64,000 nt of DNA from assembly GCA_034520365.1 (NCBI GenBank), contig JAXHNP010000002.1, forward strand, positions 1 to 64,000, given 5' to 3'. The stretch's first letter is position 1. Every line of letters starts with the position of its first letter. Shown here piece by piece: positions 1 through 64,000 of this stretch. Position numbers and translations under genes: made by a program. Under the pieces are notes generated by a model, which saw only the letters and a list, made by a program, of their open reading frames with translations, ran no database searches and was not told the DNA's origin. The stretch is from Desulfobacterales bacterium. GTDB lineage: Bacteria; Desulfobacterota; Desulfobacteria; Desulfobacterales; Desulfosalsimonadaceae.

Positions 1-135
1 ACGGATTCTTCCCTTTCTGTTTGGGTCCTCCAGTCGCTCTCAAGGGCATGTTTTTTAATATCAGGCTGTTTGTTAATATCAGGCATGGGTTCAACTTAAT
101 TTTATAGTGGTTTAACGGGGGGTCAGTAAAATTGC

Positions 136-179
136 ACATTTTTCAGCATCATTATTTTATCCATGGTGCTGAAAAATGT
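136..179. repeat. 13-bp inverted repeat downstream of the FMN oxidoreductase gene
   Basis: A perfect 13-bp inverted repeat (ACATTTTTCAGCA at 136-148 and its complement at 167-179) with an 18-base spacer lies just past the stop codon of the minus-strand gene ending at 207. It could be a transcript-end hairpin, but it is AT-rich and has no clean T-tract, so a terminator role is only a guess. Further out, the 12-mer TTAATATCAGGC occurs twice (56-67 and 74-85). I see no supported gene in 1-206. Confidence 0.5.
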
Positions 180-206
180 CAATAAGGGAATGAATGAAAG
201 GGGGGG

Positions 207-1127
207 TTAGAAAGATTGCGGCCATTGCGCCGCATAAAGTGACATTTCCCGGCAGGTTTTGTAGAAGTCGGTAACCATTTCCAGGATAATCTGACCGGCC
301 GGCTCAATAGCCTCCGCCTGGGCCACACTCTGCCCCGCGCTCCACAGATCCCGCCATTTTTTGGATCCAAGCTCCGGCTGCTCCTCGAAAGATTGGATGC
401 TCCGGGCAAGCCAGTTGGCCGGGTTGCCGGTTATTTTGTCCGTGCAGACGATGTCTTCCGGTCCTGCCTGGATCACGGCCTGCTTGTAGGCCTCTTGGGC
501 ACGGGATTCCAGGGTGGCCACCAGGCGCGTGCCGGTAATTACGGCACACGCCCCCAGACAGAGGGCGGCGGCCATCTGGGCGCCCGTGCTGATACCTCCC
601 GCCGCGATTACGGGCAGGCCGGTTTTTTGTTTGAGATAAGGGACCAAAACCATGGTCGGGGTTCGCCCGCCATGGCCGCCGGCGCCCGCGCCCACGGCAA
701 TAAGGCCGTCCAGGCCCCTGTCCCTTGCCCTGAGCCCCTGCTCCACGGTGACCACATCCGCGAAAACCTTTCCCCCGCTGGCATGGACCTCTTCCAGGAT
801 CGGCGAGGGATCGCCCAGTGAAGTGATAAAAAACCGAACCCCTGTCTCCAGGCAGATTTTGAGTTGTTTTTTCCACTCGAATTTTCCGGAAAGGTGGATG
901 TTCACACCAATGGGTTTATCTGTGAGTTCCCGGACTTTTCCCAGGGCGGCCTCAAGATCGGCAAGCGTGCGAAAGTTGGGCAGGGGGAGGGCGCCCAGGC
1001 CGCCGGCTGCGGAAACGGCGGCAGCCAGTTCTTCATAAGACACCAGAAACATCGGGGCCCCGATTAATGGGTAGTCGATCAAGAGCATGTCGGTAAATGC
1101 GGTTTTAACGGGCGGCGGATTTGTCAT
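207..1127 (-). CDS. Nitronate monooxygenase / FabK-like FMN oxidoreductase
   Basis: A TIM-barrel FMN enzyme of the nitropropane dioxygenase family, 306 residues and about full length. Visible marks are the N-terminal PLIGAPM segment, the glycine-rich GAGAGGHGG loop around residue 150 whose His is the usual catalytic residue of this family, and the C-terminal phosphate-binding part (AAGGIS, then GTRLVAT). The start codon overlaps the stop of the upstream ligase gene (TAATG), so the two are probably co-translated. Family members oxidise nitronates or reduce enoyl thioesters (FabK). In a cluster of acyl-CoA genes an enoyl-CoA reductase-like or redox accessory role is at least as likely as nitronate oxidation. 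It is the last gene of the minus-strand block. Confidence 0.85.
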   Translation of the reverse strand: MTNPPPVKTAFTDMLLIDYPLIGAPMFLVSYEELAAAVSAAGGLGALPLPNFRTLADLEAALGKVRELTDKPIGVNIHLSGKFEWKKQLKICLETGVRFFITSLGDPSPILEEVHASGGKVFADVVTVEQGLRARDRGLDGLIAVGAGAGGHGGRTPTMVLVPYLKQKTGLPVIAAGGISTGAQMAAALCLGACAVITGTRLVATLESRAQEAYKQAVIQAGPEDIVCTDKITGNPANWLARSIQSFEEQPELGSKKWRDLWSAGQSVAQAEAIEPAGQIILEMVTDFYKTCREMSLYAAQWPQSF

Positions 1128-2701
1128 TAGACTTTTCTTTCCTGCTCCTTCCAGTATTGATCCCGCATGGCCTTTTTATCCAGCTTGCCCAGATTGGTAA
1201 GCGGGATATGATCCCAGAATTCAATGGATTTCGGCGCTACCAGGCTGCCCTTACGTTCCTTGACAAAAGCGATAAGCTCTTTTTCGGTGGCGGATTTTTC
1301 CTCATACAGGACCACAATGGCCTTGACCGCCTCTCCCCATTTGTTGTCCGGCACACCGATGACGGCCGCATGTTTAACAGCCGGGTGGTCAAACAGGACA
1401 TCCTCTATTTCCCGCGGGAAGATGTTGAAACCGCCGCTGACCACCATGTCTTTCTTTCTGTCAACGATGTAGAGAAAGCCTTCATGATCCTGCCTGGCAA
1501 TGTCGCCTGTATAGAGCCAGCCATCTTTAAGGGTCTGCTGTGTGGCTTCCGGGTTTTTCAGGTATCCGTGCATGACATTGGCACATTTGACCACGATTTC
1601 GCCGGGTTCGCCAGGGGGCGCGGGGTTGCCCTGATCATCGAGAAGGCGGATTTTCGCGTGGAAGGTCGGTCGACCCGCTGAGCTGAAAACCTCCCGCTCC
1701 CGCTCCGGGTCCGAGATCACGTGGTCGCTCCGGGACATGACGCTGAAGCACATGGGGGCCTCGGTTTGCCCGAAAAGCTGGGTGAGGATCGGGCCGAACC
1801 GGTTTACCGCCTGTTTTAAGCGTTCGGGCGCAATGGGGGCGGCACCGTAAATGATGTTTTGCAGGGAGTCGAGCCCGTAGTTCGGCAGATCCGGGAAATC
1901 CAGGAGACCATAGATCATGGTGGGGACCATGAAAGTGGAGGTGATTCCTTCCGCTTCCACTTTTTCAAGAAATAGCGAAGGTTCGAAATGGTCAAAAATA
2001 ACCGCCCGGCCCTTGCGCAGCAGCACGGGCAGAAGCAGACAGCCACCCGCGTGCGTCAGCGGGGTCAGATAGGCGAAGACCTCCTCCCATCCGAAACCGA
2101 ACTCCAGCATCTCCATGAGTACGGTGTAGACCCAGGCCCGGTGGGAAAGCATAACTCCTTTAGGTTTGCCTGTGGTGCCTCCGGTAAAGTAAATGCCGAC
2201 CAGGTCCTCCGGGTCCAGATCCACGGGCTGCGGGTTGGGGGCGTGATTTTGCATCAGGCTTTGCAGGTGGTGGTGGCCCTCCGGAAGCGAGGAAGTGTCG
2301 TCGCAGATGCAGACGAACTGCGTGACGGTTTCCAGGGCGGGAATCATTTCCGCAACCCGGGAGGTCATTTTTTCATGATAGATCAGCGTCGTGCACTCGG
2401 CATGATTCATCATGTAGATATGGTCAAAGTTGCCAAGAAGCACTGCCAGGGGAACCCTGATGGCGCCGGTTTTGGCAACCGCGTATTCGCAGAAGACATA
2501 CTCCGGGCGATTGGGCATCAGAAAGGCCACCTTGTCGCCCTTCCGGATACCTAGTTCCTGCTGGAGGCCCTGGGCCAGGCAAAGGGCGTTCTCACCCATC
2601 TGTCGGTAGGTATAGGACTGGTCATGATAGGTTAGCGCCACGTGTTCCCCGAAATGGTGGACGCATCGATCATATAAGTCGGGTATGGTCTGGGAAATCA
2701 T
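1127..2701 (-). CDS. AMP-forming acyl-CoA synthetase (fatty-acid type)
   Basis: A 524-residue member of the ANL adenylate-forming superfamily. It activates a carboxylic acid to the acyl-adenylate and then the CoA thioester. The P-loop-like motif YFTGGTTGKPKG lies near residue 170, YGAAPIAPE near 290, the YTGD motif near 390 and the DRKKDMVVSGGFNIFP hinge near 405; the C-terminal catalytic Lys lies in the LGKLDKKAMR segment. The start is supported by GAAGGAG about 5 bases upstream. The stop overlaps the start of the FMN enzyme gene. It is the second ligase in this cluster; the other ends at 5080. The sequence does not show which acid it activates. Confidence 0.9.
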   Translation of the reverse strand: MISQTIPDLYDRCVHHFGEHVALTYHDQSYTYRQMGENALCLAQGLQQELGIRKGDKVAFLMPNRPEYVFCEYAVAKTGAIRVPLAVLLGNFDHIYMMNHAECTTLIYHEKMTSRVAEMIPALETVTQFVCICDDTSSLPEGHHHLQSLMQNHAPNPQPVDLDPEDLVGIYFTGGTTGKPKGVMLSHRAWVYTVLMEMLEFGFGWEEVFAYLTPLTHAGGCLLLPVLLRKGRAVIFDHFEPSLFLEKVEAEGITSTFMVPTMIYGLLDFPDLPNYGLDSLQNIIYGAAPIAPERLKQAVNRFGPILTQLFGQTEAPMCFSVMSRSDHVISDPEREREVFSSAGRPTFHAKIRLLDDQGNPAPPGEPGEIVVKCANVMHGYLKNPEATQQTLKDGWLYTGDIARQDHEGFLYIVDRKKDMVVSGGFNIFPREIEDVLFDHPAVKHAAVIGVPDNKWGEAVKAIVVLYEEKSATEKELIAFVKERKGSLVAPKSIEFWDHIPLTNLGKLDKKAMRDQYWKEQERKV

Positions 2702-2887
2702 ACTTGCTCCTTCAACACTCCTGTTTTGCGGGCAGGGCCGTTAAGTAGTGCCCGAACGAAAACCAGGATTTTTTGTCAAGATCAAGGAAGGCGAAAATTT
2801 TAACCGCAGGCATACGCGAAGTATTCTGAGGATTAAAATTTGAGCCTGACACAGATATTGGCGAAAAAGACGGTTTTCGTTCAGGCA

Positions 2888-3337
2888 CTAAGCACGCATG
2901 TGAAACATCATGATGTAGTCAAAAGCCATTACCGCTTCATCTCTTTGATTCTTTACGGTATATCTCCAGGTTTGAACGCCGCGCCCCGGGTTTTTGGTTG
3001 GCTTCTGCTCCACAACCTCAACCTCCACCCGAATGGTGTCATGGATTTTTACCGGTGCCAGCATCTTCATGTTGTCCACTCCCAGCCAGGCAATGGCCGA
3101 GTCGCCGGCAAAATTCGCTGAACCCACCAGGCCCACGGCCAAAGCAAAGATAAGCGGGCCATGGACCAGCCTTTCCCCGAACTGGGTTTTAGCCGCATAC
3201 TCCTTGTCCATGTGCAGGGGATAAAAATCCATGGTAAGGCCGGCCCAATTGACCACATGGGTCTCGGTCACCGTAATGGCCCCGGTTGTGTAAACATCGC
3301 CGATTTTAAAGTCGTCGCCGTATTTGCTTGGTTGCAT
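2888..3337 (-). CDS. MaoC-like enoyl-CoA hydratase
   Basis: A single hot-dog domain protein of about 149 residues. The hydratase 2 motif is present as DFYPLHMDKEYA, with the Asp and His that act as the catalytic pair; the Asn between them in classical enzymes is Tyr here. The start at 3337 is chosen because GGGGAG lies 7-8 bases upstream and the family's conserved N-terminus begins here. An in-frame ATG at 3424 overlaps the stop of the upstream DUF35 gene (TGATG) and would add 29 unconserved residues. MaoC proteins hydrate 2-enoyl-CoA esters. Pairing with a DUF35 gene is typical of steroid side-chain hydratases (ChsH1/ChsH2), which is the likely arrangement here. Confidence 0.85.
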   Translation of the reverse strand: MQPSKYGDDFKIGDVYTTGAITVTETHVVNWAGLTMDFYPLHMDKEYAAKTQFGERLVHGPLIFALAVGLVGSANFAGDSAIAWLGVDNMKMLAPVKIHDTIRVEVEVVEQKPTKNPGRGVQTWRYTVKNQRDEAVMAFDYIMMFHMRA

Positions 3338-3423
3338 ATTCCATCTCCCCGCAGGTACTATATTGCCTGCTTTTTCCGTATTTGCCGGGAGTGCCCCCCG
3401 GGCCCGATTGGCTGCCGTCAACA

Positions 3424-3840
3424 TCAGCTCCCTGTTGCCGGCCGAAATTTGGGAAGCGTGAATTCCTCGCTTACCTTGTCAAATGTCACCTCCACCGGCA
3501 TGTCGCAATAGACCTCAGAGGGCTCGCAGGAAACGATGTTGCTCATCATCTGGACGCCCTCCTGCAGGCGGATAAGGGCCACAACAAAAGGCATCTCGTC
3601 CTGGAAGAACGAGGGCGCGTTGTTTTCAACCACCGTATACGAGTAAACAGTGCCTTTCCCGCTGGACTGGGCCCATTCCAGGTTATCGCTGAAACAATGG
3701 GGACAGACGATTCTGGGATAGAAAATAAACTTGGCGCAATCCGAGCATTTCTGGAGCATGAGTTTTTCTTCCCGCGTCCCGTCCCAAAAGGGCTGGGCCC
3801 ACGGGCTGACCACGGGCATGGGTTTTTTTGAAGCGTTCAT
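3424..3840 (-). CDS. DUF35 OB-fold / zinc-ribbon protein
   Basis: A 138-residue acyl-CoA-binding accessory protein. An N-terminal rubredoxin-like zinc ribbon (CSDC, then CPHC about 11 residues later) precedes an OB-fold domain. The start at 3840 is set by AAGGAG 7 bases upstream; a longer frame to 3903 has no such support. DUF35 proteins are not enzymes alone. They partner thiolases (BbsA with BbsB, PhlB with PhlC), MaoC hydratases (ChsH2 with ChsH1) or aldolases (with Ltp2). The TGATG overlap with the next gene suggests MaoC as partner. The cluster contains a second DUF35 domain fused to the protein encoded at 8070-9488. Confidence 0.88.
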   Translation of the reverse strand: MNASKKPMPVVSPWAQPFWDGTREEKLMLQKCSDCAKFIFYPRIVCPHCFSDNLEWAQSSGKGTVYSYTVVENNAPSFFQDEMPFVVALIRLQEGVQMMSNIVSCEPSEVYCDMPVEVTFDKVSEEFTLPKFRPATGS

Positions 3841-3911
3841 ATTTTTCTCCTTAACTGCTGCAATGATGATGGTTTGATCCTGATTTTCATTCGGGCACGA
3901 CAATAAATTGC

Positions 3912-5066
3912 TTAACCGGCCAGGCCGGTACTCAAAGCGATCCTTTGATTGAGCGACTCAAACGCGGTGGCGGCATTCATCAGCACGGTGATGTCCCTGA
4001 AGTAGCGCTGGATATCATATTCCATGGTGTAGCCGTAGCCCCCGAAAATCTGCATACTGTCCTGGACCGCCTGCTGGGCCGCCTCCAGTGCCGACCAGGC
4101 GGCAATGGCGCTTTCCTGCCGGATACTTTGCTTTTTTCCGGCTTTCCAGGCCGCCTTGAATGAAAGCAGCTCAGCAGCCTGGATTCCTTTTAGCATTTCA
4201 TTTATCATGCGCGATATCGCGGGGAATTTTCCGATGGAACGATTGAACTGCACCCGCTGGCGGGCATGTTCCAGGGTGGCATCATAAGCCCCTTTGGCGA
4301 TGCCCAGGGCTTCAAAAGCCGTTGAAAGCAGATACAGATCCCATACGGTGGACAACCGGTCCCCGGGCTTGCCAGCCGCTTTGCCGCCCAGCAGCCTGTC
4401 TGCAGATACCTTCAGGTCCCGGCACTCAACAGTGCAGGCCTTCAGGCCCTTGTATCCCATTCGTTCCGCGCCGGGCCGGCATTGAACCATTTTTGCGTCC
4501 AGAATCATGTAAACAACCGCCCCTGGTTCCGAATCCGGGGCGTCCTTCATTTCAACCGGCAGGAAAATGATATCCGCCTGATCCGCATTTTCCACATGAT
4601 CGATGGCACCGTTCACAACGAGCGTGTCCGGTTCCGAATCCCACTGCGCGCGGATGCCTTCTTCTCCTTTATCCGCCCCGTCGAAGCGCAGACCGATGCA
4701 AGCCAGCTGTTTGCCGCTGCAGAGCCCCGGCAGGAATTTTTTCTTTTGTTCTTCATCGCCGAGGTTTGAGAGCAGCATCCCGCCCAGGAGGGCGTTTGCG
4801 GCGTAACACCTGGCCAGCACCGGGTACCGGGAAGCGATTTCCGTCACAATCAGGCAGGCGGCTGTCAGGTTTTCGCCTTCCCCGCCGTATGTTTCCGCCG
4901 CTGTTAACCCGTTAAAGCCCAGGCGGCTCAGGTTGCGTAAAAGTTTTTTGGGATACTGCGCCGTGTCGTCCATGTCCCGGACGGTATCTTTTGCGCATTC
5001 CTTATTCACCCACTCATGAATCGCTTTTTTTATCATGGCGTCTTCGGAGGAAAAGCCGAAATCCAT
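3912..5066 (-). CDS. Divergent acyl-CoA dehydrogenase-like protein
   Basis: A 384-residue protein with the overall acyl-CoA dehydrogenase layout: N-terminal helical domain, middle beta domain and C-terminal helical domain with the FAD-contacting FGGYGYTMEY segment near residue 345. Two things are odd. The usual EGT motif carrying the catalytic Glu is replaced by NAATAF, and the alternative Glu position used by isovaleryl- and long-chain enzymes reads WDLYLL with no Glu. The usual FAD signature with GSD in the middle domain is also degenerate. It may be an inactive partner of a heteromeric dehydrogenase, as in mycobacterial steroid FadE pairs. The start has AAGGGAG upstream, and 13 bases separate it from the ligase gene before it. 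Confidence 0.85.
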   Translation of the reverse strand: MDFGFSSEDAMIKKAIHEWVNKECAKDTVRDMDDTAQYPKKLLRNLSRLGFNGLTAAETYGGEGENLTAACLIVTEIASRYPVLARCYAANALLGGMLLSNLGDEEQKKKFLPGLCSGKQLACIGLRFDGADKGEEGIRAQWDSEPDTLVVNGAIDHVENADQADIIFLPVEMKDAPDSEPGAVVYMILDAKMVQCRPGAERMGYKGLKACTVECRDLKVSADRLLGGKAAGKPGDRLSTVWDLYLLSTAFEALGIAKGAYDATLEHARQRVQFNRSIGKFPAISRMINEMLKGIQAAELLSFKAAWKAGKKQSIRQESAIAAWSALEAAQQAVQDSMQIFGGYGYTMEYDIQRYFRDITVLMNAATAFESLNQRIALSTGLAG

Positions 5067-5079
5067 AGCTATATCTCCC

Positions 5080-6789
5080 TTAATCGGTAAACAGTTTTTT
5101 AACTTCTCGTTTCAGGACTTTCTGCAATGGATTGCGGGGCAGATTTTCGACAATTTTAAGCTTTTCCGGCCATTTGTATTTTGCCAGGCCGTTTTCTTCC
5201 AGGTATTGCTTCAATGTTTCCATGGTTATTTCCTGTCCTTCGAAGGGAACTATTGCCACGCCTACCCGCTGCCCCAGGCGCTCATCCGGAAACCCGGCAA
5301 CCGCTACTTCTCTGACCGCCGGGTGTTTGGAAATAAATATTTCCACCTCTTCGGGACTGATGTTGTAGCCGCCCCGGATAATGAGATCTTTCAGTCTTCC
5401 TTGAAACAGCAGTTTTTCTTTGCGATCGCCTTCAATGGAGAAGAGATCGCCGGTTCGGTAAAACCCGTCCGCATCAAAAGATTTTGCGGTGAGTTCCGGC
5501 CGTTTCCAATATCCTGAAAACATGGTCGGTCCGGAAAAGCCCAATTCACCGATCTCTCCGGTTTCAGTTATTACCTCTCCGGTTCCAGGCTTTGTCAGCC
5601 GGCTTTTCATCCCGCCAATGACCTGGTGCGGAAGGTCAAAGTGGACGCCTTCGCCGCCGAAACGGGGGAAGTAGGTCGCCCGGTCCTCGGGCTTGGGGAA
5701 GAGTTTGGGGATACTGAAAAGCGCGACGCCTTCATTTGAGGCAAAGAAATTAACGATTCCGATGCTGCATTCCTCCTGGAAGAATTTGACCATCCAGGGT
5801 GCCAGCGGGGCAGAGCCGGAGGCCACCACCTCTACCTTGGACTGTTTTAAGGCGTTTACCCGCTGGGACTTGGCCAGCGTGTCCAAAAGGGCCGGGGGCA
5901 TGAGCGTATAGTAGATCTCTTCTTTAATCAGTTGCGGGAAGAAGCTCTCCATGTCAAAAGGATGATGGAGAACGAATTTGCCGCCGGTCAGAACCCAGGG
6001 GATGAGCAATCCCCCGATCCCCGCCATATTGATAACCGGAAATGTCCCATGGATTGCAGCGCCGTTGAACAGCTGCGTTCCTTCGACCACGACGCGGGCT
6101 ATGGAAATCCATTGGTTATGGGTTCGGGGCACGCCTTTGGGTTCCGCCTCGGTCCCTGAGGTCCAGCACAGAGTAAAAACCTCGTTGGGCCCGCTTTGCC
6201 CATCCTTCAGTTCATCCTGCCGGGATGCGGCGTCGGCTCTCCGCTCAATCAGGCGCTCAAAGTGCAAAGCCTCTTCCGGCGCCTCGAGCCCGACGATAAT
6301 GATGTGCTCCAGGCTGGGATTTTTTTCCCGGACCCGGCGCATCATGTCCATGTGATCATAATCGTGGAAAGATGCAAGCGTAACTATTGCCCTGGCATTG
6401 GTCATTTCCAGTGCGTGATTGAGTTCATGGGCACGGGCCTGCATGGGCAGCGGGCTGGCTATGGCGCCGATCCGGCCTGCGGCAAAAAGGGTCAGAAGGG
6501 ACTCGACAACATTGGGCAGCTGGATGAGGATGACATCATCATGGCCGATACCCAGATCCTTGAGGTTCAGGGCCAGGCTGTCCACATTCTGCGCCAGCTC
6601 CCTGTGGGTCAATTGCCTTGGCTGCGCTCCCAGTCCGATTATCTGCTCTTTATTGTAGGGATCGACCAGGGCGGTGTGCTCCGGTGTATTGGCAGCGTTT
6701 TGAAGCAGAATGTCCATGATGCTTTCTTTACCCCACCACCCGTTCTTTGTGTACGTGTCAATTTGGCTTTGGCTTATAGGCGTCATCAT
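5080..6789 (-). CDS. AMP-forming ligase, dihydroxybenzoate-AMP-ligase-like
   Basis: A 569-residue ANL-superfamily ligase. The nucleotide-binding motif is CWTSGTEAEPKGVPRTH near residue 215, with the RTH ending typical of aryl-acid-AMP ligases such as EntE. FYRTGDLFSI and IRGGYNISPEEVE mark the hinge, and the C-terminal Lys lies in NPLQKVLKRE. It should adenylate a carboxylic acid and probably transfer it to CoA. Its resemblance to aryl-acid ligases suggests a cyclic or aromatic substrate, but this is weak evidence. Two adjacent ATG codons occur at the start and no clear ribosome site is visible upstream. Confidence 0.87.
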   Translation of the reverse strand: MMTPISQSQIDTYTKNGWWGKESIMDILLQNAANTPEHTALVDPYNKEQIIGLGAQPRQLTHRELAQNVDSLALNLKDLGIGHDDVILIQLPNVVESLLTLFAAGRIGAIASPLPMQARAHELNHALEMTNARAIVTLASFHDYDHMDMMRRVREKNPSLEHIIIVGLEAPEEALHFERLIERRADAASRQDELKDGQSGPNEVFTLCWTSGTEAEPKGVPRTHNQWISIARVVVEGTQLFNGAAIHGTFPVINMAGIGGLLIPWVLTGGKFVLHHPFDMESFFPQLIKEEIYYTLMPPALLDTLAKSQRVNALKQSKVEVVASGSAPLAPWMVKFFQEECSIGIVNFFASNEGVALFSIPKLFPKPEDRATYFPRFGGEGVHFDLPHQVIGGMKSRLTKPGTGEVITETGEIGELGFSGPTMFSGYWKRPELTAKSFDADGFYRTGDLFSIEGDRKEKLLFQGRLKDLIIRGGYNISPEEVEIFISKHPAVREVAVAGFPDERLGQRVGVAIVPFEGQEITMETLKQYLEENGLAKYKWPEKLKIVENLPRNPLQKVLKREVKKLFTD

Positions 6790-6844
6790 TTTATCTTTCT
6801 ATCTTTTTATCTTTGTTTTTAAGGGCGTATGATTAATGGATGAT

Positions 6845-8047
6845 TCAGATCCCGGCTATATTGACACTGATGGTGCATCCCCCCGGGGTTCCGCCCAGGT
6901 TGTGGGTCAAACCCAGTTTGGGGGCCTCTACCTGCCGTTTATCGGCTTTTCCCTGAAGCTGTTTGTATACTTCATACATCATCCGGAGACCGGAGGCCCC
7001 GATGGGATGGCCGAAACACTTGAGGCCGCCGTCCGTATTCACCGGCAGTTTCCCGTCGAGTTCAAAGGTGCCGCTCTCGATGTCTTTTTTTGCCTGTCCG
7101 CGGGGGGAAAATTGCAGATCCTCATAAATTACCGCCTCGGTTATGGAAAAGCAGTCGTGGACTTCTGCGAGGCTGATTTCCTCGCGGGGCTTTGTTATGC
7201 CGGCCTCGGTATAAGCCGCCTGGCCGGCGCGATAGGTCTCTTTGACCATGGTCCAGTCGTGCTCCGGATTCATGTACCCCTCAGACGGCCCCACGGCGAT
7301 CTGCATGGCTTTTAAATAAACAGGATCTTTCCGGTATTCTTTGGCTTTCTCGGCGGGCACCACAATGGCCGCGGCTGCTCCGTCGCTGACCCCGCAGCAG
7401 TCCAGAAGCCCCAGGGGCCATGCCACCATGGGAGCTTTGAGGACCTGCTCCTCTGTGATTTCCATTTTGAAATGGGCGTTCGGGGCCAACAGGCCGTTTT
7501 TATGGTTTTTTACCATAATCCGGGCCAGCATCTTGCGTCCCTCTTCAGGAGAAAGACCGTATTTTTCGAAGTATTTGACCGCCATCATGGCAAAATGCCC
7601 GGGAGCCGTAAAATTTCGGCTCCTGAACGTATTGGGTGCGGTTGACACGAGGCCCATGGCCAGGTCATCGGTGGGCAGCCCGCTTACCCCGGAGTCCTTG
7701 AGTTTTTCGGCACCGATTGCCAGGGCTACGTCATAAGCCCCTGAGGCAACGGCGTATACAGCGTTGCGCAGCGCATCCGAGGCGGTGGCGCACATGTTTT
7801 CCACCCGGGTAATCGGCTTGTAATCGAGTTTCAGCGTGGTGGCCAGGGGCTGACTGGGGGCGGGCAGATTGGACCAGTAAGAGCCGATCCATACGGCCTC
7901 CATATCTTTCTCTGCCATGCCCGAATCGGCAAAAGCTTCATAGACCGCTTCAATAACCATATCATCAAAGCTCATGTCCCAGTTCTCACCAAATTTTGTA
8001 CAGCCCATGCCTATAATGGCGACTTTATCCTTGATGCTGCCCATCAT
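6845..8047 (-). CDS. Thiolase (SCP-x / acetyl-CoA acetyltransferase type)
   Basis: A 400-residue thiolase. The nucleophilic Cys lies in VENMCATASDAL near residue 87, followed by EVHDCFSITEA near 300 and KCFGHPIGASG near 345, which supply the His and second Cys. It cleaves a 3-oxoacyl-CoA with CoA, or runs the reverse condensation. The gene directly upstream encodes an HMG-CoA-synthase-like/DUF35 fusion, an arrangement like the archaeal thiolase-DUF35-HMG-CoA synthase complex. Two ATGs are adjacent; the second (8044) has better spacing from AAGGGGG. All catalytic residues appear present, so this is the likely active C-C cleaving subunit. Confidence 0.9.
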   Translation of the reverse strand: MMGSIKDKVAIIGMGCTKFGENWDMSFDDMVIEAVYEAFADSGMAEKDMEAVWIGSYWSNLPAPSQPLATTLKLDYKPITRVENMCATASDALRNAVYAVASGAYDVALAIGAEKLKDSGVSGLPTDDLAMGLVSTAPNTFRSRNFTAPGHFAMMAVKYFEKYGLSPEEGRKMLARIMVKNHKNGLLAPNAHFKMEITEEQVLKAPMVAWPLGLLDCCGVSDGAAAAIVVPAEKAKEYRKDPVYLKAMQIAVGPSEGYMNPEHDWTMVKETYRAGQAAYTEAGITKPREEISLAEVHDCFSITEAVIYEDLQFSPRGQAKKDIESGTFELDGKLPVNTDGGLKCFGHPIGASGLRMMYEVYKQLQGKADKRQVEAPKLGLTHNLGGTPGGCTISVNIAGI

Positions 8048-8069
8048 GTCCCCCTTCTGTAGATGGTCT

Positions 8070-9488
8070 TTATTTTTTTAAGGGTTTGGCTTTCCACCAG
8101 TAGACCTGGATGCCCTCGGTGAGCCGGAATTTTCTGAATGTCGGCACCACTGGCATCCCGATATGAACCGCATCCGGCTCCCTGTCCGTAATATCGAGCA
8201 TCACCCTGCCACCGGCTTCAAAATCCACGGCAGCCAGGGTTGCCGGCGGGTCGGGCGTAACAGCCAGGAAGTCATGGGAGAAAGTGGTAATTTGGCCTTT
8301 CTGATCGGCGAAGGAATAATACTCAAAATCATCTTTGGTCCTGCAGTTCATGCAGATTCGCTGCACCGGATATTGAATCGTGCCGCAGTTTCGGCATTTG
8401 GACCCGTTAAAGGCCATGCCGCACTTCTGGTCCCGGTAGAGCGCCACGCTTGATGCGGCTTCCTGTTTTGGCCGCTTGGCAGGCTCCATTTCGACCAGGT
8501 TTTTCCAGCGCAGGTATTTTTGATAAGTTACTGCCTGCCGGTCCTGGAGCAGCGTTTGCATTTTCTGGCTCTTTTGGAAACCCGCAATCGCATCGGTGGT
8601 TTTTAATGAAAAGACATCACAGCCGTCTCCGTACGCGGCGAAAAGAATCCGCTCACCCGGTGCGGCATTTTCCAGGGCGGCGCAGAGGAGCAGAAAGGGA
8701 TGGGCGGCGCCTGTAAATCCGACGGCGCCGAAAAGCGGATCCTGCGCCTGTTGCTGCTTGAAATCAAAGCCTAATGTCTTCAGGGGTTTTTTCAGGTAGC
8801 CGGGGTTGGCGGCCGAAATAACGAGTTTTTGAAACTCGGCCGGCTGCATATGCCATTTTTCCAGGGCTTCCCTGATGCCGGTGGTCATGGTTCGGATGTA
8901 TCCCGAATCCCGGGCAAATCGTTCGTCCCAATCCTGCAGGTAGGGGCTGCCGGAGACGCGGTAGGTGTCATAAATGTCCTCGTAGCTGCTATGGGTCTGC
9001 TCTATGGCGGCAATCACATCCTGGCTGCCGACAGCCAGGGCGGCCGCCCCGTCGCCCAAACTCATTTCCTTGTTCCCGAAGGGCTTGGCCAGCCGGGTGT
9101 CGGATGCCACCACCAGCGCCGGATCGTCTTTGCCATGGCATTGCGCCATGGCCTGTAACAGCCCGTTTGTTCCGGCCCTGAGGGAACCGGTGATGTCGCT
9201 GGTAAAGGTTTGTTTTTCCAAATCCAGGGCTGTGGCCACAAAAACGGCATTCTGCTTTTCGGCATACGGCAGGGAAGTGGAGGACAGGTAAAGCGCGCCC
9301 GTTTTTTTTGGGGGCATGTCTGCCAGACAGTTCCGGCAGGCTTCCACCGCCATGGTAACCGAATCCTCGTCAAAATTGGCCACTGCTTTCTCTCCGGGCG
9401 GCCTGCCCCCCCCCCAGAAAGAACCGATTGCTGCTCTGTCTAGTTTGTAAAACGGAATATAGACGCCATAGCCGGTGATACCAATCAT
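8070..9488 (-). CDS. HMG-CoA-synthase-like protein fused to DUF35
   Basis: About 472 residues. Residues 1-330 have the HMG-CoA synthase fold (opening MIGITGYGVYIPFYKL), and the C-terminal part is a DUF35 zinc ribbon (CGMAFNGSKCRNCG, then CMNC) plus OB fold. Aligning by eye with archaeal HMG-CoA synthases, the Glu region reads STSLPYA instead of SESHPYA, the Cys region reads SLRAGT instead of ACKAGT, and the His-x-Pro region reads AANPGYL. All three catalytic residues thus appear lost. It may act as a scaffold or acyl-CoA-binding subunit for the neighbouring thiolase. The start at 9488 is chosen because the conserved fold begins there and GGGGGGA precedes it; a longer frame to 9785 has no such support. 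Confidence 0.85.
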   Translation of the reverse strand: MIGITGYGVYIPFYKLDRAAIGSFWGGGRPPGEKAVANFDEDSVTMAVEACRNCLADMPPKKTGALYLSSTSLPYAEKQNAVFVATALDLEKQTFTSDITGSLRAGTNGLLQAMAQCHGKDDPALVVASDTRLAKPFGNKEMSLGDGAAALAVGSQDVIAAIEQTHSSYEDIYDTYRVSGSPYLQDWDERFARDSGYIRTMTTGIREALEKWHMQPAEFQKLVISAANPGYLKKPLKTLGFDFKQQQAQDPLFGAVGFTGAAHPFLLLCAALENAAPGERILFAAYGDGCDVFSLKTTDAIAGFQKSQKMQTLLQDRQAVTYQKYLRWKNLVEMEPAKRPKQEAASSVALYRDQKCGMAFNGSKCRNCGTIQYPVQRICMNCRTKDDFEYYSFADQKGQITTFSHDFLAVTPDPPATLAAVDFEAGGRVMLDITDREPDAVHIGMPVVPTFRKFRLTEGIQVYWWKAKPLKK

Positions 9489-9553
9489 TGTATCCCCCCT
9501 TTTTTTACGATACCTTGCCTGCGTGTATGCGCAGGGACCCGGGTTGCCTCCCG

Positions 9554-10699
9554 TTAAAGCCCCAGTAGCTTGGTGATGATGTTTTTTTGAATCTGGCTCG
9601 TGCCGCCGCCTATGGCCAGCACGGGAATATCTCTGAATAATCGCTGGGTTACATTGTCCGGGGCCTGCCCCTTTTCCCCAAGGATCCGCATGCCGGTCCA
9701 GGCAATTTTTTTGCCTGCCTCGGCACAGTAGTATTTGGTCATGGATGTTTCCTTCACACAGTCGATGCCCTGGGATTCGAGCCATCCGGCACGGTATGCC
9801 AGGCTTCTGGCGGCTTCCAGCCGGGTTGCCATCTCAACGGTTTCATGCTCCACATCCTGATATTTCCCAGGGGTACGGGAGTTCCGGCTCCGCCACCGGA
9901 CCGTCTGGATCACCTCTTTTAGGATAGTCTCTGAAATGCCTATGGCGCAGGCAGACAGAACCAGACGTTCATTGTTCAGCAGGCGCATTACCTGTTCCCA
10001 TCCCCTGTTCAGGCATTCTTCGCCCCCCAGGATATTGCCGGGATCAACCTTGACGTTCTTGTAAAACACTTCACAGGTATCCGAACCCTTGTAGCCGATT
10101 TTTTTAATCGGGGTTGCCTGGTAGCCCGGAGTTTTGGTATCCACCAAAAAGGATGTGATTCCGCCATACCGGTCAGCATCGGTGCGGGTGTTGGTTACCG
10201 CGATATCAGAGACGCTGGCGCCGGAAATAAAAACCTTGCTGCCGTTGATGCAATACCGGCCATCGATTTTTTCAGCGGATGTCTGGATATTTGCGGCATC
10301 GGAGCCGGCATCCGGTTCTGTCAGGGCGAAGCAGAATTTCATCTCCCCGTTGGCCAGCCGGGGCAAATAGGTATCCTGCTGTTCCCGGTTTCCATTGACT
10401 TTTAAAATATTGTTTCCGTAGAGGAGAACATCGCCCGCCGTCCAGGCCAGCACCGGCAGAGCTTTTGAGATCTCCTCAAAAAAAACCATCAGGTCGATAA
10501 CGCTTCCGTCAGTCCCGCCGTATTTTTCCGGGATATTGATTTTCCAGAACCCTTCCTCGCCCAGTTTCCGCATCAGCTCATGCGGAAAAAGATCCTGTTG
10601 GTCAACTTCCGCGGCTACCTGGGGGGGGATTTCCTTTTGGACAAAAGCAGCGGTTTTTTCTTTGAGTTCGATTTGGCGTTTGCTCAGGAGATGCTCCAC
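9554..10699 (-). CDS. Acyl-CoA dehydrogenase, isovaleryl/long-chain-like
   Basis: A 381-residue flavoprotein dehydrogenase that should oxidise an acyl-CoA to the 2-enoyl-CoA. The FAD signature FALTEPDAGSD lies near residue 125. The C-terminal motif is IGGGTSQIQ, with Gly where medium-chain enzymes have the catalytic Glu. A Glu in LLNNERLVLSA near residue 240 matches the alternative base of isovaleryl- and long-chain enzymes, so the protein looks active. The start is a GTG at 10699 with a strong AAGGAGG 6-7 bases upstream; the frame open beyond it to 10924 overlaps the SDR gene and is unlikely to be translated. Confidence 0.88.
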   Translation of the reverse strand: MEHLLSKRQIELKEKTAAFVQKEIPPQVAAEVDQQDLFPHELMRKLGEEGFWKINIPEKYGGTDGSVIDLMVFFEEISKALPVLAWTAGDVLLYGNNILKVNGNREQQDTYLPRLANGEMKFCFALTEPDAGSDAANIQTSAEKIDGRYCINGSKVFISGASVSDIAVTNTRTDADRYGGITSFLVDTKTPGYQATPIKKIGYKGSDTCEVFYKNVKVDPGNILGGEECLNRGWEQVMRLLNNERLVLSACAIGISETILKEVIQTVRWRSRNSRTPGKYQDVEHETVEMATRLEAARSLAYRAGWLESQGIDCVKETSMTKYYCAEAGKKIAWTGMRILGEKGQAPDNVTQRLFRDIPVLAIGGGTSQIQKNIITKLLGL

Positions 10700-10812
10700 G
10701 CTCCCCTCCTTATTTTTTTCCGACTTTAAGTGGTCCGGTAAAAGGCGTTTTTCCCGCTGCGGCGTTGTTTTTGCGGGCTGGCGCCTGCCGGGCTGTGATG
10801 TTTTTTCTGTTC

Positions 10813-11577
10813 TTAAAAAAAGGCTCCGCCGTTTAAAACCAATACATGGCCGGTCATATAGTTGGCTGCAGAGGAAGTAAGGTATAGCGCTGACTGGGCG
10901 ATCTCTTCCGGGGTGGCCACGCACTTGAGCGGCGTATTCTTGTACTCGGCCTCCATCAATTTGTCATTGCTCCACAGGGCCTTGCTGAATCCCGTCTTGA
11001 CGATGCGGGGCGCTATGGCATTGACCCGCACGTTGTAGGGTCCAAGTTCCATGGCCATCTGTTTGGTCAGCATGTTGATGCCGGCCTTGCTGACACAATA
11101 GGGTCCCAGTCCTTCAGCCGGGCTGACGCCGCCGGCCGAGGAGATGTTGACGATATGTCCGGACTGCTGTTTTTGCATCAGTTTTCCCACCCGCTTGCTG
11201 AGCCGGAAATAACCCTTGAGGTTGGTGTCCACAATGTGATCAAACATGTCATCTTCGGTATCGACAATATCTCCCATGCCGGGGTTTGTCGCCGCGTTGT
11301 TGATCAGTACGTCAATACGCCCGCACTCGGAAATTACGGTTTCCACCAGGTTTTCCAGGTCTTCCAGCTTTTTCAGGTGCGCCGGTACATAGAGGCACTT
11401 GGCCCCCTTGGCCTCAATTTCCTTGGCGACTTCGGCCAGCGTCTCGGCCTTGCGGCTGCATATGACGATATCCGCCCCCGCATCAGCGAAAGTCAGCGCA
11501 GCGGCCTTGCCGATGCCCCTGCTGCCGCCGGTGACCAGAACAACTTTTCCTTTTTGCGATAAAAATGAACAATCCAT
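10813..11577 (-). CDS. Short-chain dehydrogenase/reductase
   Basis: A 254-residue classical SDR. The Rossmann motif TGGSRGIG is at the N-terminus, NNAATNPG (the NNAG equivalent) near residue 90, the active-site Ser in NISSAGG, and Tyr-x3-Lys as YCVSK near residue 158. It probably oxidises a 3-hydroxyacyl-CoA or an alicyclic alcohol with NAD(P). AGGGAG lies before the start, and 28 bases separate it from the HpaB-like gene upstream. In this cluster it would supply the 3-oxoacyl-CoA for the thiolase, which is inference from context. Confidence 0.9.
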   Translation of the reverse strand: MDCSFLSQKGKVVLVTGGSRGIGKAAALTFADAGADIVICSRKAETLAEVAKEIEAKGAKCLYVPAHLKKLEDLENLVETVISECGRIDVLINNAATNPGMGDIVDTEDDMFDHIVDTNLKGYFRLSKRVGKLMQKQQSGHIVNISSAGGVSPAEGLGPYCVSKAGINMLTKQMAMELGPYNVRVNAIAPRIVKTGFSKALWSNDKLMEAEYKNTPLKCVATPEEIAQSALYLTSSAANYMTGHVLVLNGGAFF

Positions 11578-11605
11578 GTCAAACTCCCTGTTAATGTGGT
11601 CCGAA

Positions 11606-13036
11606 TTATTTTACCTGAGCCATTTCTTCGACAATTTTCCGGCAGTCCTTAAGCACCTTCTGGCCCTCCATGAAAATGGTCATTCGCTCAGCCATGGGGG
11701 AGCCCTCGCCATGCAGACAGATCACTTCCAGCTCCGCGGTGGTGATCCGGCGGATCAGGTCGAACATCCGCAGGCGGTTTTCCGTGGAGACATCCTTGTT
11801 GGCGCTCAGGTATTTCTCGATATCGTCGTGCAGGTCCGGATGCGTGTAATCCTGATAGGTCGGTGCGGTAACCAGCAGGCCGCCGGCCAGGTCCTGGATC
11901 GCCTTGACCACTTCATGGTAGTTGTGTGCGAAATGGTATTTGGCCATGTTGGTTGAAATGGTATTGGGCACGGCAATGTCGCCCCGCATTTCAAAGTCAT
12001 AACAGGCTGTTTTGGCAAGAGACTTTAAGGTTTCCAGGTAAATTACCAGGTCGGTGAGCTTTTCTCTGACATGGGGCGCCTTGGTAACGCCATTGTACTC
12101 GGCAATGGCGGCAGCGGCCCCCACCAGCTGCTCCGAGAGGGGTATCCGGTAGGAGCACCCGGTTCTTCGGTGAAGCAGGGCGAAGCTGTAAACCATCGGG
12201 CCGGTCAGTTTCCATTCCCCGCACAGAAAGACCCTTTCCCAGGGCACGAAAACATCATCAAAGATGATCAGGGAATCGGTATGCACCCTTACCGGACGCG
12301 TATTCGGGAACTCCAGTGAGCTGTGATGCGATTTGAACGGGCGGCAGACCTGGCGGATCCCTTTGGCGTTGACCGGGATGGCAAAAGCCAGGGCATAATC
12401 CTTGTCCGCCTCTGTCATGGCATGACAGGGGATCACAAAAATTTCGTTGCAGTAGGCGGCGCCGGTAATGTGGATTTTGGCGCCCCTCACCACGATGCCG
12501 TCATCGTTTTTCTCCACGACGCGCACGTTATAATCCGGATGTTTCTGCCCGGGATCCGATGGCCTGAGCATGCGATTGCCCTTGACATCGGTCACCGCCG
12601 CGCATGTCGCGGTGTCTTCCTTTTTAAGCTTGTCCCGATAGTTGTTGATCCGGTCGATATAGTCCTGGTTGCCGCTCATGTGGGCGGCAATGCTGATGGC
12701 ATTCAAGGCATCAGCTCCGATATCATGAGCCAGGGGGATATAGCCGTCCCCCAGTTCGGTCGCCTTGACGATCAGTTCATGCGCTTTCAATAGATCGTCG
12801 GCATTCTGCGGTTTGTAGTAATATCGGCTCACCGGCTCCTTGAGAACCGGGTCCTCGACTATGGCAAGATCTTTGTATTGCGGATCTTCAGCCAATTCAT
12901 AATCAAGCGCCATGAGGTCGACGCAGACTTTCAGGTCCGGATGGGTGGCCACGTTTTTGATTTTCTCACCTTTATAGTAAACCACCCGTCCATCATTTAA
13001 ACTTTCCCTGTATTGCTCCGCTGAAATTAATCCCAT
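11606..13036 (-). CDS. HpaB / 4-hydroxybutyryl-CoA dehydratase-family protein without the FeS cysteines
   Basis: A 476-residue protein with the HpaB_N and HpaB domains, the fold of flavin-dependent 4-hydroxyphenylacetate hydroxylases and of 4-hydroxybutyryl-CoA dehydratase (AbfD). In AbfD a [4Fe-4S] cluster is held by Cys99, Cys103, His292 and Cys299. Here residues 99-107 read YIPLAHDIG with no Cys, and the later site reads LLHRRTGC (His about 289, Cys about 294, spacing five instead of seven). The cluster site therefore seems absent. The protein may be a flavin-only dehydratase, isomerase or dehydrogenase on an acyl-CoA. The start at 13036 follows GAGGAG; a frame open upstream to 13147 has no such support. 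Confidence 0.85.
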   Translation of the reverse strand: MGLISAEQYRESLNDGRVVYYKGEKIKNVATHPDLKVCVDLMALDYELAEDPQYKDLAIVEDPVLKEPVSRYYYKPQNADDLLKAHELIVKATELGDGYIPLAHDIGADALNAISIAAHMSGNQDYIDRINNYRDKLKKEDTATCAAVTDVKGNRMLRPSDPGQKHPDYNVRVVEKNDDGIVVRGAKIHITGAAYCNEIFVIPCHAMTEADKDYALAFAIPVNAKGIRQVCRPFKSHHSSLEFPNTRPVRVHTDSLIIFDDVFVPWERVFLCGEWKLTGPMVYSFALLHRRTGCSYRIPLSEQLVGAAAAIAEYNGVTKAPHVREKLTDLVIYLETLKSLAKTACYDFEMRGDIAVPNTISTNMAKYHFAHNYHEVVKAIQDLAGGLLVTAPTYQDYTHPDLHDDIEKYLSANKDVSTENRLRMFDLIRRITTAELEVICLHGEGSPMAERMTIFMEGQKVLKDCRKIVEEMAQVK

Positions 13037-13237
13037 GCTGTTTGCTCCTCGTCTCTGGGTTCGGCGCCGAAACGGAACCCGTTTCCTGGGTCCGTATCTT
13101 TCCTGATCTCGGGGTCGTTTGAAATTTCCGGATTTTCGTTCCGGCACCAGTTAAACTTGTTATCGTCGGCCCTGCCATTGCCGAAGGTTTCCTGCATTCG
13201 TTTGGACAGGGCCGTTTGGATCAGTCCGGAAAACCCG

Positions 13238-14857
13238 CTACCAGGTTCTTTTCCGGGGCAGGCCACGGTGATAATGGGGGAAAATTTCCTCTTCATGATA
13301 AGTGCCCATCATTTCATCAACCGTCATGACGGCGCAGAGGCCGGCACCGTCAACACCGCCGCCCCACATGCGTTCGCCATACTGGTCGCCGACAAAGTAG
13401 AGGTTTTCCACCCACGGGGATTTCAAGGGCGGCCGATCTTTTCCAACCGGGCGCCAGTCTCCGTAAGCCCGGTCGCAAGGCGTCCACATCCAGAACTCGA
13501 CATCCTCCTGCCAGGAAGGCCAGAATTTTTTAAAGAAGTTTTCGCAGAACTCGGTCAGTCTTTTCACGTTGGCGGGGTTGCGCATTTCGTGGCCCAACTG
13601 CGGCAGGGAGAAGCAGAAGTCTCTTTTGCCTTCCGGGGCCCGGCCCGGGGTATCGCTCAGGCTTGGCCGGGAAATGCTGTCTTTTGCGCAGGAGGCCATG
13701 TTCCACATGACGACATCCATTGCACCGCCTTCAAATCCTTCGTATTCGCTGATGCAGGCCGGCATGAAAGTGAAGCTTCGCTCATCGATGCCCTTTTCCG
13801 CCCATATATCCCGCTTCAAGCCGATCATAGCCGAGAGCAGACCCGGGTTCCAGAAACGTTTGTGCACGCTGTTGATCCATTTCTGATCAAAGTGGCGCGG
13901 GTGAATGACGCTGTGTATGGCCATGGGCGGTACATTGCAGATCACTTTGTCCGCCTTGATGGTCTCAAACCCGTCGCCTTTTCGCACAACCACGCCCCGG
14001 ACAATTTCGTTTTCAATAATTGTCTGGACCACCGGCGTATTGCGCCAGACCTCCCCGCCTTTCGCATTCAGGCATTCTTCAAAAGCCAGCGGGATAGCGG
14101 TGATGCCGGGCTGGGAGATGGTGGCCACGGAGCCGTCCACCAGATTCATTTTGATGTCGCCGGCAATGGCCTGATATCCCAGAAAATCACCGGCGGGTGT
14201 AATGGAGGGAACGTTGTTGGCGGTCTGGGAGCCGATCAGGTTTTTGATCCAGTCATAGGCTTCCTGGTGCATGTTGCGGTCCTCAAGCCATTTTTGCAGG
14301 GGATAGTCCATCAATTTCGGCAGCGCGCCCAGATCCGTTGTTGCCATGTCCCGCAGCTGCTGCATGGTGGCTTTAAAGCCTTCGTCAGACATCCAGGGAT
14401 ATTTTTGTTTTTTTTCCACCTGATAGGCTTTGCGTTTCATGTAATCCACATAGGCGAACCCTGTATTGACCGGCATATCGACAGGGACGGACAGGAAATC
14501 CAGGAGGCAGCGGATTCGGGATTTGTTCCCCCAGAATAAGCCGTGCCCGCAGTCATTGGTGTAGCCGTCAAAGAGGCCTTTTTCAAAAATTTCTTCAAGG
14601 GTTGGCGTCCCCGGGGCGGTATAAACCCAGGTGCTGTTCATTTCCAGGGCGGATCGCAAGCCCTGGGCATCCAGCTCCTGTCCGTCCACCGTCACTTTAT
14701 CCCCCTTGCCGACGAAAGAAAGCGTGCGCCCGCCGATAAAGGGTGCTTTTTCCAGAACCAGAACTTTCTGATTGTGCTCCTTGGCCAAAAGCGCTGCTGC
14801 CCCCATACCGCCAACTCCGGAACCGATAACAATAACATCGTACTTGGTGTTTGCCAT
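13238..14857 (-). CDS. FAD-dependent oxidoreductase, phytoene-desaturase-like
   Basis: A 539-residue amine-oxidase/phytoene-desaturase-type flavoprotein. The N-terminal dinucleotide motif VIVIGSGVGGMGAAALLA is clear, and the C-terminal NLYFVGDQYG segment fits the second FAD-binding motif of the family. The start at 14857 follows AGGAGG with 4 bases between; an ATG 11 codons earlier is less likely. Family members desaturate or isomerise hydrophobic carbon chains or rings. It is the first gene of the acyl-CoA block, so it may open the pathway by oxidising a cyclic or isoprenoid substrate, which is inference only. The 200 bases to the next gene are non-coding. Confidence 0.87.
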   Translation of the reverse strand: MANTKYDVIVIGSGVGGMGAAALLAKEHNQKVLVLEKAPFIGGRTLSFVGKGDKVTVDGQELDAQGLRSALEMNSTWVYTAPGTPTLEEIFEKGLFDGYTNDCGHGLFWGNKSRIRCLLDFLSVPVDMPVNTGFAYVDYMKRKAYQVEKKQKYPWMSDEGFKATMQQLRDMATTDLGALPKLMDYPLQKWLEDRNMHQEAYDWIKNLIGSQTANNVPSITPAGDFLGYQAIAGDIKMNLVDGSVATISQPGITAIPLAFEECLNAKGGEVWRNTPVVQTIIENEIVRGVVVRKGDGFETIKADKVICNVPPMAIHSVIHPRHFDQKWINSVHKRFWNPGLLSAMIGLKRDIWAEKGIDERSFTFMPACISEYEGFEGGAMDVVMWNMASCAKDSISRPSLSDTPGRAPEGKRDFCFSLPQLGHEMRNPANVKRLTEFCENFFKKFWPSWQEDVEFWMWTPCDRAYGDWRPVGKDRPPLKSPWVENLYFVGDQYGERMWGGGVDGAGLCAVMTVDEMMGTYHEEEIFPHYHRGLPRKRTW

Positions 14858-15282
14858 GTGGCCTCCTTTTTTATATTTGAAATTATCCAATGGAAAGTCT
14901 GGATACTTGTTTGCAAGCTGTGTGCCATGTGTAAAAATAACTTAAAATCAGATAGTTGATTTTTTTGGGGAATTGTCTTTCGAGCTGATGCGCAATATGT
15001 TGTGCGGCCGCTTCAACATGTTGTTTTTATGGGCAGGCGCGTTAAAAACGTCTACTATCGCCTGATGTTTGGCGGGAAGGAAGCCCTGCAGCCGGGGTTC
15101 GTTTTTTCGTTCCTGAGCATTTTCGGGACTCATCAAGACTGACAATAACGAGGGTCTTTGGTTGTCGGGGGCGCGGCATTGCGGTAAAGAATTTCAGTGG
15201 GCTTGCACCCGGCACCTTCCGAGGCAGGAAGTGTGCCCGGCTCTGGAGGGAAAACCTTGATGGGGGGCTGGAGGTAGCTCGG
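14858..15282. other. 425-base stretch without a supported gene
   Basis: The gap between the first gene of the minus-strand acyl-CoA block and the ADP-forming synthetase stub. It must hold the promoter of the minus-strand block, but I cannot pick a convincing -35/-10 pair. Short open frames on both strands have no recognisable product and no good ribosome sites. It may contain degraded remains of the gene whose start survives at 15283. Confidence 0.5.
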
Positions 15283-15456
15283 ATGGATAAAGAAGCGGCC
15301 CGGCAGTTGATTGACGATGCCGTCAGACAGGGGCGCCGGTCCTTGTCCGAATATGAAGCTAAACGGGTGCTGACGTTCTATGATATTCCGTTGGTTTCCG
15401 AAATTCTGGTGGAAAGGAAGGAGGGGACGGTTGGGCAACTGGCCGTTCTACCTTGA
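15283..15456 (+). pseudogene. N-terminal stub of an ADP-forming acyl-CoA synthetase
   Basis: A 57-codon open frame, MDKEAARQLI to GQLAVLP then TGA. Its SLSEYEAKRVLTFYDIP stretch is the hallmark start of the ATP-grasp (beta) part of ADP-forming acetate/acyl-CoA ligases, which normally continues for more than 200 residues. Only the first helix pair remains. A good ribosome site (GGAGGT, 7 bases before ATG) survives, so it could still be translated. It lies between the acyl-CoA cluster and the disrupted accessory region, and was probably truncated by the event that brought in the neighbouring DNA. A deliberate short peptide is possible but unlikely. Confidence 0.6.
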
Positions 15457-15606
15457 TTTCCTTCCTCAAGTTCCTATTCCTCATATAATGCGACATCGGG
15501 AAGAATGCCGAAGGGCATGTGCTTGAAATTATGAATTTTTTTAATGCCAAGCGTTATTGTCTATCATAGGATTTTTCTATTAACAATCAAGATTTCATTA
15601 TGTTTA

Positions 15607-15620
15607 CTTGGTCCGACCCC
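15607..15620 (+). repeat. Left copy of a 14-bp inverted repeat bounding the accessory patch
   Basis: CTTGGTCCGACCCC at 15607-15620 recurs in inverted orientation at 18686-18699 with one mismatch. The two copies enclose the FG-GAP remnant, the J-domain gene and the toxin-antitoxin pair. They may be ends of a mobile or REP-like element; no transposase gene is present between them. Confidence 0.5.
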
Positions 15621-15683
15621 TACCCCTATGCCTACAAAGAATTATCGACATTCGGCTTATTAAATCTTTCCAAAGGAGTACCT

Positions 15684-17630
15684 ATGAAACAATGGGTTTT
15701 CACAATCAGTGCCATTTTTGTTTTTTTTCTTTCACCATCTCTATGGGCGAACGAGGAGTTATTTACACCGGAACAAGACCCGTTTGGCGTTAACCAGTCC
15801 GGCGTATTCAGTATTCTGCCTGATGATGAGGTGGCTTTATTTGGTGGATTGGGTAGTGAATACGCAGCCGCCGGCATTTATCAAAATATGTCGCCGAGGT
15901 TGGCGTTTCGGAATACGGAACCGGTTTTAAAATCTGCAACTACGGGCCGATTGCTTAACTCCGAGCGGGATCAGTTCTTCACAGTCCATATCAATGAGGG
16001 GGGGCTCGCTTGTTATCAGCGCCTATGATGTAAACATTTCAGAAGACACATCACTGCTTGAACCCCGCATCGAAAAAACAGCCGTCCCCACGCCCGATCC
16101 GCACGAGCAAGCCTTTCAACATGACGACAGGAATCAGCCGCTTTGGCGCCAACTTGACATGACAACCGGCCGCTATGTTCACGGGAACGCAGATGAAGAG
16201 CTTCTGTTTACAGTCGCCATTCGGAGCGATCAGCCCTATCTATACGTCTATCGCTATGATGAGAATGCCAATGCGCTTGTTGATTATGACGATGATTGGG
16301 GGCTGCCAATTGATATGGATCTCGCGAATACAAAAGAGATTGGGGTTTCAGCGGGAGACGTGGATGGCGATGGTACGGATGAAATCGGCGTTATTGGTAT
16401 TGTTGATATAAACAGCAAGACCTTTGCCGCCATCACATTGTTGGATACGGATGAAAACGGCAGATACGGCTTTGCCAGTTATGTAAAAATTCCTTCACAC
16501 ATCACCCTGGATGGAACATACACCAGCGCGGATATTGCCATGGCGGATTTTGATGGTGACGGTCAGGCTGAAGTTGCTGCAAAAACAAGCTACATGGACC
16601 TGATCATTTATGAAATCACAGATGATATGCCATCTCCGCGAACCCGACCCAATTACACGCTGTGGTTTGGCAAAGATTATTATAATGAGGCCAGTTACAC
16701 AGACGATTACAAGACGCATCACGACAGAGCCGATACGCGCATTGAGGTGAGTGATGTTGATTTTGACGGATGGGCGGAAGTTATTACTTTGGCGAACAGA
16801 TACCAAGACAGCTATTGGCATGTCTGGCTCAATGTTTATGATTTTGACAGTGAGTATAATCGCAGCAATTACGTAAGCAAAAAATGAAAGGATTGTTCTT
16901 TCTTAACAGCAATGGGGAAAGAATCCGGCCGGTGGTCGCCGAAGGGGACACGATTTGCCTCGAGGCGAGGATTTATAATTATAGTTTTGTTGAAGCCGGT
17001 GCCAATGAGGATATTGAAGTTTCCTTTCAATATCAAACAAGCGGCAATGGCAGAGACTGGAGCACAGAAAAACAATTAATCGAAACGACTGAACTGTCGG
17101 CCATTCCGGCTTTTGGTAATGATGACGATTTAAACAATTGGATGTATGCCCAGGTTGAGTTTTATACCGGCAATCTGGGTGGAAGGTTTTGCCGAATATG
17201 GGTAGAAGCGGATCCGGAAGATACCATTGAGGAATTGAAGGGTCATGATAACGAAGATACATATGGAAACAATACGGGATATTTCGGTACGTCCTTATTT
17301 GTAAAACAGCCATCTGATTTGCTAAAAACACCGATAATTCCGGGCGTCAATGATATCGCCCTCTCAGAGATTTCGTTTAAGACGGAAAATATGAAGGCCG
17401 GCAGCCCGGGTTATGCAGATTTTACATTAAATGCAGAAGACCAGGATTACGAAGAGGTGAATTTGTATGTGTATTTAAAGCAAATGGATCTCAAAAACGA
17501 TGGTGCATCAAGTGACAGTCATTCTTATGGAGAATTGATCGATGTGGAAAAAATTCCATATCTACCGGCAAAACGAGAGTTCCATGCACGGTGCCGCTTG
17601 ACCGTTTCTTCGGAAAAAGAGTACTGGTAG
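15684..17630 (+). pseudogene. Disrupted secreted FG-GAP/VCBS-repeat protein
   Basis: Three frames together encode one exported protein of about 640 residues. AAAGGAG precedes the ATG at 15684, and a signal peptide follows (MKQWVFTISAIFVFFLSP, cleavage after SLWA). The middle part has calcium-type FG-GAP/VCBS loops (GDVDGDGTDEIG, ADFDGDGQAEVA, SDVDFDGWAEVI). The first frame breaks in a run of seven G at 15998-16004; removing one G restores continuity. The second breaks in six A at 16879-16884; adding one A joins it to the last part. The 3' end runs antisense into the J-domain gene and is probably not original. It is either a pseudogene, a phase-variable gene or a victim of homopolymer sequencing errors. 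Such proteins usually bind ligands at the surface. Confidence 0.75.
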
Positions 17631-17845
17631 TTGTTGCAGTAGTCCATAAGGGTTTCATAAGCGGAAATAATCTTGTGCGTCATTTCTTTGCAGGTTTCCG
17701 GATCTTCGCTGCATTTGTCCGGATGCCATTTGGACAGAAGCCGCCGGTAGTTGGTTTTGATTGTTTCCAGATTGGCTTTTTCCGGAAGTTCCAGGGTTTT
17801 CCGGGCCTTTGTAATTTCCTGATATTTATTCCCTGGCATTCTCAA
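17525..17845 (-). CDS. Small J-domain (DnaJ-like) protein
   Basis: A 106-residue protein with a J domain at about residues 12-75: an EIT-KARKTLELP lead, a second helix (NLETIKTNYRRLLSKW), then the signature HPDK and helix III (MTHKIISAYETLMDY). J domains stimulate the ATPase of DnaK-type chaperones; no Gly/Phe or zinc region is present. The last ~20 residues (from about AWNSRFAG) overlap the FG-GAP frame on the other strand and do not look like a natural continuation, so the gene may have lost its original 3' end at a recombination point near 17585. Two in-frame ATGs (17845 and 17839) compete as start. Confidence 0.75.
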   Translation of the reverse strand: MRMPGNKYQEITKARKTLELPEKANLETIKTNYRRLLSKWHPDKCSEDPETCKEMTHKIISAYETLMDYCNNYQYSFSEETVKRHRAWNSRFAGRYGIFSTSINSP

Positions 17846-18055
17846 TCATCCGGAATTTTCCGCTGATATCATGCGCGCCTGCATCCAAAAACAGGCCCAG
17901 GAACTTGTGAAGGAGGGTCAAAGCCCGGACCGGCTTGCACAGACCGTGGCCCCGACCCAGGAGGCCGCAGCCATTTTTTCGGCCTTTGCTCGTCTTTCTT
18001 GATTCGGAAGCATCCACGGCAGGGGGCATTGGCGAATTTCGGTTCTCCTCCCTTG

Positions 18056-18322
18056 CTAAAAAAGATCCGAATGTGTGCCGGTCCGTTCAAAAATGATTTG
18101 TTCTTTTTCTTTTTTATAAATCAGGAGCCAGTCGGATTCGATATGGCACTCGCGCCGGTCTCGCCAGTTTCCAATGAGTTTGTGATCCTGATGAATCGAA
18201 TCGGGATTCTTTTCCGCGACAAGCGTTTGGATGATGATTTTGATTTTTTCAAGATTTTTACCGCGCTTTTTCATTCGTTTGATGTCTTTTTCAAACTGGC
18301 GGGTATAGACCGGCGTTAGCAT
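18056..18322 (-). CDS. YafQ/RelE-family toxin
   Basis: An 88-residue mRNA-interferase-type protein. It begins LTPVYTRQFEKDIKRMKKRGKN and has the HKLIGNWRDRRECHIESDWLLIYK core typical of YafQ, with the C-terminal His in RTGTHSDLF matching the catalytic His of the family. YafQ cuts mRNA in the ribosome. The start codon overlaps the stop of the antitoxin gene (TAATG), so synthesis is coupled. All expected basic and His residues are visible, so it looks intact. The pair lies inside the patch bounded by inverted 14-mers, as expected for a mobile or addiction module. Confidence 0.92.
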   Translation of the reverse strand: MLTPVYTRQFEKDIKRMKKRGKNLEKIKIIIQTLVAEKNPDSIHQDHKLIGNWRDRRECHIESDWLLIYKKEKEQIIFERTGTHSDLF

Positions 18323-18582
18323 TACATCCCCAGTTTCTTCAACATATCATCGGTGTCCTTGCAAACGACCAGGTCACGGCCGGCATCGGTATTTTCAAAG
18401 GTAGCAATCGTGGTTGCATTGGGGATGGCAACGTCGAAGGGCAGGCCGTTTCTTAACTCCACCTGTTTATAGAACATGGTGATCGCCTGGGTTGTGGTCA
18501 GCCCTAGCCTGCGAAATACCTTTTCCGCCTGTTCCTTTATTTCCGGCTCTATTCTTGCGCGCACGGTTTCTGTCTTGCTCAT
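18322..18582 (-). CDS. RelB/DinJ-family antitoxin
   Basis: An 86-residue antitoxin. The N-terminal ribbon-helix-helix (ETVRARIEPEIKEQAEKV, then LGLTTTQAITMFYKQV) is the DNA-binding and dimerising part, and the tail after GLPFDVAIPN should wrap the toxin. DinJ neutralises YafQ and represses its own operon. AAAGGTG lies about 7 bases before the start, and a strong sigma-70-like promoter lies at 18612-18640. Confidence 0.92.
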   Translation of the reverse strand: MSKTETVRARIEPEIKEQAEKVFRRLGLTTTQAITMFYKQVELRNGLPFDVAIPNATTIATFENTDAGRDLVVCKDTDDMLKKLGM

Positions 18583-18611
18583 CAGTTTTCACCTTTATGT
18601 TTTTTTAATAA

Positions 18612-18640
18612 AATGTAGCGCAATTGGGGTGCATTGTCAA
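18612..18640 (-). promoter_or_regulatory. Promoter of the toxin-antitoxin operon
   Basis: On the minus strand a perfect -35 box (TTGACA, 18635-18640) is followed after exactly 17 bases by TACATT (18612-18617) as -10, 30 bases before the antitoxin start. The spacer contains CAATTG, a short palindrome that could be part of the DinJ operator. The rest of the 313-base gap to the radical SAM gene holds a 13-bp tandem repeat (near 18670-18694) and no gene. Confidence 0.65.
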
Positions 18641-18685
18641 CACCGCAGCGCAAGAAAGGCAAGAAAAAATATGGGGTCGGAATAT

Positions 18686-18699
18686 GGGGTCGGGCCAAG
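18686..18699 (-). repeat. Right copy of the 14-bp inverted repeat
   Basis: GGGGTCGGGCCAAG, the inverted partner of 15607-15620 (13 of 14 bases). A shorter tandem copy of the same motif (ATGGGGTCGG) precedes it at 18671-18680. Together they mark the right edge of the accessory patch. Confidence 0.5.
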
Positions 18700-18895
18700 A
18701 TAAGCGATTGAATTTTAATTATATCTACAAAATGATATTCAAAATCAGGGCAATAAGGCCTTTTTTAACCGGTTGCATACCCCCCGAATGCTGATTAATT
18801 TAATAGGTTAGAAACACAATAAATTCTAAAATCGGGCTGATGATTTTTTTTAGCGTTTATTGAGTTTTGACGGTGTTTGCCGAAAGGAGGATATT

Positions 18896-20359
18896 ATGTT
18901 ATTTTCAAAACCCTCGATCGCGACTCCGGTGCTCAAAACTGTTCCCCGATTTCTTGCCAATCGATCCTTTGTTCGCCAGTATGTCATTCGATATTTAAAA
19001 CGCATTTTAAACGACGCCATGTATGCTGAGCCGCCGGATGATTTTCCGCCGGAGGCATGGCGGGACAAGATGCGGATTCTTTTAGGGCTGGCCCATTCCC
19101 TGGAACGGGCCGAGCAAAACGGGTGGATTTCCAATAAGGTCTTTGGCCGGGTGGTTGAATCGTTTATCGTCAACTCGATTTTCTCGGCCGAAGTGATGGA
19201 TACGAGCTTATCTACGGATGAGCGGCATCCGTATCTTCTGCTGATCAGCCCCACGAATAACTGCAACCTGCGCTGCAAAGGCTGTTATGCGGGCAGTGAC
19301 GCCACCAAAAAGGATTATCTGGATTTTGATACCCTGGATCGCATACTGACTGAGAAGCGAAACCTCTGGGGGTCCCATTTCACGGCCATTTCCGGGGGTG
19401 AGCCGTTTATCTACAAGAGCCAGGGCAAAAATCTCCTGGATCTGGTGGAACGCCATCTGGATGAGTTTTTCCTGGTATATACCAACGGCACCCTCATTGA
19501 TGATGAAACCGCCGCCCGGCTGGAGGAGCGCGGCAATGTCACCCTGGCTATTTCCGTTGAGGGCTATGAAAAAGAAACGGATGAGCGCCGGGGTAAGGGC
19601 GTCTTTAAAAAAGTCATGAATACCTTCGAGCTGCTCCGGAAGTACGGCGTTCCGTTCGGGATTTCCGTGACCGGGACAAAACACAACTGGGATCTGATCA
19701 CCCGGGATGAATTCGTGGATTTTTATTTCTACGAGCAGGGGGCATTTTACGGCTGGCTGTTTCAGTATATGCCCATTGGCCGCTCAACCGATCTGGATCT
19801 CATGGTACCGCCGGAAGAGCGGGCGGAAATGTGGAAGCGAACCTGGGACTTGATAAACCGCAAAAAAGTCTTTTACGCGGATTTCTGGAACAGCGCCACC
19901 GCTTCCAGCGGCTGCATCAGTGCGGGCCGGCCGAACGGCTATTTCCATATCATCTGGAACGGCGACATTACGCCCTGTGTTTTCATCCCCTATGCGGCGG
20001 GCAATATCTATGACATCTATGATAAGGGCGGCGATATTAACAGTGTTTTAGATACGCCCTTATTCAGAAAGATCCGGGAGTTCCAGGACAACTATGCATA
20101 TGAGCGCAAGCATCCCGATCTGGATAACTGGTTGTGCCCCTGTCCAACGCGGGATCACCATGAAACGTTTCAAAAAATTCTGGAAGAAGCCAAGCCCCGG
20201 CCCATTGATCACGAGGCAGAGGTGGCGATGAATGACGAGGATTATATCAAAGGCCTGTCTGATTGCGGAAAGCGGCTTTACAGTATTACCCGGCCGATCT
20301 GGGAGTCCCGGTATCTGAAAACCACAGATCACCAGGCAACCAAGCGGCAGGCCGGATAG
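18896..20359 (+). CDS. Radical SAM protein
   Basis: A 487-residue radical SAM enzyme. The cluster motif CNLRCKGC (Cys-x3-Cys-x2-Cys) lies near residue 125, followed by the SAM-binding ISGGEPF. The C-terminal part has further Cys (CISAGRPNG, ITPCVF, LCPCPTRDH), suggesting a SPASM-type auxiliary FeS site. A strong AAAGGAGG lies 6 bases before the ATG at 18896; an upstream ATG at 18860 has no such signal. The N-terminal 100 residues are a helical extension. The reaction cannot be told from sequence; relatives are often uncharacterised single-gene enzymes. It is not clearly linked to pdxA downstream, from which 280 bases separate it. Confidence 0.88.
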   Translation: MLFSKPSIATPVLKTVPRFLANRSFVRQYVIRYLKRILNDAMYAEPPDDFPPEAWRDKMRILLGLAHSLERAEQNGWISNKVFGRVVESFIVNSIFSAEVMDTSLSTDERHPYLLLISPTNNCNLRCKGCYAGSDATKKDYLDFDTLDRILTEKRNLWGSHFTAISGGEPFIYKSQGKNLLDLVERHLDEFFLVYTNGTLIDDETAARLEERGNVTLAISVEGYEKETDERRGKGVFKKVMNTFELLRKYGVPFGISVTGTKHNWDLITRDEFVDFYFYEQGAFYGWLFQYMPIGRSTDLDLMVPPEERAEMWKRTWDLINRKKVFYADFWNSATASSGCISAGRPNGYFHIIWNGDITPCVFIPYAAGNIYDIYDKGGDINSVLDTPLFRKIREFQDNYAYERKHPDLDNWLCPCPTRDHHETFQKILEEAKPRPIDHEAEVAMNDEDYIKGLSDCGKRLYSITRPIWESRYLKTTDHQATKRQAG

Positions 20360-20364
20360 TTGCG

Positions 20365-20486
20365 AGGTTTCAGGTTTCAGTGCCCAGGTTTCGGTGTTCA
20401 GGGCAAAGGGGTCAGTGTCCCCAGGGTTTAGGGGAAAGAAAGGCTTTGTTAAAACCCCCTTTTCTGACACCTGACACCTGAAACCT
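20365..20486. repeat. Heptad-period repeat tracts
   Basis: Imperfect 7-bp repeats: AGGTTTC-like units at 20365-20399 and the inverted GACACCT/GAAACCT units at 20466-20486. The two tracts could pair into a long hairpin behind the radical SAM gene. Similar 7-bp-period tracts occur at many other gaps in the window. Confidence 0.6.
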
Positions 20487-20639
20487 GCAATATTCAAAAT
20501 CCGATGCGATTTTGACCTTCAATTGATCCTCCCGGAACCACAACCTTTTTTCTTTCCTTTGATTTGTTGCATAATCGTTAATTGTCTGATAAAAATATAA
20601 AATTATTTTTTTGTTTCTTTTTAAGCGAGGTGTTTTTTC

Positions 20640-21671
20640 ATGGCGGACCATATGGCTGCCCCGATTATCGGTATTACCATGGGCGATCCGGTGGGTATCG
20701 GTCCGGAGCTTATCTGCCAGGCGCTCACGGATTCAGAAATATATGGGTGCTGCCGGCCGTTGGTTATCGGGGATACGGGGGTTCTAAGCGCGGCGAAAGA
20801 TATTCTGAAATCAGGCTCAGACATTGTGGCTGTTGAGTCTCCGAATGCCGGTATTTATGAGCCGGGGCGCATCAATGTATTAAATTTTTCCGCTCTGCGC
20901 GCGGATGACATAACATGGGGCCGGCCCACCCCGGCCACCGGCCAGGCCATGATCGACTACATTACCACCGGCATTGACCAGGCCTTATCCGGCAAAATTT
21001 CAGCTCTGGCCACCGGCCCGATAAATAAAACCGCCATGAAAATGGCCAAAAGCCGGTTTCACGGCCATACCGAACTGCTGGCCCACCGCACCGGCACTGC
21101 CAAGTACGCCATGATGATGGCCGGCACCCGCCTGCGGGTCGTTCTGGTGACCATCCATATTCCGCTTCGGCGGGTTCCCCGGGATTTGAGCCTCGAAAGG
21201 GTGTTTGAGACCATCCGAATCACCGATACTTCCCTGAAAGACAGGTTCGGCATTGAAAATCCACGGATTGCGGTCGCCGGCTTGAATCCGCATGCCGGGG
21301 AGGGCGATATGTTCGGCGATGAGGAGTCCGGCTGCATCACCCCGGCCATATCCCGCGCAGTTGACCTGGGGATACGCGCAGAAGGGCCGTTTCCGCCGGA
21401 TACTTTGTTTTATCATGCGGTTGACGGCCCCTATGATGCGGTGGTGTGCATGTATCATGATCAGGGACTCATTCCGTTTAAAATGATTCATTTTTCAGAC
21501 GGTGTAAACACGACCCTGGGGCTTCCCATTATTCGGACCTCGGTGGACCATGGGACCGCCTATGATATTGCCGGCAAAGGCACGGCCGATCCCGGCAGTA
21601 TGAAAGCCGCCATCCGAATGGCGGCCGAGCAGGCCATCCACGGTCAGGCCGCCAAACGCGCTTCAGGGTAA
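20640..21671 (+). CDS. pdxA: 4-hydroxythreonine-4-phosphate dehydrogenase
   Basis: A 343-residue PdxA of usual length. It oxidises 4-phosphohydroxy-threonine with NAD in pyridoxal-5'-phosphate synthesis (the DXP-dependent route). Visible marks are GDPVGIGPELI at the start, ATGPINKTAMK near 125, the metal-binding His in GHTELLAHRTG, AGLNPHAGEGDMFG near 220 and YHDQGLIPFK near 280 with another metal His. GAGGTG lies about 7 bases before the ATG. dxr (51062-52237), which makes methylerythritol phosphate from DXP, is also in this window. The uvrA gene follows after 33 bases and may be co-transcribed. Confidence 0.96.
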   Translation: MADHMAAPIIGITMGDPVGIGPELICQALTDSEIYGCCRPLVIGDTGVLSAAKDILKSGSDIVAVESPNAGIYEPGRINVLNFSALRADDITWGRPTPATGQAMIDYITTGIDQALSGKISALATGPINKTAMKMAKSRFHGHTELLAHRTGTAKYAMMMAGTRLRVVLVTIHIPLRRVPRDLSLERVFETIRITDTSLKDRFGIENPRIAVAGLNPHAGEGDMFGDEESGCITPAISRAVDLGIRAEGPFPPDTLFYHAVDGPYDAVVCMYHDQGLIPFKMIHFSDGVNTTLGLPIIRTSVDHGTAYDIAGKGTADPGSMKAAIRMAAEQAIHGQAAKRASG

Positions 21672-21704
21672 ACATCAATTTGTTTGACAAGATAATATTT
21701 CTCC

Positions 21705-24560
21705 ATGCCTGATAACCCCCGGAACGGATCAATGGGCTCGGACCGCATCGTTATAAAGGGCGCCCGCCAGCACAATCTTAAAAATATTGATCTGGAACTG
21801 CCGCGCAACCGCTTTGTGGTAATCACCGGACTCTCGGGCTCCGGCAAATCGACCCTGGCGTTTGACACCCTGTATGCCGAAGGCCAGCGCCGGTATGTCG
21901 AGTCCTTATCCACCTATGCCCGCCAGTTTCTGGAACGTATGGAAAAGCCGGATGTGGACCTGATTGACGGCTTGTCCCCGGCGATTGCCATAGAACAGAA
22001 AACCGCCAGCCATAACCCCCGCTCCACGGTGGGGACAGTCACTGAAATTTACGATTATCTGAGGCTTTTGTTTGCCCGGGCAGGCATCCCCCACTGCTAT
22101 CAGTGCGGCCGGCCCATTACCTTTCAGACGCTGGATCAGATCATTGACCAGGTAATGCAGCTGCCCGAAGACAGCCGGATCATGATTCTGGCGCCTTTGG
22201 TGGCTGAACAGAAAGGCAGCCATGAACGGCTTTTTGCCAGGCTCAAAAAGGACGGCTTTGCCCGGGTTAAGGTGAATGGGGAGATCAAAGAAATCGATTC
22301 GGTGTCAAAGCTTGCCAAAACCAAAAAGCATACCATTGACGTGGTGGTGGATCGGCTGGTGGTAAAGGAGAAGATGAAAAACCGGCTGGCGGATTCCGTG
22401 GAACTGGCGGTTTCACTTTCAGAGGGAATTGTGGCGGTTGATGTGGTGGACAGGGCCGGCCGTATCATCGATTCCCAGCGCTACAGCGAAAAAGCCGCCT
22501 GTATTCACTGCGGCATCAGCTATCCTGAGCTGACACCCGCCAGTTTCTCATTTAACTCCCCCCAGGGCGCATGCCCAAAATGCGGGGGGCTGGGGGCGAC
22601 CACGGAACTTGATCCCAATCTTGTGGTCCCGGACCCGGAACTCTCCCTGCGGGAGGGAGCGGTTCGGCCCTGGGCCAACCGGAGTTCGGTGCAGTTCGCG
22701 GAGTTTCTGGATGCCCTGACCGCATTTTACAATGTGGATATCTATACCCCCTACAAGGCCTTGCCGGAGGATTTCAAAAATGTCCTGCTCTATGGGTCTG
22801 GGGATACGGAAATTCCGTTTTATATGTTTCGCAAAAACCGGCGGATTAATTTTACCCGGCCCTTTGAAGGGGTGATCCCCAACCTTGAGCGCCGGTATCT
22901 GGAAACCGACTCCAGTCAGGCCAGAGAGGACATCAAGCAGTACATGAACTTCCGGCCCTGCCCCGAATGCCGCGGGGCCCGGCTGAACCCGATCAGCCGG
23001 TCTGTAAAAGTGAAGGATCTTTCGATTTCAGAAATCGCCGCGTTTTCGGTGGATAAAGCCTATACGTTTTTTAATCAACTGAATTTAAGCGGCAAGCGCG
23101 GCGTGATTGCCGAGCGGATCTTAAGGGAAATCAATGATCGCCTGAGTTTTCTCATGAATGTCGGGCTTTCCTATCTGACCCTGGATCGCAATGCCACCAC
23201 GCTCTCCGGCGGCGAGTCCCAGCGGATTCGGCTGGCCACCCAGATCGGGGCCAAGCTGTCCGGGGTCATGTACGTGCTGGATGAACCGAGTATCGGCCTG
23301 CATCAGCGGGATAACCACCGGCTGCTGGCCACCCTCAAACAGATGCGGGATCTGGGCAATACGGTGCTTGTGGTGGAGCATGACGAGGAAACCATTCGGG
23401 CTGCGGATTATGTCGTGGATATGGGGCCCGGCGCCGGCCGGAAAGGCGGGGAGGTGGTTTTTTCCGGTCTGCCGGATGCGCTGCCGGACTCCGAACGGTC
23501 GCTCACCGGCCAATATCTGGCGGGCAAAAAGCAGATTCAGGTGCCGTCGTCCAGGCGGCCGGCGGATGGGCCGCAGCTTTTTCTGCGCGGTGCGGCTGAA
23601 AATAACCTGAAGCATATTGATGTGGCTTTTCCCCTGGGATGTTTTGTCTGTATTACCGGGGTCTCTGGCTCCGGCAAATCAACCCTCATAATTGAGACCC
23701 TTTACCGGATACTGGCTCAGCGGTTCTATCACGCCGGGGTACCGGCGGGAAATCATACGGCGATTGAGGGCCTGGAGCATATTGATAAGGTGATCAACAT
23801 TGATCAGTCCCCCATCGGCCGCACCCCGCGGTCCAATCCCGGGACCTATACCGGCCTTTTTACCTTTATCCGGGAGCTGTTTGCAAGAACCCCGGATGCC
23901 CGTATGCGGGGCTACAAGCCGGGGCGATTCAGCTTTAATGTCAAGGGCGGCCGCTGCGAGGCCTGTGCCGGCGACGGCATCATCAAGATTGAGATGCATT
24001 TTCTCCCGGATGTGTATGTGACCTGTGACGTCTGCCAGGGCCGGCGCTACAACCGGGAGACGCTGGAAATCCGGTACAAGGGCGAAAATATCGCGGAAGT
24101 CCTTGAGATGACGGTCAACCAGGCGCTGGAATTTTTCGGCAACATCGGAAACATCCGGGATAAACTGCAGACGCTGGTGGACGTGGGGCTGGGCTATATC
24201 CATCTCGGCCAGCCGGCCACCACGCTCTCCGGCGGCGAGGCCCAGCGGGTCAAACTGGCCCGGGAGCTTGCCAAACGGGAGACCGGAAAAACATTATATA
24301 TCCTGGATGAGCCGACCACGGGCCTTCATATGGATGATATCAAACAGCTCCTTGCCGTATTAAACCGGCTGGTGGCCTCCGGCAATACGGTGATGGTTAT
24401 TGAGCACAACCTGGATGTCATAAAATATGCGGACTATATTATCGATCTGGGGCCTGAAGGCGGCGAGGCGGGCGGCGAGGTCATTGCCTGCGGCACGCCG
24501 GAGGCGGTTGCTGAAGTGGATGCCTCCTATACCGGCCGCTTTTTGAAGAAGGTTCTGTAA
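21705..24560 (+). CDS. uvrA: Excinuclease ABC subunit A
   Basis: A 951-residue UvrA, full length. It is the damage sensor of nucleotide excision repair that loads UvrB. It has two ABC ATPase halves: Walker [10 protein letters not shown] near residue 40 with LSGGESQRI near 505, and GVSGSGKST near 655 with LSGGEAQRV near 845. Zinc-binding Cys pairs lie at CYQCGRPI, at CIHCG and CPKCG, and at CEACAGDG and CDVCQGRR, with CPECRGARL near residue 425. The pair [17 protein letters not shown] and [16 protein letters not shown] are the UvrB-interacting and insertion regions. A second ATG 9 codons downstream is an alternative start. Confidence 0.97.
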
Positions 24561-24563
24561 ATA

Positions 24564-24603
24564 AAAAGGCCGCTGCCGGGGTGCCCCGTCAGCGGCCGCT
24601 TTG
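24564..24603. terminator. Bidirectional terminator between uvrA and atpE
   Basis: A GC-rich hairpin with 14-bp arms (one mismatch) around 24568-24597, flanked by a short A-run on the left and T-rich bases on the right. It lies in the gap between the convergent uvrA and atpE genes and can serve both strands. Confidence 0.8.
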
Positions 24604-24633
24604 ATTACTTATGCGATCTTTGTCAAACCGGAA

Positions 24634-24915
24634 TTAGTAGCCCAGCAGTTTGGTCACTGTGCCTGTCATCGGTGCGGCATAGATCAAAATCAGTGAGATA
24701 ACCAGTGCATAAATACACAGGGACTCGATCATGGCCAGACCGATCAGCATGGTAACGGTTACCTTACCGGAAGATTCGGGGTTGCGGGCAATCCCTTCAA
24801 CTGCGGAGCGAAGGCCGATACCCTGGGCAATGCCGCAGCCAAAAGCGGCGATGGCGATGCCGAACCCTGCGGCGGTAACTGCTGCGATGAAATACTGTAG
24901 TGCTTGAGCTTCCAT
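24634..24915 (-). CDS. atpE: ATP synthase subunit c
   Basis: A 93-residue two-helix proteolipid of the F0 rotor ring. The polar loop is ARNPESSG near 43-50, and the ion-binding carboxylate Glu64 lies in GLAMIESLCIY. By alignment with the Ilyobacter sodium ring (Q32, E65, S66, Y70), this protein has Q31, E64, S65 and Y69, with Leu at the Thr67 position. The Q/E/S pattern allows Na+ coordination, although ring selectivity cannot be settled from sequence. A strong AAAGGAGG lies upstream. Genes for b, delta and the F1 subunits are not in the window, so F0 and F1 are split. Confidence 0.95.
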   Translation of the reverse strand: MEAQALQYFIAAVTAAGFGIAIAAFGCGIAQGIGLRSAVEGIARNPESSGKVTVTMLIGLAMIESLCIYALVISLILIYAAPMTGTVTKLLGY

Positions 24916-25005
24916 TAAAACCTCCTTTAAGTGATTAATGAGTTATAAACCGTTCGGCTTCTTCCAAAAGCGAACCTTAATATTATCATTTACCAATCAA
25001 TTCAA

Positions 25006-25695
25006 TTAATGTGCGTGTTCCATGGCCTCTGTAAAATACATGGTGCTCAGCATATAGAAGATAAATGCCTGAATCAGCGCGACAAGGATGCCCAGGACCA
25101 TAATCGGCAGCGGGGCGAAGAATGCGCCGGCCAGAAAGAAGAGGATGGTCAGCACGAGTTCATGGCCCATCAAGTTGCCGAAAAGCCGGAAAGAAAGGGA
25201 GAGCACCCGGGCGAAGTGGCCGATGATTTCAATGGGCATGATAATCGGGATCATCCACCAGATGGGGCCGGTGAAATGCTTGATATATTTGATACCGTGA
25301 TATTTAACCCCGATTACATGGGTGAAGATAAAAACCACCAGCGCGCAGGACAGGGTGGTGTTTAAGTTGGCGGTGGCCGGGAAAAAGCCCGGAATCAGGC
25401 CCATGATGTTGGATATAAAAATATAGAGAAAAATCGTACCAATTAAAGGGAAAAACCAGCGGCCCTCATCCCCGGTGATATCCACCATGAACTCTTCAAG
25501 TCCGGATACCGCAAGCTCCAGAACATTCTGCATTTTATTGGGAATCAGGCTGAGGCTTTTTGTTCCGATAAGGCCAAGGATGATCAAAAGCGCCATCGTC
25601 ACCCAGGAATAGATGACATGGGGATTTTCGTGGGCAAAGTGTCCAAGCCCGAACAGTTCAAATAATTTGACGAATAGTAAAAACGGATGTTCCAC
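25006..25695 (-). CDS. atpB: ATP synthase subunit a
   Basis: A 229-residue membrane subunit that forms the ion half-channels with the c-ring. The essential Arg lies in the LSFRLFGNLMGHE motif near residue 160, and five to six hydrophobic helices are visible. The start is taken as GTG at 25695, with AAGGAGG 9 bases upstream; it lies immediately after the stop of the atpI-like gene. A frame open further to 25803 overlaps that gene and gives unlike sequence. Gene order here is atpZ, atpI-like, atpB, atpE. Confidence 0.95.
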   Translation of the reverse strand: MEHPFLLFVKLFELFGLGHFAHENPHVIYSWVTMALLIILGLIGTKSLSLIPNKMQNVLELAVSGLEEFMVDITGDEGRWFFPLIGTIFLYIFISNIMGLIPGFFPATANLNTTLSCALVVFIFTHVIGVKYHGIKYIKHFTGPIWWMIPIIMPIEIIGHFARVLSLSFRLFGNLMGHELVLTILFFLAGAFFAPLPIMVLGILVALIQAFIFYMLSTMYFTEAMEHAH

Positions 25696-25696
25696 T

Positions 25697-26083
25697 TCAG
25701 ATCGCCTCCTTGAATATGAGTTTCTTAACCTCGCTGATGGTGGCCAGAAAAATGCTCGCCACAACGACCGAGAGACCGACAAACAATCCCAGGGGATGGA
25801 CATACCCGCCGGAAAGCAAAATAAAAATCACGATACCGCTCACGATGAACCGAATGTAGTACTTGACCAGCATCACGCTGTGAGAGGCCAGGTATGGCGG
25901 TGTCAGCGATTTCTTAAGGGTGCGGTAAAGCAGATGAAAATTGATGGTGACCAGCAGCCCGCCGGCAATAATGCCTTTGGTAAAATCAAACGGGGCGAAC
26001 ACCAATCCGACCAGTCCGGCAATCCCCAGTAAAATCCAGTTTCCATATAGTATAAATTTGAGTAAGCGCTGCTGTGTTGTCAT
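25697..26083 (-). CDS. atpI: ATP synthase subunit I-like protein
   Basis: A 128-residue membrane protein with four predicted helices (about 11-30, 37-52, 77-96, 100-115), matching the ATP-synt_I family. Such proteins help assemble the c-ring. Only one base separates it from the atpB start, and 4 bases from the atpZ-like gene before it, so this is a tight operon. The assignment rests on hydrophobicity, size and position; sequence conservation in this family is low. Confidence 0.8.
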   Translation of the reverse strand: MTTQQRLLKFILYGNWILLGIAGLVGLVFAPFDFTKGIIAGGLLVTINFHLLYRTLKKSLTPPYLASHSVMLVKYYIRFIVSGIVIFILLSGGYVHPLGLFVGLSVVVASIFLATISEVKKLIFKEAI

Positions 26084-26087
26084 CAGG

Positions 26088-26309
26088 CTATTTCATCTTG
26101 TTTACTTTTTTGATGGCAAGCGCAATATTATTGAATCCTGCCACAATTCCGAAACCCAGGAACAAAAACATGAGCCATGGCGCGGTGCCGAAAACCTTGT
26201 CCAGAAACAGACCGATAAACAGGCCGATAAAGACGGACAGCGCAACGGAAAAACCAAGGGCGCTGTACCAGCCCAGCTCCTTTATCATCTGCCGGGTTTC
26301 TTTTTTCAT
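26088..26309 (-). CDS. atpZ: AtpZ-like F0F1 accessory protein
   Basis: A 73-residue, two-helix membrane protein of the AtpZ/ATPase_gene1 family (helices about 12-32 and 41-63, with a short FGTAPWLM loop). AtpZ partners AtpI in F0 assembly and, in bacilli, has been linked to Ca2+/Mg2+ transport. It is the first gene of the F0 operon. No clear promoter boxes could be chosen in the 115 bases before it. Confidence 0.8.
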   Translation of the reverse strand: MKKETRQMIKELGWYSALGFSVALSVFIGLFIGLFLDKVFGTAPWLMFLFLGFGIVAGFNNIALAIKKVNKMK

Positions 26310-26424
26310 GCCCCCACTTTGAAGGCGGGTTTTGCCGCTTTATTAAAATTCAATTTGCTACCACAGCTTACCTTTGGCGTCAATATAAAACGAAAAATGG
26401 GTTTAAAATTTTGCCTCAAGCAAA

Positions 26425-27483
26425 TCATGGGGTAATGATTAAACGCCCGCATTCTTTTTCTCCGGTGACTTCCCCGATGATCTGTGCCGCGATATTTTTT
26501 TTATTCAGGGCGTCAACCGCTGCCCGGGCTTTTTCACCGGGCACCGCAAGAATCAGGCCGCCGGAGGTCTGCGGGTCAAACAGCATATCCGTTTCAACGG
26601 CATCAATGCCGGCGGCGATGGAGACACTTTTTTCGCAGTATTTTTTGTTGGTATAGGCGCCGGCCGGAAAAAATCCCATACGGGCAAATGAAAGGGCCGT
26701 CTGGATAAACGGCACCCGGCTGATGGCAAGGGTCATCTCCTTTCCGGACGCCCGCGCCATTTCCAGGAGGTGCCCGGCCAGGCCGAAGCCGGTGATATCC
26801 GTGCAGGCACTGGGAGAGAATTCGCGTGCGGTTTCCGCCGCATCCTTGTTTAATGCGGTGGTGATATCGATCAGCTGTTGAATGGTTTCCGCATCCGCGA
26901 GTTTTCCTTTAACCGCTGTGGCCAGGATACCGGTGCCGATGGGCTTGGTGAGAATTAATCGGTCGCCGGTTTGTGCATGGCTGTTGGTCCAGATTTTTTC
27001 CGGATGGACAATGCCGGTAACAGAGAGGCCGTATTTGAATTCCGGATCATCCACGCTGTGTCCGCCCACCAGCGTGGCGCCGGATTGATGCACCACATCC
27101 AGGCCGCCGGCCAGGGTATCCCGTAACACGGTTTCCGGCAGATCATCAGCCGGAAAACAGACGATATTCATGGCCGTGATCGGCTCGCCGCCCATGGCGT
27201 ATACGTCGCTCAATGCGTTGGCCGCCGCAATCCGGCCGAACTCATAGGGGGAATCGATAATCGGGGTAAAAAAATCCAGGGTTTGAATCAGCGCCGTATC
27301 CGCATTGATTTGATATACCCCGGCATCATCCGATGTTTCGGTGCCCACCAAAAGTCGGGGGTCGGTCTTAACCGGCAGCCGGCTCACAATTCTGTCCAGC
27401 AACTCCGGACCCAGCTTGGCCGCTCACCCGGAAGCCCGGGTTTTTTCGGTCAGATTGTATGTGATCTTCGGTTCATCAGCCAT
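26425..27483 (-). CDS. selD: Selenide, water dikinase with selenocysteine at the active site
   Basis: Makes selenophosphate from selenide and ATP, the Se donor for selenocysteine and selenouridine. Read through an in-frame TGA at codon 20 (27424-27426), the protein is 352 residues: MADEPKITYN, then LTEKTRASG-U-AAKLGPELL. The position equals the catalytic Cys/Sec of SelD, and the following Lys is the conserved catalytic one. The rest (TETSDDAGVYQ, TLDFFTPIIDSPYEFGRIAA, VGGHSVDD, GFGLAGHL, FDPQTSGGL) is a complete SelD. A conventional gene caller would stop at the TGA and start inside at a TTG near 27402. A SECIS hairpin should lie just after the TGA. The start ATG has no strong ribosome site. 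Confidence 0.93.
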
Positions 27484-27493
27484 TATTTTTTTT

Positions 27494-27549
27494 CCCCAAC
27501 ACCCAACACCCAACACCTAATACCTAATACCTAATACCTAATACCTAAT
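27494..27549. repeat. Eight tandem heptamers between selD and pyrK
   Basis: Eight consecutive 7-bp units, three of the type (A/C)CCCAAC followed by five exact ACCTAAT. The tract runs into the last codons of pyrK, whose stop codon at 27538-27540 is made by the repeat. Confidence 0.85.
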
Positions 27550-28344
27550 CCCCAATACTCTATCCGCCCGAAACACCGGCCCGTCAATACATACATGCCC
27601 GTATCCTTGGCCGTGTTCGGTGTCCTTTATGGCGCAGCCCAGGCATGCGCCCACCCCGCAGGCCATGATGGTTTCAATCGAGACCTCGCAGGGCCGTTCA
27701 TGCTGTCTGGCGATGGATGAAACCGCATCAAGCATGGGCATGGGACCGCAGGCATAAATCATGTCCGGCTTGTTGTTTTTAAGCCAGTCAGCCAAAACCG
27801 TTGTGACCAGGCCCTTTTCGCCGAGACTGCCGTCCTCGGTGGCGATTTGCGTCTCTATGCCCATGGATTGAAAATCCGCCTCGCATAAAATATCCGCCGC
27901 AGATCGCCCCCCCAGGCAGGCCACGGAGTCTTTCAAAAGCGTCCCGGCGCTTTTAAGTTTTTCAGCCAGAAAAACCATGGGCGCAACCCCGATCCCGCCG
28001 GCCACCAAAGCGGCGCTTTGAATGTGCGGAGAGACCGTGTACCCATGGCCCAGGGGGCCCAGCAGATCGAGCGTATCGCCTTTTTTTTGCCGGGCGAGTT
28101 TTCGGGTAAAATCGCCCACTGCCTTATATAGGATTTCAATTCGTTTAACCCGGCCCTGGCTTGTATGAACCCGGTGGATGGAAAACGGCCGCCGCAGAAG
28201 CGGGGTGGATTCGCCCGGCAGGCGAAGCGTTACAAATTGGCCGGGATCTGCGGCCGCGTACTGGACGCCGCCGGTCAGTCCCATGCGGTATACGGCCTCT
28301 GCAACCGGTTCATTCCATAAGATTTTGGCTGTTTCCTGCAGCAT
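27538..28344 (-). CDS. pyrK: Dihydroorotate dehydrogenase electron-transfer subunit
   Basis: A 268-residue FAD/[2Fe-2S] protein of the PyrK type. It passes electrons from dihydroorotate dehydrogenase PyrD (type 1B) to NAD+. The FAD motif is RRPFSIHR near residue 51, the NAD part is LVAGGIGVAPM near 110, and the [2Fe-2S] ligands are in CGVGACLGCA, with a further Cys in HVCIDGPVF. pyrD itself is not in this window. The start at 28344 is the first ATG after the pgeF stop, 16 bases away. The last residues (GIRY) and stop codon come from the heptamer repeat, so the original C-terminus may have been slightly altered. Confidence 0.88.
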   Translation of the reverse strand: MLQETAKILWNEPVAEAVYRMGLTGGVQYAAADPGQFVTLRLPGESTPLLRRPFSIHRVHTSQGRVKRIEILYKAVGDFTRKLARQKKGDTLDLLGPLGHGYTVSPHIQSAALVAGGIGVAPMVFLAEKLKSAGTLLKDSVACLGGRSAADILCEADFQSMGIETQIATEDGSLGEKGLVTTVLADWLKNNKPDMIYACGPMPMLDAVSSIARQHERPCEVSIETIMACGVGACLGCAIKDTEHGQGYGHVCIDGPVFRADRVLGIRY

Positions 28345-28360
28345 TTTTATTTCTGCCCGC

Positions 28361-29131
28361 CTATTTGTCAATAATAGCGATGACCGCGGCGAATCGGCCG
28401 GTTTCCGGATTTTTCCGGTATGAATAGAACAGGTGGACATTGCATCGGGTGCATATGTTTGAAAATTCGATGTTTTCCGGTAAAACGCCGGCGCCTGTCA
28501 GCTGATCCCGGGTAATCGCCCAGAAGTTAAAATGGTTCCGATGGTCCCGATAGGGCCAGAATGTTTCCGGGATTTCGGTTTGATAATTTTTAAATTCGCT
28601 GCAGCAGGGGCCAAGCGATGGGGATACGGCCGCGCAAATATCCGCCGGCTCACATGAGAACTCGGACTGCATGCGCGCGAGCGTTTTCCCGGCAATATTT
28701 TGGATGCTTCCCCGCCACCCCGCATGAATGTTTGCCGCCACCGACCGGACCGGGTCATACAGGAGTATGGCCTGGCAGTCCGCCAGCTGAATTCCTATCG
28801 GCATGCCGGCAATATCTGTGATCAGGGCATCAGCGGTCAGTTCCAGGGGAGGGGCGCCCCCATCTGCTTGTTTGAGGGCAATCACCTCCGAACCGTGAAC
28901 CTGGCTGGCAAAAACTATCGGCCAGGGGCTTTGGATACAGTCTTGTATCAGGGCGCAGTTGCGTTTAACCTTCTCTGTTTCATCATTGCTGCTCCCCCCC
29001 ATATTTAAGCTGTCATAGGGGCTCTGGCTGCAGCCGCCCGCCCGGGTAAAAATGCTGTGCCGCAGCCCGGAAAATCCGGCCAGAGAATGAAACTCAAAAT
29101 AAAGGATGCCATCTCTGCGGTGTGCAATCAT
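28361..29131 (-). CDS. pgeF: Multicopper polyphenol oxidase / purine nucleoside phosphorylase (YfiH family)
   Basis: A 256-residue YfiH/PgeF protein. Family members edit misbuilt peptidoglycan precursors and act as zinc-dependent purine nucleosidases. The metal His/Cys motifs are visible: ASQVHGSEV near residue 77, the QLADCQAILLYD segment near 120 and IHAGWRGS near 138. Length is normal. It lies 16 bases upstream of pyrK in the same direction. Confidence 0.92.
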   Translation of the reverse strand: MIAHRRDGILYFEFHSLAGFSGLRHSIFTRAGGCSQSPYDSLNMGGSSNDETEKVKRNCALIQDCIQSPWPIVFASQVHGSEVIALKQADGGAPPLELTADALITDIAGMPIGIQLADCQAILLYDPVRSVAANIHAGWRGSIQNIAGKTLARMQSEFSCEPADICAAVSPSLGPCCSEFKNYQTEIPETFWPYRDHRNHFNFWAITRDQLTGAGVLPENIEFSNICTRCNVHLFYSYRKNPETGRFAAVIAIIDK

Positions 29132-29184
29132 ACAAACCTACAATCCAAGGTGCTTGATCGTACTCAAGGAATTTAAAGCCGATT

Positions 29185-29247
29185 ACGAGTACGAGAACGA
29201 GTACGAGTACGATTCATGCATTACTTAAACCCTGAACCCTAAACCCT
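29185..29247. repeat. Hexamer and heptamer repeat tracts
   Basis: An ACGAGT/ACGAGA hexamer tract (about 29185-29214, five units) followed by three heptamers of the AAACCCT type (29227-29247) in the gap between pgeF and the heptose nucleotidyltransferase gene. The second tract ends at its stop codon. Confidence 0.7.
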
Positions 29248-29730
29248 CTACCCCCCATAAAGCGCCACAATCCGATCAATAATCTTAGAGGTGGATACAT
29301 CGAATTCAAACGGTATCTGAAGAATCCGGCCGCCGTTTTTTTCCACCACGTCCGCGCCGATAATGTCGCTTTTGGACCAGTCCGCGCCTTTTACCAGAAT
29401 ATCAGGGATAATTGCCTTAATCAGCTGATATGGATCCGGCTCATCAAAATATATAACATAATCAACACTGGCCATCGCGGCAAGGACTTCCGCCCGCTGG
29501 TCCTGGGGGATGATCGGGCGTTTATTTCCCTTGATAGATCGAACGGACTGATCCGTGTTAAGCCCCACGATCAGGATATCCCCGGCATTTTTTGCCGTCG
29601 CAAGGTACCGGATATGGCCGGCATGCAGAATATCAAAGCACCCGTTGGTGAAAACAATCCGGAAATTCTGACGGGGCAGGGCGTTTAACCGGGCCTTGAG
29701 TGTTTTCAGGTCAAGCAGCTTAGAGCTCAT
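29248..29730 (-). CDS. rfaE2: D-glycero-beta-D-manno-heptose 1-phosphate adenylyltransferase
   Basis: A 160-residue nucleotidyltransferase. It makes ADP-heptose for the lipopolysaccharide inner core. The HIGH-type motif reads TNGCFDILHAGHIRYL near residue 27, and the later KGADWSKSDI and ISSF-like region (EFDVSTSKIID) agree with the HldE C-terminal domain. The kinase half is absent, so a separate kinase should exist elsewhere. The start at 29730 overlaps the end of the nitrilase gene by 11 bases, with GAGAGGG about 12 bases upstream. It implies a Gram-negative outer membrane with LPS. Confidence 0.9.
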   Translation of the reverse strand: MSSKLLDLKTLKARLNALPRQNFRIVFTNGCFDILHAGHIRYLATAKNAGDILIVGLNTDQSVRSIKGNKRPIIPQDQRAEVLAAMASVDYVIYFDEPDPYQLIKAIIPDILVKGADWSKSDIIGADVVEKNGGRILQIPFEFDVSTSKIIDRIVALYGG

Positions 29731-30505
29731 AGATCGACGGGACCCTCTCGGAGAGGCAATCAAATTGTTTCCGGAATTTTTGAATTTCTGTCAGGTCAAG
29801 CCGGGCTGTTGTGGCGGACTCCGGGGATGCGCTCATGGCAATTACCTCGCCCTGGGGGGAGATTATCTGGGAATGCCCCGGGTATATCAATTTCCCCTCC
29901 TGCCCGCAACGGTTTGCCGCCACCACAAACAGCTGGTTCTCAATGGCCCGGGCCCGAAGCAGCGTGTCCCAGTGATCGATCCGCGCGGCCGGCCATTGGG
30001 CGGATACGATGACGACTTCCGCCCCTTTTAAGGCAAGCGTGCGGCAGATTTCCGGGAACCTGAGATCATAACAGATCATCAGCCCAAACCGCCGGCCGCC
30101 GGTTTCGCAGACCACAGCGGAGGTGCCCGCTTCAAGGTTTTTATCCTCGCCGATCATGGAAAACAGATGCGCCTTTCTGTATTTACCGGCAATATCGCCG
30201 TCTTTGCCGATTACATAAAGGGTGTTGTAAATGGCCCCGGCATCCGCTTCAGGCAGTGAGCCGGCAATTGCGAGGGATTTGGCTCTCGCCGCTTTGGACA
30301 GGAGTTCAATAATTTCCGGTGTTTTTCGGACGTGTTCGGAGAGCGCCGGATAATCGAAGCTGCTTGAAAACATTTCCGGCAGCACCGCCAGGTCTGCGCC
30401 CTGATCGCTCAGCCGGGAAATGCCTGCCAGGGCGCGGCGGACGTTGGCATCCACTTGGCCCCGCATGATGTCAAACTGATAGATGCCGGCAGTCAGAATC
30501 CCCAT
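29720..30505 (-). CDS. Carbon-nitrogen hydrolase (nitrilase superfamily)
   Basis: A 261-residue amidohydrolase of the omega-amidase/Nit type. The catalytic triad is visible as Glu in VLPEMFSSSF, Lys in KYRKAHLFSM and Cys in LMICYDLRFPE. Such enzymes deaminate alpha-ketoglutaramate or deaminated glutathione. It overlaps the heptose nucleotidyltransferase gene by 11 bases, which suggests co-translation but not a shared pathway. The particular amide cannot be named from sequence. Confidence 0.9.
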   Translation of the reverse strand: MGILTAGIYQFDIMRGQVDANVRRALAGISRLSDQGADLAVLPEMFSSSFDYPALSEHVRKTPEIIELLSKAARAKSLAIAGSLPEADAGAIYNTLYVIGKDGDIAGKYRKAHLFSMIGEDKNLEAGTSAVVCETGGRRFGLMICYDLRFPEICRTLALKGAEVVIVSAQWPAARIDHWDTLLRARAIENQLFVVAANRCGQEGKLIYPGHSQIISPQGEVIAMSASPESATTARLDLTEIQKFRKQFDCLSERVPSIYEL

Positions 30506-30564
30506 TTGGCCTTTTTCCTTTCCGGGTGAATTGAAACGCGCGGTTTAGGTCCTGATTTCTCATT

Positions 30565-31422
30565 TCATGACGCGCGGGCCAGTGTCAATACATTTACACA
30601 GTCCGCACCGCCGTATTTCAGGGTGCGGGCGCATTCGTTCACCGTCGCCCCGGTGGTGCAGACGTCATCAATCAAAAGCAGGTTTTTCCCCTGGATCCGT
30701 TTTTTTCCGGCCAGTGAAAACGCCTGCCGGATATTTTCCTTTCGCGCCTGCCGGCTTAATCCGGTCTGGGTGGGGGTTTTTCTCGTTCGCCGCAGAATTT
30801 TGCCGTCAGGGACGAGCGCCGGCAGCCAATCCCCGTGCCGGCGGAAAAAATCCGGCCATTGGGCCAAAAGCAGGGCCGCCTGGTTAAACCCCCGATTTTT
30901 TAATTTGCCGGCATGCAGGGGGACCGGAATAACCATATCCGGCATTCCGATTTCCGGATAGCAAATCAGGGCATGAAACAACAATCGGCCAAGGGGCCGG
31001 GACAACTGGGTTTTCTGATTGTATTTCAGGGCATGAACGGTGCTCATCAGGGCGCCGTCGTACGCCCCGGCCGACCGGATATGATCGAAATATATTTTCT
31101 GGGTGAGGCACTCGCTGCAAATATGATCCGGACCCACCCGGCTTTTAAACATTACCCCGCATATGGGGCACTTGGGCGATTCAATGGGGAAAAATGCCGG
31201 GCGGCAGTCAGGGCACAACCAAGGGGCCATGATGGCTTCAAAAACCGCCGGCGACAGGGACCGGTCAAGAGCGGGCGGGGGGCTCTCATAAGATTTTAGG
31301 TGAAACAACCGCCCGCAGGCCAGGCACTTGTTTGGAAAAAGCGCCTCCCTGAAGGCGGCTGCCACCTGCGCAAAGGCTTTATTCCGCGATATTGATCTTG
31401 CAGTCTGCAATCGCATCGCCAA
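30565..31422 (-). CDS. ComF-family phosphoribosyltransferase-like protein
   Basis: A 285-residue protein with an N-terminal zinc-finger part (CLACG, then CPDC, CPICG and CSECL) followed by a phosphoribosyltransferase domain. The PRPP-binding motif is [16 protein letters not shown] near residue 250. ComF homologues take part in DNA uptake in competent bacteria and are widely kept in others with no proven role. The first ATG lies 43 bases inside the icd gene upstream, so translation is probably coupled to icd; a start a few codons downstream (31416) is possible. Confidence 0.87.
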
Positions 31423-32614
31423 ACGCGGAGCAGGTCATTTCCGCGGCATCCTCAATCTGCCGGGCCAGATCATAGGTCACTTGTCTGGAGCGGATGGTTT
31501 CCTGCAGGTTTTGCCGGATGAGGGCGGCCGCTTTTTTCCATCCCATATGATCAAGCATCATCGCAGCGGAGAGGATCAGAGAGCTGGGGTTTACCTTGTC
31601 CAGTCTCGCATATTTGGGTGCCGTGCCATGGGTGGCTTCAAATACCGCGCATTTGTCTCCGATATTCGCCCCGGGCGCCATGCCTAAGCCGCCGACCTGG
31701 GCGGCCAGGGCATCGGAGATATAGTCGCCGTTTAGGTTGGGTGTGGCAATAACGCCGAATTCTTCCGGCCGGAGCAGGACCTGCTGAAACAGCATATCCG
31801 CGATCCGGTCTTTAATGATGACTTTATCCGACACCGGCCGGCCGTCATAGTCGCTGTAAAATTCCGCCTCAGTGATGGTTTGGTCGGCAAAGCGTTCAGC
31901 CGCCACCTCATAGCCCCAGCTGCAGAAAGCACCCTCCGTATATTTCATGATATTGCCTTTGTGCATCAGGGTGACCGAGGGGTATCCCTCCTCAATGGCA
32001 TATTCGATGGCTTTGGCCACTAAGCGCTTGGTGTTTTTCTCACTGATCGGCTTGATCCCGATACCCGGGTTTTCCGGCAGTTTCGCGCCCATCTTGTCGG
32101 ATAAAAAGGCCGCCACCGCCCGGGCGTCATCGCTTCCGGCCGCCCATTCAATGCCGGCGTAAAGATCCTCGGTGTTTTCCCGGAAAACCACCATATTGAT
32201 TCTTTCCGGGTGTTTCATGGGGCTTGGCACGGAATCGAGATATTTGACCGGGCGCACACAGGCGTAAAGATCGAGTTCCTGGCGGATGGAGACATTCAGG
32301 CTTCGAATGCCTTTTCCCACCGGCGTGGTGAGCGGCCCCTTAATGGCCACTACATGGTTGCGGATGGTATCCAGGGCTTCTTTGGAAAGATACTCACCGG
32401 TCTGCTGAAAGCCCTTCTCGCCAACCGGCAGTTCTTTCCAGCTAATCTGTTTCTCGCCGTTATACGCGGTCTTTACCGCTGCTTCAATGACAATCCGGGT
32501 GGCGCGCCAGATGTCCGGTCCGGTGCCGTCCCCCTCGATAAAGGGGATGATCACATGGTCCGGGACATTCAGGGTCCCGTCCGGGTTTATTTTGATTTTT
32601 GCCGCCTGTTCCAT
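31379..32614 (-). CDS. icd: NADP-type isocitrate dehydrogenase
   Basis: A 411-residue enzyme of the E. coli Icd subfamily. It converts isocitrate to 2-oxoglutarate with CO2 release. The N-terminal [15 protein letters not shown], the substrate motif [19 protein letters not shown] near residue 105, the metal ligands in [15 protein letters not shown] and the coenzyme loop ([11 protein letters not shown] near 330) are present. The phosphorylatable Ser equivalent lies in the SLNVS stretch. Its presence fits an oxidative TCA branch or glutamate synthesis. The gap to rlmB on the 5' side holds an inverted-repeat element. Confidence 0.95.
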
Positions 32615-32651
32615 ATGAATTTATGTCCTTTCAGTGTTTTTCCTAATACCT

Positions 32652-32775
32652 GACGGCTTCGCAAAAAGTCCAATATCTTTGTTGCGCTGCATCCCTCGGA
32701 ATTTCACGTACGAGCAAGTACGCTGCATTCCTCGGGATTTGCGCGCCGCGATCTTGAACTTTTTTCTTTGCCGTC
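32652..32775. mobile_element. 124-bp inverted-repeat (MITE-like) element
   Basis: Imperfect 26-bp terminal inverted repeats at 32652-32677 and 32750-32775, both beginning GACGGC and sharing AAAAAGT-CAA-ATC. Between them are two direct copies of GCTGCAT(C/T)CCTCGG and a GTAC-based small palindrome. It has no coding capacity. It sits between icd and rlmB and is unlike the AATTTGTTCT MITEs. Confidence 0.7.
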
Positions 32776-32814
32776 CCAGAATCGACTTTTTATGAGTCTA
32801 TCAATACCTAATAC

Positions 32815-33555
32815 CTAAAAATTCTGCTGCCGAAAAGCCTCATAAAGCACGACACCGCCGGCCACCGAGGCATTTAAAGAGTTTATTGCCCCTTTCATGG
32901 GAATATGCGCAAGAAAATCACATTCGCGGCTGACCAGCGGCCGTATGCCGCCGCCTTCGCCGCCGATGACGATCCCCACCATGCCGGTGAAATCGGTGTC
33001 GTAAAGTGATTGATAACCGGCTGCATCCAATCCGATAATCCATCCGCCGATTTTTTTCAAGTCTTTCATGGCGTTTACCAGGTTGACCACCTGGGCGAAC
33101 CGGATGTGCTCAAGCGCACCGGCCGAGGATTTGGATACCGCCGGTGTGGGCCCGGCGGATCGGTCCCTGGGAATTACCACCCCTTTTACGCCCACGCACA
33201 AGGCGGTGCGGATCAGGGCGCCCAGGTTCTGGGGATCCATAATACTGTCAAGCAGAAGAAAAATCGCCGGATCAGACGGCGCCATCAGCATTTCAGCCCA
33301 GTCCGTGGCGGGAAACGGACTGGTGCGGGCGGCAATCCCCTGGTGCATGTCAGTATGGCTCAGACCTTCCAGCTCATCCCGGGAGCTCGGGCGGATCGGG
33401 AGGTTGAGGGATCTGCCCTGCCGAACGATTTCTTCAATCCGGGCGCCCGGCTTATCCTTTATCACAAATATTTCTTCGAACCTTCGGCGGCCGGCTGAAA
33501 GCGCCTCTGCCACCGGGTGGATGCCGTATAATATGTCGTGTCCGCGGGGGGGCAA
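32815..33555 (-). CDS. rlmB: 23S rRNA (guanosine-2'-O-)-methyltransferase (RlmB/TrmH family)
   Basis: A 246-residue SpoU-family 2'-O-methyltransferase. The N-terminal substrate-binding domain begins DILYGIHPVAEAL. The trefoil-knot SAM motifs are SIMDPQNLGALIRTA near residue 103, VIGGEGGGIRPLV near 185 and IPMKGAINSLNASVA near 215. It most resembles RlmB, which modifies G2251 of 23S rRNA, although TrmH-group specificity is hard to read from sequence. Full length for the family. Confidence 0.9.
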   Translation of the reverse strand: MPPRGHDILYGIHPVAEALSAGRRRFEEIFVIKDKPGARIEEIVRQGRSLNLPIRPSSRDELEGLSHTDMHQGIAARTSPFPATDWAEMLMAPSDPAIFLLLDSIMDPQNLGALIRTALCVGVKGVVIPRDRSAGPTPAVSKSSAGALEHIRFAQVVNLVNAMKDLKKIGGWIIGLDAAGYQSLYDTDFTGMVGIVIGGEGGGIRPLVSRECDFLAHIPMKGAINSLNASVAGGVVLYEAFRQQNF

Positions 33556-33583
33556 AACAGATTTTCCTTCTAAGTAACCTCAC

Positions 33584-33677
33584 GGTTTAAGGTATAGGGT
33601 ATAAGGTCAATGAAACCAACCCTTTATAATTATACATAATTTAAGGTTCACGGTTCACAGTTCATGGTTCAACGGTT
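33584..33677. repeat. Two heptad-period tracts upstream of rlmB
   Basis: GGTATAG-like heptamers at 33584-33607 and GGTTC-containing heptamers (AAGGTTC, ACGGTTC, ACAGTTC, ATGGTTC, AACGGTT) at 33643-33677. The 300-base gap between rlmB and gmk is filled mainly by these and the next two repeats; no gene is seen. Confidence 0.7.
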
Positions 33678-33757
33678 ATACAAACTCAGTGCATAAGTGT
33701 CTCAGGGCCTTTGGTTTTGGCTTTGGAAAAGGCCTATAAAAAAAGGCGATTTCCTTT

Positions 33758-33795
33758 AAGTCCCCCTTTGCCAAAGGGGGATTTAGGGGGATTTT
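33758..33795. repeat. CCCCCTTTG palindromic repeat
   Basis: A perfect palindrome TCCCCCTTTG-CCAAAGGGGGA (33761-33781) followed by a second TTTAGGGGGA. This type of G/C-run palindrome is widely dispersed in bacterial intergenic DNA. It could also end transcription from either side. Confidence 0.6.
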
Positions 33796-33800
33796 ACATC

Positions 33801-33838
33801 GTATCTGCGGCAAAGCTTGAAAATCGCTCAACTTAGGT
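33801..33838. repeat. Dispersed 38-bp repeat
   Basis: A segment starting GTATCTG and ending TTAGGT that recurs inverted at 39945-39990 and in shortened form at 36711-36739. The core GAAAATCGCTCAA is common to all three. It lies just downstream of gmk. Confidence 0.65.
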
Positions 33839-33855
33839 TCATGCACCATCCCGTC

Positions 33856-34473
33856 TCAGGACCGGGGCGGATAGCGCGAAATAATATCGCAAAACGCGGC
33901 CACTGCTTTATCCAGCTGGTCGTTGACAATGACGTGCTGATAGAGATCTTTTTGGGCGATTTCCGCTTTTGCCGCATTCAGGCGTTTTTTGATGGTTTCC
34001 GGATCATCTCCCCCCCGCTTTTCAAGCCGCTCGCGAAGCACTTCAAGGGCAGGGGGCATGATAAATATCGTCACACTGTCGGGAAACTGTTTTAGAATCT
34101 GCCGCGCGCCCTGGACATCAATATCCAGCAGCACCCGTCGGCCGGAAGAGAGCTGCTGGCTCAAAAACGAAGCGGATGTGCCGTAATAGTGCCCATGCAC
34201 ATTGGCCCATTCCGCCCAATCGCCCTGCTGGATGCGTTTTTCAAACTCGGCCTTTGAGATAAAGAAATAATCCACGCCGTGTTTTTCACTGGTTCGCGGG
34301 GCACGGGTGGTAAAGGATATCGAGTAGATTAGGTCCGAAAACTGTTCGCGCGCGGCCTGACAAAGCGTTGATTTGCCGGCCCCTGAGGGCGCTGAAACGA
34401 TAAACAGGCGCCCTTTATGGGATTGTTCCCGGCTTTTAGCCTTGCGGTTTTCCGCCATTTTTTTTCTTTTCAT
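33856..34473 (-). CDS. gmk: Guanylate kinase
   Basis: A 205-residue kinase that phosphorylates GMP to GDP. The P-loop SAPSGAGKSTL is at residue 27; the GMP-binding part has YSISFTTRAPRTSEKHGVDYFF and LDIDVQGARQI. The gene overlaps the RemA-like gene by 38 bases; an alternative start five codons in (MAENRK) would shorten the overlap. The yicC-remA-gmk order is common in many bacteria. Confidence 0.95.
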   Translation of the reverse strand: MKRKKMAENRKAKSREQSHKGRLFIVSAPSGAGKSTLCQAAREQFSDLIYSISFTTRAPRTSEKHGVDYFFISKAEFEKRIQQGDWAEWANVHGHYYGTSASFLSQQLSSGRRVLLDIDVQGARQILKQFPDSVTIFIMPPALEVLRERLEKRGGDDPETIKKRLNAAKAEIAQKDLYQHVIVNDQLDKAVAAFCDIISRYPPRS

Positions 34474-34714
34474 TCAACACCGAGAGCCGCTGGGCGATGG
34501 TGTCCGTCTGAGTTGCGGATAAAAAGACATGATTGTTTTTCATCAGAATGATCGAGCGGGTGCGGCGGCCAAAAGTTCCATCAATCAGCCGGCCTTCCTC
34601 TTTGGCCTCCTCTTTCAGCCGTTTCATCGGCGCTGAATTGGGTGATACAATGGCAAGGACCTGATCGGCAATCACATAACTTCCAAAACCGATGTTCAGC
34701 AATTCGTAGGACAT
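34436..34714 (-). CDS. RemA/DUF370 family DNA-binding regulator
   Basis: A 92-residue DUF370 protein. It opens MSYELLNIGFGSYVIADQVLAI and has the SAPMKRLKEEAKEEGRLID stretch with RRTRSIILM near residue 53. In Bacillus, RemA activates biofilm matrix genes and binds DNA as ring-like oligomers; in proteobacteria its role is unknown. The start at 34714 follows ACAGGAG by about 8 bases. A longer frame to 34810 overlaps yicC and is not supported. Confidence 0.9.
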   Translation of the reverse strand: MSYELLNIGFGSYVIADQVLAIVSPNSAPMKRLKEEAKEEGRLIDGTFGRRTRSIILMKNNHVFLSATQTDTIAQRLSVLNEKKKNGGKPQG

Positions 34715-34730
34715 GTTTGATACTCCTGTA

Positions 34731-35612
34731 TCACTCAATGTTTTGCACCTGTTCGCGGATTTTTTCCAGTTCGGTTTTTGCGGCCACAATGGTATGAGAA
34801 ATTTCCGCATGGCCGGCTTTACTGCCCATGGTGTTAAATTCCCGGTTAAATTCCTGAAGCAGAAAATTAAGTGACCGGCCGGCGGGTTCCAGGCCGGTCA
34901 TGAGTTGTTCGAATTGATCCAGATGGCTTTTGGCGCGGACGATTTCTTCCGAAATGTCGCTTTTGTCCGCAAGAAATGCGGCCTCCTGGGCGATCCGGGC
35001 GTTATCCACATCGATCATGCCATGGGTCAGGGTGTTGATCCGTTCCTTTAAGCGTTCCTGATAGACTTCCAGAAGTCCCGAAGACCGGCTTTCAATTTTC
35101 TGGATCATACCGTTTATGGTTTGCAGCCGTTTCTCAAGATCTGCGGCAATATTTTTGCCCTCCGCGGTTTTCATGTCCATGAATTCGGCAAGGACCCGCT
35201 CCAGGGCCTCTGATACGGCCGCCCAGATGGTCTCGGCCTCAACTTCCGTCTTTGCGGGTTCGATGACGCCGGATTTGGCGGCAAGCAGGCTTAACGGGAC
35301 AGGTTCCTCAAGATGTAAATGTTCCTTTAGCGTTTTTAGGGCGGCATAATAGCCTTCGGCCATGGATTTGTTCACTTCAAAGGCTTCGGGCGCCTCTGAA
35401 ACCGACTGGATGGAAAGCTTGATTTCAATACGTCCCCGGCTGATTTTTTCCGAAACCGCCAGCCGGATTTTTTCTTCCAGAAACTGGTAGTTGGGGGGAA
35501 TCCGGAAGGTAAAATCCAGGTACCGGCTGTTGTAGCCGCGGATTTCCATTGTCACACGGGTTTGATCAATGGTCAGCTCCGTGTCAGCATAGGCGGTCAT
35601 GCTTCGAATCAT
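34731..35612 (-). CDS. yicC: YicC-family endoribonuclease
   Basis: A 293-residue YicC/YloC protein. It begins MIRSMTAYADTE as in the family, has the NSRYLDFTFRIPPNYQFLEEKIR core near residue 30 and ends with the DUF1732 part carrying SLNFLLQEFNREFNTMGSKA. E. coli YicC is an endoribonuclease linked to small RNA turnover. Its ATG overlaps the stop of the DUF4416 gene (ATGA), so the two are coupled. Confidence 0.93.
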   Translation of the reverse strand: MIRSMTAYADTELTIDQTRVTMEIRGYNSRYLDFTFRIPPNYQFLEEKIRLAVSEKISRGRIEIKLSIQSVSEAPEAFEVNKSMAEGYYAALKTLKEHLHLEEPVPLSLLAAKSGVIEPAKTEVEAETIWAAVSEALERVLAEFMDMKTAEGKNIAADLEKRLQTINGMIQKIESRSSGLLEVYQERLKERINTLTHGMIDVDNARIAQEAAFLADKSDISEEIVRAKSHLDQFEQLMTGLEPAGRSLNFLLQEFNREFNTMGSKAGHAEISHTIVAAKTELEKIREQVQNIE

Positions 35613-36145
35613 AGGCGTCCGTCCGCTTTCAAATCTTTAAGGTATTTGCTGCGCGCCCGGGTTAAAAACTCACGCATCCGGGCTTCCGTATAATCCGGAT
35701 AGGTCCAGGGCAGGGGTTGAAATCTGCCGTTCTGATAAATGAGCGTCAGATCCGCATATATATTTTTACCGAGATAGATGCGATGGGTATAGTTTTTACC
35801 CGTTGCCAGGACAAACCGCTCAGCCAGCAGATAGCCGGGATCAATGTTTATTTGCCGCTTGCCGGCTGCCGTGTAGTCCGTTTCGATGGCATTGGTGTAG
35901 AGCTTGATATCCGGCAGATCGGCCTGGTTAATGTGCGGGCCGAATGCGGTCATCCGCCGGCAAAGACCGGCGCCCATTTCCGGTTCATAGTAGTCGGTCC
36001 AGTTGAATGAAAACCTGCGGCTGATGATATCAATCGGCCCGAATTTATCCTGAAGCCGCTCAAATACCGGCTGAACCAGGCGGGTATGGTTTGTAAACAG
36101 GCCGATAATCAGCTTGGCGGACTTTGGCGGCACGGGCCGGCTCAT
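35609..36145 (-). CDS. DUF4416 family protein
   Basis: A 178-residue protein matching DUF4416, a family of unknown function frequent in Desulfobacterota and related anaerobes. Recognisable stretches are KLIIGLFTNHTRL at the N-terminus, FNWTDYYEPEMG near residue 46 and INIDPGYL near 100, followed by RIYLGKNIYADLTL. No catalytic motif or membrane segment is obvious. It lies between the Trm112-like gene and yicC, overlapping yicC by four bases. Confidence 0.85.
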   Translation of the reverse strand: MSRPVPPKSAKLIIGLFTNHTRLVQPVFERLQDKFGPIDIISRRFSFNWTDYYEPEMGAGLCRRMTAFGPHINQADLPDIKLYTNAIETDYTAAGKRQINIDPGYLLAERFVLATGKNYTHRIYLGKNIYADLTLIYQNGRFQPLPWTYPDYTEARMREFLTRARSKYLKDLKADGRL

Positions 36146-36161
36146 CAGATACGTCCCGGCT

Positions 36162-36335
36162 TTATTCGTCCAAGGGTTGGGCCTCGTCGATTAACATCAC
36201 CGGAATATCATCCCGGATTTCATACATGAGCTTGCAGTGGTCGCATATCAAGCCGTCCCGGGATTCATTCAGATGGATGGGCCCCTTGCATTTGGGGCAC
36301 ACGAGGATATCCAGCAGTTCCTGGCTCACAGCCAT
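36162..36335 (-). CDS. Trm112-like small zinc protein
   Basis: A 57-residue protein. It begins MAVSQELLDILVCPKCKG, with a CPKC pair, a second CDHC pair near residue 32 and the ending IRDDIPVMLIDEA that is typical of the Trm112/YcaR family. In eukaryotes and archaea Trm112 activates methyltransferases; bacterial members are often near LPS or tRNA genes. The gene ends 16 bases before the DUF4416 start, in the same direction. AAGGAGG lies about 9 bases before the ATG. Confidence 0.88.
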   Translation of the reverse strand: MAVSQELLDILVCPKCKGPIHLNESRDGLICDHCKLMYEIRDDIPVMLIDEAQPLDE

Positions 36336-36419
36336 TTTTAAGCCTCCTTTGGCGCGAAATAATAAAAAAAACTACATAGCAGAGGGCAGGCCGGTTTGCA
36401 ATGATCATTCACGGAGATC

Positions 36420-36571
36420 CACGATGAATTTGTTCTGGCGAACAACCCTATAGCCATGGGGTTGTTCGCATGTAAGGTCGGCACGGTGGCCGACCCTACA
36501 AAATGTCGGCATTGTCGCGTAGGGCGGGCCACCGTGCCCGCCTGAAAAATAGATAGAACAAATTTAACGTG
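36420..36571. mobile_element. MITE copy 1 (about 150 bp)
   Basis: Ends are imperfect 17-bp inverted repeats, CACGATGAATTTGTTCT and the complement of CACGTTAAATTTGTTCT. The inside holds small palindromes (a GAACAACCC/GGGTTGTTC pair, a GGTCGGC/GCCGACC pair around CACGGTGG, and GGGCGGGCC/GCCCGCC). A copy more than 90 percent alike lies inverted at 44127-44279. No coding capacity. It separates the Trm112-like gene from tRNA-Arg. Confidence 0.8.
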
Positions 36572-36623
36572 AGCGGAGATCCCTAACGATTGCCAAAACC
36601 TAAAAGAAAATGAAAAGATGGGG

Positions 36624-36699
36624 TGGTACGCCCGGCAGGATTCGAACCTGCGATCTTCAGCTCCGGAGGCTGACGCCCTATCCACTGGGCCACGGGCGC
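36624..36699 (-). tRNA. tRNA-Arg (CCG anticodon)
   Basis: A complete 76-base cloverleaf with encoded CCA. The acceptor stem GCGCCCG pairs with CGGGCGT, the anticodon arm TCAGC-CTCCGGA-GCTGA gives anticodon CCG, and the T-arm has GGTTCGAATCC. It reads CGG codons. Confidence 0.97.
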
Positions 36700-36710
36700 G
36701 CTTGGGTATC

Positions 36711-36739
36711 ACCTAAATTGAGCGATTTTCAATTTAGGT
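36711..36739. repeat. Short copy of the AATCGCTCAA repeat
   Basis: A perfect 10-bp inverted repeat ACCTAAATTG / CAATTTAGGT around AGCGATTTT. It shares its core with repeats at 33801 and 39931. Next to it, 36769-36791 forms a hairpin (GCATGATTTT/AAAATCATGC) that ends at the folC stop codon. Confidence 0.65.
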
Positions 36740-36788
36740 ATCAATTACATGAACCGATGGGCCGTCGTCAAGCATGATTTTAGAAAAA

Positions 36789-38075
36789 TCATGCGCTCAA
36801 TTGCATCTCATCAAGCGCCGCACTCGCCTCGCCCACCACATAGAGCGAGCCGGCAATACAGATCAGATCGTCTGCTTCGGTTATACGGTAAGCATGCGCC
36901 ACCGCTTCCGCAACATCCGAAATTACATCAAAGTCCGGTATCAGGTCCCGCCCGATCTGCGCAAGGGTTTCAGCCGGAAGACTGCGATCGATTCCGGGGC
37001 GGGTGAATACGGCCCGGTGGCATTGCGGCAGAATGGACTGCAGCATGGATCTATAGGGCTTGTCATCCAGGATGCCGATGACCAGAGTGATTTTGCGATC
37101 CGCCATCTGCTTTTTTAAGAATCTGGCCAAATGCCGGGCGGCCATAAGATTATGGGCCCCGTCAATAAGGATCCGGGGCCGGGTATAACGCATTTCTAAA
37201 CGCCCCGGCCAATGATTGGTCTTCAGACCGGTCTGAATGGCGGAAAAATCAATGGCATGTTTACAGTTTAGAATTTCACAGGCGGCCAGCACAATGGCGG
37301 CATTGTCGATCTGGTGGTTTCCGGTCAGACGGGTCTGCATATTCGGCCAGACATGCTCAATACCGTAATAGGTAAATGTCCCGGTCCCGGGGGTTCGCCG
37401 CACCCGAAAGTGTTCGCCTATCCGATAGAATGGGGCATCGCAGGCCGCGGCCGTCTGCCGGATAACCTCAACAGCCGCCTTCTGTCTGGCGCCGGTGATG
37501 ACCGGCGTGTGCGGCTTAATAATGCCGGCCTTTTCCCCGGCAATGGCGGCAATGCTGTGGCCGAGATAGTCGCGGTGTTCCATGGAGATATTGGATATAA
37601 TAGAAATTTCCGGTTGAAGAATGTTGGTCGCATCCAGGCGCCCGCCCATACCGGTTTCAACCACCGCCCAATCCACATTTTCCGCAGCAAAAGCGTAAAG
37701 CGCCATGGCCGTGGTATACTCGAAAAAGGTAGCTTCCCTGTCGCCGTGATGGGCTTTTTTAGCGGCTTCATAGGCATCCACTACCCCCTGATTTGGGATT
37801 TCCTCATTATTGATACGGATGCGTTCGTTAAACCTTACCAGGTGAGGCGAAGTGTAGAGTCCCACCCGGTAGCCGGCATGAAATAGAATGTTGGCCATTG
37901 CCGAAGCAATAGATCCCTTGCCGTTTGTGCCGGCGATGTGGATGGTTAAAAACTGATGCTGGGGATTGCCCAGATTTTCCAACATGCCGCGGATAATATC
38001 CAGCCCCAGGATAATGCCAAAGCGCCTGAGGCCATACATTTCAGTCAGGCATTGCTGATAGCGATTCTGGTCCAT
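36789..38075 (-). CDS. folC: Dihydrofolate/folylpolyglutamate synthase
   Basis: A 428-residue Mur-ligase-like enzyme. It adds glutamate to folates. The ATP-binding motif is HIAGTNGKGSIASAMANIL near residue 46; EYTTAMALYAFAAENVDWAVVETGMGGRLDATN near 120 carries the conserved Glu and Gly-rich part, and IISNISMEHRDYLG near 160 the metal His. DGAHNLMAARHLA near 300 is the C-terminal substrate motif. Length is typical. A hairpin at its 3' end may end the transcript. Confidence 0.94.
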   Translation of the reverse strand: MDQNRYQQCLTEMYGLRRFGIILGLDIIRGMLENLGNPQHQFLTIHIAGTNGKGSIASAMANILFHAGYRVGLYTSPHLVRFNERIRINNEEIPNQGVVDAYEAAKKAHHGDREATFFEYTTAMALYAFAAENVDWAVVETGMGGRLDATNILQPEISIISNISMEHRDYLGHSIAAIAGEKAGIIKPHTPVITGARQKAAVEVIRQTAAACDAPFYRIGEHFRVRRTPGTGTFTYYGIEHVWPNMQTRLTGNHQIDNAAIVLAACEILNCKHAIDFSAIQTGLKTNHWPGRLEMRYTRPRILIDGAHNLMAARHLARFLKKQMADRKITLVIGILDDKPYRSMLQSILPQCHRAVFTRPGIDRSLPAETLAQIGRDLIPDFDVISDVAEAVAHAYRITEADDLICIAGSLYVVGEASAALDEMQLSA

Positions 38076-38126
38076 TCTTTAACAGCCATTTGATTATCGA
38101 TGATACGTCCGAGCAGACAGGCACAT

Positions 38127-38163
38127 AAAAAACCCGGTCAGCGGTAATCCGGCTGACCGGGCT
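38127..38163 (-). terminator. Rho-independent terminator of rpsU
   Basis: On the minus strand, GCCCGGTCAGC and GCTGACCGGG form a strong stem with an 8-base loop, directly followed by TTTTTT. It lies 25 bases after the rpsU stop codon. Confidence 0.9.
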
Positions 38164-38188
38164 AAACGAGCTTGAAATCGTTCAAAAA

Positions 38189-38422
38189 CTAAGAGCGCTT
38201 TGTCTTGCGGTACCGCTGGTAGCGTTTCTGCCGTTTGGCTTCGGCAATCCGCTGACGCCGAAGCGCTTCCCTGCGTTTACGCCGTCGGTACTCGGTCGGT
38301 TTCTCATAGTTCTTCTTCATTTTGAGTCGTTTGAACAATCCGTCGTTTTGAATTTTTTTCTTCAAAACGCGAAGTGCCCGTTCGACATCATTGTCGTCGA
38401 CGCGAACCGAGATTTCTTTCAA
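38189..38422 (-). CDS. rpsU: 30S ribosomal protein S21
   Basis: A 77-residue basic protein: KEISVRVDDNDVERALRVLKKK, then the Arg/Lys-rich tail YRRRKRREALRRQR. S21 helps mRNA bind the 30S platform. The frame opens at a TTG codon (38422), 8 bases after GGGGG, and matches the family's usual N-terminus there, so TTG initiation is the likely reading. It has its own promoter and terminator. Confidence 0.93.
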   Translation of the reverse strand: MKEISVRVDDNDVERALRVLKKKIQNDGLFKRLKMKKNYEKPTEYRRRKRREALRRQRIAEAKRQKRYQRYRKTKRS

Positions 38423-38440
38423 AAATTTCGCCCCCTTTAC

Positions 38441-38469
38441 AGTATATTTACTTCAAAACTCAAAATTAA
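38441..38469 (-). promoter_or_regulatory. Probable rpsU promoter
   Basis: Minus-strand -10 TATACT at 38441-38446, 17-base spacing, and a weak -35 TTAATT at 38464-38469. It lies about 20 bases before the start codon of rpsU, with the ribosome site in between. Confidence 0.45.
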
Positions 38470-38509
38470 AACATATATACAAAAATTTCAAGCACAGGTG
38501 GTCGGCGCG

Positions 38510-39074
38510 CACGGCTAATTTGTTCTAACCGCAAAATCCATACCCCCGGTCCTGTTAACGCTAAGGTTGGGATTCGTTTTCTTCGCTATCGGGATCGAAA
38601 TCGGGATCGAAATCGCTATCGGGATCGAAATCGATGCTGTAGACTTCCTGATCCTCTCGAACTTGGTATCCTCTTCCGCCGAGACGGCTGAGCATCGCGG
38701 CCATACGGTCGAGTTCATCCTTGCGGTTCCGGCTTTCCATCTTGTCCAGCGCCTTGCCGACAACCAGCACATCTTGAATCGCCGCGCACTCAAGCGCGGA
38801 GCCACGAGCGATTTCGAAATAACGCCTTCGGTCGGCTTCCGCGGTCTTGCCATTACCTTCGGCGATATTGAGCGGTATCGACTGGCTGGCCCGAAGCCAT
38901 TGATCCCGGGCGGGCCGATGGACTCCGTTCAGGCTGTCGGCCTTCTCGTAAACCCATGCAACGTAGCCTATTGAAAGGCGATAGACGTCCAGTTTTTCGC
39001 GTCCAAGGGTCATATTTTTTTCGATTTCGATCCCGATAGCGATTTCGATTTGGATACAGAACAAATTAGCCGTG
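38510..39074. mobile_element. 565-bp cassette with 17-bp terminal inverted repeats carrying a four-helix-bundle gene
   Basis: CACGGCTAATTTGTTCT at 38510-38526 and its exact complement at 39058-39074 enclose a single gene. These ends match the ends of the two MITEs at 36420 and 44127 (consensus CACG-n-n-n-AATTTGTTCT). Outside the repeats GGTCGGC stretches also match. The cassette is therefore related to the MITEs, perhaps by one MITE family carrying or flanking the gene. No transposase is present. Confidence 0.6.
38561..39013 (-). CDS. Four-helix-bundle protein (S23 / 23S rRNA intervening-sequence family)
   Basis: About 150 residues. It starts MTLGREKLDVYRLSIGYVAW and has ASQSIPLNIAEGNGK near residue 43 and RRRYFEIARGSALE near 62, the hallmarks of the S23/IVP family, to which the Avd protein of diversity-generating retroelements also belongs. 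The usual protein ends near residue 120; the rest (acidic, Asp/Phe/Ser-rich) is encoded by a 12-bp repeat (about 38584-38634). An inverted copy of that repeat lies just upstream of the start codon (39020-39052). No Shine-Dalgarno is visible. No reverse transcriptase or rRNA is near, so its role here is unknown. Confidence 0.82.
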   Translation of the reverse strand: MTLGREKLDVYRLSIGYVAWVYEKADSLNGVHRPARDQWLRASQSIPLNIAEGNGKTAEADRRRYFEIARGSALECAAIQDVLVVGKALDKMESRNRKDELDRMAAMLSRLGGRGYQVREDQEVYSIDFDPDSDFDPDFDPDSEENESQP

Positions 39075-39133
39075 GGTCGGCGCGGTGGCCGACCCTGCAA
39101 AATTCCGCCTTACAAAACAGAACAAATTTAGCG
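39058..39133. mobile_element. Shortened MITE relative
   Basis: Holds GGTCGGC-GCGGTGG-CCGACCC followed by GCAAAAT as in the full MITEs, then a shortened middle and the right end AGAACAAATT. Its left end is also the right inverted repeat of the four-helix-bundle cassette. It ends 9 bases after the stop codon side of adk. Confidence 0.6.
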
Positions 39134-39141
39134 CAGCCGGA

Positions 39142-39819
39142 TCAGGCCTCAAGCTTTTTAACCAGTTCATCCGCCACTTCATCCACGCTGGCCTTGCCAT
39201 CAAGCGTGATGTACTTGATGCCTTCCTGATCGGCAATGTCCCGGAAATAATAGGCGGCTGCCAGCGTGCCTTCCGTATCATCATAGTAGATAGCATGACG
39301 CTTGTCGATGGCCGCCTCGTCCTGGTCGTCATCGCGTTTGGAAAGTTCGCCGCCGCATACCCGGCATTTGTCGCCATCCGGCTTGATGGCATCAATATAG
39401 ATATTGTTTGGATGATTGTTGTCATTGACGCAAAGGCGGCGGCCCATGATCCGGTTTTTGGCGATTTCCCGGTCAAGCTCCATTTCAATGACGACATCGA
39501 GTTTCATGTTTTCTTTTTTCAAGGCCTCATGAAGTTTTACCGCCTGGTTTTTATTCCGGGGGAATCCGTCCAGGAGCCAGCCGTTTTTGCAGTCATCTTC
39601 TTTCAGCCGGTCAAGAATCATCGGGATGGTGATATCATCGGGGACCAGATCACCTTTGTCGATGTAGGCCTTGGCCTGTTTGCCCAGTTCGGTGCCGCCT
39701 TTGATATTTTCTCTGAAAATGGCGCCGGATTCGATATGGGGGATGTTGTATTTTTTCTTTAAAATAGCGCCCTGCGTACCCTTGCCGCTGCCGTTCGGAC
39801 CGAAAAATAAAATGTTCAT
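39142..39819 (-). CDS. adk: Adenylate kinase with a Cys/His metal site
   Basis: A 225-residue long-form adenylate kinase, catalysing ATP + AMP to 2 ADP. The P-loop is GPNGSGKGTQ at residue 8, the AMP site has GFPRNKNQA near 90. The LID domain carries C-x5-H-x15-C-x2-C (starting at Cys129 or close: LCVNDNNHP to KCRVCGG), exactly the pattern of the Desulfovibrio gigas enzyme, which binds Zn, Co or Fe. Sulfate reducers need much adenylate kinase because sulfate activation forms AMP from ATP via APS. AGGAG lies close upstream. Confidence 0.95.
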   Translation of the reverse strand: MNILFFGPNGSGKGTQGAILKKKYNIPHIESGAIFRENIKGGTELGKQAKAYIDKGDLVPDDITIPMILDRLKEDDCKNGWLLDGFPRNKNQAVKLHEALKKENMKLDVVIEMELDREIAKNRIMGRRLCVNDNNHPNNIYIDAIKPDGDKCRVCGGELSKRDDDQDEAAIDKRHAIYYDDTEGTLAAAYYFRDIADQEGIKYITLDGKASVDEVADELVKKLEA

Positions 39820-39930
39820 CTGGCTTTCTCCTTTTTTAAATATCGATAAATCCCGAATAAACCCTTTAATGCACGATTTGCAAAAAATTTGATAAAACTA
39901 TTCTCATAATAGAAACATCCCGCCCTGTCA

Positions 39931-39990
39931 ACCTAAATTGAGCGACCTAAATTGAGCGATTTTCAAGTTTGCCCCAGATACAATTTAGGT
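39931..39990. repeat. Long copy of the AATCGCTCAA repeat
   Basis: Starts with a 14-bp tandem duplication (ACCTAAATTGAGCG twice) and runs to CAATTTAGGT, containing the inverted equivalent of 33801-33838. It ends at the stop codon of the nucleotidyltransferase gene. Confidence 0.65.
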
Positions 39991-41363
39991 CAAATAAGGT
40001 TGTGGCGTTTGATAAAATTTTTAATCCATTCCAGGGCTTCGGCCCGGCTCTGGAGGCGGCCGGCCAGCCGTTTTTCTTCAATACGGGCAAGCAGTTTATT
40101 AAACAGCGGCGAGGGGGTCAGATTGAGTTCTCCGATCAGGTCATGGCCGTTTATCAGGGGCGGCTGTTTGGCTTTTTCTGCAAAGTCAAGCAGATAGGTA
40201 TACACGAGATCCCGGCAGAAGCGCTCAAACGTTTCCGTCAGCCGCTCCTCATTTTTTTTGCCCCGGGCATCGGCCATGGCGTGTATCAGCAGATCAACAG
40301 CAGGGCCCCGGGATTTCATAAAAAAGCGGGCAATGCCCTTGCATGTCAGGGTTTGCTGCTGATGCGCCATGAACAGGTGCAGCGGTCTTAAATGGTTTCG
40401 GATGATAAAATCCAGGTAGGCGGACCATTCGTTTGCAAGTTTTAGCCGTCGGCTGATGGGGCGGAGCATATCCGCGCCGAGGGCTTCATGGTTATAAAAA
40501 TGGGCGGCGCCGTCTTTATCTGTGGTGCGGGCCCGGGGTTTGCCGATATCGTGCAAAAGCATTGCCAGTTTTAAGCGGGCCGGGTCATGAAGCAGGGGCT
40601 CCGGCAGAACCGCGGCTTTTTCAAACATCGTGTTCAGGGAACTCAGAAGCTTTTCAAGCTGAAAGTAAGCCGCCATGGTGTGTTCAAATGCGTCAAAAGT
40701 GTGATGGGCATTCTGTGTGCAGGTTTTTAACGGCTGCAATTCGTCAAATATTTCAGTGAGAAGTTTGGTCTCGTCCATTTCACGCAGACAGGAGTGGCTT
40801 TGCGGGCAGGCCAGCAGTTTTATCAGTTCTTCCCTGACCCGTTCGCCCGCCGTATGCTTGATTCGGCCGGCATGTTGGGTAATTGCGGCTTTGGTGGGCG
40901 CCTCGATTTCAAACCCTAACAGGGCGGCATGCCGGAATGCCCGGAGCAGCCGTACCGGATCGGCCCGAAGGTTTTCTTCAGAGACCATCCGGATACGCCG
41001 TGCCTTAAGATCCGTCAGCCCATTAAAAATATCGATGAATCGCCTTTTTCCCATATCCCATGCCATGGCATTAACGGTAAAGTCCCGCCGTTTCAAATCG
41101 TCATAAATACTATCTCCTTCAATCGGTGCCACATCAAATGTCAATTCGCCGGAAACGATTCGGTATATTGAAAAATCCGGCTTGCCAAGTACGATCATTC
41201 GGCTGCCTGCATTTTCAGCAATCTTTCGGGCCAGGGGTTCACAAGGTTTTGGCGCGGCGATATCATAGTCAGTGGGCTGTCTGCCCAGCAGCATATCGCG
41301 AACCGTGCCGCCGACTAAAAAGGCACCGGGCGCATTGGGTATCACTCGGGGCAGCATCATCAT
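39990..41363 (-). CDS. CCA-adding / poly(A) polymerase family nucleotidyltransferase
   Basis: A 457-residue class II nucleotidyltransferase with an HD domain. The head has LVGGTVRDMLLG and the metal-binding DYDIAAP near residue 37, then DFTVNAMAWD near 95 and RLLRAFRHAALLGFEI near 140. The HD part is AMLLHDIGKPRARTTDKDG near residue 270, with HEALGAD following. It probably repairs or adds CCA at tRNA 3' ends; a poly(A) polymerase role cannot be excluded, since the two share the fold. Its stop codon lies inside a dispersed repeat. Confidence 0.88.
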   Translation of the reverse strand: MMMLPRVIPNAPGAFLVGGTVRDMLLGRQPTDYDIAAPKPCEPLARKIAENAGSRMIVLGKPDFSIYRIVSGELTFDVAPIEGDSIYDDLKRRDFTVNAMAWDMGKRRFIDIFNGLTDLKARRIRMVSEENLRADPVRLLRAFRHAALLGFEIEAPTKAAITQHAGRIKHTAGERVREELIKLLACPQSHSCLREMDETKLLTEIFDELQPLKTCTQNAHHTFDAFEHTMAAYFQLEKLLSSLNTMFEKAAVLPEPLLHDPARLKLAMLLHDIGKPRARTTDKDGAAHFYNHEALGADMLRPISRRLKLANEWSAYLDFIIRNHLRPLHLFMAHQQQTLTCKGIARFFMKSRGPAVDLLIHAMADARGKKNEERLTETFERFCRDLVYTYLLDFAEKAKQPPLINGHDLIGELNLTPSPLFNKLLARIEEKRLAGRLQSRAEALEWIKNFIKRHNLI

Positions 41364-41605
41364 CGGATTTTTTTGGAATTTTTCATCAAGCCCATTAATT
41401 TTTTTATTGATTTATATACCATTATTTATTATGAAGTCCTCTTTTTTAAACTTTATTCACAGAAGCCCGGGGTTACGCGGTTTTCTTGACGGCGGTATCG
41501 GACAGCCTCAATCAGTCCCCGGCAAAAACCGTACACTATCCCCGCCGCCTTTTTCATTTATACACCGAGACCGTTGGGATTTTCAATGAAAGGCTGAAGT
41601 CAGAT

Positions 41606-42235
41606 ATGGGGGAAAACAGCAGCCAGCCCTTGCGCTTAGGGGTTACCGGTGGCGCCGGTTCCGGCAAAAGCGTTGTATGTGAACGGCTTCGCTCCCATGG
41701 CGTAAGCGTCATTCTGGCGGATGAACTGGCCCGCCGTGCTGTGCTGCCCGGTATGCCGGCCTATGAAAAGATCGTAGAAAACTTTGGCACCGGTATTCTC
41801 GATGACGATAAGTGCATCAATCGGGCAAGGCTGCGTCAGTTGATTTTAAAAAATCAGGAAAAAAAGCAGACCCTTGAGAGCTTTGTTCATCCCGAAGTCT
41901 TTCGCCTGATGGTCGAGGATTATATGGCCGCCGCTGAAGCCGGCGCCGAGGTGGTTGCGGTGGAAGTGCCGCTCTTGTTTGAGGCGGGCATGGAAGGCTA
42001 TTTCGACTATATTCTGACCATCAGCGTTGATCGGGAAGAGCGGATCAGGCGGCTTATGGCGCGGGATCAGATCAGCCGTGAGGATGCCGAAGCGCTGATG
42101 CGGATCCAGTGGCCCGAGGAAGAAAAGCAGAAAAGATCCGATTACGTCATTGATAACTCCGGCCGCATTGAAGACACCATTAAGTCCGTAGATCAATTTC
42201 ATCAAAAGTTTATGGCGCGGGTAAAAAAAACCTAA
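41606..42235 (+). CDS. coaE: Dephospho-CoA kinase
   Basis: A 209-residue kinase for the last step of CoA synthesis. The P-loop is GVTGGAGSGKSVV near residue 11, DELARR near 35, HPEVFRLMVEDY near 98, VEVPLLFEAGMEG near 122 and RLMARDQISREDA near 150. A start at 41606 fits the conserved N-terminus; the frame stays open for 40 codons upstream without similarity. Its product meets the heavy CoA demand of the acyl-CoA cluster, though they are not linked genetically. Confidence 0.93.
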   Translation: MGENSSQPLRLGVTGGAGSGKSVVCERLRSHGVSVILADELARRAVLPGMPAYEKIVENFGTGILDDDKCINRARLRQLILKNQEKKQTLESFVHPEVFRLMVEDYMAAAEAGAEVVAVEVPLLFEAGMEGYFDYILTISVDREERIRRLMARDQISREDAEALMRIQWPEEEKQKRSDYVIDNSGRIEDTIKSVDQFHQKFMARVKKT

Positions 42236-42240
42236 AATTG

Positions 42241-42269
42241 TTGACAGGGGTTCTTTAAGCAGTTAACTT
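42241..42269 (+). promoter_or_regulatory. Possible rho promoter and long leader
   Basis: TTGACA at 42241 followed after 17 bases by TAACTT gives a moderate sigma-70 match. If used, the rho mRNA has a leader of about 300 bases (to 42565). The leader contains repeated TACGTATA-type bases near 42292-42320 and no gene. Long rho leaders are known elsewhere for autoregulation by premature termination. Confidence 0.4.
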
Positions 42270-42565
42270 AAATTAAAATACCTGCCTATGGTACGTATCC
42301 TATTGCTACGTATACGATCAATCAGAGCGGTGCATAGTTCCTTAAAAAACTCATGAACTCAGGTCTTACAGTATCAACAGAATGTCAGTTGGTTTGTGTC
42401 TGTGGGTTATAATATCCATAGGTGTGCTGCCGGTCCGGCGCAGGCTTCGGGTTAAACCGGCGCCCATCGGAAATAAGGCTGGCATCCGTCTGAACCTAAA
42501 CCGATCTTATAATCTAATTTATAGTCTATTTATCTAATTTTAAAGGATGGCGAGGTAATCGTTTA

Positions 42566-43816
42566 ATGAATGTCGTTGAATTAAAAAACAAAAAGATCAA
42601 TGAACTGACCCGGATGGCAAAAAAGTTTAATATCGATAACGCCGGGGGAATGCGAAAGCAGGAACTGATTTTTTCTTTGCTGCAGGCCCATATCGAACAA
42701 AACGGGTTTATCTACGGGGAGGGGACCCTGGAGGTATTGCCGGACGGGTTTGGATTCCTGCGCTCACCGGATTGCAATTACCTTCCGGGCCCTGACGATA
42801 TTTATGTGTCACCCTCCCAGATTCGGCGCTTCAACCTGCGTACCGGGGATACGGTGTCCGGCCAGATCCGCCAGCCCAAGGAGTCGGAGCGGTATTTTGC
42901 CCTGCTCAAAGTCGAGGCCATCAATTTTGAGGAGCCGGAACTCGCCCGCGAAAAAATTCTTTTCGACAACCTGACCCCGCTCTTTCCCACAAAGAAGATG
43001 AAGCTCGAAACTGCCCGGGACAACTATACCACCCGAATCATGGATCTTTTAACCCCGGTCGGCTTCGGCCAGCGCGGGCTGATCGTCTCGCCCCCCCGCG
43101 CCGGTAAGACCATGATTTTAAAAAATATCGCCAACAGCATCATCACCAGTCACAAAAAGAATGTCGTGCCCTTTGTGGTGCTGATTGATGAGCGGCCGGA
43201 GGAGGTTACCGACATGGAGCGCTCGGTCGATGCCGAAGTGGTAAGTTCCACTTTTGACGAGCCGGCGGAACGCCATATCCAGGTGGCGGAAATGGTTATT
43301 GAAAAAGCCAAACGCCTGGTTGAACATAAGCAGAACGTGGTTATATTGCTGGATAGCATTACGCGGCTGGCCCGGGCGTACAATACGGTCATGCCGCCCA
43401 GCGGCAAGATTTTATCCGGCGGGGTGGACTCCAATGCCCTGCATCGGCCCAAGCGGTTTTTCGGTGCGGCCAGAAATGTTGAGGAAGGCGGGAGCCTCTC
43501 AATTATCGCCACCGCCCTGGTGGATACGGGCAGCCGAATGGATGAGGTCATTTTCGAGGAGTTTAAAGGTACCGGCAACATGGAAGTGCAGCTGGATCGC
43601 CGCCTGGCGGACCGGCGGATGTATCCGGCCATTGACCTCAATAAATCCGCCACCCGCAAGGAGGAACTGCTTTTGGATCAGGAAGCTTTAAACCGGGTCT
43701 GGATCTTAAGAAAGCTTCTGGCCACATTAAATCCTGTTGACAGTCTGGAGTTTTTACTGGATAAAATGCAGGGCACAAAAACGAACAAGGAATTTCTGGA
43801 TTCCATGAATTCATAG
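42566..43816 (+). CDS. rho: Transcription termination factor Rho
   Basis: A 416-residue hexameric RNA helicase that ends transcription. The N-terminal Rho_N domain begins [18 protein letters not shown], then the RNA-binding cold-shock-like part ([18 protein letters not shown] with [17 protein letters not shown]). The P-loop is SPPRAGKTM near residue 177, Walker [17 protein letters not shown] near 260, and the Q/R-loop region lies in [11 protein letters not shown]. It has about the usual length (E. coli 419). AAGGATGGCGAGG precedes the start. Confidence 0.96.
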
Positions 43817-43864
43817 GATAATGGTGAATAATCAAAAAGAGGTGTTCATAAAAGAGGTGTTCAT

Positions 43865-44086
43865 ATGAAAAAGGAAATCCATCCGGATTACAAGGAAACC
43901 ACCATTCGATGTGCATGCGGCAATGAATTGGCGATTGGCTCCACCAAGGACAATATTTCGGTGGAAATCTGTTCCAAATGCCATCCGTTTTATACCGGCA
44001 AGCAGAAACTGGTTGACTCTGCCGGCCGGATCGAGCGGTTCCGCAGAAAATACGGCAATTATCAGGATCAAAACAAGAAAAAATAG
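43865..44086 (+). CDS. rpmE: 50S ribosomal protein L31
   Basis: A 73-residue zinc-type L31. It opens [20 protein letters not shown], giving two Cys, and [16 protein letters not shown] gives the second pair. The four Cys make it the zinc-storing (C+) paralogue. It usually follows rho in many bacteria, as here. A 24-base direct repeat (AAAGAGGTGTTCAT twice) lies just before the start and supplies its ribosome site twice. Confidence 0.95.
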
Positions 44087-44126
44087 CCTATCCCAAATTC
44101 TTTTAATGTGGGAGTCCAAATCCTGG

Positions 44127-44279
44127 CACGGTAAATTTGTTCTATCTATTTTTCAGGCGGGCACGGTGGCCCGCCCTATCGCGACAATGCCGACATTTTG
44201 TAGGGTCGGCCACCGTGCCGACCTTAAATGCGAACAACCCCATGGTTATGGGGTTGTTCGCCAGAACAAATTCACCGTG
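44127..44279. mobile_element. MITE copy 2 (inverted relative to copy 1)
   Basis: Ends CACGGTAAATTTGTTCT and the complement of CACGGTGAATTTGTTCT. The inside is nearly identical, base for base, to 36420-36571 in reverse orientation (one indel and a handful of changes across about 139 bp). It lies between rpmE and prfA. Confidence 0.85.
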
Positions 44280-44332
44280 CAAAGCCTGGCCCAAGCGGGA
44301 CAGGCTCTTTATTTTTTATGGTATAAAAATCT

Positions 44333-45406
44333 ATGTTTGAGCAGCTGGAAGGCATTGAAGCGCGTTATAAAGAGCTTGAAACATTATTGAGCGATCCGGA
44401 GATCGTTCAAAACCGGGAGCTGTATCCGCAGTATGTGCGCGAGCATAGCGATTTGGGCAAAATTGTATCCGTTTACCGGGATTATAAGCAGACCCTGGAA
44501 GAGCTTGAGCAAAGCCGGGATCTGCTCTCGGACAAAGATCCGGAAATGAAGGAGCTGGCCCGCACTGAGGTGGAGAATCTGTCCGAGCGCGCCGAACAGA
44601 TGGAAGAGGACCTAAAAGAGCTCTTAACGCCCAAAGATCCGAATGACGAGAAAAACGTTCTCCTTGAAATCCGCGCCGGCACCGGCGGGGAGGAGGCTGC
44701 ATTGTTTGCCGGGGATCTGTTCCGGATGTATACCCGGTACACGGAATCCAAAGGCTGGAAGATTGAGCTCATGACCGAGCATTACAGTGATAGCGGCGGG
44801 ATCAAGGAAATGGTTGCCATGGTCAAGGGCAGGGGCGCCTACAGCCACTTAAAGTATGAAAGCGGCACCCACCGGGTGCAGCGGGTGCCGGTCACCGAAA
44901 CCCAGGGCCGGATTCATACCTCAGCCGTCACCGTGGCGGTTCTGCCCGAAATCGAAGATGTGGAAATCAGCATCGACCCCAATGAGATTAAAATGGATGT
45001 TTACCGCTCCACCGGCCCGGGCGGCCAGTCCGTTAACACCACGGATTCAGCGGTGCGCCTGACCCATCTGCCCACCGGCATGGTGGTGACCTGTCAGGAC
45101 GAAAAATCCCAGCACAAAAACCGGGCCAAAGCCATGAAGGTGCTTCGCGCCCGTCTCTACGATTTGGAACTCCAGCAGCAGCAGGCTGAGATTTCCCAGC
45201 AGCGAAAAAATCAGGTGGGCTCCGGGGACCGCAGTGAACGCATCCGCACCTATAATTTCCCCCAGGGCCGGGTCACGGACCACCGCATCGGGCTGACCCT
45301 TTATAAGCTTGACCAGATTCTCCAGGGCGAGCTGCTCGATGAAATCATCAACGAGCTTGCCACCCATTTCCGTGCGCAGGCCCTTCAGAATGCAGAAGCC
45401 GTCTGA
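44333..45406 (+). CDS. prfA: Peptide chain release factor 1
   Basis: A 357-residue RF1 reading UAA and UAG. The peptidyl hydrolysis motif GGQ is in [17 protein letters not shown] near residue 225. The codon-recognition (PxT-type) loop lies in the region [17 protein letters not shown] near 195, with PVT matching RF1 rather than RF2. Length is standard. The following prmC gene overlaps its end by 17 bases; PrmC methylates the GGQ Gln of this protein. Confidence 0.97.
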
Positions 45407-46277
45407 TTCCCAATGGACCATTCTTGATCTGCTTCAATGGACCGCCACTTATTTTACATCACATGCCATTGACAGCCCCCGCTTAACCGTTGAATTGCTG
45501 TTGGCCCATGTTTTGGGCATTGAGCGGATCGATTTGTATGCGCGCTTTGATCAGCCCTTAACAGCCGAAGAGCTGGCCAAGTTCAAGCAGCTGATCAAGC
45601 GGCGCCTGAAGCGGGAGCCGGTGGGCTATATTCTTGGATACAAGGATTTCTGGGATATTACGGTGGTGGTTGATCCTAATGTGCTGATCCCGCGGCCGGA
45701 AACCGAACTGCTGGTTGAATCCGCCCTGGATTTAATTCCTGAGAATACAGACGCGGGTAAATTGCGGATTCTGGAGCTTGGCACAGGCTCCGGGGCCGTT
45801 GTCTTAAGCCTGGCCGCCGCCCGACCGGGACATCTGTTTTATGCATCAGATGCGGACCCGCCTGCGTTAGCCGTTGCCCGGCAAAATGCGCTGAGCAATC
45901 AACTGGCGGATCGGGTCGATTTTTTTGCCGGCAGCTGGTTTGCGCCGATTTATCCGGAGATTAAATTTGACTTGATTGTCTCCAATCCGCCCTATATACC
46001 GGCAGCCGAGATATCCGGGCTGGCACCGGAAATTTGTAACTATGAGCCGGTATTGGCGCTGGATGGCGGCGCAGACGGATTGCGGGCCATCCGCCATATT
46101 ATTGAAACCGCACCTGCGTATTTACGTCCGGAGGGCAGATTGCTGCTTGAATTTGGAAACGGCCATGCTGAAAAGCTCCAGGGCTTGATCGAGACCGTGG
46201 AGGGGATTCAACTTTTCCAGGTCATTAAAGATTACAGCGGCTATGACCGCGTGGTGGTGGCCGGCAGAAATTCATAA
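45390..46277 (+). CDS. prmC: Release factor glutamine methyltransferase
   Basis: A 295-residue SAM-dependent methyltransferase that methylates the Gln in the release-factor GGQ loop. The N-terminal helical domain ([22 protein letters not shown]) is followed by [17 protein letters not shown] motif [16 protein letters not shown] near residue 135 and the NPPY catalytic motif ([13 protein letters not shown]) near 195. The start at 45390 is inside the end of prfA; a further ATG upstream would give unlike sequence. Confidence 0.94.
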
Positions 46278-46349
46278 AATTCGTTTTTTCATTGCTCTGA
46301 AAATTAATTTTTGTTATCCAATATAAATTTATCAAAAGCCAATCCACAC

Positions 46350-46409
46350 GTTCTGGGACCGGCGGGCCGGGTGCTTGTTTTCAAGTGGGCCGGCCGGGAG
46401 GATCAGAAC
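46350..46409 (+). promoter_or_regulatory. Possible structured leader of rpsB
   Basis: GTTCTG at 46350 pairs with CAGAAC at 46404, with GC-rich inner arms (CGGCGGGCC, GGGCCGGCCG) between. It lies 30 bases before the rpsB start and could be an S2 autoregulatory site or simply a hairpin. The assignment is by position only. Confidence 0.4.
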
Positions 46410-46438
46410 GGCGGTAAAACCCAGAAAAGGAGATGTTT

Positions 46439-47362
46439 ATGAACTACGTAACCATGAAAGAACTGCTCGAGGCCGGGGTTCACTTCGGCCACCAGACCCG
46501 GCGATGGAACCCGAAGATGAAAAGATATATCTTCGGCGCAAGAAACGGCATCTACATCATCGACCTGCAGCAGACGGTTAAAAAATTCAGGCTCGCCTGT
46601 GACTTTGTGGCCGACACCGTGGCGGAGGGGGGCTCGGTCCTTTTTGTGGGGACCAAAAAACAGGCCCGGGAAACCATCTATGAGGAAGCCAACCGCTGTG
46701 AGATGTTCTACGTGCATAACCGCTGGCTGGGCGGCATGCTCACCAATTTTCAGACGGTCAAGAAAAGCATTGACCGGCTAAACTATCTGAACAATATCGA
46801 AAACGACGGCTCCATCAGCCTGTACCCCAAAAAAGAGCAGCTCTATATGCAGAAGGAACGGGTCAAGCTGGACGCCAACCTGGGCGGGATCCGCAATATG
46901 AAGTCCCTGCCGAAGGCCATTTTCATTATTGATCCGAAAAAGGAGTCCATTGCCGTCCATGAGGGCAGGCGCCTTGGTATTCCGATTGTGGCCGTGGTGG
47001 ACACCAACTGTGATCCGGATGTCATTGATTATGTGGTGCCCGGCAACGATGATGCCATCCGGGCGATTAATCTGATGACCTCACGAATTGCGGAAGCCTG
47101 TATAGAAGGCATGCATCGCCGGGAGGAGCGCGCCCAGGCGGAGGCCGACAAGGGCGAGGAGAGCGTGAAAGAGGCAGAAGAAGCGGCATCCGGCCAGAAG
47201 GAGCGCCGGATTATTTCGGACGGCACGGAAGGCCCGGTGGTTGAGGTGATCCGCAAGGGGGCATCCAGTGCGGCCGAACCGGGCGAACAGGTCGAGCCGG
47301 GCGAATCTGAGGAACCTGCTACCGGCGGTGAGGAGTCAGCAGGCAGCGGAGAAACAGAATAG
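46439..47362 (+). CDS. rpsB: 30S ribosomal protein S2
   Basis: A 307-residue S2. It begins [26 protein letters not shown] and carries [14 protein letters not shown] near residue 80, [14 protein letters not shown] near 100 and [17 protein letters not shown] near 190. The last ~70 residues are a Glu/Gly-rich extension not seen in E. coli S2. The start is the second ATG, because AAAAGGAG is adjacent to the first ATG at 46433 and well spaced for 46439. It opens the operon running to rseP. Confidence 0.96.
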
Positions 47363-47441
47363 AATTAGATATTTTTAAATATTAACAAGCGTGGATATGC
47401 CCCGCGGATAACGGCGGGTGCTTTAGACAGGAGAAAAAGTT

Positions 47442-48038
47442 ATGGCGACCATTAGTGCGGATTTGGTAAAACAGCTCCGGGAGCGGTCCGGAGCGGGTAT
47501 TATGGATTGCAAGGAGGCGCTCACCGAGTGCGACGCCGATCTGGATAAGGCGGCGGATTATTTGCGCAAGAAAGGATTGGCCACAGCCAAGAAACGGGCG
47601 GACCGGGTCGCTTCTGAAGGGGTTGTACAATCCTATATTCATATGGGGGGAAAGATCGGGGTGCTCGTTGAAGTCAACTGCGAGACCGATTTTGTGGCAA
47701 AAACCGATGATTTCAAGGAATTTGCCAAAAACATCGCCATGCATATCGCGGCCTCCAGCCCCCTGGGGATCGTGCCGGAAGATGTGCCGGAATCAGAGGC
47801 GGAAAAGGAACGCGCCATCTACCGTCAGCAGGCCCAGGACATGGGCAAGCCGGAGAATATGCTCGAAAAGATCGTTGAAGGCAAGATGAACAAGTTCTAC
47901 AAAGAAAACTGCCTGATGAATCAGCTCTATGTCAGGAATACCGATTTAACGGTATCCGATTATCTAAACGAGATGATTGCCAGGACCGGGGAGAAGATTA
48001 CCATTAACCGGTTTGCCCGATTTCAGATAGGCGGGTAA
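47442..48038 (+). CDS. tsf: Elongation factor Ts
   Basis: A 198-residue EF-Ts, the short form of the family. It recycles EF-Tu-GDP to EF-Tu-GTP. The UBA-like N-terminus (VKQLRERSGAGIMDCKEAL) and the TDFVAKTDDF motif near residue 80 are intact. The C-terminal half is shorter than E. coli (283) and ends after the ITINRFARFQIG strand, as in many bacteria. CAGGAG precedes the ATG. Confidence 0.96.
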   Translation: MATISADLVKQLRERSGAGIMDCKEALTECDADLDKAADYLRKKGLATAKKRADRVASEGVVQSYIHMGGKIGVLVEVNCETDFVAKTDDFKEFAKNIAMHIAASSPLGIVPEDVPESEAEKERAIYRQQAQDMGKPENMLEKIVEGKMNKFYKENCLMNQLYVRNTDLTVSDYLNEMIARTGEKITINRFARFQIGG

Positions 48039-48044
48039 CAAGAC

Positions 48045-48773
48045 GTGGCCAGATCCCTTTATAAACGGGTTATACTCAAGTTAAGCGGCGAAGCCCTTAT
48101 GGGCGACCTTACCTACGGCATCAGCCCGGAGACGCTTCAGTACATGGCTGATGAGGTAAAGGAGGCCCATGACACCGGCACGCAGATCGCGATTGTGGTG
48201 GGCGGCGGCAACATATTCCGGGGAATGGCCGCGGCTTCCCAGGGGATGGACCGGGCCTCCGGGGATTATCTCGGGATGCTGGCCACAGTGATGAACAGCC
48301 TGGCGCTCCAGGATGCGCTGGAGCGGACGGGCATCCCCACCCGGGTCCAGTCGGCCATATCCATGCATCAGATGGCGGAGCCCTATATCCGGCGGCGGGC
48401 CATCCGGCATTTGGAAAAAGGCCGGGTGGTGATTTTTGCAGCCGGCACCGGCAATCCGTATTTTACCACGGATACAGCCTCGGTATTAAGGGCCGAGGAA
48501 ATCCATGCGGATGTGCTGCTGAAGGCCACCAAGGTAGACGGGGTCTATGATTCAGATCCGGTGGGGAACGAGTCGGCCGTGTTTATAGAGGAAATCAATT
48601 ACATGGATGTTTTAAACCGCCGCCTCAAGGTGATGGATACCACAGCGATTTCGCTGGCAATGAACAACCAGCTGCTTTTGATTGTGTTTAATTTAAAAAT
48701 AAAAGGCAATATTATGCGGGTGCTCACCGGCGAAAAAATCGGCACCAAAATTTATGAGCCGGATCCGGTCTAA
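48045..48773 (+). CDS. pyrH: Uridylate kinase
   Basis: A 242-residue UMP kinase of the amino-acid kinase fold. [14 protein letters not shown] opens it, [11 protein letters not shown] near residue 50 binds phosphates, [14 protein letters not shown] near 85 and [13 protein letters not shown] near 135 follow, and [15 protein letters not shown] near 160 is typical. The start is GTG at 48045, six bases after the tsf stop. The rpsB-tsf-pyrH-frr order is the standard one. Confidence 0.96.
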
Positions 48774-48799
48774 CAAAAGAAAGACGGGGTGATAACGCT

Positions 48800-49357
48800 A
48801 TGATTGACGAAGTCAAGGAAGAAGCCAAGGAGAAAATGGGCAAGTCGATCAATTCGCTGAAAAGTGAATTGAAAAAGATCCGCACCGGCCGGGCATCGCT
48901 TAGTCTGCTTGATGATATCAAGGTGGAGTATTACGGCACCATGACCCCGCTAAACCAGCTGGCCACATTGTCCGTGCCCGAAAGCCGCCTGATTACCATT
49001 CAGCCATGGGATGTGTCTTCCGTCAACAGCATTGAAAAGGCGATTTTAAAATCCAACCTCGGTCTGACCCCCTCCAATGACGGTAAAATCATCCGGATCA
49101 ACATTCCGCCGCTCACCGAGGAGCGGCGCAAGGATATCGTCAAACAGGTCAATAAAATGTGCGAAGACTACCGCGTGGCCATCCGCAATATCCGCCGGGA
49201 CGCCAATGACATGCTAAAACAGCTCAAAAAAGACGGCGATGCCTCGGAGGACGATGTGTTCAAGGCCCAGGAGGATGTCCAGAAATTGACGGATGAGCAT
49301 ATAAATCAGGTGGACGATATCTACAAGGAAAAAGAGAAAGAAATCCTTGAGCTTTAA
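48800..49357 (+). CDS. frr: Ribosome recycling factor
   Basis: A 185-residue RRF of exact family length. It splits post-termination ribosomes with EF-G. IRTGRASLSLLDDIKVEYYG near residue 30, LNQLATLSVPESRLITIQPWD near 55 and NDGKIIRINIPPLTEERRK near 95 are diagnostic. The end overlaps the start of uppS by 11 bases. Confidence 0.97.
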   Translation: MIDEVKEEAKEKMGKSINSLKSELKKIRTGRASLSLLDDIKVEYYGTMTPLNQLATLSVPESRLITIQPWDVSSVNSIEKAILKSNLGLTPSNDGKIIRINIPPLTEERRKDIVKQVNKMCEDYRVAIRNIRRDANDMLKQLKKDGDASEDDVFKAQEDVQKLTDEHINQVDDIYKEKEKEILEL

Positions 49358-50087
49358 TCTGGCGCAAGCCGGTCTGAATCCGGCGAAACTGCCGGCCCAT
49401 ATCGCCGTGATTATGGATGGCAACGGCAGATGGGCCAAGAAACGGCTGTTAAACCGTGTCAAAGGCCATGAAAAAGGCGCGGAAACGGTTCGGACGGTTG
49501 TGCGCACCTGCCGGGAGATCGGCATCCGGTTTCTTACCCTGTACGCCTTTTCAACGGAGAACTGGGAGCGGCCCAAAGCCGAAATCACCGCCCTGATGAC
49601 CCTGCTGAAAAAGTTTTTGAACGATGAAAAGCAGGAGCTTTTAGAAAACAATATCCGGCTGACCAGCATCGGCCAGACCGATCGGCTGCCCGCGGATGTG
49701 CAGGACGCACTGAATGACGCCAAGTTGGCAACCGCGGCTAATGACGGGATGTGGCTGAATCTGGCATTGAGTTACGGCAGCCGGGCTGAAATCGTTGCCG
49801 CCGCCCAAAAAATTGCCGTTCAGGTGGCAAACGGCGAAATTAATGCCGCCTCCATAAGTCCCGAGCTAATCAGTCAGCATCTGTATACCGCGGACATGCC
49901 GGACCCTGAGCTTCTGATCCGCACCAGCGGCGAATTCCGCATCAGCAACTTTCTTCTCTGGCAGATTGCCTATACGGAAATCCACGTCACCCAGACCCTG
50001 TGGCCGGATTTGACGCGGGAGGAGCTGGTCCAAATACTAAAGGATTACCAGCAGCGGGAACGGCGGTTCGGGCGCGTGAGCGGATAG
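49347..50087 (+). CDS. uppS: Undecaprenyl diphosphate synthase
   Basis: A 246-residue cis-prenyltransferase that makes the C55 lipid carrier of cell-wall synthesis. HIAVIMDGNGRWAKKR near residue 20 holds the essential Asp; LTLYAFSTENWERPKAE near 65, LALSYGSRAEIVAA near 145, and DPELLIRTSGEFRISNFLLWQ near 192 are all present. It starts at a TTG inside the frr gene, with GAAAGAAAT upstream; an internal start is less likely. Confidence 0.94.
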   Translation: MSFNLAQAGLNPAKLPAHIAVIMDGNGRWAKKRLLNRVKGHEKGAETVRTVVRTCREIGIRFLTLYAFSTENWERPKAEITALMTLLKKFLNDEKQELLENNIRLTSIGQTDRLPADVQDALNDAKLATAANDGMWLNLALSYGSRAEIVAAAQKIAVQVANGEINAASISPELISQHLYTADMPDPELLIRTSGEFRISNFLLWQIAYTEIHVTQTLWPDLTREELVQILKDYQQRERRFGRVSG

Positions 50088-50123
50088 CTATCTTCCGGAT
50101 TTGGGGCAGGCACGGCGGCCTGT

Positions 50124-50158
50124 CCTAAACCCTAAACCCTAAACCCTAAACCCTAAAC
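50124..50158. repeat. Five exact CCTAAAC heptamers
   Basis: Five back-to-back perfect CCTAAAC units in the gap between uppS and cdsA, in the middle of the rpsB operon. The same 7-base periodicity is found at several other gaps. Confidence 0.9.
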
Positions 50159-50205
50159 CGTTAAGTTACTTAGAAGAAAGAACCTATCTCCGGATTAACA
50201 TCCAC

Positions 50206-51024
50206 ATGCATTTAAAACGATGGCTCACCAGCATTGTTGCTATTCCGGTTCTGGCCGCATTTCTCTATTATGCCCCGCCCGGCCTGTTTACCCTGTTTAT
50301 CGGGCTGATCGCCGGCATCGCCCTATGGGAATATTACCGGATTGTATTCAGAAACCTGGAGCCGGCCGCAGGGGTTATTATCCCCCTATGGGGCGGGCTT
50401 ATCGGACTGGGGCTGCTTTTTGCCGCCTATGCCTCGGCCTGGCATATCCTCCCTGAATTGATTATTGTTAACACACTGGGCACGGCCCTGTTTTCCCTTT
50501 TCAGGTTTAAGGCCCACACGGATGTCGTGGATGTAGTGGCCAAAGAGATTCAGGGGCTTGTCTATGTCCCGCTTGCCCTGGCCACGCTGGTTCTGCTAAG
50601 GCTTGACACGGAAGGGGTGCAATGGATCTTTTTTCTCCTGTTTGTGGTGTTTGCCGGTGATGTGGGGGCCTTTTATGCGGGACGGTTTTTCGGCCGCCAT
50701 AAGTTAAGCCCGGCCATCAGCCCGGGCAAAACCGTTGAAGGCGCGGTCGGGGGGATTTTGGCAAACATCGGCGTCGGCTACGGCTTTATGCTCCTTTTTC
50801 TGCCGCATCTCTCCATTGCCGGGTGTTTCTTTTTTTTCATCACAGTGGGGATAGCCGGTCAGGCCGGGGATCTCTTTGAGTCTGAATTCAAGCGGGTCAA
50901 AGGGGTCAAGGACTCCGGAACAATTCTGCCGGGCCATGGCGGGCTTTTGGACCGCATTGATGCCTTGCTTTTTGCCGCGCCGACCGCATATTTGTTTAAG
51001 ACTTATATTTTGCCGTTTTTTTAA
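50206..51024 (+). CDS. cdsA: Phosphatidate cytidylyltransferase
   Basis: A 272-residue polytopic membrane enzyme that makes CDP-diacylglycerol from phosphatidic acid and CTP. Seven or so hydrophobic helices are visible. The signature is SPGKTVEGAVGG near residue 174 and the C-terminal FKRVKGVKDSGTILPGHGG with LLDRIDALLF. Length is normal. The repeat in front separates it from uppS by 118 bases, so it may have a second promoter. Confidence 0.95.
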   Translation: MHLKRWLTSIVAIPVLAAFLYYAPPGLFTLFIGLIAGIALWEYYRIVFRNLEPAAGVIIPLWGGLIGLGLLFAAYASAWHILPELIIVNTLGTALFSLFRFKAHTDVVDVVAKEIQGLVYVPLALATLVLLRLDTEGVQWIFFLLFVVFAGDVGAFYAGRFFGRHKLSPAISPGKTVEGAVGGILANIGVGYGFMLLFLPHLSIAGCFFFFITVGIAGQAGDLFESEFKRVKGVKDSGTILPGHGGLLDRIDALLFAAPTAYLFKTYILPFF

Positions 51025-51061
51025 TAAATAATACCTAAAAACCTAATTATGGGTTTTATAT

Positions 51062-52237
51062 ATGAAAAATATCTCCATACTGGGTGCCACCGGCTCCATC
51101 GGCCGGAACACACTGGCGGTTGCCGCCATGTTTCCGGACCGCTTTGCGGTTAAGGCCCTGACGGCCAAGAACAATATTGAGCTTCTGGCAGACCAGATCG
51201 CTCACTTTAAGCCGGAGCTGGCCGCGGTCTATGATGAATCCGGCGCCCGGAAATTAAAGGAACTATTGCCCGCCGGGGCCCGGACCGAAGTTGTGGTCGG
51301 TGACAAAGGCTATGAAGCGGCCGCCGCATTGGCGGGTGTGGATGTGGTGGTATCCGCCATTGTGGGCGGGGCCGGACTCCTTCCCACACTGGCCGCCATC
51401 CGGGCCGGAAAGGATATTGCCCTGGCCAACAAAGAAACCCTGGTGATGGCCGGCGGCCTCGTCACCCGGGAGGCGGCCCGGGCTGGTGCAGAGATTCGGC
51501 CGGTGGACAGCGAGCACAGTGCTATCTTCCAATCCTTATGCGGCAACCGGCGGGAAGATTTAAGAAAAGTGCTGTTAACCGCATCCGGCGGCCCGTTTCG
51601 GAATCTGCCCAGAGAGCGGTTTCCCCTGATCACCCCGAATGATGCCTTGGCACATCCCACCTGGGAGATGGGCGCCAAGATCAGTATTGATTCCGCCACC
51701 CTGATGAACAAGGGGCTTGAAGTCATCGAAGCCGCTCATCTTTTTGATGTTTCCCATCACTTAATCGAAGTGGTGATTCATCCCCAAAGCATTGTCCATT
51801 CGATGGTGTCCTACTGTGACGGATCCGTGATCGCCCAGATGGGGCTGCCGGACATGAAAGGCGCGATCGCCTACGCCCTTTCCGGCCCCGAACGGCTGCA
51901 AATGCAGATCCCCCCGCCGGATTTCACCAGTCTCGGGGAGTTGACGTTTGAAGCCCCGGACATGGAAAGCTTTCCCTGCCTGGATCTGGCCTATAAAGCC
52001 TGTGATGCCGGCGGCACCATGCCGGCGGTTTTAAACGGCGCCAATGAAGTGGCGGTGGCGGCATTTTTAAAGGAGCAGATCGGATTTCTCCAGATTCCCC
52101 GGGTGATTGCCGCGGCCATGGCAGCGCATGAAGCGGTCTTATCACCGGTTATCGAGGAGATCCTGCATGCGGATCGATGGGCCCGGGAGAAGGCGCTTCA
52201 GTGGGTGGCGGAGAACGGCGGAGGGCTTGTTTCATGA
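51062..52237 (+). CDS. dxr: 1-deoxy-D-xylulose-5-phosphate reductoisomerase
   Basis: A 391-residue enzyme of the MEP isoprenoid pathway. The NADPH motif is ILGATGSIGRNTL at the N-terminus. Metal and substrate residues are in LANKETLVMAGG near 120, PVDSEHSAIFQSL near 147, TASGGPFR near 178, KISIDSATLMNKGLEVIEA near 203 and HPQSIVHSMVSYCDGS near 240. The end overlaps the rseP start (ATGA). Confidence 0.97.
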   Translation: MKNISILGATGSIGRNTLAVAAMFPDRFAVKALTAKNNIELLADQIAHFKPELAAVYDESGARKLKELLPAGARTEVVVGDKGYEAAAALAGVDVVVSAIVGGAGLLPTLAAIRAGKDIALANKETLVMAGGLVTREAARAGAEIRPVDSEHSAIFQSLCGNRREDLRKVLLTASGGPFRNLPRERFPLITPNDALAHPTWEMGAKISIDSATLMNKGLEVIEAAHLFDVSHHLIEVVIHPQSIVHSMVSYCDGSVIAQMGLPDMKGAIAYALSGPERLQMQIPPPDFTSLGELTFEAPDMESFPCLDLAYKACDAGGTMPAVLNGANEVAVAAFLKEQIGFLQIPRVIAAAMAAHEAVLSPVIEEILHADRWAREKALQWVAENGGGLVS

Positions 52238-53298
52238 GTATGATCATCGGCATTGTCATCGTTTTAGGGGTTCTGATCTTTTTCCATGAGCTGGGCCATT
52301 TTCTTTGCGCCAAGGCCTTTGGCGTGGGCGTGGAAAAATTTTCCCTGGGCTTTGGGCCGAAAATTGTCAGCAAAAAAGTCGGCCGCACGGAATACTGCCT
52401 CTCCGCCATTCCCCTGGGCGGATTCGTTAAAATGGTGGGCGAGCAGCCGGATGAGGAAATCGATCCGGCGGATGAGGCCGTATCCTTTACCCAAAAGACG
52501 GTGGGCAAGCGGATGCTCATTGTGGCGGCCGGGCCGTTGTTCAATTTTTTTCTGGCGATTTTGATTTTCTTTTTCGTCTTTGGGGTGTCCGGTCTCATGG
52601 TGCTGCAGCCCGTGATCGGCGAAGTTAAAGACGAGTCCCCGGCCAAATCCGCCGGGCTTAAGCCCGGCGACCGCATTGCGCGCATCAATGATCAGCCGAT
52701 TGAGAATTGGTCGGAAATGGCCGGAATAATTACCCAAAGCGCCGACCGGCCGCTTGAAATTCTGGTAGAGCGGGGCGGGCAAACGATCGAGATGCGAATC
52801 GCCCCGGAAAAACAAAGCGTTGAAAATATTTTCGGTGAAAAGCAGACCCGGTATGTCATCGGGATTACGGCCGCCGGAGAAACCTCGACCAAACGGATGG
52901 GCCTGATCGATGCCTTCAAGGAGAGTCTTGTCCGCACCTACATGATTACCAAGCTTACCGTTGTAAGCGTTGTCAAGCTGATTCAGGGGGCGATTTCCGT
53001 TAAAACCCTGGGCGGCCCGATCATGATTGCCCAGATGGCGGGGGAGCAGGCAGAGCAGGGCGCGGTAAACCTTTTGTTTTTTATCGCCCTGGTCAGTATC
53101 AACCTGGGGATTTTAAATCTTCTGCCCATCCCCGTGCTGGACGGCGGGCACCTCATGTTTTTCTCCATTGAGGCGGCCACCGGCCGGCCCGTCAGCCTAA
53201 AGGCCCGCGAGGTCGCCCAACAGGTGGGGATTCTGCTTTTGATGATGCTCATGGTGTTTGTCTTCTATAATGATATCATGCGGATTGTGTCGGGGTGA
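52234..53298 (+). CDS. rseP: Site-2 protease RseP
   Basis: A 354-residue intramembrane zinc metalloprotease. The HELGH motif is in LIFFHELGHFLCAKAF near residue 20, one PDZ domain (LKPGDRIARINDQPIENWSEM near 140) and the second metal motif NLLPIPVLDGGHLMFF near 290. It cuts anti-sigma factors and leftover signal peptides. The start at 52234 lies in the dxr stop (ATGA) and is preferred to an earlier ATG inside dxr. It is the last gene of the operon. Confidence 0.95.
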   Translation: MSMIIGIVIVLGVLIFFHELGHFLCAKAFGVGVEKFSLGFGPKIVSKKVGRTEYCLSAIPLGGFVKMVGEQPDEEIDPADEAVSFTQKTVGKRMLIVAAGPLFNFFLAILIFFFVFGVSGLMVLQPVIGEVKDESPAKSAGLKPGDRIARINDQPIENWSEMAGIITQSADRPLEILVERGGQTIEMRIAPEKQSVENIFGEKQTRYVIGITAAGETSTKRMGLIDAFKESLVRTYMITKLTVVSVVKLIQGAISVKTLGGPIMIAQMAGEQAEQGAVNLLFFIALVSINLGILNLLPIPVLDGGHLMFFSIEAATGRPVSLKAREVAQQVGILLLMMLMVFVFYNDIMRIVSG

Positions 53299-53318
53299 AA
53301 TAAAGGGTTTGAGGTATA

Positions 53319-53339
53319 GGGTATAGGGTTTAAGGTTTA
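53319..53339. repeat. Heptamers behind rseP
   Basis: Three units of the GGGTATA / GGGTTTA / AGGTTTA type, same period as the other tracts. Confidence 0.6.
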
Positions 53340-53427
53340 GAAAAAGATTCAACATGTTAATTTAAGGCTGTTTTATGAATTAAAATTGATTCTGCCGTGC
53401 TTTAGTTTAGATTGAGGCTTTAAAAGC

Positions 53428-53712
53428 ATGAAAGTTCGTTTTTATATTGATCCAGAAACCAACCAGCCGCATATTTATAATCACGATGTGGATGAAAACG
53501 AAGTTGAAACTATATTGAAAAAAACCGCTGAAGACCGTCCGGGTCGTGAAGGCTCTCGTGTTGCGATAGGCCGGACTAAAAACGGGCGCTTTTTGCGTGT
53601 AATTTACGTGCCTGATCCTGAGCCTGATAGTATATTTGTGATTACAGCATACGATTTGAAGGGTAAGCCGCTTAAAGCATATAAAAAACGACTGAAGAAA
53701 AAGGGCAAATGA
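53428..53712 (+). CDS. DUF4258-like putative toxin
   Basis: A 94-residue basic protein: a short beta-alpha fold with DENEVETILKKTAEDRPGREG, RVAIGRTKNGRFLRVIYVPD and a Lys-rich tail. This looks like a DUF4258/BrnT-like small toxin paired with the acidic protein encoded after it. The gene ends in ATGA overlap with that partner. The assignment relies on gene pairing and general fold hints, so the toxin call is moderate. AT-rich relative to rseP and purL on either side. Confidence 0.65.
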   Translation: MKVRFYIDPETNQPHIYNHDVDENEVETILKKTAEDRPGREGSRVAIGRTKNGRFLRVIYVPDPEPDSIFVITAYDLKGKPLKAYKKRLKKKGK

Positions 53713-53927
53713 AAAAAATGAAAAAGCAGAGCAACTTCCCAAAAGGATGGGATGAACAGCGCGTTAAACGAGTACTCGATCATTATGAGATGCAGTCTGA
53801 GGATGAAGCCTTGGCCGAAGACGAAGCGGCTTATGAAGACCCCGATCAGACATTTATCGAGGTACCCAATGATTTGGTGCCTGCCGTACGGGAATTAATC
53901 GCGAGACAGGATGAGTTAACCAAATAG
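53709..53927 (+). CDS. Putative antitoxin partner
   Basis: A 72-residue protein with a basic N-terminus (FPKGWDEQRVKRVLDHYEMQ) and an acidic middle (SEDEALAEDEAAYEDPD), ending VPNDLVPAVRELIARQ. Small acidic partners of this type neutralise DUF4258-like toxins. It overlaps the toxin gene by 4 bases. A 66-base gap separates it from purL. Confidence 0.65.
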   Translation: MKKMKKQSNFPKGWDEQRVKRVLDHYEMQSEDEALAEDEAAYEDPDQTFIEVPNDLVPAVRELIARQDELTK

Positions 53928-53993
53928 CTTTGAATGTGCGTGCAGAACTATCAATATTATATTTATTAAGCATCAGATATCGCATTATAATTT

Positions 53994-56987
53994 ATGGCCA
54001 ATCGCCTCGAAATCACCTTAAAACCTGAGCTTTTTGATGCCGAAGGCGAGGGCATCCGCAAAAAGGCGGTCGCCTATTTCCGCCGGCCGTTGCAAAGCGT
54101 GCGAACCATCCAGGCTTTGACCATTGATGCAGAGCTCTCGCCTGAGCAGCTGGAGATTATCCGGACGGAGATATTTACCAACCCGGTGATTCAAACCTCT
54201 TCCTATGATCCGCTGCCCGTTGGATTTGACTGGTGCGTGTGGGTGGGCTTTCGGCCGGGTGTGCGGGATAATCCGGCCAGCACCGCAGTCGAGGCGATTC
54301 AGGATGTGCTGGAAATGCAGTTTCCGGAGGGCGCGGATGTGTATACTTCCCGCCGTTACTGCCTTATCGGAGAGGGGTTAACCCGATCCGATGCGGAGCT
54401 GATCGCCCGGGAGCTTTTGTCAAATGATATTATCCAGCAGACCCGGGTATTTTCCAAATCCGAATGGGATCCGGAGACCGGTATCGGCTTGATCATCCCG
54501 AAGGTCTACCTGGACCACACCCCTACGGTCACCACCATACCGATTGATTCCGACGAGACCCTGAAACGGATAAGCGATGAGCGCAACCTGGCGCTGAATC
54601 CTAACGACATTCCGGTCATCCGCAGCTATTTCACGGAACCTGCAGTGCAGGCGGACAGAAAACAGATGGGCCTGTCAGACCCCACGGATGTGGAGCTTGA
54701 ATATATCTCCCAGGCCAGAAGCGACCACTGCAATCACAATACCTTCCAGGGGCTGTTTCGCTATACCGATCTCGATACCGGGAAAACCGAGGTGCTGGAT
54801 GATCTGTTTAAAACTTTTATTAAAAAGCCTACACTGGAGTTGGCGGATAAAAAAGACTGGGTGATATCCGTCCTCTGGGATAATGCGGGCGTGGGCCGGT
54901 TTGATGCGGATCATTATTATGTGATCACCGGGGAGACTCACAATTCCCCCTCCAATATGGAGGCCTACGGCGGGGCTATCACGGGGATTGTGGGCGTATA
55001 CCGCGATCCGCTGGGTACGGGCCTTGGCTCCCGGCTGGTCATGGGAAGCTACGGTTTCTGTGTGGGCCCGCGCGATTATGACGGGGATTTGAAGCCCCGG
55101 CTCCATCCCAGGCGCCTATTGGACGGCGTTATCGAGGGCGTAAGGGACGGGGGCAATAAAAGCGGCATCCCGACCACCTTCGGCCAGGTGATTTTTGATC
55201 CCGGCTACATGGGAAAATGCCTGGTATACGTGACGGCTGTGGGAATCATGCCCTCAGAGGTCGCCGGCAAACCGGCTGAGCAAAAAACCACAAGCCCGGA
55301 GGATCGTATCATCATGTGCGGCGGCCGGGTCGGAAAAGACGGCATCCACGGGGTGACCGCATCTTCTGAGACCTTCTCCGAGCACACGCCAGCCGGCCAC
55401 GTGCAGATCGGGGCCCCCTACACCCAGAAAAAAATGCATGATTTTCTGCTGGAAGCCAGGGATCAGGGGCTCATCCAGTTTATCACGGATAACGGCGGCG
55501 GCGGGCTTTCCTCGTCCGTGGGCGAATCCGCCCGGTTTTCAAACGGCTGTGAGGTCCGGCTCGATCAGGTGCCCCTTAAATACAGCGGCCTGGATCAATG
55601 GGAGATCTGGGTCTCCGAATCCCAGGAGCGGATGACCGTGGCGGTCAGACCTGAGGATGTGGACCGGTTTATGGCCTTATCCGAAAAACACGCGGTGGAG
55701 AGCACGGTGATCGGCAGATATACTGATTCCGGAAAACTTCATCTCAAATATGATCGCCAAACCTGCGCCTATGTGAACATGGATCTGCTTCAATCCGGGT
55801 TTCCGCAGTGGGAGTTTGATGCAGAGTGGCGATGCCCGGAATATCGCGGGCTTTATGAGCCGGTGCTCGGGCCGCCCGCGGATTACAACCGCCTATTATG
55901 CGATCTGCTGGCCCGGCCCAATATCGCATCCAGGGAATGGATCACCCGCCAGTACGACCATGAAGTCCAGGGCGGCAGTGTCATCAAACCGCTTGTGGGG
56001 GCGGAGCGGGATGTAAACAGCGATGCCGTGGTGCTGCGGCCGGTCCTATCATCCAGCCGGGGCCTGGTGTTTGCCCAGGCCATGCTGCCCATGTATTCGG
56101 CCATTGACGCCTATCACATGACCACCTGTACCATCGATGAGGCGGTCCGGCGGATGATCGCCGTGGGGGCTGACCCGGACCATATCGGCGGGGTGGACAA
56201 CTTCTGCTGGCCGAGCATCCAGTATGATCCGGAAAAAAATCCGGACGGCAGGTTCAAGGCGGCCCAGCTGGTCCGGTCCTGCCGGGCGCTTTCAGATACC
56301 TGCATGGCCTATGAAATCCCGCTTTTGTCCGGAAAGGACTCCATGTACGTGGACGGCCATCTGCCGGGCAGATACGGAGAAACCCACAAACTCTCCGCCC
56401 TGGAATCCCTCCAGTTTTCAACCATCGGCGTGATTGCAGACATTGAGCGAACCGTGACCATGGAAGTGAAAAGGCCCGGCGATTTTGTCTATGTCCTGGG
56501 CGAAACTTGCGATGAACTCGGGGCCTCCGAATATTACGCGGCCTTCGGATATACCGGCAGAAACGTGCCCTGCGTGTACCATGATTCATTCATGAAAACC
56601 TATCGGGGGCTATATCAGGCCATTAACAAAGGATTGGTCGCCTCAGCCCACGGTATCTACCGGGGCGGGTTGGGCGTGCATCTTGCTATGACCGCCATGG
56701 GCGGAAACCTCGGCCTGAATGCGAATATCAGCAAGGCACCGGGGGCTCAATCCCTGCGTGCGGATCACCTCCTGTTCTCGGAAACCCCGGGCCGGTTTAT
56801 TATCTCCCTCGCGCCCGAGAATGCGCCGGCGTTTGAAGCCTTGTTCGAACCCGGCCAATTCGCCTGCATCGGGGAAGCCACGGATAAACCTGTTTTGGAT
56901 GTTTTTGAGGACAAGCGCTCGCTTATTTCGGTTTCGGTGGTTGATTTGAAATCTGCCTGGAAAAGGCCGTTCAGCGGGTTGATATAG
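53994..56987 (+). CDS. purL: Phosphoribosylformylglycinamidine synthase, PurS/PurL-type large subunit
   Basis: A 997-residue protein that turns FGAR into FGAM in purine synthesis, with ammonia from PurQ. The first ~180 residues are two PurS-like repeats (ALTIDAELSPEQLEIIRTEIF and YCLIGEGLTRSDAELIARELL); the rest holds the two AIR-synthase-like halves. ATP/metal residues appear in RSDHCNHNTF near 242, TGETHNSPSNMEAYGGA near 311, ITDNGGGGLSSSVGE near 495 and SGKDSMYVDGH near 780. It has no glutaminase domain; purQ, 417 bases on, supplies it. The fused PurS type differs from the E. coli all-in-one PurL. Confidence 0.93.
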   Translation: MANRLEITLKPELFDAEGEGIRKKAVAYFRRPLQSVRTIQALTIDAELSPEQLEIIRTEIFTNPVIQTSSYDPLPVGFDWCVWVGFRPGVRDNPASTAVEAIQDVLEMQFPEGADVYTSRRYCLIGEGLTRSDAELIARELLSNDIIQQTRVFSKSEWDPETGIGLIIPKVYLDHTPTVTTIPIDSDETLKRISDERNLALNPNDIPVIRSYFTEPAVQADRKQMGLSDPTDVELEYISQARSDHCNHNTFQGLFRYTDLDTGKTEVLDDLFKTFIKKPTLELADKKDWVISVLWDNAGVGRFDADHYYVITGETHNSPSNMEAYGGAITGIVGVYRDPLGTGLGSRLVMGSYGFCVGPRDYDGDLKPRLHPRRLLDGVIEGVRDGGNKSGIPTTFGQVIFDPGYMGKCLVYVTAVGIMPSEVAGKPAEQKTTSPEDRIIMCGGRVGKDGIHGVTASSETFSEHTPAGHVQIGAPYTQKKMHDFLLEARDQGLIQFITDNGGGGLSSSVGESARFSNGCEVRLDQVPLKYSGLDQWEIWVSESQERMTVAVRPEDVDRFMALSEKHAVESTVIGRYTDSGKLHLKYDRQTCAYVNMDLLQSGFPQWEFDAEWRCPEYRGLYEPVLGPPADYNRLLCDLLARPNIASREWITRQYDHEVQGGSVIKPLVGAERDVNSDAVVLRPVLSSSRGLVFAQAMLPMYSAIDAYHMTTCTIDEAVRRMIAVGADPDHIGGVDNFCWPSIQYDPEKNPDGRFKAAQLVRSCRALSDTCMAYEIPLLSGKDSMYVDGHLPGRYGETHKLSALESLQFSTIGVIADIERTVTMEVKRPGDFVYVLGETCDELGASEYYAAFGYTGRNVPCVYHDSFMKTYRGLYQAINKGLVASAHGIYRGGLGVHLAMTAMGGNLGLNANISKAPGAQSLRADHLLFSETPGRFIISLAPENAPAFEALFEPGQFACIGEATDKPVLDVFEDKRSLISVSVVDLKSAWKRPFSGLI

Positions 56988-57028
56988 AAAACATCTTTAG
57001 TTATTTTCCATTAAGAGGATATTTTTAT

Positions 57029-57220
57029 ATGAAAAAAAAGCGCTACATATACTGGCAGGATGAAGGTTTATGGATTGGATACCTTGAGGAATATCCGGAT
57101 TACTGGACACAGGGTGAGACTATAGAGGAATTGAAAGAAAATTTGCGCGATATTTATAATGATCTTGAAAGCGGAAATATTCCTTGTGCCAGGAAAGTCG
57201 CCGAATTGGATGTCGCATGA
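57029..57220 (+). CDS. hicB: HicB-family antitoxin
   Basis: A 63-residue single-domain HicB: YIYWQDEGLWIGYLEEYPDYW, then GETIEELKENLRDIYNDLESG, the degenerate RNase-H-like fold of the family, with no DNA-binding tail. It is paired with HicA and starts the pair, with AAGAGGA upstream. The pair lies between purL and purQ. Confidence 0.9.
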   Translation: MKKKRYIYWQDEGLWIGYLEEYPDYWTQGETIEELKENLRDIYNDLESGNIPCARKVAELDVA

Positions 57221-57396
57221 AGCGAAGGGATTTAATAAAAAGGTTGGAAGAAATAAACTGCGTTTTTATTCGTCACGGTGGCAAGCATGATTGGTATCAG
57301 AATCCAAAGACCAGAATCTCTCAGCCAGTTCCAAGACATAGAGAGATCAATGAAAATCTTGCAAAGCATATCCTAAAGATGCTTCAAAACATATAA
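57217..57396 (+). CDS. hicA: HicA-family mRNA interferase toxin
   Basis: A 59-residue double-stranded-RNA-binding-like toxin: MKRRDLIKRLEEINCVFIRHGGKHDWYQNP, then PVPRHREINENLAKHILKML. The His in RHGGKHD is the catalytic His of HicA. The start overlaps the hicB stop (ATGA); an earlier ATG at 57184 lies in hicB. It cuts mRNA when freed from HicB. Confidence 0.92.
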   Translation: MKRRDLIKRLEEINCVFIRHGGKHDWYQNPKTRISQPVPRHREINENLAKHILKMLQNI

Positions 57397-57404
57397 TAGT
57401 ATCC

Positions 57405-58238
57405 ATGCCTTCTAATATTAAAAAACAGGATATAAACGCCCTCGTCCTTTGCGGTTACGGCTTGAACTGCGACCTCGAAACCGCCCATGCCCTTGAACTG
57501 GCGGGCGCCCATGCAAAACGGGTGCACATCAATTCGGTGATTGACGGCTCAGTGGATCTCTCGAATTTTCAGCTAATGGTTTTTGTGGGCGGCTTTTCCT
57601 GGGGTGATGACCACGGCGCCGGGGTTATCCAGGCGGTGCGCATGAAGAAAAACGCGGGCGAGAAGATCCTGAAATTCGTGGATGCAGGCAACCTGGTGAT
57701 GGGCATCTGCAACGGGTTTCAAACTATCGTGAACCTTGGGCTTTTGCCCGGATTTGACGGCAATTACCAGGACCGCTCAGTAGCCCTGACATTTAACGAC
57801 TGCGGTAACTTCCGGGACGACTGGGTGCACCTGAATATAAATGTTAAATCCCCTTGTGTTTTTACCAAAGGCTTATCCCATATTGAACTCCCCATCCGCC
57901 ACGGGGAGGGGAAATTTGTAGCGGATGCGGCGGTTATGAGTCGCCTGATCAACGAAAACCAGGTCGTCTGCCGCTACGCATCCCCGGATGGTGCCCCGGC
58001 TGCCGGCCGCTTTCCGGATAACCCTAACGGGTCCATGCATGATATCGCCGGCATCTGCGACCCCACCGGCCGGATTTTCGGTTTGATGCCCCATCCGGAA
58101 GCATTTAATCATGCCACCAATCATCCGGACTGGGGGCGGTTCAAAGAGCAATCAAACCGTGGTGAATTTAAACAGACAACTTCCATGATCACGGGTATAC
58201 GCCTGTTTGAAACTGCTATTAATAATTTTTGGTTATAG
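57405..58238 (+). CDS. purQ: Phosphoribosylformylglycinamidine synthase, glutaminase subunit
   Basis: A 277-residue class I glutamine amidotransferase. It releases ammonia for PurL. The catalytic Cys is in VMGICNGFQTIVNLG near residue 105, and His/Glu in GLMPHPEAFNH near 228. VFVGGFSWGDDHGAG near 65 and HGEGKF near 165 belong to the fold. It lies 9 bases after the hicA stop, with no ribosome site of note, so it may rely on coupling to hicA. Confidence 0.92.
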   Translation: MPSNIKKQDINALVLCGYGLNCDLETAHALELAGAHAKRVHINSVIDGSVDLSNFQLMVFVGGFSWGDDHGAGVIQAVRMKKNAGEKILKFVDAGNLVMGICNGFQTIVNLGLLPGFDGNYQDRSVALTFNDCGNFRDDWVHLNINVKSPCVFTKGLSHIELPIRHGEGKFVADAAVMSRLINENQVVCRYASPDGAPAAGRFPDNPNGSMHDIAGICDPTGRIFGLMPHPEAFNHATNHPDWGRFKEQSNRGEFKQTTSMITGIRLFETAINNFWL

Positions 58239-58288
58239 GCGCTGAACTGTTTTTTTAATTTATACTTGCGTTCAGGTAAAATCAGCTA

Positions 58289-60112
58289 ATGCCAACTGAA
58301 AAAGCGCACCCTTTTTCCGACAAATCCGTTTGCACCATTCTGGTTAAGCAAGGGCTGCTGACCAAGGAGCAGGCCCGCGAAATATTCGAGAATAAAGCGC
58401 GCATCCGGGCCAATCTGGAGAAGACGCGGGCCGATCAAGGTGGTGCCCAGTCTGGAAGCAGCAATGTCAAAAATCCGGTCACCATTGTCGATGTGATTGT
58501 CTCCTTTAAATTCAACCGGGCGGATAAGCCGGCGCAGGAGCTGGACGAGGATGCGATTTTTCATGCCCTGGCGGATGAATGGGGCTATCCCTATAAAAAA
58601 ATTGATCCGGTAAAGCTGGATCTCAATCTGGTCACCACCACCATCCCCAGAAATTTTGCCATGAAAAATCTGGTCCTGCCGATCGGGGTGGAGAGCGGCC
58701 GGCTGATTGTGGCCACGGCCAACCCATTTAATTCCGAGGTGGTTGAAGACCTGGGCCGTGTTAGCCAGATGCCGATAAAAATGGTGGTCACGGCCAAGTC
58801 CGATGTGATCCGGCTGATCAACGAGTTCTTCGGGTTCAAGCGCTCCATTGCCGCTGCTGAAGTCCAATTCGGCGGCCCGTCCATCGATCTGGGCAACCTG
58901 GAGCAGTATGTGCGCTTGAAATCCCCGGACGAGCTGCCGGCCAATGATCAGCATATTGTCAATGCGGTCAACCATCTGTTCAGCTATGCGTTTGATCAGC
59001 GGGCGAGCGATATCCACATAGAACCCAAGCGCGAAGCGGTATTGATCCGCATGCGCATTGACGGGGTGCTCCATACGGTCTATCAACTCCCCAAGAAGGT
59101 TCATTCCGCCATTGTCAGCCGGATTAAAAGCCTCTCCCGTCTTGATATCGCGGAAAAGCGGCGGCCCCAGGACGGCCGGATAAAGACGGATAAGGGCGAT
59201 GTGGAGGTAGAGATCCGGATTTCCAGCGTACCGGTGGCGTTTGGCGAAAAAGTTGTCATGCGGATTATGGACCCGGATATCCTGTTTCAGGAAGTGGAGA
59301 ATCTGGGCTTTACGGCGGATGATTTTGCGAAATACCAGCAGATGTTTTCCATGCCCTATGGGCTGATTCTGGTGTGCGGCCCGACCGGCAGCGGCAAATC
59401 AACCACCCTGTATTCCACTTTGCGGCGGATCTCCACGCCGGATATCAATATTACCACGGTGGAAGACCCCATTGAAATGATCCACGAGGAGTTCAACCAG
59501 ATCGCGGTTCAGCCGGCGGTGAATGTGACATTTGCCACCATCCTCAGAAATATTCTGCGCCAGGACCCGGATGTGGTCATGGTGGGCGAGCTTCGGGATC
59601 TGGAGACTGTCCAGAACGCCATCCAGACCGCCCTGACCGGGCATCTGGTATTGTCCACGCTTCATACCAATGATGCCCCGTCCGCCATTATCCGGCTGCT
59701 TGATATTGGCCTGCCGCATTTTCTGATTCAAGCGACATTGACCGGGGTGCTCTCCCAGCGCCTCGTCAGAAAGATATGCCCCAAATGCATTGAATCTTTT
59801 GAAATGGAGAGCGAGCAGCTCCGCCGGATGGGCCTGGATTTAGGCAGTAACGGCCATGTCACGCTTTACCGGGGCAGGGGGTGTATTCACTGCCGGTATA
59901 CCGGCTATTACGGCCGGACCTCGGTTTTTGAGGTCATGCCATACACCAAAACATTGCGCCAGAAAACCACGGCGTCTGCGGATCTCGGGGATATACGCGA
60001 GCAGGCGCTGAAAGAGGGGATGCTTACCCTCAGGGAAAACGCGGTCAAGAAGTTAATGGCCGGCATCACCACGTATCAGGAGGTGATGCGGGTTACCTGG
60101 GAGCAGGAATAA
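58289..60112 (+). CDS. Type II secretion / type IV pilus assembly ATPase (GspE/PilB family)
   Basis: A 607-residue hexameric ATPase. An N-terminal T2SSE_N-like domain (about residues 60-190) leads to the catalytic core: RASDIHIEPKREAVLIRMRIDG near 237, Walker A CGPTGSGKSTTLYSTLR near 364, the Asp box VEDPIE near 392, Walker B VMVGELRDLETVQNA near 430 and the His box LSTLHTNDAP near 452. A zinc motif CPKC with CIHCRYTGYYGR near 495-535 is present. It powers pilus extension or secretion; the partner genes (platform protein, pilins) are not in this window. Confidence 0.92.
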   Translation: MPTEKAHPFSDKSVCTILVKQGLLTKEQAREIFENKARIRANLEKTRADQGGAQSGSSNVKNPVTIVDVIVSFKFNRADKPAQELDEDAIFHALADEWGYPYKKIDPVKLDLNLVTTTIPRNFAMKNLVLPIGVESGRLIVATANPFNSEVVEDLGRVSQMPIKMVVTAKSDVIRLINEFFGFKRSIAAAEVQFGGPSIDLGNLEQYVRLKSPDELPANDQHIVNAVNHLFSYAFDQRASDIHIEPKREAVLIRMRIDGVLHTVYQLPKKVHSAIVSRIKSLSRLDIAEKRRPQDGRIKTDKGDVEVEIRISSVPVAFGEKVVMRIMDPDILFQEVENLGFTADDFAKYQQMFSMPYGLILVCGPTGSGKSTTLYSTLRRISTPDINITTVEDPIEMIHEEFNQIAVQPAVNVTFATILRNILRQDPDVVMVGELRDLETVQNAIQTALTGHLVLSTLHTNDAPSAIIRLLDIGLPHFLIQATLTGVLSQRLVRKICPKCIESFEMESEQLRRMGLDLGSNGHVTLYRGRGCIHCRYTGYYGRTSVFEVMPYTKTLRQKTTASADLGDIREQALKEGMLTLRENAVKKLMAGITTYQEVMRVTWEQE

Positions 60113-60122
60113 CTCTTCACAC

Positions 60123-61136
60123 CTACTTCGGGCTTCGCACCTTGTCGTCGGGCTTGATGGGTTTGGTTGAAGCGGTGATCAAGCCGGTGGCGGTGGTATC
60201 TTCCGTATGCAGCACCAGGATTTCTCCCACATTGACGGGCTTTAAACCGATCTTCGACGCTCCGGGCTCAGGCGCGGCCACCGGCTGATGAAGGATCTCG
60301 TAGGATTGTCCCACTTCAACCCCGTCACTTTCGCCTTTATCAATAAATACCAGTTTATATTGGCCGATTAGGGCGCTTCTTTCTTCCGACCGGATGATCC
60401 GGCCGGTGAGGCCGTTAACCGCTTCTTTTTTTTCAATGTCCGGGGAGCGTGTTTCAAGCGGCATCACCATGTCCTCATAATGAATGTCGCGGAAAGATTT
60501 AATCACTTTGGCGATGGCATATTCGGATTCAATGTCCGTGACCTCAACCACGCCGGTGAGATAGTGCTGGATACCCGGGGAGGTGTTATCCAATAAACCG
60601 GTATTGATTTCAAATGTTCGATATACGGTGTATAGTCCCCCGGCTGCGAGCGGCGGGCCCTCGCCCGGCCGAAGATACACGGTATCACCTTCGGAAACCA
60701 GGGTTTTGTCATCTGTTTCATTGAAGATGGTGCCGCTGGGGGCAACCGCCGTCTCCCGGACATACCCCACGGAATTGATCATTTCGTAGTGGAATATTGA
60801 TTTCGGGGCTTCTTCAGCAGGTTCTGCTTCAGGCTGGGGCGTTTCTTTTTTGCCCGCCCATTCTTTTTTATAAAGCAGGATTTTCTGCCCCGGATAGATC
60901 CAGTGCGGGTTTTTAATATCTGGATTGTAGTGCCAAAGTTCAGGCCATTCCCAGGGGGAATCGGCAAACTTCTGGGAGAGATCCCACAGGGTATCTCCTT
61001 TTTGAACGGTGTAATAGAAACCGGTTTCGGTCTTTGTGATGTGATCCTCAATCTCTGCTATTGCCGGTGCCGCCAGAATTGTCAGAAGGAGGACCGATCC
61101 CATCAGCCAGCCAATGCCCTTGATTCTCCCGAACAT
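60123..61136 (-). CDS. LysM-domain exported protein
   Basis: A 337-residue protein with an N-terminal signal peptide (GWLMGSVLLLTILAAPAIA) and one LysM domain near residues 42-90 (YTVQKGDTLWDLSQKFADSPWEWPELWHYNPDI to IYPGQKILLY). LysM binds peptidoglycan. The C-terminal 240 residues have no motif I recognise; they contain several short beta-rich stretches. It should sit in the periplasm. The gene ends 10 bases from the convergent ATPase gene. The C-terminal RSPK end is read up to the stop. Confidence 0.85.
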   Translation of the reverse strand: MFGRIKGIGWLMGSVLLLTILAAPAIAEIEDHITKTETGFYYTVQKGDTLWDLSQKFADSPWEWPELWHYNPDIKNPHWIYPGQKILLYKKEWAGKKETPQPEAEPAEEAPKSIFHYEMINSVGYVRETAVAPSGTIFNETDDKTLVSEGDTVYLRPGEGPPLAAGGLYTVYRTFEINTGLLDNTSPGIQHYLTGVVEVTDIESEYAIAKVIKSFRDIHYEDMVMPLETRSPDIEKKEAVNGLTGRIIRSEERSALIGQYKLVFIDKGESDGVEVGQSYEILHQPVAAPEPGASKIGLKPVNVGEILVLHTEDTTATGLITASTKPIKPDDKVRSPK

Positions 61137-61315
61137 AGGGTGCCCCTTTTGTTCCGCAGGTTAAAAATACGTCGGGCAGCCCCGGAAAGGGGGCGGCCAC
61201 GATGTCCACTATATCCTTTTAATAGCCAATCCGGGTTTGATTTGTCAAGGTTTTCATTTATTTCAGAAAGTTTGAAGGGTTGATTTTTGCAGGATTTGGG
61301 GATATAGAGAGCCTC

Positions 61316-62587
61316 ATGAATTTTATCGCCGGGATTATTCTCATCGCCCTCGGGGCGAACCTTCTGCTAAATATCATTGCGGATGTCTGCAATTTAAGAA
61401 ACCTGAGCACGGAATTGCCGGATGCATTCAAGGGTTGGTATGACCCGCAGCGCTACCGGGATTCCCAGGCGTATCTGCACGTTAACACCCGGTTTGAATG
61501 GATCGCTTCAATTGTCTCACTGATTTTGTTTCTGGGCATCTGGTTTGGGCACGGCTTCCCTCTGCTGGATCAATGGGTGCGGTCTGTTGCAGAGTCTCCG
61601 ATTATCCGCGGGCTCATATACATCGGGGGGCTGGTGGGGATAAAAGCGCTGATCAGCCTGCCGTTTTCCGTTTATTCGACCTTTGTCATCGAGGAGCGGT
61701 TCGGGTTCAACCGGACGGATCCCAAAACCTTTGTTTTCGATTTGATCAAGCGCACCTTGCTGGGGGTCTTGCTCGGCGGGATGCTGCTTGCCGCCATTTT
61801 GGCGTTTTTCGAATATGCGGGTGCCAACGCCTGGTGGTATTGCTGGATTGCCGTGGTTGGGTTCATGATCGTCATGCAGGTGGTGGTGCCCACCTGGATC
61901 ATGCCGCTTTTTAACAAGTTTACCCCGCTTGAACCGGGTGAGCTTAAGACCGCGATTATGAACTATGCGCAATCCATCGGATTCCCCTTAAAGAATGTCT
62001 TTGTAATGGACGGCTCCAGGCGTTCAAGCAAGGCGAATGCCTTTTTTGCCGGGTTCGGCCGGCATAAGCGGATCGTTCTGTTCGACACCCTGATTGAAAA
62101 CCACAGCGTATCAGAACTGGTCGGTATTCTGGCCCACGAGATGGGGCATTACAAAAAAAAGCACATTTACTGGATGATGCTGGCGGCAATCATCCAAAGC
62201 GGGATTATCCTCTACCTGCTCTCCCTTTTTATTTCTGCCCGGCCGCTATTTGAGGCGTTTTATATGGATCAGGTCTCTGTTTACGCGGGGCTTTTGTTTT
62301 TCGGGATTTTATACAGTCCGATTGATTTTTTTATCGGTATTTTTATGCAGATGTTATCCCGCAAAAACGAGTTTGCGGCGGATCGGTTCGCCGTGGAGAC
62401 GACGAAGCAACCGGATGCCTTTATCCGGGCATTGAAAAAGCTGGCCGTGCACAACCTTTCCAATCTGAGACCGCATCCGCTGTATGTGTTTTTAAACTAT
62501 TCCCACCCGCCGATTCTGGATCGGATTGAGGCGATCAAAAAGTGTTTAAATTACAAATTCCAAGCACCAAATTTCAAAATTCAATGA
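61316..62587 (+). CDS. M48 family (Ste24/CAAX-type) membrane metalloprotease
   Basis: A 423-residue polytopic zinc protease. It has five or six membrane helices, the zinc motif LAHEMGHYKKKH near residue 270 and the third ligand Glu in RKNEFAADRFAVE near 350. VMDGSRRSSKANAFFAG near 228 is typical of Ste24-like enzymes. It removes damaged or misfolded membrane proteins. The last codons (YKFQAPNFKIQ) come from a dispersed intergenic repeat, so the true C-terminus may once have been slightly shorter. The start at 61316 has a weak ribosome site. Confidence 0.9.
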   Translation: MNFIAGIILIALGANLLLNIIADVCNLRNLSTELPDAFKGWYDPQRYRDSQAYLHVNTRFEWIASIVSLILFLGIWFGHGFPLLDQWVRSVAESPIIRGLIYIGGLVGIKALISLPFSVYSTFVIEERFGFNRTDPKTFVFDLIKRTLLGVLLGGMLLAAILAFFEYAGANAWWYCWIAVVGFMIVMQVVVPTWIMPLFNKFTPLEPGELKTAIMNYAQSIGFPLKNVFVMDGSRRSSKANAFFAGFGRHKRIVLFDTLIENHSVSELVGILAHEMGHYKKKHIYWMMLAAIIQSGIILYLLSLFISARPLFEAFYMDQVSVYAGLLFFGILYSPIDFFIGIFMQMLSRKNEFAADRFAVETTKQPDAFIRALKKLAVHNLSNLRPHPLYVFLNYSHPPILDRIEAIKKCLNYKFQAPNFKIQ

Positions 62588-62684
62588 CCAAGACCTGTCA
62601 ACGCAAGAACTTGTTTGGGGTTTAGAATTTTGGCCATTGGGATTTGTTTGTTTTTTGGGATTTGTTATTTGAGATTTCAATTAG
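62546..62684. repeat. AAATTCCAA-type inverted intergenic repeat
   Basis: An AT-rich inverted repeat: left arm about 62548-62590 (AAATTACAAATTCCAAGCAC and onwards), right arm about 62631-62680 (ATTTTGGCCATTGGGATTTG and onwards). It forms the last codons of the M48 gene and the gap to the DUF362 gene. Confidence 0.65.
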
Positions 62685-63983
62685 TTAAAACAACGGCGGA
62701 ATCATGGCCCTGGAATGATTGAGCCGGGCTCTGGCCAGCAGGGCCAGCGATTTAAGGGGATTCATGGCTGCCAGTGATATGGGATTCACTTTCATGTGCC
62801 GGCAAAGGGCGTAGATTGTATCCGGCAGGTTGTTGCAGCCCTGGCTGAAGGTCACCTGTTTTTTGCCGAACCGGCGGATCATTTCCCGGCCATAGTCCTG
62901 GATGGCGCAGCTCCCTGCCAGGTGAACCGGTGGCTTTTCAATCCGGTCCACGGCGGCCGGGTCAACCCCTTTTCCCATCAGAATGGTGAAATCGCCGCGC
63001 CCGTTGTGATCATTGTAAAAAATTTCAATCACAGATTCCGTGTTGCGGCGGCATCCTTCCATGCAGCAGCGTTTATTTCCCCTTAAAATTTTTAGATTGG
63101 CCGGGAATTTTTCCAAAAGATTGTGGGTGAGCTCCTTTTTACGGGCTTCAAAAAGATCCCGGTTGATGATTTCAATCGAGTCAAAGTTTACTGCCCGGCT
63201 GATGCCGGTTTCCGCGGCAAGGGCAAGATGGGGAACATCCTCTGTCTGGTAGCCCAGGAATGCGGCCGCTGCAATGTCCACTGCCAGGGGGTCGCTTCCG
63301 CCGATCAGGCAGTTCATGGGGATGATGCACTGGTCTTCAAATTTCTCAGCCGTATAATGGCCGTGGTTGGTGGCGATCAGGCCGTCGATAACAACAAAAT
63401 CCGGCCGCTGCAGCCGATAGATATCCGCAAATTTCTGATGCAGCCGGAAGTTATGGTCGGCCACCCGGCTGTGGTGATGGACCAGACCGAATTGATTTTT
63501 GATGGACAGGGTGACCTGGGACATGGAGTGGGTTTTTAGCTTGGGCAGCGATACGTAGAGGTTGGCGTCTTTTTGCTCGATCAGCCGCTCCTGGACAAAA
63601 TCCGAGATGTCGATAAAGGATTGCAGACCTTCGAGATAGACCGGAACGGTGCCGGTTTCATCCAGATAGACCGGCTTGGCGCCCGTATCCCGGCATACCC
63701 GGGCCATGCCCGTGGCCTCGAACACAAGACGGGTAATGTTTCCCTGGGTGCAGTTTTCAATCACGTAAATATTGTTGGCGCCGGCCTGCTGAAAATGGCG
63801 GATCACAGCCCGCAGAACCTCGGGACTGGTAAAGGTGTGTTTTTTAAGGTCCACGGCATTGGGCTTTAGATAAACATCACCGCTTGATTTTAACAGCGCG
63901 CCCGCCCCGCCGAAATGGCCGAAAATTTCAGCCACCGCTTTTTCAATGCCATGGGTGGTATCGGAAAAAATGACGGGATGCAT
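62685..63983 (-). CDS. DUF362 domain protein
   Basis: A 432-residue protein with DUF362 over most of its length: YLKPNAVDLKKHTFTSPEVL near residue 44, LYVSLPKLKTHSMSQVTLSIKNQFG near 145, VVIDGLIATNHGHYTAEKFED near 192 and GGSDPLAVDIAAAAFLGY near 225. A Cys-containing region follows (KRCCMEGCRRN near 305, with more Cys at GSCAIQDYG and SQGCNNL), perhaps a metal or FeS site rather than the usual ferredoxin-type tail. DUF362 proteins are redox-associated and of unknown function. GAGGAGG lies 5 bases before the ATG, near the window edge. Confidence 0.85.
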   Translation of the reverse strand: MHPVIFSDTTHGIEKAVAEIFGHFGGAGALLKSSGDVYLKPNAVDLKKHTFTSPEVLRAVIRHFQQAGANNIYVIENCTQGNITRLVFEATGMARVCRDTGAKPVYLDETGTVPVYLEGLQSFIDISDFVQERLIEQKDANLYVSLPKLKTHSMSQVTLSIKNQFGLVHHHSRVADHNFRLHQKFADIYRLQRPDFVVIDGLIATNHGHYTAEKFEDQCIIPMNCLIGGSDPLAVDIAAAAFLGYQTEDVPHLALAAETGISRAVNFDSIEIINRDLFEARKKELTHNLLEKFPANLKILRGNKRCCMEGCRRNTESVIEIFYNDHNGRGDFTILMGKGVDPAAVDRIEKPPVHLAGSCAIQDYGREMIRRFGKKQVTFSQGCNNLPDTIYALCRHMKVNPISLAAMNPLKSLALLARARLNHSRAMIPPLF

Positions 63984-64000
63984 AGATTCCTCCTCTTTAG

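Follow-up and report, generated by a model that had tools for sequence, protein, structure and literature searches.

Which compound, and which chemistry, does a block of 12 minus-strand genes at the edge of a Desulfobacterales contig serve? In anoxic sediments, terpenoids and steroids are long-lived compounds, and to our knowledge few anaerobic pathways for their breakdown have been described. The window, the whole 64 kb stretch of DNA analysed here, begins at position 1 of contig C2, and the block runs from 14857 down to 207, on a single strand throughout and with short gaps. All genes listed in the original prediction were found on the minus strand at the positions given for them; the last gene of the span, NPD (207-1127), had been left unnamed. 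The features are as follows.

14912..14927, minus strand: sigma-54 (-24/-12) promoter-like site TGGCACACAGCTTGCA, lying 70 nt ahead of FADox, the first gene
13238..14857, minus strand: FADox, flavoprotein of the phytoene-desaturase/amine-oxidase superfamily, 539 aa (PF01593, 47.5 bits)
11606..13036, minus strand: HpaB protein, flavoprotein of the HpaB/AbfD fold that lacks the Fe-S ligands of AbfD (Pfam HpaB_N/HpaB)
10813..11577, minus strand: SDR, short-chain dehydrogenase (PF13561)
9554..10699, minus strand: ACAD1, acyl-CoA dehydrogenase with the helix-G Glu (isovaleryl-CoA-dehydrogenase-type base), GTG start
8070..9488, minus strand: HMGS-like/DUF35 fusion without the HMG-CoA-synthase catalytic residues
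6845..8047, minus strand: thiolase with Cys, HDCF and GHP intact, partner of the fusion (PRK06157)
5080..6789, minus strand: Lig2, AMP-binding acyl-CoA ligase (PF00501/PF13193)
3912..5066, minus strand: ACAD2, acyl-CoA dehydrogenase homologue without the canonical catalytic Glu
3424..3840, minus strand: DUF35, Cys4 zinc ribbon and OB fold (PF12172/PF01796)
2888..3337, minus strand: MaoC hydratase, alternative start 3424 (PF01575)
1127..2701, minus strand: Lig1, AMP-binding acyl-CoA ligase (PF00501/PF13193)
207..1127, minus strand: NPD, FMN nitronate-monooxygenase/FabK-like oxidoreductase (PF03060, 148.6 bits)
3..86, minus strand: probable N-terminus of a sigma-54 activator, 28 codons, open frame at the contig edge

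Because contig C2 starts at window position 1, the visible block is incomplete. The end of contig C8 carries further block genes, namely a sigma-54 activator, a second thiolase-fold protein (Thio2), a FadB-like protein and a ligase. The activator frames are compatible if C8 and C2 abut, the remainder being cut by the end of C8, and the two parts probably constitute one sigma-54 activator gene. Its homologue in locus L041 carries the Pfam domains GAF, Sigma54_activat and HTH_8; a MalT-like regulator, proposed by eye, was rejected on these GAF, sigma-54 and Fis-type domains. The general consensus pattern TGGCACNNNNNTTGCW matched once in the window against 0.11 expected, and 11 of 100 shuffles also contained a match. 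Among the relatives, sigma-54-type sites were present in 13 of 15 regions upstream of first genes compared to none of eight internal genes, where first and internal were assigned by judgement from gene order. A second such site lies upstream of the Lig-FadB-Thio2 genes on C8. For the relatives and C8, sites were scored with a general consensus and hand-set weights, and the shuffles preserved single-base content only. With a -24/-12 element and the gene of an enhancer-binding activator, the locus has the predicted makeup of a sigma-54 regulon, and judged from its sequence the block looks like one jointly switched operon instead of the several unrelated ones considered in the original prediction.

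The block is more than a chance assembly, because its members give strong whole-protein family matches and its neighbourhoods recur in other genomes. Close HpaB relatives (64-87% identity) occur in 21 named records, all of them MAGs, mostly bearing names of anaerobic lineages. Block genes co-occur around these 21 close loci, compared to none of 43 distant HpaB loci, under set neighbour identity cut-offs that were chosen after the loci had been viewed; genes were called with a crude ORF caller, one pass of which missed genes that a later one recovered. L052-L054 are near copies of each other, and L036, L041, L050 and L055 are, judged by the place and length of their contigs, apparently the same records as G299, G293, G342 and G272. 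The distant loci (43 scored, seven viewed) gave no functional clue. SDR is present in all 14 close loci of at least 14 kb and FADox relatives in 16 of the 21, with four of the five lacking them being at least 20 kb long; NPD occurs in 10 of 21, Lig1 relatives at 55% identity or more in seven, and the thiolase/HMGS-DUF35 pair in only four. The gene set, originally described as unrecognised, does therefore recur. Our searches turned up no related cluster whose substrate has been assigned, and a search of the open-access literature with chosen terms returned no paper on it.

The same loci bear on whether the block is a unit at all. Two merely adjacent modules, a FADox-HpaB-SDR-NPD core served by a separate transporter and a side-chain set for branched acyl groups in general (ACAD, MaoC, DUF35, Thio2, FadB), would agree with L038, L041 and L044, which hold the core and ABC transporter genes with MaoC, DUF35 and Thio2 absent within the fetched span, and with L025, in which the side-chain set is accompanied by FADox, SDR and NPD but HpaB is absent. 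However, both modules lie downstream of one promoter-like site in the window and are found together in L037, L042, L049, L050 and L051-L056, and we consider mere adjacency quite improbable.

Structurally, the HpaB protein is closest to AbfD in both fold and sequence, its structural model (pLDDT 89.9) matching 1u8v best in the PDB (TMq 0.90). It differs in the Fe-S ligands, which we take to be C99, C103, H292 and C299 in AbfD: H292 alone is conserved, C99 faces a gap, C103 is replaced by D and C299 by Y. This pattern was observed in 22 of 22 close HpaB sequences, and an HpaB/AbfD paralogue on contig C6 of the same genome, serving as a positive control, keeps the ligands. The originally proposed HpaB/AbfD fold thus stands, whereas a 4-hydroxybutyryl-CoA dehydratase-type Fe-S enzyme was rejected on the loss of three of the four ligands. 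The residue aligned with the active-site His of Thermus HpaB, presumably H142, is Ala, and no flavin-reductase family is represented among the block's 12 genes; a phenol monooxygenase was rejected on this replacement and on the lack of an adjoining flavin-reductase gene. The AlphaFold model of FADox (pLDDT 78.6) matched 3ka7 best (TMq 0.63), with carotenoid desaturases and amine oxidases ranking next. FADox can also be compared to limonene dehydrogenase CtmAB and sterol delta-24 desaturase, flavoproteins that are tied to the phytoene-dehydrogenase group and belong to oxygen-independent pathways. Unlike them, FADox is not accompanied in the window by a gene for a second subunit, and the covalent-flavin motif G-F-L/R-X-N/S-T/L-H-A is found in none of 14 FADox proteins, which have an invariant Gly-His pair near that region. 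A genome search for a second FADox-like subunit matched only the window protein and short fragments. The best PDB matches of NPD are FabK-type enoyl-ACP reductases.

Among the side-chain enzymes, MaoC carries DxYPxH with the catalytic Asp and His in 11 of 11 sequences, and ACAD1 the helix-G Glu in 12 of 12. ACAD2 of the window is without the catalytic Glu. In heteromeric (alpha2beta2) steroid acyl-CoA dehydrogenases, one subunit has the Glu and one does not. A heteromeric ACAD is uncertain here, as three of eight ACAD2-labelled homologues (L052, L053 and L054) carry the helix-G Glu, which also contradicts ACAD2 as a family always devoid of it. Thio2 has no thiolase nucleophilic Cys and retains the base Tyr as YDSY in all 13 sequences, the YDxY/F arrangement of Sal and Ltp2. 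The corresponding motifs are YDCY in Sal and YDHF in Ltp2, which pairs its His with a distant Tyr; Sal requires Cys304, and a Cys304Ser exchange abolished its activity (PMC12329534). The second residue of Thio2 is Ser in 13 of 13, as opposed to Cys or His. In the PDB, Thio2 matched a thiolase of unstated function more closely than the lipid-transfer aldolase types. Shy-Sal of Comamonas and ChsH1-ChsH2-Ltp2, which act as hydratase and aldolase on steroid side chains, have in common with this set a MaoC, a DUF35 and a thiolase-fold protein with the base Tyr and without the nucleophilic Cys. The present set differs from them in YDSY, in separate MaoC and DUF35 genes, and in a Cys4 site (CxxC...CxxC in 11 of 11 DUF35 sequences) where Shy has Cys3His1. 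No steroid-ring genes were recognised in the block.

The second DUF35 assembly consists of the thiolase (PRK06157, 574 bits against a cut-off of 403; best PDB match 6esq_A) and the HMGS-like/DUF35 fusion. The thiolase retains its nucleophilic Cys, HDCF and GHP in seven of seven aligned sequences. Compared to 1tvz and 6esq, the HMGS catalytic Glu, Cys and His are T, L and S in the window fusion, and they are absent in six of six aligned sequences; a seventh, blank in that alignment, has Q and T at the Cys and Glu positions in a separate comparison. The HMG-CoA-synthase label given originally is therefore dropped, the missing Glu, Cys and His excluding that activity. The archaeal thiolase/HMG-CoA synthase/DUF35 complex (6esq) and PhlACB (5m3k) comprise the same three parts with an intact thiolase Cys. 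Here, however, HMGS and DUF35 are fused, and the HMGS Cys, Glu and His are absent, as in PhlA. PhlA, likewise without the HMGS Cys, is the best PDB match of the fusion, and this match, together with the occurrence of desaturases, SDRs and ligases in biosynthetic clusters, could be read as a cluster in which a PhlACB-like acyltransferase helps to build an acylated ring compound or something akin to a polyketide. We regard biosynthesis as very improbable: genes for a FadB-like protein, MaoC and an aldolase homologue are repeatedly found nearby, as are transporter genes of the uptake type, the distribution covers catabolically versatile anaerobe lineages, and the same genome has a paralogous thiolase/HMGS-DUF35 pair connected to SDR, SCP2 and MFE-2-type beta-oxidation domains.

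As to the substrate, contig C8 carries DUF1302, DUF1329, YCF48 and MMPL genes in one run, as judged by domains and gene order. This AmeABCD-type hydrophobe cassette (DUF1302, DUF1329, YCF48, MMPL/RND) lies about 15 kb from Thio2 and is linked to the operon by proximity only. AmeABCD is the DUF1302-DUF1329-YCF48-MMPL cassette of a monoterpene degrader (PMC6394551); the gene order on C8 is that of AmeABCD of Castellaniella and of the Nanopod cluster of benzene degraders, a likeness of gene type alone. An insensitive search found no such cassette near other close loci. The original prediction is partly supported. That an anaerobe here degrades acyl-CoA compounds with MaoC-DUF35 and thiolase-DUF35 units is borne out by dsrA, which scores above cut-off in the genome, by the mostly anaerobe names of the MAG relatives, by the steroid-like hydratase/aldolase set and by the cassette on C8. 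The alicyclic, isoprenoid or steroid-like acid proposed with it gains from the cassette and from the same set, while transporter and corrinoid neighbours also fit other acids.

One of these others is an aromatic, possibly methoxylated, phenylpropanoid-like acid, which would undergo ABC uptake, CoA ligation, hydratase/aldolase side-chain removal and ring processing via HpaB, FADox and NPD. Phenylpropanoid side chains are known to be removed by retro-aldol reactions. A ligase is embedded in ABC transporter genes beside several relatives, a URO-D/B12-binding methyltransferase-like (corrinoid) pair adjoins the G077 cluster, and C8 encodes two HGD-D (double-cubane/benzoyl-CoA-reductase-type) proteins. 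Yet no 6-oxocyclohex-1-ene-1-carbonyl-CoA hydrolase (Oah/BamA type) exceeded the cut-off in the genome, leaving a benzoyl-CoA-type route unsupported. Furthermore, HpaB is without the aligned phenol-hydroxylase His, and the presence of DUF1302/DUF1329/MMPL genes points to an apolar substrate, although genes of these types are also tied to benzene and phenanthrene; an aromatic acid appears unlikely to us. Amino-acid-type ABC transporter genes adjoin five of the 14 long close loci and, against a hydrophobic substrate, would suit a smaller, more polar acid; the transporter and ligase genes and the corrinoid pair beside relatives would fit a smaller or aromatic acid too.

We favour, at about even chances, a sigma-54-controlled operon through which a sulfate-reducing (dsrA-bearing) bacterium would degrade, without oxygen and as CoA thioesters, a hydrophobic, beta-branched acid that is probably alicyclic and of terpenoid or steroid type. 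From the observed gene content, promoter-like site, recurrence and kept or lost residues, we infer the substrate, the reactions and their order. Lig1 or Lig2 would form the CoA ester, and FADox, HpaB, SDR and NPD may modify the ring: it would be dehydrogenated, a double bond moved, alcohol and ketone interconverted and an enoyl group reduced. ACAD1, possibly together with ACAD2, would introduce an alpha,beta double bond, which MaoC would hydrate. The Sal/Ltp2-like Thio2, on its DUF35 partner, is postulated to catalyse retro-aldol cleavage of the beta-hydroxyacyl-CoA, and fragments yielding a 3-ketoacyl-CoA would be cleaved by the intact thiolase on the pseudo-HMGS/DUF35 scaffold. In anaerobic limonene breakdown, cleavage at a tertiary carbon has been attributed to an enzyme of the HMGS superfamily (PMC12583861). 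The lss/lrc genes of Syntrophobacteraceae LiM6 in that account, likened here by description only, also comprise an HMGS-superfamily protein, thiolases, an acyl-CoA dehydrogenase and dehydrogenases; they differ in a glycyl radical enzyme and the ring hydrolase LrcA, and neither HpaB nor a protein of the phytoene-desaturase type is named in the text consulted. A point against the favoured reading is that none of the block's genes was recognised as encoding a ring-opening hydrolase.

More speculatively, and in our estimation doubtfully, the locus may encode a new oxygen-independent pathway for polycyclic or branched terpenoid or steroid acids in which CoA-dependent C-C lyases, not a ring hydrolase, break the ring bonds. 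These lyases would be the thiolase on its catalytically dead HMGS/DUF35 scaffold and the YDSY aldolase on DUF35, with the Fe-S-free HpaB performing a redox-neutral isomerisation or radical step without a described counterpart. At the residue level, the alignments point to three or more enzyme subfamilies that are uncharacterised: the Fe-S-free HpaB, the YDSY aldolase and the pseudo-HMGS/DUF35 thiolase partner. A regulated operon recurring across several phyla of uncultured bacteria provides defined assay targets, for which automatic names would mislead, as HMG-CoA synthase, 4-hydroxyphenylacetate hydroxylase and thiolase would be assigned. FADox relatives also occur without a close HpaB in two genomes.

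The window covers bases 1-64000 of contig C2 in a genome of 4.33 Mb and 8 contigs (99.4% complete); twelve minus-strand genes lie within its first 15 kb. All genes named in the original prediction are present in this block, together with an NPD gene, which lay within the predicted span but had not been named.

Genes of the block, in downstream reading order
13238-14857, minus strand, FADox, a phytoene-desaturase/amine-oxidase-type flavoprotein (first)
11606-13036, minus strand, HpaB-fold protein
10813-11577, minus strand, SDR
9554-10699, minus strand, ACAD1, an acyl-CoA dehydrogenase-type protein
8070-9488, minus strand, HMGS-like/DUF35 fusion
6845-8047, minus strand, thiolase
5080-6789, minus strand, Lig2, an acyl-CoA ligase
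3912-5066, minus strand, ACAD2, acyl-CoA dehydrogenase-type
3424-3840, minus strand, DUF35
2888-3337 (or to 3424), minus strand, MaoC
1127-2701, minus strand, Lig1, an acyl-CoA ligase
207-1127, minus strand, NPD, FMN nitronate-monooxygenase/FabK-like (last)

We read the block as one regulated, recurring catabolic operon and give about even odds that its substrate is a branched or alicyclic acid of hydrophobic character; its recurrence is solid, and the residue changes in its proteins are clear. An HpaB alignment scanned against 84,980 species genomes returned 64 loci, all titled as MAGs. Twenty-one are close (L036-L056, 64-87% identity), with names including Desulfobacterales, Desulfomonile, Desulfovirgula, SAR324, Clostridia, Syntrophomonadaceae and Spirochaetes, among others, and 43 are distant (40-45%). 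At neighbour-gene identity cut-offs set by us, the 21 close loci, many of them short, contain SDR (18), FADox (16), ACAD1 (12), Thio2, a Sal/Ltp2-like thiolase homologue (11), MaoC, DUF35 and NPD (10 each), FadB (8), ACAD2 and Lig1 (7 each), thiolase and HMGS-DUF35 fusion (4 each) and Lig2 (1). Among the 14 close loci of at least 14 kb, the counts are SDR 14, ACAD1 12, FADox, MaoC, DUF35 and Thio2 10 each, NPD and FadB 8 each, ABC-transporter binding protein 5, and thiolase and fusion 4 each. At the same cut-offs, none of these genes occurs in any of the 43 distant loci. FADox is missing from L048 and L051-L054, and at 45% identity or more it occurs in five genomes among 297 of the phylum. Genomes G174 and G077 carry FADox and lack a close HpaB; in G077 the side-chain genes cluster with SDR, NPD and FADox in the absence of HpaB, and a second FADox stands without such a cluster. 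These FADox-less loci and HpaB-less genomes speak against tight coupling. At L025:13445-18306, URO-D, B12-binding proteins, DUF1329 and DUF1302 directly adjoin a FADox cluster without HpaB.

The block is interrupted by the end of its contig, C2. With Thio2 of close locus L052 as query, the best match in the genome lies at C8:177088-178269 (73% identity), near the end of that 181,440-base contig. The last 19 kb of C8 encode YCF48, MMPL, a metallo-beta-lactamase-fold protein, two HGD-D proteins, ligases, a 603-aa ACAD, a FadB/FadJ-like protein (35% identity to that of L052) and Thio2, with DUF1302 and DUF1329 directly upstream. A minus-strand regulator in this stretch has its N-terminus cut off; C2:3-86 (minus strand) encodes 28 residues suited to the missing part, and the bases left over at the two ends, two from C2 and one from C8, would complete one codon if the contigs abut. 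The ends share no overlap of at least 10 bases, so the joining of C2 and C8 is our inference. On C8, a CoA ligase divided between two overlapping frames (L129:7105-8768, C8:169104-170767) is a frameshift or sequencing error.

In L041, the regulator's homologue has the domains GAF, Sigma54_activat and HTH_8 and matches TPR weakly; the regulator is thus of the sigma-54 activator type. TGGCACNNNNNTTGCW, the sigma-54 site consensus used for the search, has a single match in the 64-kb window; it lies at 14912-14927 (minus strand), 70 nt 5' of the FADox start (0.11 matches expected; present in 11 of 100 shuffles). For relatives, the best-scoring site in the upstream 300 nt was compared with shuffles in 15 + 8 selected regions: it beats them (p <= 0.017) in 13 of the 15 that we judged to lie 5' of a first gene, L052-L054 being near copies, and in 0 of the 8 internal ones. 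The two first-gene regions without a significant site belong to L040 HpaB and L055 SDR. A second sigma-54-type site (L129:11094) lies 208 nt 5' of the C8 Lig-FadB-Thio2 genes; at its looser score, the window gains one more, at 40567.

The predicted HpaB model (pLDDT 89.9) is structurally nearest to 4-hydroxybutyryl-CoA dehydratase, AbfD (TMq 0.90). Aligned to AbfD, C99 falls in a gap and C103 and C299 become Asp and Tyr, leaving H292 as the sole retained ligand, a pattern that holds in 22/22 close HpaB sequences. A crude test for the AbfD ligands is passed by 1 of 79 aligned HpaB-family sequences, the genome's own C6 paralogue (positive control). The residue aligned to the Thermus HpaB His is Ala. 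Given the roles of these residues, neither known chemistry can be assumed for HpaB; our guess is a flavin-bound isomerase or dehydrogenase. The C6 paralogue with AbfD Fe-S ligands (L131:12174-13631, C6:1252173-1253630) adjoins acyl-CoA genes and a radical-SAM-like gene. The FADox model (pLDDT 78.6) has among its top matches an archaeal oxidoreductase that is uncharacterised (TMq 0.63), as well as amine oxidases, Rab-GDI and carotenoid desaturases. The covalent-flavin motif of CtmAB/delta-24 desaturase occurs in 0 of 14 FADox proteins, so membership in that group fails; the pathway role may be similar.

Compared with solved structures, the HMGS-like part has its catalytic Glu, Cys and His all replaced; they are missing in 6/6 readable rows, and a seventh has Q and T at the Cys and Glu positions. 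PhlA likewise lacks the HMGS Cys. Thiolase motifs are complete in 7/7 rows, the nearest structure being archaeal acetoacetyl-CoA thiolase. In our reading, thiolase and fusion together act as a 3-ketoacyl-CoA thiolase whose scaffold is dead. The genome has a paralogous pair at C2:306-311 kb, a 910-aa HMGS-DUF35-SDR-SCP2 fusion and a thiolase; with an adjoining 701-aa MFE-2-type hydratase-SDR-SCP2 protein it forms an unusual multidomain beta-oxidation set (L134:8533-14638, C2:306532-312637). A third thiolase/HMGS-DUF35 pair (L130:8506-11171, C8:150505-153170) lies at the same C8 end as the island's second half, and L133 (C3:778000-797900) holds a further acyl-CoA cluster with ACADs, MaoC, DUF35, thiolases and ligases.

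DxYPxH is conserved in MaoC, and all four Cys are conserved in DUF35, in 11/11 rows each. In Thio2, the nucleophilic Cys is absent and YDSY present (13/13 rows). According to PMC12329534, Sal relies on Tyr302 and Cys304 in its YDCY motif and is inactive as Cys304Ser; Ltp2 carries YDHF. The Tyr of YDSY supports Thio2 as a retro-aldolase; the Ser is new and speaks against equating Thio2 simply with Sal/Ltp2. The best solved Thio2 match is thiolase 4u4e (204 bits), followed by lipid-transfer types (154 and 147) and BbsB (133). ACAD1 has the helix-G Glu in 12/12 rows. The window's ACAD2 has neither canonical Glu, and 3 of 8 ACAD2-labelled rows (L052-L054) have the helix-G Glu; a catalytic/non-catalytic ACAD pair is thus likely in some clusters only.

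Nearest among described systems are the anaerobic breakdown of limonene, for which tertiary-carbon cleavage by an HMGS-superfamily protein has been proposed (PMC12583861), steroid side-chain hydratase-aldolases, and monoterpene degraders carrying AmeABCD, the DUF1302-DUF1329-YCF48-MMPL-type cassette (PMC6394551, PMC4109377); the comparison literature also includes a stigmasterol paper (PMC11061730). Benzene degraders have this cassette type too, named Nanopod in PMC13101534; the cassette is therefore a sign of an apolar substrate but not of any one substrate class. An aromatic or smaller acid is a possible substrate: ABC-transporter and ligase genes adjoin some relatives' clusters, and a URO-D/B12 pair adjoins the G077 cluster. 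The genome has a dsrA match above its cut-off and no match above cut-off to the ring hydrolase Oah/BamA. For an operon acting on a branched or alicyclic acid, our preferred reading, no characterised counterpart turned up within reach of literature and genome searches.

Beside the block, three overlapping consecutive plus-strand ORFs in different frames (15600-17630), one with FG-GAP repeats, look like a single frameshifted surface or secreted protein. They are followed, on the same strand and downstream of the block, by a radical-SAM protein (18860-20359) and PdxA-like and UvrA-like genes (20640-24560), ordinary genes assigned by eye.
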